NCBI GenBank assembly: GCA_013286425.1
Contig: JABDFS010000033.1
Location: forward strand, 1 to 35,129
Length of the DNA: 35,129 nt
DNA from: Bacteroidota bacterium
Lineage (GTDB): Bacteria > Bacteroidota > Bacteroidia > Chitinophagales > Chitinophagaceae
Reading direction: 5' to 3'
Part shown: positions 1-35,129 of the stretch, in pieces
Position numbering within the stretch: the first letter of the stretch is position 1
Layout: each line of letters starts with the position of its first letter
The notes under the pieces: model-generated
What the model saw: the letters and a program-made list of their open reading frames with translations, nothing else
What the model was told of the DNA's origin: nothing
Databases searched by the model: none
Translations under genes and position numbers: made by a program

Positions 1-7951: not shown

Positions 7952-9088
7952 TTATTGGGCCATCATCGCTCTTCTGGCTTCGGCTTCAAGATCTTCGTAA
8001 GGCTTGCCTTCAACCGTAATACCTACGAATTGTATAGCGCCACCTTTAAAAGTACCCGGTGTAGTATAGAGTCCGCTTACCGCATCGCCACTGTCGTAGC
8101 CTACGCATAAACCATCCCCTGAAAGTGTAAACTTGCCGCTTTGTGTGCGCATCGGCCCCTGTGCAACTACCTGGTCGTTTACATACATTTTCAATGTACC
8201 TATTGATTCTCCGTATTTGCCGGTTGAATCTTTTGTGAATTCTACACCCAAAGTGTATTTACCGGGTTTAAGCGGCCCGGATGAGAATACCTGTTCGGGT
8301 TTGATGCCAAGGAAATTATATACATAGTAAAGCTTGTGATCTTTTATGAAAAGTGAATGGCCGCCAAAGCGTGAGCCATGTGCAAATATTACACCTGAAG
8401 CATTGGCATCCAATTCTACGTTTGCCAGTAATTTGTATGAACGGCCCCTGATATTTGCCGCAACACCCTCAGGCACAGGTTCTGTCCCCGGGTAATATAT
8501 ATAGCGGTCTCTTGGCGGCTCCTGCGAAGGACGTTCTACACCCAACTGCTGCACAGCTGTACGGTCGTCCAAAGGAAGGCCATTGTTCTTTTTGGCCTCG
8601 TCGAGCCAAAGGTCTTCCAGTTCTTTAAGCTTATCCGGGTTTTGTTTGGCGAGGTCGGTTGCTTCAGACCTGTCAACATCCAGGTGGTACAACTGCCACT
8701 GGTCTTTATCAAAATTGCCTTTCCCGGTTAAAGGTGCGTGCAAAGCAGAAGCCATCCAGCCATCTTTCCATATACCGCGTGTGCCAAGCATTACATAATA
8801 CTGCACATGCTTTTGTGTGGGGTCATCCGGCTTCGCATCGAAGGTATATTTCATGGAAATGCCTGAAAGCGGTATTTGTTTTACGCCATGATATACATCA
8901 GGCATTTTAAGCCCGCAGATATCAAGAATGGTTGGCACAATATCTACGGAATGATGGTACTGGTTTCTTATTTCTCCTTTCGCTTTAATGCCGTTTGGCC
9001 ACGAAATGACCAACGGGCAGCAGGTGCCGCCTGAGTATTGGAATAACGCTTGAACATTTGGTAAGGAGTTGAGAAAGCAACGGCCCAA
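7952..9088 (-). CDS. Sulfatase, C-terminal part
   Basis: The genuine sequence begins at about residue 19 (SGGTCCPLVISWPNG) and includes QYHHSVDIVPTILD, the sulfatase C-terminal subdomain with WQLYHLDVDRSEATDLA, and a final beta-rich domain with GVIFAHGSRFGGHSLFIKD, LYYVYNFLG and GLYTTPGTFKGGAIQFVGI. The preceding residues and the ATG at 9088 are out-of-frame with the real gene. On its own this half lacks the catalytic Cys and cannot be an active sulfatase. Confidence 0.65.
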   Translation of the reverse strand: MGRCFLNSLPNVQALFQYSGGTCCPLVISWPNGIKAKGEIRNQYHHSVDIVPTILDICGLKMPDVYHGVKQIPLSGISMKYTFDAKPDDPTQKHVQYYVMLGTRGIWKDGWMASALHAPLTGKGNFDKDQWQLYHLDVDRSEATDLAKQNPDKLKELEDLWLDEAKKNNGLPLDDRTAVQQLGVERPSQEPPRDRYIYYPGTEPVPEGVAANIRGRSYKLLANVELDANASGVIFAHGSRFGGHSLFIKDHKLYYVYNFLGIKPEQVFSSGPLKPGKYTLGVEFTKDSTGKYGESIGTLKMYVNDQVVAQGPMRTQSGKFTLSGDGLCVGYDSGDAVSGLYTTPGTFKGGAIQFVGITVEGKPYEDLEAEARRAMMAQ

Positions 9089-10404
9089 CCGGTTGGATAA
9101 TGGTTGTAGGTATCGGGGCTGCCCAATGTTTTCAGGTACTTCATGTTTTCGCTGATATCATCGGGGTAGCCGTTAAAGAATTTGTTTTCATTTACAGATC
9201 CGCTCGGGCTGCCTTCACCGGATGCACCATTATCTGAACAGTAAAAAATAACGGTATTGTCAAACTGCCCTGTTTCTTTCAAATAAGCGATCAGCCTGCC
9301 CACCTGCGCATCGGTATATTCAGAAAAGCCTGCATATACTTCTGCCATGTGCGCAAATAATCTCTTTTCATCAGGGCTTAACGTATTCCACGGGCGCACC
9401 ATATCTGCCGGGTTGGCCACATCCTGGGGTAACGGGTTAATAGGTGTAAGCTTAGTGTCTTTAGGTACAATTCCTTTGGCTTTCATACGTTCCAGTACCC
9501 ACGTGCGGTAAGCTTCATATCCTGAATCAAATTTACCTTTGTATTTAGCTATATAATCAGCAGGAGCCTGGTGCGGTGCATGATTGGCACCCGGGCAAAA
9601 CCACATGAACCAGGGCTTTGAAGGATTAGTTGCCTTCTGGTCGCTGATCATTTTAATAGCATTATCTGTCAAATCTTTTGACAGGTGATAGCCTTGTTCA
9701 GGCGTATAGGGAGGTTCAATAAAATCATTATCCTTTACAAGATCAGGGTACCATTGATTGGTTTCACCGCCAAGAAAACCGTAAAAACGGTCGAAACCCA
9801 GTTGCGTGGGCCATTGCTGGCGGCCTGCACCTGCAGCAACATCCTGTTCTGCAACATTATGGTCTTTACCCAGCCAGAAAGTGCTCCAGCCATTATCTTT
9901 CATAATATCGGCCAGTGTAGCGCATTCCTGTGGTATGCGCCCGCTGGCACCGGGAAAACCGTTGGCGGCTTCTGTAATGGCCGCCATGCCATTAAGTGTA
10001 TGGTTCCTGCCGGTAAGAATAGTGGAACGCGTGGGTGAACAAAGCGCACAGGTATGCCATTGTGTGTAAGTGAGGCCACCGGCAGCAAGACTATCCAGGG
10101 TAGGCATATTGATGGCACCGCCATACGTTGACCATGCTGACTGGCCGGTATCATCGTACAAAATGATTAATACATTGGGTGAACCTGACGGTGCCTGCTT
10201 GGGAACATAAGGCGTCCAATCCGCGGTAGAGTTACGTACATCTAATTCAATTTTGCCTTTGAAAGCCGGTGTGCCGGCAGTAGTGTCAGAAGAAGATTGA
10301 GCCTGGTTGCTTTGCTGATTGCATCCTGCCGACACAAAAGCTGTGATGAGGCAAAGCAAAGCGAATGTCAGCAGCTGGTGTGTACTTAGTTGCATGTTCT
10401 TCAT
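8968..10404 (-). CDS. Sulfatase, N-terminal part (catalytic core)
   Basis: This frame holds the alkaline-phosphatase-fold core, including the Cys122 that would be oxidised to formylglycine and the metal ligands Asp84-Asp85 and the later FYCSDNGASGEGS. The frame is genuine down to about 9035. The last residues (NTQAAPAARWSFRGQ onward) are out-of-frame read-through and not part of the real protein. The probable substrate class is a sulfated polysaccharide or aryl sulfate. Confidence 0.7.
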   Translation of the reverse strand: MKNMQLSTHQLLTFALLCLITAFVSAGCNQQSNQAQSSSDTTAGTPAFKGKIELDVRNSTADWTPYVPKQAPSGSPNVLIILYDDTGQSAWSTYGGAINMPTLDSLAAGGLTYTQWHTCALCSPTRSTILTGRNHTLNGMAAITEAANGFPGASGRIPQECATLADIMKDNGWSTFWLGKDHNVAEQDVAAGAGRQQWPTQLGFDRFYGFLGGETNQWYPDLVKDNDFIEPPYTPEQGYHLSKDLTDNAIKMISDQKATNPSKPWFMWFCPGANHAPHQAPADYIAKYKGKFDSGYEAYRTWVLERMKAKGIVPKDTKLTPINPLPQDVANPADMVRPWNTLSPDEKRLFAHMAEVYAGFSEYTDAQVGRLIAYLKETGQFDNTVIFYCSDNGASGEGSPSGSVNENKFFNGYPDDISENMKYLKTLGSPDTYNHYPTGWAVAFSTPYQMFKRYSNTQAAPAARWSFRGQTALKRKEK

Positions 10405-10570
10405 GTTGTTTTACAATTTGGAAATGATTATTAAAAATTACGATTCTGAACTAAATACCTTTCTTACCTATAATATCTGATAAAACATAGCAAGAATAAT
10501 TTTCAAGACACACAGCACTTTAATTTTCCGCCATTTCTATGTTTTATATTGTTCAACTTTGAATGAATAT

Positions 10571-10785
10571 TAAAAAGGCCAGTCCTGCCTATTTAAAAGC
10601 AGGATCAGGTGCAGTGAAAAGCTGCGATTCCGTTACAAATCCTGTGAGCATGCCACGATGAACCCTGCGATCCGGACTGGCTTTGAATTTGGTTTGTTAT
10701 ATTGTTAAGCTGATTAATCAACGGCTATTGCCGCTTTGTGAAAAAGACAGAAGCATGGCAGAGACTTTAAATTTGTAACGGAATT
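10571..10785. other. Structured non-coding stretch in a 541-bp intergenic gap
   Basis: No gene is visible from 10405 to 10945. A long-range stem GCCAGTCC (10578-10585) with GGACTGGC (10674-10681) encloses about 90 nt that contain two small hairpins, CTGC/GCAG at 10585-10602 and GCAG/CTGC at 10611-10625. Independently, ATTCCGTTACAAAT (10627-10640) is the exact reverse complement of ATTTGTAACGGAAT (10770-10783). It could be a small RNA, a leader of the sulfatase unit, or a decayed mobile repeat; I do not recognise a known riboswitch. Confidence 0.35.
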
Positions 10786-10945
10786 TGAGTTGTAAAATTT
10801 ATTGTTGTTTGGCCACATTCCAAATTCCGGGAGTATATGCCTGCCAACTATTTGAAATTATTGGCAGGTTAGGCAGCAATTTTCATTCTACCGGGGTTAA
10901 TACGTATCAAACAGAGATGAATTGAGCTGATCAGGTTTTAAATCG

Positions 10946-12229
10946 CTAAACCATGGCTGCCTGTTTTATAAATGCTGAAGGTGTCTGGCCTGTATGTTTT
11001 TTAAAAGCTATGGTAAATGAGTTGCGGTTGTTGAAACCGGATTGTTCTGAAAGAGCTTCCAGTGTAAGCAATTTTGCCTCGCCATTTTGAATTAATGATT
11101 TTGCATGCTCCACCCGGTAGTTGTTGATAAAATCGTTGAAGTTTGTTTTGAAAACCTGGTTAATTATAGCTGACAAAACATAAGGCTGCATATGCATTTC
11201 AGAAGCCAGCGCTGCACAGGTACATCCTTTTTTTAAATAAGGATGTGCTGCCAAAACATAAGTGGCAACACGCTCGCCCAGGTCGGTCAGTCTTTCACCG
11301 GATAAATAAATATCTTCTGATGCCGGTCCACCTGAAGATTGTGATGGTATCTCAATCAGGCTCAATTTCAATTCATCACTATTATTTCCGGTTACTGCGC
11401 CAGGATAAACGGCCGGAGCAATTTCATAGCTTTCGCTATTGTTTTTAAGATCTCTGATCACAACACCTTTTAATCCATATAAAATATCAGGCTTCAATAC
11501 AAGTATCAATATGGTTATACTTACTCCAACAGCAGCCATTGTATGTTGCACAAAAAATAATTCATCCTTGCTTCCGAGAATCAAATCCAGGTAATAAGGC
11601 AAAAAATAAAACACCTGCAGTGCACAAAATATCTTTGCCCAGATTATTACAGCTTTATTTTCAGACACCAGGTTATTCCCTGCTTTCAGTTTTCCTGAAC
11701 GAAATATCATTCTTACCTGCAATACCCAGTAAAACATGGCCAGGGCAATCCTTACCGGAACATATAACATTCCGATTCCCAGCCATCCCTGTGAAAACTG
11801 TCCCCAAACGGTATTGAGTTGCTGCTCATCAACAGATAATTGATGAAGCTTATAACTTTCCGGTTGCAGATAATAAGGAATGAAGTCAATAATAAATATG
11901 GTTACCGGCAAAAAATGAATTAGATCTGCCGGCCTGAATTTTTTCTGCTGTATCAGTGATCTTGTATAAATAAAAGACAAAGGCATTAATAAGAATGCAG
12001 CAATATATCCTGTGCGGTAAGTATTGTACCAGGGAAAATTGTTGATGAGCTTTGAATACAACAGGAATGCTACGAAAAACCCATAACCGGCAGCTATATA
12101 ATACCCTGCAAGCCACCTGTTATCTACAGTTTTGCTTTTGGAAAATATTAATAATACCGGGCCGGTTACAAAACATAACACAACTGTAATAAGAAAAATA
12201 AATGTTGACGTATTGATTACAGGTTGCAT
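10946..12229 (-). CDS. Membrane-anchored AraC-family transcriptional regulator
   Basis: A regulator of about 427 aa with an N-terminal block of seven hydrophobic segments over about the first 255 residues and a C-terminal AraC/XylS helix-turn-helix domain over the last 95. The second HTH contains LTLEALSEQSGFNNRNSFTI followed by FKKHTGQTPSAFIK, a close match to the family signature; the first contains CAALASEMHMQPYVLSAIIN. This 7TM-sensor plus AraC layout is common in Bacteroidota, where a membrane-perceived signal is thought to control DNA binding. The start is placed at the ATG at 12229 because the preceding codons (MPLTKRIFV) would add a basic tail before the first membrane helix; 12256 is possible. 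The neighbouring AhpD-like pair is a plausible target. Confidence 0.8.
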   Translation of the reverse strand: MQPVINTSTFIFLITVVLCFVTGPVLLIFSKSKTVDNRWLAGYYIAAGYGFFVAFLLYSKLINNFPWYNTYRTGYIAAFLLMPLSFIYTRSLIQQKKFRPADLIHFLPVTIFIIDFIPYYLQPESYKLHQLSVDEQQLNTVWGQFSQGWLGIGMLYVPVRIALAMFYWVLQVRMIFRSGKLKAGNNLVSENKAVIIWAKIFCALQVFYFLPYYLDLILGSKDELFFVQHTMAAVGVSITILILVLKPDILYGLKGVVIRDLKNNSESYEIAPAVYPGAVTGNNSDELKLSLIEIPSQSSGGPASEDIYLSGERLTDLGERVATYVLAAHPYLKKGCTCAALASEMHMQPYVLSAIINQVFKTNFNDFINNYRVEHAKSLIQNGEAKLLTLEALSEQSGFNNRNSFTIAFKKHTGQTPSAFIKQAAMV

Positions 12230-12302
12230 TACAAAAATCCTTTTAGTTAGTGGCACATCAAGGTAACGAAATAGAACTATTTACCTTCTTCAGAGGCAGG
12301 CT

Positions 12303-12857
12303 TTATAAATCCGCGTACCTGTTTGCTGAAGGCAAATAGCCTTTATCTTTTAGAATATTTCCGAGGCGATCATAAAAAGCAGGATCTGTTGGCGTAACAC
12401 TTGCCAACCCATCAACATAACGGTTATATAAGCTGAACAGGGCAGCGATTAGTATTGTGTCGTGCAATTCCATATCTGTTGCACCTTCCTCCCTTGCATT
12501 GTTAACCATATCTTCTGTAACCAGTTTTCCATTTTTGCCAACAGCCTTTGCTATTTTAAGCAAAGCTTTCATTTTATTACTTACAGGCGCAGTATCAATA
12601 TCTGCTTTTACTTTAATGGTTACGTTTTCATCATCTAATAAAACATCTGTTGCGGCTGTATGAGCGGCCGTGCAAAACTTACAATCATTACCATGCGAAA
12701 CAACAGTAGCGATTAACTCACGCTCACCTTCTGTGAGTGTAGATGCTCCTCTCAACAAAATTTGTGTGAGTTCGCGTATAGGCAAAGCGGTGTCTTTTCT
12801 ATAGTCGAGCAGTCCTGTGATACCTGGAAGTTTTTCATTTAACGGGATATATGGCAT
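12303..12857 (-). CDS. AhpD-like carboxymuconolactone decarboxylase-family protein (second of tandem pair)
   Basis: A 184-aa all-helical protein of the AhpD/CMD family, likely a peroxidase-related oxidoreductase. The full AhpD active-site pattern E-x11-C-x2-C-x3-H is present: Glu47, Cys59, Cys62, His66 (DCKFCTAAH), counted from the ATG at 12857. That start is preferred over 12884 because it aligns with the N-terminus of the upstream paralogue (MPYIPLNEKLPGI versus MPHINLPEGYPGI) and avoids overlap. It lies 16 bp downstream of the paralogue in one operon. The physiological substrate (peroxide via a thiol relay, or another) is not determinable. Confidence 0.75.
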   Translation of the reverse strand: MPYIPLNEKLPGITGLLDYRKDTALPIRELTQILLRGASTLTEGERELIATVVSHGNDCKFCTAAHTAATDVLLDDENVTIKVKADIDTAPVSNKMKALLKIAKAVGKNGKLVTEDMVNNAREEGATDMELHDTILIAALFSLYNRYVDGLASVTPTDPAFYDRLGNILKDKGYLPSANRYADL

Positions 12858-12873
12858 AAGAAATTTTTTATTG

Positions 12874-13434
12874 CTATTTAACAATGAATGGTTTCGTCAT
12901 GTAACCTTCTGTTGCACGTTGTTTGCCTATTGCGTCATACACTGAAGCATCGTCAGGAGCCCATGTGGCAAGCCCGTCAACATAACGGTTGAACATACAA
13001 AATGCAGCAGCTATTAAAACAGTGTCATGTATTTCTTTATCTGTTGCACCTTCTTTACGGGCGTTTTCAATATCAGCTTCTGTAACATTTTTTCCGCCTC
13101 GCTGAACTTTAGAAGCAATTTGTAATAAAGCTTTCATTTTATCGCTAACATCAGCAGTAGCAATATTTTTTGCAAGCACGTCTTTCACAACATTTTCATT
13201 TCCGTTCAACTGGTGTTTAGCAATGGCGCCATGTGTATTGGCACAATACTTACACTCATTTAATCCCGATGTATAGGTTGCGATCAATTCCCTTTCACCC
13301 GGTGTAAGCGTTGAGGTATTTTTATCATGCAATAAAGTCTGAACCAGGTTATTCAGCGGCAAAGCTGTTTCTGGATTATACATAAATAAACTGCGGATGC
13401 CGGGATAGCCTTCGGGTAAATTAATATGTGGCAT
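12874..13434 (-). CDS. AhpD-like carboxymuconolactone decarboxylase-family protein (first of tandem pair)
   Basis: A 186-aa paralogue of the next gene, with the same complete pattern E49-x11-C61-x2-C64-x3-H68 (ECKYCANTH). The shared C-terminal half (ATD(K/M)E(I/L)HDT(V/I)LIAA, then NRYVDGLA) shows that the two arose by tandem duplication. Redox-active cysteines in a CxxC motif suggest thiol-dependent peroxide reduction or a related oxidative-stress role. It is the first gene of a two-gene unit, followed downstream by the 7TM-AraC regulator on the same strand about 70 bp away. Confidence 0.75.
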   Translation of the reverse strand: MPHINLPEGYPGIRSLFMYNPETALPLNNLVQTLLHDKNTSTLTPGERELIATYTSGLNECKYCANTHGAIAKHQLNGNENVVKDVLAKNIATADVSDKMKALLQIASKVQRGGKNVTEADIENARKEGATDKEIHDTVLIAAAFCMFNRYVDGLATWAPDDASVYDAIGKQRATEGYMTKPFIVK

Positions 13435-13618
13435 TACAATGTTTTAAGAATAAAAATACACACTGAAACTTATCTTTTGCCGGCGCCTTTGTTAAAAAAT
13501 AAATACTGTTTAAACAAGGAACGATTGGGAACTTTTCTGATAACTTCTTCATTGGCGCAACATTGGTTGTGCAATTTTATTTGCTGTTTCATAATGCTCA
13601 ATTATATTTATTCCAACT

Positions 13619-15196
13619 ATGCATGAACAGCTACCTTTTATGCTGGCGCTTATAGCAGCCATTGTTTTGATAGAGATGCTGGCAACCAAATTGCGCATCG
13701 CTTATCCTGTGTTGTTGGTTGTAGCAGGATTGGTTATAAGTTTCATACCAGGATTGCCTAAAGTGCAGATTGATCCTGACATGATATTCTTTATTTTTTT
13801 ACCACCACTTTTATTTGAAGCAGCCTGGAACATTTCCTTTAAAGAAATGAAGAAGTGGTGGCGCATCATCGGCAGCTTTGCTTTTTTAGTGGTATTCTTT
13901 TCTGCATTGGCAGTTGCTGTATTAACCAATTATTTTATACCGGGTTTTACACTGGCACTGGGTTTTTTGCTGGGCGGCATTGTATCTCCGCCGGATGCAG
14001 TAAGCACAGGCGCGATAACGCGGTTTGTAAAAATATCCAATTCTACTTCTGCTATCCTGGAAGGGGAAAGCCTGCTGAATGATGCATCATCCCTCATTAT
14101 TTTCAGGTTCGCGTTGGTTGCAGTGGGCACAGGCCAGATCATATTAAACGATGCATTGCTTAATTTTTCATGGATGGTTGTTGGAGGCATCGGCATAGGA
14201 TTGCTATTCGGGTGGCTGTTTATGCAGGCACATAAACTATTGCCCACAGATGCTTCTTCAGATATTGCCTTCACGTTGATCGAACCATATTTCTTGTATT
14301 GGATAGGTGAAAACTTACATAGTTCCGGTGTACTGGCTGTGGTATCGGGAGGTTTATTTTTAGCCAACAAACGGTTTGAATTTTTATCCAGCGAAAGCCG
14401 CATAAGGGGATATAGTTTTTGGGAAGCTTTCATATTTATTCTAAACGGCGTTGTATTCATGCTTATTGGACTTGAGTTGCCGGAAATAGTGGATGGACTT
14501 CGTGCAGATGGTATCCCGCTAAGCACGGCTATCGGTTATGGTGTGTTGGTAACTGCAATTTTGATCATAGCCAGGATCATCAGCTCTTATGTTGCCATGA
14601 TAGCTACACTTATCTTCAGGCCCGGCGTTGCACCGCGGGTTTCAAATCGCAGCAGCAGGTGGAAACTGCCGCTGCTGTTAGGTTGGACTGGCATGCGTGG
14701 TGTTGTATCACTGGCTGCGGCTTTGGCCATCCCGTTAACATTACAAAACGGCGAACCGTTTCCTTACAGAAATCTCATTCTTTTTATTACTTTTTTAGTG
14801 ATTCTGCTTACCTTGTTGCTACAGGGTTTAACGTTGCCTTATTTCATCAGGCGGTCTAAACTGTTCAACTTTGGCGAAATACCTGAAGAAGAGATCAGGC
14901 AAAAAATAAAGAGTGAGCTGGCTCTTTACACTGTGCAGTTATTAAGGGAAAAACAACAACAGGGTCTATATAACGAGCCGCACTTGTTACTTATGCTTGA
15001 ACAATGGGAACATAAAATTCAGCGGCCTGAAAACTTTAAGCTGAGTGCTGAAGCTAAACAGCATTATCTTGAAGTGTTGGACAGCCAGCGAAAATTTATA
15101 ATAAGCTTAAATAAAGATCCTCAATTCGACGAAAATAATATCCGCTGGCAGATTTACCAGATCGACCTGGAAGAAGAGCGCATTAAAATACTATAG
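13619..15196 (+). CDS. CPA1-family Na+/H+ antiporter
   Basis: A 525-aa inner-membrane cation:proton antiporter. About 12-13 membrane segments occupy residues 5-410. Family motifs are the FLPPLLFEAAW loop (59-69), the SPPDAVST motif (123-130) and the ion-binding EGESLLNDASSL (148-159), whose Asn-Asp pair marks electroneutral CPA1 exchangers such as NhaP/YjcE. A soluble, charged tail of about 110 residues follows (EEEIRQKIKSELALYT and onward) and is probably regulatory. It exports Na+ in exchange for H+ for pH and salt homeostasis. It stands alone on its strand, with the delta-60 gene 20 bp downstream probably sharing its transcript. Confidence 0.88.
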   Translation: MHEQLPFMLALIAAIVLIEMLATKLRIAYPVLLVVAGLVISFIPGLPKVQIDPDMIFFIFLPPLLFEAAWNISFKEMKKWWRIIGSFAFLVVFFSALAVAVLTNYFIPGFTLALGFLLGGIVSPPDAVSTGAITRFVKISNSTSAILEGESLLNDASSLIIFRFALVAVGTGQIILNDALLNFSWMVVGGIGIGLLFGWLFMQAHKLLPTDASSDIAFTLIEPYFLYWIGENLHSSGVLAVVSGGLFLANKRFEFLSSESRIRGYSFWEAFIFILNGVVFMLIGLELPEIVDGLRADGIPLSTAIGYGVLVTAILIIARIISSYVAMIATLIFRPGVAPRVSNRSSRWKLPLLLGWTGMRGVVSLAAALAIPLTLQNGEPFPYRNLILFITFLVILLTLLLQGLTLPYFIRRSKLFNFGEIPEEEIRQKIKSELALYTVQLLREKQQQGLYNEPHLLLMLEQWEHKIQRPENFKLSAEAKQHYLEVLDSQRKFIISLNKDPQFDENNIRWQIYQIDLEEERIKIL

Positions 15197-15216
15197 TAAT
15201 TTTTAAATCCACTAAT

Positions 15217-16758
15217 ATGAAAAACATCCTCTTTCTGCTGTTAAGCTTTGCCTGCATACAAGTTTTTTCGCAGCCCGGTGCATTGGATAAAACTTTCAGT
15301 AATGATGGTGAAATAAGATTGCTTGTTGGCAGTTATGGTTCCGGCGCAAGCGCTGTTACTACACAGCCTGATGGAAAAATATTGATTGGCGGGTATTACG
15401 AAAAATCAAACCAGCAAAACGATCTTTTGGTAGTGCGGTTAAATACTGACGGATCATTGGATAAAACATTTTCTGGCAATGGTGCTGCCAAAGCAGACTT
15501 CCCTGGATTTGATGCGAATGCAACTGCCATTGTTGTGCAGTCGAATTTAAAGATGGTTGCGGTTGGTTCTTCTTCGGGTGGCTTTGGTGTTGCTGCCCGT
15601 TTTAATGCAGATGGTTCAACAGATAACTCGTTTGGAACAAGCGGAAAAATTTCAGTACAGTTTGATGGAGAATTTGATGCAGCCGTGATTCAGCCTGATG
15701 GGAAAATTGTTGTCGCAGGCACGTATTATGGCGGCGATTTTGATCCTACGCAATTTGCCGTGTTCAGGTTTAACAGCAACGGAACACCTGACAATAGTTT
15801 TGGCACCAACGGAATGGTATTTACAATTGTTGGTGAGGATGGTCTTGCGTTCGCACACTCCATGTTGATTCAGCCGGACGGGAAAATAGTAGTAGGCGGA
15901 CAGGCACAACAAAATGGAGAAAATTTCGGCATTGTAAGATATAATTCTAATGGCACGCTTGATGCTTCTTTCGGAAGCAATGGCATTGTGATAACACCGG
16001 TAGGTTCAGGAATTTCAAATGCTGTTGGCAATGGCGTAACTATTCAGCCGGATGGAAAAATATTACAATCCGGTTTCTATTTAACAAGCCAGAAAGAATA
16101 TGCTTTTGCTGTGCTCCGGTATAACACGAACGGAAGTTTGGATAACAGTTTTGCAGGCAATGGTAAAGCTCCGGTTGTGTTTAGCAACGAGGCATACGCA
16201 AGTTCAATAGCACTGCAATCGAATGGTGAAATTATAGTTGCAGGTTCGGCTACAAATGCTTCCTTTAAATATGATGTTGCATTGGCAAGATTAAAATCGA
16301 ATGGCACAATAGATAATTCTTTTGGCAGCAGTGGAAAAGTTACAACCGATTTTGGCGGCGGCGATGATCATGGCAATGCCTGTGTGCTGCAAAAAGATGG
16401 AAAAGTTATTGTTGCCGGCACGCGTACTTTAAACAATGAGAACAGGATAATTGCAGCAAGATATCTTACTGCTGCATCATTTGCAGGAACTGTAAGTGAT
16501 GAAAATACAAGTAATCAAACGATTGATGTTTCCAATATCAAAACATATCCAAATCCTGTTTTAAATATTTTACACATTGACGGATTAACATCACCCGCTT
16601 CAATAACTATAACTGATATTTCCGGAAACGTATTGATACAACAAACCATTGAAAATTCAACACAAACAATAAATGTTAACAAGCTTCATCCGGGAGTCTA
16701 TAATATTACCATCGGTCAAAACGGTAAAATTTCAAATCAAAAGTTTATCAAACAATAA
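15217..16758 (+). CDS. Secreted delta-60 repeat protein with T9SS sorting domain
   Basis: A 513-aa protein. A signal peptide (LLLSFACIQVFSQ) is followed by seven to eight copies of the delta-60 repeat, in the form QPDGKI(L/V)(I/V)(A/G)G...RxNxDGxxDxSFGxxG, spanning about residues 20-420. The last 85 residues (TYPNPVLNILHIDG, then ITDISGNVL and GVYNITIGQNGKISNQKFIKQ) form a type A C-terminal domain that directs export through the type IX secretion system. The repeats should make a beta-propeller-like surface structure. The protein is therefore expected on the cell surface or in the medium. No enzymatic motif is visible. The T9SS domain is one of the best phylum markers in the window. Confidence 0.85.
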   Translation: MKNILFLLLSFACIQVFSQPGALDKTFSNDGEIRLLVGSYGSGASAVTTQPDGKILIGGYYEKSNQQNDLLVVRLNTDGSLDKTFSGNGAAKADFPGFDANATAIVVQSNLKMVAVGSSSGGFGVAARFNADGSTDNSFGTSGKISVQFDGEFDAAVIQPDGKIVVAGTYYGGDFDPTQFAVFRFNSNGTPDNSFGTNGMVFTIVGEDGLAFAHSMLIQPDGKIVVGGQAQQNGENFGIVRYNSNGTLDASFGSNGIVITPVGSGISNAVGNGVTIQPDGKILQSGFYLTSQKEYAFAVLRYNTNGSLDNSFAGNGKAPVVFSNEAYASSIALQSNGEIIVAGSATNASFKYDVALARLKSNGTIDNSFGSSGKVTTDFGGGDDHGNACVLQKDGKVIVAGTRTLNNENRIIAARYLTAASFAGTVSDENTSNQTIDVSNIKTYPNPVLNILHIDGLTSPASITITDISGNVLIQQTIENSTQTINVNKLHPGVYNITIGQNGKISNQKFIKQ

Positions 16759-16873
16759 TTTGCTGATTATTATTTCTAAGACAATGTCAAACAATCAAAT
16801 ATTTCTTTCATAGTAAAAGACGAACCGCTACATTTTGCTACTGCAATTATTAGCGTCTATCTTTAATGCTGTA

Positions 16874-17263
16874 ATGAAAACTGCAACAAACATTTCCAGG
16901 ATAGTGCTTGGGTTAATTTACCTGATATTTGGATTGGATTTTTGCTTTCATTTTATTCCATATCAACCCAACCATACCGGTGCAGCCGCTGCTTTTAAAA
17001 ACGGGCTGATGGCAGCGCCTTATTTTTATCCGATGATGAAATTTCTCCAGGTAGCGGGTGGCATATCACTCCTCATCAACAGGTATGCACCATTTTCTGC
17101 AGTTGTTTTGTTTCCCATCAGTGTAAATGTATTTTTATTTCATACTATTTTAGTTCCGTCCGGTTGGTACATGGGCGTTTTATTGCTTGTTCCGAACCTT
17201 TTTTTAGGTTATGCTTACCGCAAATATTACAGCGGAATGTTTGTACAAAAACCTCATGTGTAA
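16874..17263 (+). CDS. DoxX-like small membrane protein
   Basis: A 129-aa four-helix membrane protein. The order is RIVLGLIYLIFGLDFCFHFI, a loop with AAAAFKNGLMAAPYFYPMMK, LQVAGGISLLINRYAPFSAVVLFP, and two closing helices. This follows the DoxX/DoxD-like pattern (RIxLGlxflxfG...G.....gk.lqv.gGllLL). DoxX proteins are linked to thiol redox balance in some organisms, but no function can be claimed here. The ATG at 16874 is preferred over 16835 because the extra residues are hydrophobic but unlike family N-termini. It converges on the next gene with 14 bp between stops. Confidence 0.6.
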   Translation: MKTATNISRIVLGLIYLIFGLDFCFHFIPYQPNHTGAAAAFKNGLMAAPYFYPMMKFLQVAGGISLLINRYAPFSAVVLFPISVNVFLFHTILVPSGWYMGVLLLVPNLFLGYAYRKYYSGMFVQKPHV

Positions 17264-17277
17264 AACTGAAACATTCA

Positions 17278-18252
17278 TTATTCATCAAGTTGCTCAACAG
17301 CAATATCTCTTTTAATTCTGGGATAAACATGCTTTGGTATATCAGGGTCTACAGGCGAAGGCGCGGCTAACATATTTACAGCAGGAAATAATTTTGTTTT
17401 AAACCCTTCAAAATCTTTTGCCCACTCTTTATGATTATAAACGCAAACCGGTAAACAGGCAGAGCAATAATTGTGTTTGGCAAAATAGGGAAAGCATTTT
17501 CCTGTGTCTACTTTATATCGGTAATTACCAAGATGATCTTTACCTGCTTGTTCAGAACGTTCATCCGGTATGGCTTTGGCCGGACAATAAATTCTGCATG
17601 CTTTACAATTATCACAAAACTTAGCAATACCTGCATCTATGGGTTTATCAATTGCAAGAGGCATGTTTGTAATAACACTCCCTAACCGGAATAACGGGCC
17701 CATTTTCGGGTGAATGATAGAGCCATGCCTTCCAAGTTCGCCAAAGCCTGCTTTTAATGCAAGCGGCACATGCAACACATCGCTGTCGCCAATTGGATGT
17801 TCAACCGTACAGGCATAACCAAGGCTTCTGATATGAGCAGCTAATGCAATAACGACTTCGCCCAATGAAAAATATATGCGCAAACATTCTATAGCACTTT
17901 CATTAGAAGGTACTTCCTGGAAGTTGCGCCATAACATTCTTTGACCTATCACTATGGCATATTTTTCTGTTACTTCCCTGCCATTGTAAATGTCTGATGG
18001 TTCTATTTCTGCAATGCCAACTTCGTCTGCACCCAATTCAAATGCCTTTTGTTTTATAGCTTCCGATGCTGCTGATGCATTTTCAAAAGCGAATTGTTGC
18101 TTATTAACTTCACCATTGAATTTCGGATATTGAAATTCTTTTATCTTATAGAGAATGGCATCCACCTCTGCAATTTTAATGGTTCTGCCGCCGACAGTGT
18201 TATACCATTCATCCCAGTTAAATGCAGGAGGAGAATTTTCTGAACCCTTCAT
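17278..18252 (-). CDS. Double [4Fe-4S] protein, reductive-dehalogenase/QueG-like
   Basis: A 324-aa soluble redox protein. Residues about 60-205 form a cobalamin/flavin-nitroreductase-like domain shared by epoxyqueuosine reductase and reductive dehalogenases, including GELGRHGSIIHPKMGPLFRL. Two cubane clusters follow: Cys213, 216, 219, 223 (CDNCKACRIYC) and Cys253, 263, 266, 270 (CSACLPVC). The GELGRHG form resembles the dehalogenase side more than QueG, but there is no Tat leader and the length (324) is nearer QueG. It may be an orphan corrinoid-dependent reductase; the substrate is unknown. This is the last ordinary chromosomal gene before the mobile region. Confidence 0.65.
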   Translation of the reverse strand: MKGSENSPPAFNWDEWYNTVGGRTIKIAEVDAILYKIKEFQYPKFNGEVNKQQFAFENASAASEAIKQKAFELGADEVGIAEIEPSDIYNGREVTEKYAIVIGQRMLWRNFQEVPSNESAIECLRIYFSLGEVVIALAAHIRSLGYACTVEHPIGDSDVLHVPLALKAGFGELGRHGSIIHPKMGPLFRLGSVITNMPLAIDKPIDAGIAKFCDNCKACRIYCPAKAIPDERSEQAGKDHLGNYRYKVDTGKCFPYFAKHNYCSACLPVCVYNHKEWAKDFEGFKTKLFPAVNMLAAPSPVDPDIPKHVYPRIKRDIAVEQLDE

Positions 18253-18550
18253 GATGAGTCTTTTGCTGATAAAATTATATACGTTTTAAAAAACGATATT
18301 AAAAATATTCAAACGAATTTGATTGCTTGTAATAATATTCATTGCATTTGTGAAGTTTTTGTGGTTGCTCAATAGCATTACATTGCCCTGATATGCTGTT
18401 TATTGGCTCTGCCAAAATCTAAAATGTTGAAGCAAACACAACCGCTTGCCCGTCTTGCTTACCTGTCCCGATATTTTCGGGAACTTGATTGGGCATCTCA
18501 TAACCATGTTGGTGAATTAAATAAAAGTTTTACAAATGAATATAATATTA
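18253..18550. other. Gene-free stretch at the edge of the mobile region
   Basis: About 300 bp with no credible gene. The only structure seen is a short hairpin CCCGA-TATTT-TCGGG near 18467-18481, without a U-run. The stretch includes the promoter of the double-cluster reductase gene, whose start is at 18252. Confidence 0.35.
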
Positions 18551-18670
18551 TCATCTCAAATTAAGAATACCTGTTGCAATATTATTCGCCAATTCATCTT
18601 TGTCAACTATACTTACAATTTTGTTTTCGCTAATTATCGGAACATGTTTAAACTTCATGCTTAATATACT
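18551..18670 (-). pseudogene. C-terminal remnant of a CBS-domain protein
   Basis: The minus frame ending at the TGA at 18551-18553 reads KFKHVPIISENKIVSIVDKD then ELANNIATGILN. This is the typical second half of a CBS domain (F/KHVPV-V-(D/E)-N...-G/S-I-V-(S/D)...DL). Everything upstream of about 18670 is replaced by IS110-family sequence on the other strand. It was probably a chromosomal gene cut by the insertion. It is too short to be functional. Confidence 0.45.
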
Positions 18671-18672
18671 AC

Positions 18673-19032
18673 TTGACTGCAACAGCATTGCTTGTATACA
18701 CCAAGGGCTTTACATCTTTTAAAAATGCAAAAGAGCTGGCCTGTTATTGTGGTGTAGTTCCATTTAATAAAACCTCTGGAAGCAGCGTTAAGTACAAACC
18801 TTCAGTCAGTCCTTTCGCTAACATGAAGCTTAAAAAGCTACTGCATCTATGTGCCATGTCTGCTATCCAAAATGACAATGAAATGAAAAGCTATTATGAG
18901 AGAAAAATATCAGACGGCAAAAATAAAATGAGCATTATTAATGCAGTTAGGAATAAGCTCGTTCACAGAGTTTTTGCAGTAGTGAGAGATAACAGATTTT
19001 ATGAGGATAACTACAAAAGAGTATGTGCATAA
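18673..19032 (+). pseudogene. IS110-family transposase, C-terminal fragment
   Basis: About 115 residues matching the conserved C-terminal half of IS110/IS116/IS902 transposases (Transposase_20): LVYTKGFTSFKNAKELACYC, GVVPFNKTSGSSVKYKP, then ANMKLKKLLHLCAMSAIQND and GKNKMSIINAVRNKLVHRVFAVV. The N-terminal RuvC-like DEDD catalytic domain (about 200 aa) is absent and replaced by the CBS-gene remnant, so the element is dead. Its 3' side lies about 45 bp from a truncated attC-like site. Some IS110-group elements (the IS1111-attC lineage) insert specifically into integron attC sites, which would explain its position; that link is inferred. Confidence 0.75.
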
Positions 19033-19079
19033 CACCCATAAAAAATATCTGAAATCTTATTTGTTTTAGTCATAGAAAA

Positions 19080-19099
19080 CTTTTACAAATGCACTTGTT
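19080..19099 (-). repeat. attC-1 remnant (family D right end)
   Basis: Only the last 20 bp of a family D site remain (CTTTTACAAATGCACTTGTT form), followed by core GTTGGGC. The left part was lost at the junction with the IS110 fragment. It marks the low-coordinate end of the array. Confidence 0.6.
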
Positions 19100-19694
19100 G
19101 GGCGTTCGCCATTGTCTCTTTATAATCTTGCGGATACCATTTATAAAACCAGTTAATGCAGTCAACGCAATTCACCAAGACTGCTTCGGTTGCATAATGT
19201 TTAAACTTGTTTGGTATCCATGCAAACAGAAGTCGGCTTTGCTTTGTCTTTGTCAAATAAAACCATGTGTCAATTGGCGGCATGTCATAAATGTCAACCA
19301 AACCGAATGACTGAACTTCAGATGCTCCATCAATAACTGTACAGTCAATTTGTGATATTAAGATATCACCTTCAAATTTTTCATTTATTGATAAATACTT
19401 TTGAGATTCTTTATAATCAATTTGCTGTTCAAAAAGTCCTTCAATCAGAAACTTATTTTTCCGCTCTGTTGGGTCAACTTGCCAATGAGTTAAAGTGCAT
19501 GTATTCAAGTTAGGTACAATGTCAAAATTGAACTGATGGACTTCAAATGAAAATAATGGCTTTCCGTTTAAAGTTGGGTTATAACTTCTAAATATTTTGG
19601 CTTTGTCACTACAACTTTTGTCAAGTTGCAAGCGACAATATTGTTGTGTCAGTTTTAAATTATGAAAGAATTTATTCTTGTCAATGTTTAGCAT
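19083..19694 (-). CDS. Cassette C1: hypothetical protein
   Basis: A 203-aa soluble protein that I do not recognise. The start is placed at the ATG at 19694 (MLNIDKNKFFHNLKLTQQ) because the longer frame to 19832 reads backwards through the left end of the IS1182 element. There are no signal peptide or membrane segments; several Cys-containing stretches (CRLQLDKSC, VNCVDCINWF) are scattered, not a clear metal site. The stop codon lies inside the attC remnant, so the last residues AQQVHL are encoded by the recombination site. The cassette ends match: GTTGGGCG at 19097 and CGCCCAAC at 19717. It is the oldest-positioned cassette if the array grows from the high-coordinate side. Confidence 0.65.
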   Translation of the reverse strand: MLNIDKNKFFHNLKLTQQYCRLQLDKSCSDKAKIFRSYNPTLNGKPLFSFEVHQFNFDIVPNLNTCTLTHWQVDPTERKNKFLIEGLFEQQIDYKESQKYLSINEKFEGDILISQIDCTVIDGASEVQSFGLVDIYDMPPIDTWFYLTKTKQSRLLFAWIPNKFKHYATEAVLVNCVDCINWFYKWYPQDYKETMANAQQVHL

Positions 19695-19727
19695 AAGTGC
19701 TGTGTCAAATTGGTGACGCCCAACGAG

Positions 19728-21478
19728 AGTTTGTGAAAAAACTAACGTTGTAATCAAATATACACACTCTGTGAATAGCTCAAATGGTGTATAGTTATTG
19801 CTTATAAGAGTTATGCAATTTATCCAGGGCAACGATCGCTATCAAACTTACTTTGCAACATTGAATGATCAGGTGAGTGCAGACAATCCTGTAAGACTTA
19901 TCGATGCATTTATTGACAAGCTTGATTTGCAGCAATTAGGCTTTACAAACACCGTTCATAAAGAACAAGGCCGCCCACCCTATGCACCGGCAGTGCTGTT
20001 AAAGCTTTACCTCTATGGCTACCTCAATAAAATACGCAGTAGCCGTAAACTGGAAAAAGAGTGCAGCCGCAATATAGAATTGCAGTGGTTGTTGCAAAAC
20101 CTTCAGCCCAACTATCACACTATCGCCGATTTCAGAAAATTGCATGCAGCAGCACTGCAATCCATGTTCAGGCTGTATGTGCAATTTTTATCAGAAGCTG
20201 ATTTACTCGGTAAAACAACCATAGCAGTTGATGGCAGTAAGTTCAGGGCTGTTAACAGCAGCAAGCATAATTATAATCAGAAAAAGATAGATAAGCATCT
20301 TCAGCTTATAGAAGATAAAACGGCTAAATATTTACACGAGCTTGATGAGATGGACAGCCAGGAAAAGAGCAGTAGTGATGCAGAAGAACTACAAATAAAA
20401 AAAGAGAAGATAGCAGAAGGTCTTTCCAAATTAAAAGAACGCCGCATTAAATACAACAAGCTGCAGGAACAACTGAATAATACAGATGAAAAACAAATTA
20501 GCACCACTGATGCAGACAGCCGTAGCATCATCATTTCAAGAAATATTGTAGAAGTAGCCTATAACACACAAAATGTAGTTGACGATAAATATAACCTTAT
20601 TGTACATACACAGGCAACCAATACCAACGATGGCAAAGCTTTATATAAAGCCACTGTACAGGCTAAAGCAAACCTGCAGTTGCAGAAAGAAGATGTTATA
20701 TGCGCACTGGCTGATAAAGGCTATCATACCGGTGCAGAACTGCAGCGGTGCCAGCAGGATAGAATGATAACATATGTGGCCTATAGGGAGCAGCCCGCCG
20801 TTAAGCATATCGCCAATGAATTTTTAGCAGAAAGCTTTATCTATGATAAACCAACAGATACATATACCTGTCCTGCCGGTGCGCAATTAACAACGTTGGG
20901 CACATGGCATTATAAAAAAGGAGAAGCCGGAGAAACAAGTTACCGGTTTAAAACATACCGCACTGATACATGTAAAACATGCGCCTTAAAACAACAATGC
21001 ACCAAATTACCCAAACGTATTATACAGCGCAGCGAATACCAGGATGCTATAGAAACGAATAATAATAACATTAAACAAAACACGCAGTATTATAAACGAA
21101 GGCAGGCAATATGCGAGCATCCCTTTGGCAGCATCAAACGGCATTGGGGTTATACACATACCTTATTAAAAGGCCTGCAAAAAGTAAATGGAGAAATGAA
21201 CCTCATAATGTTCTGCTACAACTTTATGCGCACTAAAAACATTCTTGGCTTTGATAAAATGATACAGGCTATTGAAAAATGGACACCAGGCTACAGCAAA
21301 GTAGCCTGCACTATAAAAAAGCGGTTTATCAAAGCCATTTACAGCCAAAATAAGCAACTGATTTTTTTAAGAATATTCCAGGCTTCATTTTTAAAGGCTG
21401 CATAGAAAAGCAGCTAATACACTTATACTCACTTCTACCAACCCGTTTTTGACGCAATAAGGAGTTTTTTCACAGTCT
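19728..21478 (+). mobile_element. IS1182-family insertion sequence splitting attC-2
   Basis: The ends are an imperfect 16-bp inverted repeat, AGTTTGTGAAAAAACT at 19728-19743 and AGTTTTTTCACAGTCT at 21463-21478 (13 of 16 matching). It contains one intact DDE transposase gene. Removing it and one copy of ACG (present at both 19723 and 21480) rebuilds a continuous site CCCAACG-TTCAGG-TATTTGCG, so it inserted at the AAC core of an attC-like site. The exact boundary and duplication length are ambiguous by 1-3 bp. Confidence 0.8.
19813..21405 (+). CDS. IS1182-family transposase
   Basis: A DDE transposase of 530-535 aa with the IS1182 layout. The N-terminal domain has DNPVRLIDAFIDKLDLQQLGF and the GRPPYAPAVLLKLYLYGYLN motif. 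The first catalytic Asp is in TIAVDGSKF (Asp145 numbered from the ATG at 19798), the second in ALADKGYHTG (Asp306), and the Glu in RRQAICEHPFGSIKR (Glu440), with a charged coiled-coil insertion at about 165-230. A Cys cluster (CPAG... CKTCALKQQC) precedes the third catalytic residue. The frame is uninterrupted, so the element may be active. The start at the ATG at 19813 (MQFIQGNDRYQ) matches family N-termini better than 19798. Confidence 0.9.
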   Translation: MQFIQGNDRYQTYFATLNDQVSADNPVRLIDAFIDKLDLQQLGFTNTVHKEQGRPPYAPAVLLKLYLYGYLNKIRSSRKLEKECSRNIELQWLLQNLQPNYHTIADFRKLHAAALQSMFRLYVQFLSEADLLGKTTIAVDGSKFRAVNSSKHNYNQKKIDKHLQLIEDKTAKYLHELDEMDSQEKSSSDAEELQIKKEKIAEGLSKLKERRIKYNKLQEQLNNTDEKQISTTDADSRSIIISRNIVEVAYNTQNVVDDKYNLIVHTQATNTNDGKALYKATVQAKANLQLQKEDVICALADKGYHTGAELQRCQQDRMITYVAYREQPAVKHIANEFLAESFIYDKPTDTYTCPAGAQLTTLGTWHYKKGEAGETSYRFKTYRTDTCKTCALKQQCTKLPKRIIQRSEYQDAIETNNNNIKQNTQYYKRRQAICEHPFGSIKRHWGYTHTLLKGLQKVNGEMNLIMFCYNFMRTKNILGFDKMIQAIEKWTPGYSKVACTIKKRFIKAIYSQNKQLIFLRIFQASFLKAA

Positions 21479-21667
21479 GACGTTCAGGTATTTGCGACGG
21501 CAGGATAATAGCATTCCGTCAAGCTGATACCGAAGCTGATTTTTGTTTGCTGCCGAAGATAATTACAAATGTTCAATAGCGTTGAGTCACGATGATAACT
21601 GAAGCTGAGTAGAATTACTGCTGCTGAAGTGCAGTTAGTCAGCCCTGCTGTTGCAAATACCCATGTT
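21479..21667 (-). repeat. attC-2 (family B), right part; core stub at 19722-19727
   Basis: Arms GTATTTGCGACGGCAGG and (as reverse complement) GTATTTGCAACAGCAGG pair with two G-T wobbles. The right core is GTTGTAC. The site is interrupted by the IS1182 element after AACG; the rejoined length is about 190 bp. Confidence 0.75.
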
Positions 21668-21678
21668 GTACGTAGTAT

Positions 21679-22509
21679 TTAGTCATACTTAAATTCATAA
21701 ACTGTCTTTAGCTTAGTGTCTAAATAATATTCAATTTTAAGTAAGCGTCCACTATTGTCGTAAAAATACTTGTTTACATTATAAAATGGATAATCGGAAT
21801 ATGATTGAAAATACTCTCTCCATTTTTTTTCAATGATTTTCCCTTCATTATTTCTTGTTATAACTGTATCAGTCATTTTCCCATTTTCATAACGAGAAAT
21901 CGTTTCAATATGTCTATTGTTTTTGTCATAGATTAAAGTGTCAGTTCCAACAATGGTATCTGCAACAAAATATTGAACTTTAATTTTTACACTGTTACTG
22001 TAAGTAAAACGATAATATTCTGGAGTATTTAATTTATTAATGATTTTTCTTTCTATTTGATTATTATTTCTATCATATTGGTATTCCTCAACTGGCTTAT
22101 TATCGTAAAGTAATTTACTTAAATTGTTTCCATTGTATTCATAAGTGTAGGTGTATGAGCCTTTATCTCCTCCACCTTCAGGTGATATATAAACGGTTTT
22201 AATTTCTATTGTTGCTTTCATTTTCAACTTCCCGTTATACGATAAATTTACTTGTTGCATTAGTTTACCCCACATATCACCAAAGTAATCTGTATTAGCG
22301 TAGATTTCCTGATAAATCATATTACTATCAGCATTGTATTCTTCATAAGCACATTTAAACCTTTTGCCTTGTTGTCCTTTAGAATTACTGGAACTGTCAT
22401 AACTAATAAAAAATTCAGTAATTGAATACTTCTTATGCTGGGTCATGTCAAAGCATCCGGCAAAAAGCATTATTGCAAAAAGCAGTAGAATTAGATTGCG
22501 AAGGGTCAT
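21679..22509 (-). CDS. Cassette C2: lipoprotein with YD-like repeats
   Basis: A 276-aa predicted lipoprotein. The leader MTLRNLILLLFAIMLFAGC has its lipobox Cys at 19. The mature part contains short repeats of the form (Y)DxNxxxIExxxxY and YDNSGRLLKIEYYLDTKLK, resembling YD/RHS-type beta repeats, but it is too short to be an RHS toxin. The start is the ATG at 22509; the longer frame uses a GTG inside the neighbouring attC. Cassette ends GTTGTACGTA (21665) and TACGTACAAC (22515) are fully complementary. It is probably anchored in the periplasm or outer membrane; function is unknown. Confidence 0.65.
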   Translation of the reverse strand: MTLRNLILLLFAIMLFAGCFDMTQHKKYSITEFFISYDSSSNSKGQQGKRFKCAYEEYNADSNMIYQEIYANTDYFGDMWGKLMQQVNLSYNGKLKMKATIEIKTVYISPEGGGDKGSYTYTYEYNGNNLSKLLYDNKPVEEYQYDRNNNQIERKIINKLNTPEYYRFTYSNSVKIKVQYFVADTIVGTDTLIYDKNNRHIETISRYENGKMTDTVITRNNEGKIIEKKWREYFQSYSDYPFYNVNKYFYDNSGRLLKIEYYLDTKLKTVYEFKYD

Positions 22510-22521
22510 AATATTACGTAC

Positions 22522-22714
22522 AACGTTCACGGCTTGGCGAATAACTGGTATTTGAAATTCGTCCAGCCCGAACCGCAGTTAAATTTATAATTAAAAGTTC
22601 ATTGTTATCGTTGTCGCCAAATTTTTAATGTCCAACCGATTACTGCAGCACAATAGCCAAACAAAAGTTGATGTTGCATTGAGTCGCGCCAGTTTTTTGC
22701 CAAACCCCTTTGTT
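22522..22714 (-). repeat. attC-3 (family A)
   Basis: 193 bp. Plus-strand ends are GTACAAC and GTTGTAC. Stem arms GGCTTGGCGAATAACTGG and CCAGTTTTTTGCCAAACC. The unpaired spacer is about 6/5 nt. Confidence 0.8.
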
Positions 22715-22723
22715 GTACGCATG

Positions 22724-23248
22724 TCAATTTAGCTTCTCAAACTTTTTTTTGTTGTCGTTCCATAGCCATAATTCAGGTTCACAATAGCTACAAGAGTCAT
22801 AATAACCTAAACTGTCTGGTGGATTTATAACCAAAAGCCTGCTATTTTGTTTGAACTTATAGTCAAGTGACGCTGGAGGAATGTCATAAACACGTCCTGT
22901 CTTCAAATCAGTAATTGCACCGTTTAAACAATCTGTTCCGCAACCCCACATCGCAAGATTGTAGTGCCCTGCAAAGTCAGTCCCGAAATTATCAATTGAC
23001 CATCTGATGGTGGAACGAAAGCGTTTTGCAGTTTTGCTGCTCGAGTAATTTATTTTAGCGCGTTTGCCAGAAAATGTATCAACTATATACTTACCGTAAT
23101 CAATTGTATATGAAAATTTTTCCTTACCAACTGTGTCAACTTTTGCAATTTGCTGTTTGCTTGGAACAGAAGCTAAATTATTATTTGTTCCTTTATTGTG
23201 ACAAGAGAGAAATGTCCAAAATGCCATTATGAAAAATAGTCTATTCAC
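22724..23248 (-). CDS. Cassette C3: lipoprotein, unknown
   Basis: A 174-aa predicted lipoprotein starting at the GTG at 23248 (MNRLFFIMAFWTFLSC, lipobox Cys16); the internal ATG at 23227 would leave too short a leader. The mature domain has a conserved-looking core DFAGHYNLAMWGCGTDCLNG then AITDLKTGRVYDIP, a pattern I have seen in small periplasmic proteins of unknown function. Two Cys in WGCGTDC and two in CSYC could form disulfides. Cassette ends GTTGTACGCA/TGCGTACAAC match over 10 nt. No function is claimed. Confidence 0.65.
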   Translation of the reverse strand: MNRLFFIMAFWTFLSCHNKGTNNNLASVPSKQQIAKVDTVGKEKFSYTIDYGKYIVDTFSGKRAKINYSSSKTAKRFRSTIRWSIDNFGTDFAGHYNLAMWGCGTDCLNGAITDLKTGRVYDIPPASLDYKFKQNSRLLVINPPDSLGYYDSCSYCEPELWLWNDNKKKFEKLN

Positions 23249-23262
23249 GAGGGATTGCGTAC

Positions 23263-23452
23263 AACGAAGGGTATTTGCGATGGCAGGGCATTCTTGTGTT
23301 CCGTCACGCCGATACCGAAGCTGATTTATTTGTTTTGCCGAAGATAACTACTAATGCTCAACAGCGTACTGTCAGCCGATAACCGGAGCTGAACAGAATT
23401 ACTGTTGCCGAAGTGCGTTCCGTCGCCCCTTGCTATTGCAAATACTTTTGTT
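23263..23452 (-). repeat. attC-4 (family B)
   Basis: 190 bp. Ends GTACAAC and GTTAGCA. Stem GTATTTGCGATGGCAGGGC against reverse-complement GTATTTGCAATAGCAAGG; the right arm has one extra T on the plus strand. Confidence 0.8.
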
Positions 23453-23465
23453 AGCAGCAGCCCTT

Positions 23466-24431
23466 TTATGTTGTAATAGTTGTAATCTCATATTTCTTAT
23501 CATTTAATATTGTTTCCGTTTTATTTACTTTAGGCTCTGGATTAGGTTCATTAAAATTTGCATAATAAATAATGCCATAATAAGTATTTGTCGCTTGCAT
23601 ATAGATTAATACTTGATTTATTGTATTCTGCATATGAGAACCAATTGCTCTCATTCTCTTAAATTCTAGTATCACTTGTTCATTGTCAATTTCGATTAAG
23701 AAATCTGGTCTAATATCTCTCCCTCCAATATTAAAATGTGGTTCTCGTTGAGTGTTTACAGATTTGCTTACAGATGCAATATAAGCGTGGAATAATCCTA
23801 TAATTTCAACTTCTCTTATATCTTTTGTGTTATTAAAAATCTGTTGACTATTTTGTCTAGAAAACTCTATTATAATATCAACAAGTTTGTCAACTGGAGT
23901 TTTGTTTGAAGACAAAGCAATGGTTTTAATTTTTTCAGCATTTTCTTTTTCTTCAGCCAATTTTTTTTGCTGCGTCTGATAAGCAATTTTTTCTTGAATT
24001 TGTTTTAGTAAAAGATGAACAAAACTAGATACAGATGTTAATGCAATAAAAGCCTCATTTTCGTCAAAGAATAATTTGAAATCATGAGTGGATTTATTTC
24101 TCCATTCTTGTCGATAATTTTTAAACAGTTGTAAAACTCTTTCTCTAAATATATTATTTGTTTCAAAAAATTTTTCAATGTCATTTGGAGTTTTTCTGAA
24201 TACTTCTTCTTCGGATTTGTCTGCAAGCACTTTATATGATTCCTTTAATGCTCCTTCATAAGCCTGATTACTTCTGTAAATAACATCATTGAAGAAGTTT
24301 GTGTCAGACTTACCTTGCTTATAATAGAATTCAGCTCTGTCTATATGAGTAAAGATTGAGTCCAAATAGTTTGAACTATCAACTTTTTTTATCGAATTAA
24401 TTTGCTGTTCTATTTCTTTAAGTATGTCCAT
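23466..24431 (-). CDS. Cassette C4: HEPN-like plus PD-(D/E)XK-like nuclease candidate
   Basis: A 321-aa soluble protein. The N-terminal half (about 1-150) is all-helical and contains RNKSTHD at 111-117, fitting the Rx4-6H signature of HEPN ribonuclease domains. A Lys/Glu-rich coiled coil spans 145-172. The C-terminal half has RPDFLIEIDNEQVILEFKR (Asp243, Glu256, Lys258), then INQVLIYMQ (Gln273, Tyr277) and GIIYYA. This is the D-(E)xK plus QxxxY pattern of the PD-(D/E)XK nuclease superfamily. Such a combination is typical of anti-phage or abortive-infection factors, so a defence role is likely but inferred. It starts at the ATG at 24431. Cassette ends GTTAGCAGC/GCGGCTAAC match with one mismatch. 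Confidence 0.65.
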   Translation of the reverse strand: MDILKEIEQQINSIKKVDSSNYLDSIFTHIDRAEFYYKQGKSDTNFFNDVIYRSNQAYEGALKESYKVLADKSEEEVFRKTPNDIEKFFETNNIFRERVLQLFKNYRQEWRNKSTHDFKLFFDENEAFIALTSVSSFVHLLLKQIQEKIAYQTQQKKLAEEKENAEKIKTIALSSNKTPVDKLVDIIIEFSRQNSQQIFNNTKDIREVEIIGLFHAYIASVSKSVNTQREPHFNIGGRDIRPDFLIEIDNEQVILEFKRMRAIGSHMQNTINQVLIYMQATNTYYGIIYYANFNEPNPEPKVNKTETILNDKKYEITTITT

Positions 24432-24457
24432 ATTCGAGCTGTGTCCGGGTTGCGGCT

Positions 24458-24650
24458 AACGTTCACGGCTTGGCGAAGAACTGGTATTTAAAATTCGTCC
24501 AGCCCTAACTGCAGTTAAATTTATAATTAAAAGTTCATTGTTGTTGATGTCGCCAAATGTATAATGTCCAGCCGATTACCACAGCTTAATAGCCAAACAA
24601 AAGTTGATGTTGCATTACGTCAGCCAGTTTTTTGCCAAACCACTTTGTTG
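24458..24650 (-). repeat. attC-5 (family A)
   Basis: 193 bp. Ends GGCTAAC and GTTGTGC. Stem arms GGCTTGGCGAAGAACTGG and CCAGTTTTTTGCCAAACC. Confidence 0.8.
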
Positions 24651-24665
24651 TGCGTTCGCTTTTTG

Positions 24666-25172
24666 TCAAAGTGTAATTGGCATTGTCGTGAAGCTAATAC
24701 CTTGTCTTTCTTCGAAAGTTAATATTTGACTGTCAGTAAGAATTGGCTTTTGTCGCACTATTTGGTCAAAGCCTGATGATTTAAAATTTATGTTGCCTTC
24801 TTGCAAATCAATTGACCATTCGTAAATCCATTTGTTTTTTTCTTGTTCTACTTTGTCAATAAGAAGAAGGTCAGCAATTTCTAACATGTCAGTTGCCCCT
24901 CCACGTCTGTCAATGTTTATTGTCAGCGCAAATGTGTCCTTAAATATTAACGTGCAAGGAGAAATCCAGAAAGAAAATATTCGCTTTGGTGGAATTGGAT
25001 TTACCCACTTAAAAATATAGTCAATGTCAAATATTAAATTAGTTGTGCCAATGTCGTCAAGTGGGGAAAAAATTAAGCCATAAATATTGCAGTCATGCCA
25101 ACCCATTTTTTCATAATCATCTTGTGTCCAAATGCTTTTGTCAAGAATGAATATATCTTCGGATCGTGTCAA
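24666..25172 (-). CDS. Cassette C5: hypothetical protein, TTG start
   Basis: A 168-aa soluble protein. No ATG exists upstream of the conserved-looking opening DIFILDKSIWTQDDYEKMGW, and the frame is closed by a TGA about 50 bp before it, so the TTG at 25172 is the probable start. The middle contains FDIDYIFKWVNPIPPKRIF and FWISPCTLIFKDT, which looks like a compact beta-rich fold. No catalytic motif is evident. Cassette ends GTTGTGCGT/ACGCACAAC match. Function is unknown. Confidence 0.6.
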   Translation of the reverse strand: MTRSEDIFILDKSIWTQDDYEKMGWHDCNIYGLIFSPLDDIGTTNLIFDIDYIFKWVNPIPPKRIFSFWISPCTLIFKDTFALTINIDRRGGATDMLEIADLLLIDKVEQEKNKWIYEWSIDLQEGNINFKSSGFDQIVRQKPILTDSQILTFEERQGISFTTMPITL

Positions 25173-25232
25173 TGTTTGAAATTTTGAGGTATTGTTTTGG
25201 GTTTGCTTTTTAAATTGTCACAAGTGACGCAC

Positions 25233-25423
25233 AACGAATCGGTATTTGCGATGGCAGGGCATTCTGTGTTCCGTCACGCCGGTGCCGAAGCTGATTTGTT
25301 TGTTTTGCCGAAGATAATTACAAATGCTCAACAGCGAACTGTCAGCCGATAACTGAAGATGAACAGAATTACTGCTGCCGAAGTACTTTCCGTCGCCCCC
25401 TGCTATTTGCAAATACTTTTGTT
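25233..25423 (-). repeat. attC-6 (family B)
   Basis: 191 bp. Ends GCACAAC and GTTAGCG. Stem GGTATTTGCGATGGCAGGGC against CCCCCTGCTATTTGCAAATA; internal module shared with attC-2 and attC-4. Confidence 0.8.
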
Positions 25424-26438
25424 AGCGGCTGCCCTGTCGTCCATAAGGTCTTAATCTTGTCAATTGTGTCAAGTATCTTCTGCAATGTCTTTTTGGTTTT
25501 GAATTTTTCCAAGTTTTTTGTAATGAAAACCCTGATTTCACAACAAGGCTTGTTCCTGCCAATACGATTGTTTTAAAAAATTCGGTTTCTGTATATGCAG
25601 GCGACTTTAGTAACATGTCTGCTCCTAAAAGAAAATTTGTAGTGTCAAAACTTAAAGAAAAAATGTTCTCTGTAAAATCAGAAAGTACACTATTATATTT
25701 GTCTACAAAGTCAACTTCCGTTTGTCCATTTTCAATGTTTTTATAGAAACTGTCCAATTCTGAATGAAACGCTTTGAGTTGCTTTTTAAAATTTTTTAAG
25801 TTTCTAAGTTTGATAATTTCTTCAAACGGAATGCTTTTCAGTTTAGCCGGTAGTTTCAATTCTATGATTGATTTTGCATTAGTAAGCTCTTTAGTTGGGG
25901 TCGGGGCTTTTGATTTTAAAAAGTAAGAAAGCTTGTCAATGCTTGTTTTGTCCGTGATTGGCGACTTTCCTTTACTGTCAGCGATTGTATTAGCAAGTAC
26001 TACCATGTAAAGTGTACCTAACTGTTCTGAAATTAAAAGTCCGCCGTCTGCTTTTTTTGCGAATTTGTTTTCAAGGCAAAACCATTCCCAATCGTGGCTA
26101 AATTTCTCACCGTACAACTTATAAGTTTGTTGGTTCTTGTCTTGCCACTGTCTAACGGGATTAATTTGTTTAAAGAATAAGTCAAATCTTTCTGGTGTTT
26201 TTGCAATCCTCTCCGCTATGTCAATTGCGTCAAGTGAAGATGTATAGCCATCATGATATTCTGGTCTGTGGATTTGAATTAAATCTGTTTCGTTTATAAG
26301 CTGATGGTATAAATAAGAACGTTCACTGTCGCCTGTTGGTGGTATAATAGGGTTAAGCCTGTCAATATAAAGCAAAGCAAATTTTAGCCAATCATTATTG
26401 GTTGATTCAAAGTTTGGATAGTAAATTAAATCTTTCAT
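25422..26438 (-). CDS. Cassette C6: DUF6236-like protein, C-terminus possibly frameshifted
   Basis: A 338-aa protein whose start (LIYYPNFESTNNDWLKFALL then YIDRLNPIIPP) fits the DUF6236 family of unknown function. The stop codon TAA overlaps the AAC core of its own attC. The last ~30 residues (TWKNSKPKRHCRRYLTQLTR and on) are unusually basic. The -1 frame over the same bases reads NLEKFKTKKTLQKILDTIDK followed by IKTLWTTGQPLT, a normal helical sequence. One extra A in the run at about 25512-25517 would restore it, so the present C-terminus is probably the result of a 1-nt loss or a sequencing error. Cassette ends GTTAGCGGC/GCCGCTAAC match perfectly. Confidence 0.65.
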   Translation of the reverse strand: MKDLIYYPNFESTNNDWLKFALLYIDRLNPIIPPTGDSERSYLYHQLINETDLIQIHRPEYHDGYTSSLDAIDIAERIAKTPERFDLFFKQINPVRQWQDKNQQTYKLYGEKFSHDWEWFCLENKFAKKADGGLLISEQLGTLYMVVLANTIADSKGKSPITDKTSIDKLSYFLKSKAPTPTKELTNAKSIIELKLPAKLKSIPFEEIIKLRNLKNFKKQLKAFHSELDSFYKNIENGQTEVDFVDKYNSVLSDFTENIFSLSFDTTNFLLGADMLLKSPAYTETEFFKTIVLAGTSLVVKSGFSLQKTWKNSKPKRHCRRYLTQLTRLRPYGRQGSR

Positions 26439-26464
26439 GGTGACTGTCGTTTAGGGTTGCCGCT

Positions 26465-26654
26465 AACGGTAGAGCTTGGCGAAGAACTGGTATTTGAAAT
26501 TCGTCCAGCCCGAACCGCTGCTAAATTTATTATTAAAAGTTCATTGTTATTGATGTTGCCAAATTTATAACGTCAAGCTGATAACTGCTGCTGATAGCCG
26601 AACAAAAGTTGATGTTGCGTTGAGTCGCGCCAGTTTTTTGCCAAACCCATTGTT
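26465..26654 (-). repeat. attC-7 (family A)
   Basis: 190 bp. Ends CGCTAAC and GTTACCT. Stem AGCTTGGCGAAGAACTGG with CCAGTTTTTTGCCAAACC. Confidence 0.8.
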
Positions 26655-26672
26655 ACCTGCAGGCTTGTCAAC

Positions 26673-27146
26673 CTACATGGATATTAAATTTGACCAAATA
26701 ATGTTTTTATTTTTCTGTCCTTCTTTATCGTCGTAGTCAAAAGGATTTTGTCCTTTGTGTGCTGCAATTAGATTAAAACCAATTTTAAACTTAATTTCTT
26801 TTGTGTCCATTGTTTGACTAACTATTAGTCTTATGTGGACCATTGAGCTTTGTCCTGGTGCTATTGTCAAAATGGTTGGAATATTCTTTTCGCAAAGTGA
26901 AGGTTCAATGTTGAGCTTCCTACTATCAACAGAATAAAAGTCTTGCCACGAACAGGACATGCTGAAATATCTCAATGTATCTTTTGACTTGTTTGTCAAA
27001 GTAGTAGGAATAACCCAATAAGTTTGCTCGCCTTGCTTTTTTATGGTTCCTTTTTTAATTGTCAAAACATAATCTAAGTCTGGGGTTTTAAAAGCAGAAA
27101 GTCCAATAATGGTCACTAAAATTATAATGTTAAAGCGTCGTGTCAT
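26673..27146 (-). CDS. Cassette C7: small exported protein, unknown
   Basis: A 157-aa protein with a cleavable signal peptide (RRFNIIILVTIIGLSAFK). The mature part, TYWVIPTTLTNKSKDTLRYF then a later ILTIAPGQSSMVHIRLIV, resembles an immunoglobulin-like beta sandwich with one buried Cys pair possible (SMSCSWQDF and SLCEKN). The ATG at 27146 sits about 30 bp from the upstream attC. Cassette ends GTTACCTGCA/TGCAGGTAAC are perfectly complementary over 10 nt. No enzymatic motif is visible. Confidence 0.65.
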   Translation of the reverse strand: MTRRFNIIILVTIIGLSAFKTPDLDYVLTIKKGTIKKQGEQTYWVIPTTLTNKSKDTLRYFSMSCSWQDFYSVDSRKLNIEPSLCEKNIPTILTIAPGQSSMVHIRLIVSQTMDTKEIKFKIGFNLIAAHKGQNPFDYDDKEGQKNKNIIWSNLISM

Positions 27147-27174
27147 TTGGTTGTGTTGTGTCCAGCTTGCAGGT

Positions 27175-27365
27175 AACGTTTACGGCTTGGCGATGTGGCG
27201 GTGTTTGAAAATCGTCAGCCCGTAACTGATGCTAAATTTATAAATAAAAGTTCATCGTTTATTCTTTTGCCTGGCGATATTCGTCAAGCTGGAATTGAAG
27301 CTGAATAGCGAACAAAAAGTTACTAATATATCCGTCGCCCCGCCATGTTGCCAAACCGCTTGTTG
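27175..27365 (-). repeat. attC-8 (family A variant with compensatory stem changes)
   Basis: 191 bp. Ends AGGTAAC and GTTGTGC. Stem arms GGCTTGGCGATGTGGCGG and CCGCCATGTTGCCAAACC. The inner half differs from other family A sites on both arms yet stays paired. Confidence 0.8.
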
Positions 27366-27375
27366 TGCGTTCGCT

Positions 27376-28044
27376 TTATTCGTCGCCAAGTTCTTCGTCC
27401 AGGTCGTCTTGCTTTTTATCTCTAACTGCACACTTGGTTATATGGTCACTGTCCAATGTAAATAAGTGTCTGTCGTGTGGTTCTGAATAAACTTTATTCT
27501 TTGCTTTTGTTTGTTTCAAAATCCAGTCTACAAAGTCATGAAAATATGGTTGGTTTGCGGTTGATTTGTGGCCTTGTCCTTGTCGTACAATTGGTAATAA
27601 ATGTTCTGGCAAAGGCTCTGGCTTATCGCCGAAATAATAAAAATGGTCTGACAACAAAGCAAACTGTCCACCTAAATCTCTTTTGCGATTACCTTCATTA
27701 TGAACACTCTTTAAAATTTTAGCTGGGTCAACCGAAAAATCATAAATGCAATCACCAACTCTTTCTTTATAACTTTTGCCTCGCCAATTAGGAATTTTCT
27801 TTGGAAGTTGAGTTTTGCAATAAGTATCATAGTCTTGCATTGCCAAAGTTTGAGTTACTTCCATAGCATAAACAACTTTGTTTTCAAAGCCGAATTGTGT
27901 CGAGCCTGTTGCAACAATCCAATCTTTCTTTTTTGCATTTCTGCGAATTACAGGTTTGCAAATGTTTAGTGTACAAACTCCCCAAAATGGGTTTGGTGCA
28001 GCTCCATCGTCAAACGGAATACAGTATGAAAAAAGTCTTGGCAT
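27376..28044 (-). CDS. Cassette C8: Nmad2 (nucleotide modification associated domain 2) protein
   Basis: A 222-aa soluble protein matching Nmad2. The opening RLFSYCIPFDDGAAPNPFWG, then CTLNICKPVIRRNAKKKDW and IVATGS, the central VVYAMEVTQTLAMQDYDTYC and the later LLSDHFYYFGDKP follow the family block by block. Nmad domains were defined by comparative genomics as partners of enzymes that modify DNA bases in phage and bacterial conflict systems; the fold is proposed to recognise or process modified nucleotides. No partner enzyme is in this cassette, so it may act alone or with host functions. It starts at the ATG at 28044. Cassette ends GTTGTGCGT/ACGCACAAC match. This is the most confident functional family call in the array. 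Confidence 0.75.
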   Translation of the reverse strand: MPRLFSYCIPFDDGAAPNPFWGVCTLNICKPVIRRNAKKKDWIVATGSTQFGFENKVVYAMEVTQTLAMQDYDTYCKTQLPKKIPNWRGKSYKERVGDCIYDFSVDPAKILKSVHNEGNRKRDLGGQFALLSDHFYYFGDKPEPLPEHLLPIVRQGQGHKSTANQPYFHDFVDWILKQTKAKNKVYSEPHDRHLFTLDSDHITKCAVRDKKQDDLDEELGDE

Positions 28045-28091
28045 TTTAAAGATTATTGTCTGTCAACGGAAGGTTTGTAAAAGTGACGCAC

Positions 28092-28283
28092 AACGTTCAC
28101 GGCTTGGCGAAGAACTGGTATTTGAAATTCGTCCAGCCCGAACCGCTGCTAAATTTATAATTAAAAGTTCATTGTAATTGATGTCGCCAAATTTATAAAG
28201 TCAAGCCAATAACTACAGCACAATAGCCAAAACAAAAGTTGAGATTGCATTCGTCGCGCCAGTTTTTTGCCAAACCTTTTGTT
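28092..28283 (-). repeat. attC-9 (family A)
   Basis: 192 bp. Ends GCACAAC and GTTGGCG. Stem GGCTTGGCGAAGAACTGG with CCAGTTTTTTGCCAAACC. Confidence 0.8.
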
Positions 28284-28294
28284 GGCGGTAGTTT

Positions 28295-28906
28295 TTATTT
28301 GGGCTTTGTCTTTTTCTTATTATCATCTTCAAAAATAGAATTTCCATTTTGTAAAATTTCTTGTTCAAGATGGTAATAAGTTTGTCTTACGTTGTAATAA
28401 TGTTGCTTCCATTCTTGCCGAGGAATATACTGGGATGTGTCAGAAAGGGAATCTAAAAATTCTAATGGATTTAAAGGATTTAAACTATCATTTTCTAACG
28501 CTTGATTTAGTTTTATATAAATTACTTGAACATTGTTTTTTGCATATTCCTTTACTATTCCCATAGCAATTGCATGAAAGGAAGAGTATAAGGCAGTGTT
28601 CGAATTTTCATTGTATAAACTTGCTAAAAACCTTGCTCTTATCTCGCCCAAAAATAACCAGTACATCGAACTGTCTTTGTATCCTTTTGAATACAGCATC
28701 ATACCTGCCATCATTAAAATGTCCGGTTCGATAGTGAATATACTATCTGCAATATATTTATAAGCCATTTCTCTTTTTGTAGTGTCTTGTGAAGACAAAA
28801 AAAAGTAAGCTGTAAATTTATTAATTGTAGTCGTGTCAATCTGGGCACAACAATTTTGAACAAACGAAAAAGTAAAAAATATTGAAAGTATAATTAATTT
28901 TTTCAA
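28295..28906 (-). CDS. Cassette C9: secreted protein, unknown, TTG start
   Basis: A 203-aa exported protein. The start is set at the TTG at 28906, which gives a textbook leader (MKKLIILSIFFTFSFVQNCC then AQ). The longer frame to 29050 is translation of the family C attC and is rejected. The mature part is mainly helical (INKFTAYFFLSSQDTTKREM, MMLYSKGYKDSSMYWLFLGE), resembling helical-repeat proteins without a clear TPR consensus. The C-terminus is charged (DDNKKKTKPK). Cassette ends GTTGGCGGTA/TACCGCCAAC are perfectly complementary. Function is unknown. Confidence 0.6.
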   Translation of the reverse strand: MKKLIILSIFFTFSFVQNCCAQIDTTTINKFTAYFFLSSQDTTKREMAYKYIADSIFTIEPDILMMAGMMLYSKGYKDSSMYWLFLGEIRARFLASLYNENSNTALYSSFHAIAMGIVKEYAKNNVQVIYIKLNQALENDSLNPLNPLEFLDSLSDTSQYIPRQEWKQHYYNVRQTYYHLEQEILQNGNSIFEDDNKKKTKPK

Positions 28907-28943
28907 ACTATTAGAGTTGGATGTGTCACATAAAATTACCGCC

Positions 28944-29131
28944 AACGTTAAAGCGTTTGCGATGGGCTGGCGATAGCGATTGGTCAGCCTGCTACAAATG
29001 CTTAATTGAAAAACTAAAGTTGAAAATATGAAACATAAGCTAAATAGCAAAGGTCAAGCTGGAACAACTGCTGATGCCTGTAAATTGCTGAGAACTTAAT
29101 GTCGAGCCAGTCTATTGCAAACGCCGGTGTT
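28944..29131 (-). repeat. attC-10 (family C)
   Basis: 188 bp. Ends CGCCAAC and GTTAGGC. Stem GCGTTTGCGATGGGCTGGC against reverse-complement GCGTTTGCAATAGACTGGC. Confidence 0.8.
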
Positions 29132-29144
29132 AGGCGCATTGTTG

Positions 29145-29459
29145 TCACCCTTTTAAAACATTCGGGTTCTGCAAAGTCGTTTCATTGAACTTTTGTGTCC
29201 ATGATGCAAGATCAACATTTGTTTCTTCTTTTACATCATCAAAGTAAATCCAACAATTGCAGTCTGCAGATAACTGTCTTAATTCTTCAATGTCGTGCTG
29301 TAAAATTTTGTCGTGTCCATACTTGCGTTCTCCATTACTTATCGTGTCCCATAAAACATATTCTAAATTCCTCAACCAGCCCGATGAGTAACATCTTTCA
29401 GACAAGCCACTCATAAAATCTGCAAGTTTTCTCTGCTCAGATGTCAAGTCGTTAAGCAT
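29145..29459 (-). CDS. Cassette C10: small soluble protein, unknown
   Basis: A 104-aa helical protein (LTSEQRKLADFMSGLSERCY then SSGWLRNLEYVLWDTI) ending in CNCWIYFDDVKEETNVDLAS. There is no leader and no membrane segment. The pattern of an N-terminal SEQRKLADFM helix followed by ISNGERKYG resembles small proteins of unknown role that I associate with mobile DNA, but no family name can be given. The ATG at 29459 lies about 105 bp from the upstream attC. Cassette ends GTTAGGCGCA/TGCGCCTAAC match over 10 nt, and here the core fits the strict GTTRRRY/RYYYAAC consensus. Confidence 0.6.
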   Translation of the reverse strand: MLNDLTSEQRKLADFMSGLSERCYSSGWLRNLEYVLWDTISNGERKYGHDKILQHDIEELRQLSADCNCWIYFDDVKEETNVDLASWTQKFNETTLQNPNVLKG

Positions 29460-29564
29460 TCTTAAACCTTATATAATTAGTGCAATGAAGTAATTCTCTT
29501 TGAATAATAACGAAAGCCAATTTTGTCAACATTATAGGTTAATGCTGCTGAAAATATTGCGCCT

Positions 29565-29750
29565 AACGGCTCGGTATTTATGCAGGCAGGGCAATAGAGC
29601 CGTATCAGCCGATAACCGAAGCCGAGTAAAGATACAAAGATGAATATTACTAATGCTCAATAGCGTTCCGTCACGATGGGACTGATGCTGAATAGCTATA
29701 CTAAAGCCGAAATGCGTAATGTCAGACCTGCTTGCATAAATACTTTTGTT
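29565..29750 (-). repeat. attC-11 (family B variant with compensatory stem changes)
   Basis: 186 bp. Ends GCCTAAC and GTTAGCG. Stem GTATTTATGCAGGCAGG against reverse-complement GTATTTATGCAAGCAGG: the TTTGCGAT of other family B sites is TTTATGCA on both arms. Confidence 0.8.
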
Positions 29751-30102
29751 AGCGGCTGGCTTTTTTCTTTGTTTGGTCTGGCAGTTGCTCTTTATATTTT
29801 TCTACAAATTCTTTTGCGTCTTTCAAATTGTCTGGATATGGAACATAACCCTCTTTGCTTATTATAATTCCATTTTTCTTCTCAACGATTTTATAAATAT
29901 GCTGATAACGAAAACCATTGTCAACTAAATATTTTACTGTCTCCCAAAGTTTGGTGTCAGTCTTTTTAGGTGGCTTAAATAAATGAGATAGGAGTGTCAT
30001 AGGTTTACCGCATACCGAACAAGAATATTCTCTTTCCGAGCCAAAGTCAATTGCTCTATTTAATGATTTTCTACAGTCTATGCAAACAGCTTTGTATCCC
30101 AT
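29749..30102 (-). CDS. Cassette C11, second gene: zinc-ribbon protein
   Basis: A 117-aa protein with an N-terminal zinc ribbon (Cys7-x2-Cys10 in AVCIDCRKS and Cys28-x2-Cys31 in YSCSVCGKP), followed by MTLLSHLFKPPKKTD, VKYLVDNGFRYQHIY, and a C-terminal helix DAKEFVEKYKEQ. Small proteins of this form recur in Bacteroidota; their role is unknown. The TAA stop overlaps the AAC core of its attC. It begins 1 bp after the stop of the preceding gene, so the two are translationally coupled within one cassette. Confidence 0.7.
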   Translation of the reverse strand: MGYKAVCIDCRKSLNRAIDFGSEREYSCSVCGKPMTLLSHLFKPPKKTDTKLWETVKYLVDNGFRYQHIYKIVEKKNGIIISKEGYVPYPDNLKDAKEFVEKYKEQLPDQTKKKASR

Positions 30103-30103
30103 T

Positions 30104-30466
30104 TTAGTTTGTCTTTTTCAGATGCGGAGTAACGTTTCTCCAAATGTCAGCATAGTCGGCATAAAAAGAAGCAAGTGGAGTTGTATGTCCTTGCATTGAT
30201 ACATTTGCAACTTCTAAATTTAAAAACAGATTTTGAATAATTTCTATTTCCTCTTCTCTCAATTCAACTAAATATTTTGATGTTGCTTCGTCGTCTTTTT
30301 TGTTGTGTTTGATAGGTTTTGGCAATTCATTAGTCTGTAGAATTGATTGAATTTTTTCAGCTAATTCTAAATGTCCTACTTTAATCAATTCGTTATAAGT
30401 TGTAATTAAAGTCTGGTGGTATAAAATGTTCTCTTCTATCATTTCGTCAAACTGCAGGGTGGTCAA
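30104..30466 (-). CDS. Cassette C11, first gene: small helical protein
   Basis: A 120-aa, mainly helical acidic protein (DEMIEENILYHQTLITTYNE, then LVELREEEIEIIQNLFLNLE), with no leader or membrane segment and no family that I recognise. The start could be the TTG at 30466 or the ATG at 30442; the ATG is about 40 bp from the upstream attC. Directly followed after 1 bp by the zinc-ribbon gene, it makes this the only clear two-gene cassette in the array. Co-inheritance suggests a complex or an effector-partner pair, which is inferred from layout only. Confidence 0.6.
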   Translation of the reverse strand: MTTLQFDEMIEENILYHQTLITTYNELIKVGHLELAEKIQSILQTNELPKPIKHNKKDDEATSKYLVELREEEIEIIQNLFLNLEVANVSMQGHTTPLASFYADYADIWRNVTPHLKKTN

Positions 30467-30480
30467 ATAAACTTGCCGCT

Positions 30481-30671
30481 AACGTTAAAGCGTTTGCGAT
30501 GGGCTGGCAATAGCGAATTGTCAGCTTGGTACAAATGCTTAATTGAAAAACTGAAGTTGAAAATATAAAACATAAGCTAAATAGCAAAAGTCAAGCTGGA
30601 CCCGCAGCTGATGCTTGCAAAAATGGTTGATGATTTTACGTCGAGCCAGCCTATTTGCAAACGCACTTGTT
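30481..30671 (-). repeat. attC-12 (family C)
   Basis: 191 bp. Ends CGCTAAC and GTTACAT. Stem GCGTTTGCGATGGGCTGGC against GCGTTTGCAAATAGGCTGGC. Confidence 0.8.
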
Positions 30672-31299
30672 ACATGCCGTTTTTCTTCTTCGTCAACATG
30701 ATTGAATAATTTAAAGACCAATGTGGCGTTATGTCATTCTTGTTTTCAGAAGTGTCTGGCAAATAGTTAAGTTTAAAATTCTCAATGAAATTTTTGTGTG
30801 TCAATTCAAATGTCTGTTTGCCTTTAAAGTCTGGCGGAAGACAAGGAAAATATTTGTCGTGCAAATAGCTCATTATTTCCATGCCAGATGTGTCAACCAA
30901 ATCTCCGTCTATTGACCAGCCACCAACAAACTTGAAAATGTGCCCATTACTGTCTGCTGAAAAATAAAGTACGCCAACAATTGAACCTGTTGAAAGTTCT
31001 GCTGAATAAAAATCGTCTAATGAAAGATAATCTTTGATTGCTGGAAAATACTTTTCATATTTTCCATTAGGGTCGTACCTGAACGAAAATGAAGTGTCAA
31101 ATTGTTTTATGTCTTGCCCAACTACAAAAAGCGGTTTGCCTTTATAATGCAAACAAGAAGGTTCATAAATAGCTGTTGTATCAAAACCTTCTTCTAAAAA
31201 TGCTGAGTCAACCAAACTAAGTTTTATCTTGATAGCCTTGTTGTTTGTGTTTGTACAAGCAACAGTCAAAATGCAAATTACAGTTAGTAGCGTCTTCAT
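30670..31299 (-). CDS. Cassette C12: lipoprotein, unknown
   Basis: A 209-aa predicted lipoprotein (MKTLLTVICILTVAC, lipobox Cys15). The mature domain contains LVDSAFLEEGFDTTAIYEPS, KPLFVVGQDIKQFDTSFSF and FYSAELSTGSIVGVLYFSAD, a mixed alpha/beta pattern without a named family. The TAA stop lies in the core GTTACAT of its attC. The ATG at 31299 is only about 14 bp from the upstream attC, so any promoter would have to be inside the recombination site. Cassette ends GTTACATGCC/GGCATATAAC match with one mismatch. Confidence 0.65.
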   Translation of the reverse strand: MKTLLTVICILTVACTNTNNKAIKIKLSLVDSAFLEEGFDTTAIYEPSCLHYKGKPLFVVGQDIKQFDTSFSFRYDPNGKYEKYFPAIKDYLSLDDFYSAELSTGSIVGVLYFSADSNGHIFKFVGGWSIDGDLVDTSGMEIMSYLHDKYFPCLPPDFKGKQTFELTHKNFIENFKLNYLPDTSENKNDITPHWSLNYSIMLTKKKNGM

Positions 31300-31312
31300 T
31301 AAAATGGCATAT

Positions 31313-31503
31313 AACGTTCAGGGCTTGGCGAAGAACTGGTATTAGTATTCCCGTCACCCTGAACCGAAGTTAAATTTATATTCAAAAGTTCATTGTTATT
31401 GATGTCGCCAATTTATAACGTCGAGTTGATAACAACTGTTGAGTAGCCAAACAAAAGTTGATGCTGCGAATTGTCAGCCAGTTTTTTGCCAAACCGCCTT
31501 GTT
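31313..31503 (-). repeat. attC-13 (family A)
   Basis: 191 bp. Ends ATATAAC and GTTAGCC. Stem GGCTTGGCGAAGAACTGG with CCAGTTTTTTGCCAAACC. Confidence 0.8.
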
Positions 31504-31514
31504 AGCCGCATTTG

Positions 31515-31994
31515 TCAGTCCAACAAGTGACTGATGTCTTGGGCACAATAAATGTAAGAAAGCTGATTGTCTTCTTGGTCTCCACTCATGCTTGCTCCAG
31601 AGCACAGGCTTAATTTGAGGTCAATAAAGAGAGCCTCACCTTCGTCAATTATTTTTTGCATAGAAGAAACTTTGTCGAGTGTATCAACAGCATCCCAAAA
31701 TTGCATCTCAAAGTTTATAGTTTTGTCAAAAATATTCAGCTCGATACCACTACGGATTTCCAATTCTGAAAATTGATCATTGCTGTCATAGATCAAGAAT
31801 AGAAATACTGGTTGACCTTTCAATTGATTATAAATGTCTCGTCGTGAAACTGTGCCAGCAAACTCTTGGTCGCTGATTTCATATTCACTTTGAAGCGTTT
31901 CTCGAACTTTTTTACGCGTCGTTCCCCAGGGAATAAAAGTTTTCCCGTAAACAATTCCGTTGTCCGGCTTATATTCTAATGAAATAGTCATCAT
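31515..31994 (-). CDS. Cassette C13: soluble hypothetical protein
   Basis: A 159-aa acidic protein (MMTISLEYKPDNGIVYGKTF) starting at the ATG at 31994; the longer frame to 32057 is attC sequence. It contains IPWGTTRKKVRETLQSEYEI, LKGQPVFLFLIYDSNDQFSE and LEIRSGIELNIFDKTINFEM, an alternating beta/turn pattern reminiscent of small single-domain proteins with a WG-T-R-x2-V opening helix. There are no leader or membrane segments and no active-site motif. Cassette ends GTTAGCCGCA/TGCGGCTAAC are perfectly complementary over 10 nt. Confidence 0.6.
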   Translation of the reverse strand: MMTISLEYKPDNGIVYGKTFIPWGTTRKKVRETLQSEYEISDQEFAGTVSRRDIYNQLKGQPVFLFLIYDSNDQFSELEIRSGIELNIFDKTINFEMQFWDAVDTLDKVSSMQKIIDEGEALFIDLKLSLCSGASMSGDQEDNQLSYIYCAQDISHLLD

Positions 31995-32003
31995 ATTGCG
32001 GCT

Positions 32004-32194
32004 AACGTGAACGCATTTGTGAAGGCATGGCAATAGCGATTGGTCAGCTTGGTACAAATGCTTAATTGAAAAACTGATGTTGAAGATAATTACAAATGTT
32101 CAATAGCGAAATGTCGGCTTGAATAAAAGGTGATAAGAATTACTTCTGCACAAATGCTGCTGGTCAAGCCATGCCTTTTACAAATGCCACTGTT
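32004..32194 (-). repeat. attC-14 (family D, mosaic of C and B)
   Basis: 191 bp. Ends GGCTAAC and GTTGGTT. Stem GCATTTGTGAAGGCATGGC with reverse-complement GCATTTGTAAAAGGCATGGC. The first internal half matches family C and the second (32082-32108) is identical to family B at 21555-21581. Confidence 0.8.
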
Positions 32195-32678
32195 GGTTGC
32201 AGTTTTTGTCGTTTGCAATTACAACAGGTTCAATTTTATCACCACTTATCTTAATTAACCAACTTATCATTGGTGCAAATGTTGGACTGCCATATTGGAA
32301 AAACTTTTTGTAAATCTTTTCGTCATTTACATAGTTAAGTGTTTTTGCTTCGTCCCAATTTAAAGTAAATGTGTCTGAATTAAATCGAGTCCATTTCCCG
32401 GTAGTTAAGTCAAAGCCAACTTCGTAAACAGAATAGTAGATGTAAGTTGAGTCGTCGTTGAGTATTAAGTATGTTGAATTATACATTCCTTGATTTTCAA
32501 AAACCTTGAAAGCCTTTGCAATGTCATAAGTCTTTGTATTTGTCAAAGTAAAGGTTCTTGAATTGAATATTTCATGCTGATATTTTTCAACGTCGGATAA
32601 AAGACTGTCAATATTAGTTTGAGAATTTGAATAAGTACTTGTTAGGATGAGCGACAATAAAAAGATTACCCGCTTCAT
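32178..32678 (-). CDS. Cassette C14: secreted protein, unknown
   Basis: A 166-aa exported protein (MKRVIFLLSLILTSTYSNSQ leader). The start is the ATG at 32678, not the upstream ATG at 32735, because it gives a correct signal peptide. The mature part is beta-rich (TYLILNDDSTYIYYSVYEVG, TGKWTRFNSDTFTLNW), like small lipocalin-type folds. The stop lies 15 bp inside its attC, so the C-terminal NQQWHL is site-encoded and resembles the AQQVHL tail of C1. Cassette ends GTTGGTTGCA/TGCAACCAAC are perfectly complementary. Confidence 0.65.
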   Translation of the reverse strand: MKRVIFLLSLILTSTYSNSQTNIDSLLSDVEKYQHEIFNSRTFTLTNTKTYDIAKAFKVFENQGMYNSTYLILNDDSTYIYYSVYEVGFDLTTGKWTRFNSDTFTLNWDEAKTLNYVNDEKIYKKFFQYGSPTFAPMISWLIKISGDKIEPVVIANDKNCNQQWHL

Positions 32679-32814
32679 TAATAATTCATTTATAGTCCAA
32701 TTATTAGCTTGATTTAGAATAATTGATTTTTTCAAAACCTTGTTGTCAATGTGTTGTCTATAAACGTCGACTTGAAAAATTAATTGCTTTGATCATTATG
32801 TCAAAATTGCAACC

Positions 32815-33002
32815 AACGTTGAAGCATTTGTGAAGGCATGGCAATAATGATTTGTCAGCCGGTGCAAATGCTTAATTGAAAAACTGATATTCAAGATAAT
32901 TACAAATGTTGAATTACATAAGGTCGGCTTGAACAAAACATGATAAGAATTACTGCTGCAGATTGTTGCTGGTCAAGCCATGCTTTTACAAATGCCACTG
33001 TT
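32815..33002 (-). repeat. attC-15 (family D)
   Basis: 188 bp. Ends AACCAAC and GTTGTGC. Stem GCATTTGTGAAGGCATGGC with reverse-complement GCATTTGTAAAAGCATGGC, two wobble positions. Confidence 0.8.
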
Positions 33003-33012
33003 GTGCGCATTT

Positions 33013-33537
33013 TTATCCTTTTTTAGGTAACCAGATTGGAGATGGATAAGCAAATATTTTTACAATAAGAGTGTCATTAGAATTAGGTAGTCTGATATGA
33101 TGGTCACCCAAATAATCAAAATTTACCATCGTGTCCATTCCAGATTTTAGTCCCTTCATAAATCTAAAAAGTAAATCTTGAGTTGAGTCCATTTTTGGCA
33201 GAAATGTAAGAGAACTTTCGAAGGCAATTTCTTTATTACAATGAGATTTTATTATGATAGTTAAGTGGTCAATTTTAACAGAGTCCACATGAACTCTAAT
33301 ACTGTCAATGTAAATATTAGAAAGTAAGTCATAAAAATTATATGCATACTTGTAACGAACACTATCCTGTTTATTAAAATCTTTTTCTTGCTGCACATCC
33401 GCTTTAAACTTGTCAACTAAATATTGAATCTGGCGTTGAGCTTTTGAATATGAAATTTTTGATTCAGAATTTTTTGTCGATTGTGAACATGAAAAAAGCA
33501 GCGAAAAAATAAATATTGAAATAAAGCTTTTAGTCAT
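33013..33537 (-). CDS. Cassette C15: lipoprotein, unknown
   Basis: A 174-aa predicted lipoprotein (MTKSFISIFIFSLLFSC, lipobox Cys17) starting at the ATG at 33537; residues before it in the longer frame come from the attC. A helical region with YSKAQRQIQYLVDKFKADVQ is followed by beta-strands IDSIRVHVDSVKIDHLTIII and FLPKMDSTQDLLFRFMKGLK. There is no recognised family. Cassette ends GTTGTGCGCA/TGCGCACAAC are perfectly complementary. Confidence 0.65.
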   Translation of the reverse strand: MTKSFISIFIFSLLFSCSQSTKNSESKISYSKAQRQIQYLVDKFKADVQQEKDFNKQDSVRYKYAYNFYDLLSNIYIDSIRVHVDSVKIDHLTIIIKSHCNKEIAFESSLTFLPKMDSTQDLLFRFMKGLKSGMDTMVNFDYLGDHHIRLPNSNDTLIVKIFAYPSPIWLPKKG

Positions 33538-33562
33538 TTTGGTGTATGCAAAATTTGCGCAC

Positions 33563-33754
33563 AACGTTAGGGCTTGGCCGAAGAACTGGTATTTGAAATT
33601 CGTCCAGCCCGAACCGCTGCTAAATTTATAATTAAAAGTACATTGCCATTGATGTCGCCAAATTTATAACGTCCAGCCGATTACTGAAGCTGATTAGCAA
33701 AACAAGAGCTAATGCTGTGTAACGTCAGCCAGTTTTTTGCCAAACCGCCTTGTT
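33563..33754 (-). repeat. attC-16 (family A)
   Basis: 192 bp. Ends GCACAAC and GTTGGCT. Stem GGCTTGGCCGAAGAACTGG (one extra C in the left arm) with CCAGTTTTTTGCCAAACC. Confidence 0.8.
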
Positions 33755-33773
33755 GGCTGCTGGTTTATCTTCT

Positions 33774-34481
33774 TTAAGTTGTTCCCCAGGCATACCAATG
33801 GTCACTAATTTTTTCCCATCTAATTATGTCACCGCAGTCATTTGTTTCAGGATTTTCTCCAGTCTCAGAATAAGCTATTCCATAACAATTGTCAAGCATG
33901 CCATCCATAGTAAAAGAGATTGTTCCATCATCAAGGGTAATGAAACTTTCAAATCCAGTGTCAATTAGCTTTTTTCTAAATAATTCATAGTATGCTTTGT
34001 CAATGTTATTTTTTTTAAGAACATCATCTAAAAAATATTTCTTGCCAAACCCACTATCTGTTGTATCAACATCATTAATGTTTGCTTCTATCGAGATATT
34101 ATTTACGGATTTCCAAAATCTAAGGCCGTCACTCATTTCTTTAATCTTTTTGTAGCTTTTTATATCAACCACAAGTTCATTTAGCAAAACTTCTTTTGAT
34201 TTATAATAAACTAAGTCAGCGGTATTTCGTTGAATATTATAAGTAAGAAAATAACAAATTATTGCTAAGCCTGCGACAATTAAATAGTACTTCTTTTTTG
34301 ATTTATGAGATTCAATGTTAGTTAAAGTAATTCCTGAAACAATTAGTAAAATAAGAGCAAGTAAAAATATCAGAAGTAAAATAAAAATGTTCGTTGTCAG
34401 TATAAAAAATATTGTTCCAATGTAAGGAGTCAAAATGCTAAGAATAAAGATCAACAAATTGTTTATGAATTTCCGAGTCAT
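33774..34481 (-). CDS. Cassette C16: three-helix membrane protein with soluble C-terminal domain
   Basis: A 235-aa protein starting at the ATG at 34481 (MTRKFINNLLIFILSILTPY). Three membrane segments lie at about 7-25, 29-52 and 66-84, the last two separated by a basic loop (ESHKSKKKYY). A soluble domain of about 150 residues follows with DGLRFWKSVNNISIEANIND, KAYYELFRKKLIDTGFESF and a Cys-containing end (DNCYGIAYSE, NDCGDIIRWE). The frame upstream to 34634 is attC translation. Cassette ends GTTGGCTGCT/AGCAGCCAAC are perfectly complementary. Function is unknown; the soluble domain may face either side of the membrane. Confidence 0.6.
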   Translation of the reverse strand: MTRKFINNLLIFILSILTPYIGTIFFILTTNIFILLLIFLLALILLIVSGITLTNIESHKSKKKYYLIVAGLAIICYFLTYNIQRNTADLVYYKSKEVLLNELVVDIKSYKKIKEMSDGLRFWKSVNNISIEANINDVDTTDSGFGKKYFLDDVLKKNNIDKAYYELFRKKLIDTGFESFITLDDGTISFTMDGMLDNCYGIAYSETGENPETNDCGDIIRWEKISDHWYAWGTT

Positions 34482-34521
34482 TAGAATCGTTTTGAATTTA
34501 GAGTCATTAAAAATAGCAGCC

Positions 34522-34708
34522 AACGTTAAAGCGTTTGCGATGGGCTGGCAATAGCGAACTGTCAGCTTGGTACAAATGCTTAACCGAAAAACTAAACTTG
34601 AAATTATAAAACATAAGCTAAATAGAACGGTCAAGCTGGAACAACTGCTAATGCTTGCAAGTTGCTAAGAATTTAATGTCGAGCCAGCCTATTGCAAACG
34701 CACTTGTT
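34522..34708 (-). repeat. attC-17 (family C)
   Basis: 187 bp. Ends AGCCAAC and GTTGGGC. Stem GCGTTTGCGATGGGCTGGC against GCGTTTGCAATAGGCTGGC. Confidence 0.8.
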
Positions 34709-35129
34709 GGGCGAAGTTGTATTTGTCTAAAAGTCGTTTGATATTATTTGAATTATCAACACAGAAAAGTCCAACTAAAATCATTTCACGGTTTGCAAAA
34801 ACTTGTCTATTGCCAATCGAATATTTACTTACACCTTGTCTGTCTATGCTTTGATAATGAACATTTTTAGAACTATCCTTTAGTTGAAAGAAATAGTCAT
34901 TGTAAATAATGGTATCTTTTAATCTCTGGCCATCAACTGTTGTGTCAATCGAATAAACTGAATTTATTTCAATGATTATTGAAACATTTTCAGAAGGTAT
35001 TTTAGCTGTCCAAACTTTGATTAGGTGTTGGTCTTCTAAAATTATTTGTTTTTCATATTTAGAAAGGTCAGTTAAGCTTAAAGTTTCTATGGTCTTAAAA
35101 TCATTAAATACTTGCTTTATCTTTTCATT
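34689..35129 (-). CDS. Cassette C17: hypothetical protein, 5' end outside window
   Basis: An open minus frame of 146 codons runs from the window edge to a TAG at 34689-34691 inside attC-17. It includes LSLTDLSKYEKQIILEDQHL, PSENVSIIIEINSVYSIDTT, then ANREMILVGLFCVDNSNNIK and RLLDKYNFAQQVRLQ. The composition is that of a normal soluble alpha/beta protein. The start lies beyond 35129. The last residues (AQQVRLQ) are encoded by the recombination site, as in C1 and C14. No family is recognised. Confidence 0.6.
   Translation of the reverse strand, partial: NEKIKQVFNDFKTIETLSLTDLSKYEKQIILEDQHLIKVWTAKIPSENVSIIIEINSVYSIDTTVDGQRLKDTIIYNDYFFQLKDSSKNVHYQSIDRQGVSKYSIGNRQVFANREMILVGLFCVDNSNNIKRLLDKYNFAQQVRLQ

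Follow-up and report, generated by a model that had tools for sequence, protein, structure and literature searches.

A candidate integron-like cassette array in Bacteroidota with attC-like sites predicted to fold and an XerA-like recombinase linked to such sites in relatives

Introduction

Integrons are recognised by the integrase IntI together with attC sites, the extrahelical bases of which are read by the I2 domain of the enzyme. The canonical consensus of the attC R box is RYYYAAC / GTTRRRY, and in Proteobacteria the integrase gene is usually divergent from the cassettes, with known exceptions. XerA is a lone Xer recombinase of archaea.

The IntI-type integron has been defined by an integrase with an additional domain of about 30 residues (PMC7784347), and in canonical attC sites the bottom strand, once folded, exposes two extrahelical bases (PMC3053210). 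In a subgroup of tyrosine recombinases termed 'Integron-like', this insertion was called essential for integron function, and the sections of that paper drawn on here tie no cassette array to the members devoid of it (PMC8138268). According to PMC4792948, CTXphi is integrated by host XerCD as a folded single strand; the stem of this fold imitates duplex DNA and is free of extrahelical bases, and the Xer enzyme involved lacks I2. The same paper names CTXphi as the only similar reaction and describes the joint origin of I2 and extrahelical bases as a chicken-and-egg paradox.

Here we describe a probable cassette array in 35,129 nucleotides of a contig from a Bacteroidota genome (the window, meaning this whole stretch), together with its relatives in other genomes. 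Like the sedentary chromosomal integrons of the IntI type, the system has a one-strand array of mostly single-gene cassettes with AAC...GTT cores, a predicted G^TT exchange point, an unpaired spacer followed by a stem, a favoured bottom strand and, close to the recombinase gene, an attI-like point; both also include clusters of sites that lack a recombinase, which among IntI-type integrons are called CALIN. It differs from them in a recombinase without the IntI-specific domain and usually with an extra N-terminal domain, in sites of about 190 or 125 nt that lack extrahelical bases and have the core GTTR instead of GTTRRRY, and in a recombinase gene that mostly faces the array and shows no SOS box. 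Whereas CTXphi is a phage relying on host enzymes, the platform described here joins many gene cassettes to an attI-like point and to a recombinase gene dedicated to them.

Results

Seventeen elements starting with AAC were found on the minus strand, from position 34708 down to 19080, in agreement with the 17 minus-strand units parted by AAC...GTT repeats that a sequence-only reading of this DNA had proposed. Fifteen of them are intact AAC...GTT repeats of 186-193 nt, namely site 1 (34522..34708, 187 nt), site 2 (33563..33754, 192 nt), site 3 (32815..33002, 188 nt), site 4 (32004..32194, 191 nt), site 5 (31313..31503, 191 nt), site 6 (30481..30671, 191 nt), site 7 (29565..29750, 186 nt), site 8 (28944..29131, 188 nt), site 9 (28092..28283, 192 nt), site 10 (27175..27364, 190 nt), site 11 (26465..26654, 190 nt), site 12 (25233..25423, 191 nt), site 13 (24458..24649, 192 nt), site 14 (23263..23452, 190 nt) and site 15 (22522..22714, 193 nt). 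Site 16 runs from 21667 to about 21480 (21479..21667) and its right core is split by an insertion sequence, the GTT half being left at 19722-19724; site 17, at the distal array end, is truncated to its left 20 nt (19080..19099). The transposase gene of the inserted element, which we take to be of the IS1182 type, lies on the plus strand (19798..21405; DUF772 and DDE_Tnp_1_6).

These repeats delimit 16 complete cassettes plus one cut by the window's end, and all of the cassette genes are on the minus strand. A family match was given by cassette 9 (27376..28044), with Nmad2 (nucleotide modification associated domain 2) at E 7.9e-55, and the C-terminal part of the cassette 13 product (23466..24431) resembled PD-(D/E)XK nucleases (PDDEXK_3, 22.9 bits against a cut-off of 22). 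Two matches stayed under the cut-off: a weak putAbiC-like one (E 0.0014) in the incomplete cassette 0 (34710..35129) and a weak DUF6236 one in cassette 11 (25422..26438). No family was above cut-off for cassette 1 (33774..34520, the part after GTT of a mechanical ORF at 33774-34634), cassette 2 (33013..33564, scanned as 33013-33561) and cassette 3 (32178..32735). No Pfam match was obtained for cassettes 4 (31515..32057, scanned as 31515-32003), 5 (30670..31299), 6 (29749..30466), 7 (29145..29459), 8 (28295..29050), 10 (26673..27146), 12 (24666..25172), 14 (22724..23248), 15 (21679..22530) and 16 (19083..19721). With the ORFs as assigned, the proposed layout of one gene per unit was seen in 15 of the 16 complete cassettes and failed in cassette 6 (30480-29751), which holds two ORFs (30104-30466 and 29749-30102). 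Stop codons had been noted next to the repeats, and for the 16 ORFs measured they fell from 19 nt before the site to 17 nt inside it.

When the window was scanned for structure, requiring only AAC...GTT and arms pairing on the bottom strand, exactly the 15 intact sites were returned on the minus strand of the array. A further 14 matches, mostly weaker, appeared on its opposite strand because the sites are near-palindromes, and the remaining 19 kb gave two matches on one strand and none on the other.

The cassette borders carried a signature of their own. The 7 nt after the GTT of one repeat were complementary to the 7 nt before the AAC of the next at 105/112 positions over the 16 cassettes, as against 52/112 across the same repeat, and none of 200,000 permutations reached this value (maximum 88). 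In other genomes, 553/679 positions were complementary over 97 consecutive site pairs from 25 loci (permutation maximum 343), with 76 of the 97 pairs matching at 6 or 7 of 7. Judged from the sequence, this head-to-tail complementarity is the mark that exchange at G^TT leaves on cassettes, as known from IntI-type integrons. The integron-like architecture with AAC/GTT cores that had been suggested was borne out.

Signs of unit-wise mobility were found in relatives. A 678-nt unit of gene plus site was duplicated exactly, with GTT borders, between cassette borders, and two genomes shared one cassette at 80% identity along the entire body. The sharing comparison comprised 213 cassette entries, in which both strands of the near-palindromic sites are counted. 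The longest ORF lay on the array strand in 88/94 cassettes and on the opposite strand in one, while five had no ORF of 50 aa. The sequence-only reading had named, as the outcome that would speak against it, a fixed block of repeats and genes on which no recombinase acts. The relatives looked different: when the window was compared with 12 of their stretches, the sites alone aligned and the genes differed, cassettes were duplicated and shared singly, and a recombinase gene lay ahead of the sites. An immobile block of genes that are each followed by a structured 3' element, whether RNA or a repeat family, is refuted in the main by the complementarity, which follows the cassette and not the repeat, and its chance is negligible. 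Genes all on one strand with sites beside stops would suit it, but a unit was duplicated with cassette borders, genes vary among genomes while sites align, and Rfam at gathering score gave no family match in the window.

To describe the site structure, 59/89 sites from loci of other genomes and 8/15 window sites were aligned; one of these 67 (L115) is probably no true site and was kept in the counts. The 18-bp stem was 93.6% paired against 36-47% in slid versions, a percentage that is inflated because the 59 locus sites came from a scan requiring pairing arms on the bottom strand. Double-sided changes numbered 307 against 111 in shuffles, and they touched 12/18 stem pairs against 11.3 in shuffles, showing no excess in that respect. 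The 15 window sites taken alone gave a covariation score of 0.240 compared with 0.080 when shuffled, a value reached by 0/500 shuffles. The arms covary over 18 bp while the sequence drifts, which is a sign of selection on pairing. By alignment, the stem arms were of equal length in 57/67 sites, with the left one longer in 4 and the right one in 6. An unpaired spacer and a stem had been anticipated, as had a site type peculiar to this array in a Bacteroidota genome, and both were recovered.

The sites nevertheless fall outside the definition of canonical attC under which they had first been placed. GTTRRRY was present in 1/15 window sites and 10/146 locus sites and RYYYAAC in 3/17 and 11/146, respectively, and by alignment the 67 sites lack the pair of extrahelical bases expected on a folded bottom strand. 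What holds instead is a core of GTTR (144/161 sites), and most sites are either about 190 or about 125 nt long. One stem position held a nearly invariant G.T wobble in 62/67 sites, and another held C.A in 34/67. Computed on the arms only, the bottom strand paired better in 13/15 window sites and, among 72 sites found by profile, in 59 (the top strand did so in 6, and 7 were ties), the same folding preference as in IntI-type integrons. When one site was folded as DNA over its full length, neither strand outperformed its shuffles, and so only the arms are supported as structure.

These data bear on an integron-like system working on double-stranded sites only, in which the long sites would be ordinary duplex Xer-type sites and folding would be irrelevant. 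The result for the whole site, and an XerA-like enzyme (below) without the IntI domain for folded attC, would fit such a system, yet arms that covary while the sequence drifts, a bottom strand favoured in both site sets and a nearly invariant wobble of no evident use in duplex DNA make it improbable, although it is the strongest of the alternatives.

In other genomes, 80 loci were picked by their recombinase, with more upstream than downstream DNA scanned. At these loci, 120 sites followed the recombinase gene in the same orientation and only one lay elsewhere, and in a structure-only scan at -18 kcal/mol the density was 0.388 sites per kb on the downstream side, compared with 0.010 and 0.013 on the upstream side. 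The gene mostly points towards the array and is not divergent from it; the exceptions were G017, with a site on the other side and the other strand, and L044, a recombinase fragment with a site on the opposite strand. Profile-found sites were present at 34 of the 79 loci having downstream sequence and at none of the other 45. Among the site-less loci the contig ends soon in many, and sites of the 125-nt type occur in some. At L123 both the profile and the structure scan covered 4.9 kb and yielded no site.

The residues R248, H340, R343 and Y375 (L041 numbering) were invariant in 17/17 aligned rows, identifying a tyrosine recombinase. A search for a recombinase with the IntI-specific domain beside the array had been proposed; the linked enzyme of relatives proved to be without it, with a gap in 16/16 recombinases where the true IntI L001 has about 39 residues, and four of four recombinases scored 165-187 bits with TIGR02249 (cut-off 265). 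The closest family by NCBIfam profile, PDB sequence search and fold (5hxy, 4a8e) was XerA, and NF040815 gave 195.9, 188.7, 197.4 and 226.8 bits for the four, one of which is above the cut-off of 220. Unlike XerA, the present gene heads cassette arrays and its product usually carries an extra N-terminal domain. A tree of 23 array-locus recombinases, 6 distant ones, 21 IntI and 10 host Xer placed the 23 in one clade (100/99) apart from IntI and the ten host Xer in a separate clade (100/100). The distant recombinases of a Bacteroidota-wide draw, some of them with sites, were left out of this tree. It warns of long branches meeting, so that the position of the clade beside IntI should be taken as tentative.

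A standard integron, whose canonical IntI is simply missing from the window and in which the XerA-like gene is a bystander, was already disfavoured by the missing R-box consensus, extrahelical bases and linked IntI. A true IntI does occur in the same order (G052, 428 bits), but TIGR02249 was above its cut-off in only 1 of 59 genomes, one without such sites, and we regard this explanation as very unlikely.

Behind the recombinase gene of relatives, an attI-like point was recognised by a G^TT head complementary to the tail of the first site in 37/42 loci (expected 0.07 per locus). L083 was excluded from this count because its first site is >4 kb away (38/43 with it). Three of the 37 rows, which resemble right arms of a missed site, were dropped from the motif; of the 34 rows kept, 33 have C at -13, and 33 have T at -7. 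The assignment of this point beside the gene is by sequence only, and in the window it is absent from view. SOS boxes were not enriched at the recombinase gene (1/80 vs 1/77).

Sites also occur away from the enzyme. Over 59 genomes, the window's own included, they were found in 18/26 with a recombinase match and in 15/33 without one; in G011, 6/34 sites were in the array by the recombinase, and G027 had 26 sites and no match. Cassette movement by host XerC/XerD with no dedicated enzyme, as in Xer-exploiting elements, could account for G027 and for the AT-rich attI-like motif, but it is a still more remote prospect than a missing IntI, since a dedicated clade apart from host Xer adjoins the arrays and 29.5 kb around ten host Xer genes (small flanks) contained no site. 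The window's own genome, an assembly 64% complete, had no match to the recombinase nor to PF00589, an absence that says little because the Xer genes of the host itself went unmatched as well; this genome probably has or had such a recombinase.

Discussion

Taken as a whole, we put the probability at roughly 80% that this is a cassette array with attC-like sites predicted to fold, into which the XerA-like recombinase of relatives likely inserts cassettes and from which it likely excises them. This recombinase probably acts on the attC-like sites, and its substrate would be the folded bottom strand. In the proposed mechanism, the enzyme would insert circular cassettes at the attI-like site behind its own gene, and would excise them again, the bottom strand being folded and the exchange taking place at G^TT. 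The working order would be the recombinase gene, the attI-like site and the newest cassette first, with older cassettes pushed downstream. The recombinase would handle the folded arms much as if they were an Xer core site in duplex form and would do so with no I2 domain such as IntI uses, and the nearly invariant G.T wobble, in place of extrahelical bases, presumably marks the strand.

The best reading of these data is a second integron type, an I2-free form missing from models of integron origin, and no report of such an I2-free cassette system was found in searches of an open-access collection, preprints aside. With rather less assurance than the array itself, we lean towards a phylum-wide second kind of integron in Bacteroidota, where an Xer-like recombinase would capture single-gene cassettes via long bottom-strand hairpins marked by G.T, in most cases reading the hairpin through an N-terminal domain of its own and using neither I2 nor extrahelical bases. 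This kind would either have survived from an I2-free ancestor of integrons or have arrived at cassette capture independently. If true, the question of how I2 and extrahelical bases arose could be tested on a platform that lacks both and yet has cassettes, foldable sites and an attI-like point, and a large pool of cassettes may be escaping searches that rely on IntI and canonical attC.

As judged from sequence matches, relatives of the system occur across Bacteroidota. Recombinase relatives at E <= 1e-40 were present in 68 of the 198 Bacteroidota genomes drawn, and 20 of these places were checked for sites, which were found in 13.

Sites and cassettes of the array

Seventeen elements were counted on the minus strand between 34708 and 19080 of the window, each of them starting with AAC and, where whole, ending with GTT; the seventeen minus-strand units that the sequence-only reading had seen between such repeats were borne out. 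Fifteen of the elements were intact, with a length of 186-193 nt, and exactly these 15 were recovered on the minus strand when the scan relied on AAC, GTT and the pairing of the bottom-strand arms alone. Site 16 was found to be interrupted inside its GTT core by an element (about 19726-21479) with a transposase that we take to be of the IS1182 type; CGT flanks this element on both sides, resembling a duplication. The last element (site 17) is truncated and adjoins the remnant of an IS110-family transposase (18673-19032; Transposase_20, E 9e-17). Some IS110-family elements use attC sites as their target. Sixteen cassettes are complete, with bodies of 433-1041 nt. Cassette 9 (27376-28044) encodes an Nmad2 protein, a name that links it to nucleotide modification, and no family match was obtained for most other cassette genes of the window.

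An integron cassette has complementary ends, since strands are exchanged within the core and only the circular form contains an intact site. When the 7 nt after GTT were tested for complementarity to the 7 nt that precede the following AAC, 105 of 112 positions matched over the 16 cassettes of the window, against 52 of 112 for the two outer flanks of the same repeat; this sum was reached by none of 200,000 permutations (maximum 88). In other genomes, 553 of 679 such positions matched among 97 consecutive pairs from 25 loci (permutation maximum 343), and 76 of these pairs matched at 6 or 7 positions, the remaining 21 being likely due to missed or false sites. The complementarity within cassettes therefore suggests that the array was assembled unit by unit.

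Structure of the sites

To an 18-bp stem, preceded by a spacer of mostly 6 and 4 nt, 67 bottom-strand sites could be aligned. In this stem 93.6% of the cells were paired; for the 59 sites taken from the structural scan this percentage is to some extent circular, whereas the window and profile counts are free of such circularity. Cells changed on both sides numbered 307 vs 111 in shuffles, and the covariation score was 0.633 vs 0.171 for shuffled and at most 0.098 for slid alignments; the number of stem pairs with a double-sided change (12 of 18) was not above shuffles. For the 15 window sites alone, which had been found by sequence, the score was 0.240 vs 0.080. Pairing was better on the bottom strand in 13 of these 15 sites, as it was in 59 of the 72 that the sequence profile had detected. 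The stem arms were equally long in 57 of the 67 sites, so that a net extrahelical base is generally absent. One stem position was G.T in 62/67 sites and never G-C; another was C.A in 34/67.

The recombinase ahead of the arrays

The window's own genome, which is 64% complete, gave no hit to PF00589 and none to the recombinase described here. In relatives, a tyrosine recombinase gene of 395-403 aa was found to precede such sites in the same direction, namely in G011 (a single contig), G034 and the Parafilimonas terrae locus L095; the last is the same contig as G004, a genome placed by the tool in the genus of the window's genome. A scan of named genomes with a segment of the recombinase gave at least 569 confirmed stretches; the best 80, whose titles include many Chitinophagaceae plus other Bacteroidota, carried 120 sites downstream and co-stranded vs 1 elsewhere. 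A profile match was present in 34 of the 79 loci with downstream sequence, and in 28 of 40 where this reached at least 2 kb. The structure-only scan gave 0.388 sites/kb downstream vs 0.010 and 0.013 upstream; the density of 0.201 on the opposite strand downstream arises because the sites are near-palindromic. In 25 loci the same scan also picked up 41 shorter sites, of about 125 nt, which form a second size class.

One oppositely oriented site each was seen in G017 and L044; in G017 (contig C28, 541-2183) the site and the recombinase gene are divergent as in classical integrons, the site being upstream and on the opposite strand. G011 contains 34 sites at E <= 0.01 (contig C1), of which just 6 stand in the array behind the recombinase and the rest are dispersed, one of them adjoining a second, shorter recombinase copy. 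G027, a 99% complete genome, has 26 sites in several clusters, yet no recombinase match; arrays can outlast the recombinase or exist without it.

An attI-like point, G^TT with the next 7 nt fitting the tail of the first site, was found in 37 of 42 loci in the interval from the recombinase stop to the first cassette; tails from other loci gave 0.07 per locus. It lay 52-324 bp past the stop in 30 of the 37. The motif before GTT, for which 34 were kept, resembles GCRTAWATTTAYGW, with C at -13 and T at -7 in 33/34 each and looser remaining positions.

Relation to IntI

A tyrosine recombinase with the domain specific to IntI (I2) had been what the sequence-only reading proposed to look for; a tyrosine recombinase does head the arrays in relatives, but the domain, about 39 residues in the true IntI of L001 (from genome G052), is replaced by a gap in all 16 aligned recombinases. 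Four recombinases tested with the integron integrase model scored 165-187 bits (cut-off 265), their best model being XerA, and the AlphaFold2 model of the Ilyomonas recombinase (mean pLDDT 81.5) was nearest to XerA, then to IntI. In the tree, 23 recombinases from array loci formed one clade (100/99), IntI another (100/99) and host XerC/D a third (100/100); the first two fall on one side of the Xer branch, a placement to be read with long-branch caution. At the N-terminus, 20/20 aligned recombinases of the array clade carried an additional domain of about 60 residues (beta-beta-alpha-beta-beta-alpha). In these 20 it shows a WSxTxxxWYxP-like motif (e.g. L058, 9734-9922), along with weak hints of HARP, XPB and MotA folds.

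In whatever parts sequence can reveal, the array is integron-like; two linked definitions of an integron, the IntI domain and extrahelical bases, failed. The I2 helix contacts an extrahelical base, which ties both features together (PMC3053210), and their origin has been called a chicken-and-egg paradox (PMC4792948). Co-adaptation would predict their joint absence. The IntI insertion is incompletely conserved within the integron-like subgroup (PMC8138268); I2-less IntI relatives were thus observed earlier, with no arrays tied to them in the accessible part of that paper. The folded arms may be handled by the recombinase like a duplex Xer core, in the manner of CTXphi and host XerCD. A complete Bacteroidota integron has been reported in Salinibacter ruber (PMC9024848), and integron carriers include the phylum or group (PMC8618304, PMC2426708); in the accessible text of the open-access literature, without preprints, no published account of this cassette system was found.

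Distribution and probable cassette mobility

Recombinase relatives (E <= 1e-40) occurred in 68 of 198 Bacteroidota genomes drawn. Structural sites lay downstream in 13 of 20 such places examined, which together gave 39 sites vs 7 in reversed sequence. Head-tail matches of 6-7 of 7 were observed in 15 of 26 consecutive pairs; these 15 come from 8 places, some of which fall outside the window's class.

When the window array was compared by blastn with 12 stretches from relatives, the sites aligned and the genes did not. One cassette is common to G034 and a Ferruginibacter MAG (80% over the whole body); the similarity extends into both flanking sites, and farther out the sites and the recombinase gene alone align. 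In Agriterribacter humi (L054), a 490-nt body with its 188-nt site occurs in two identical, non-adjacent copies. At the left border identity ends at the core, 5 nt being shared, and at the right border it spans the site plus 10 nt, which are part of a related copy's head. One cassette family occurs four times in this locus (7509-12882), with two identical copies and two that are 82-86% alike, which looks like repeated copying.
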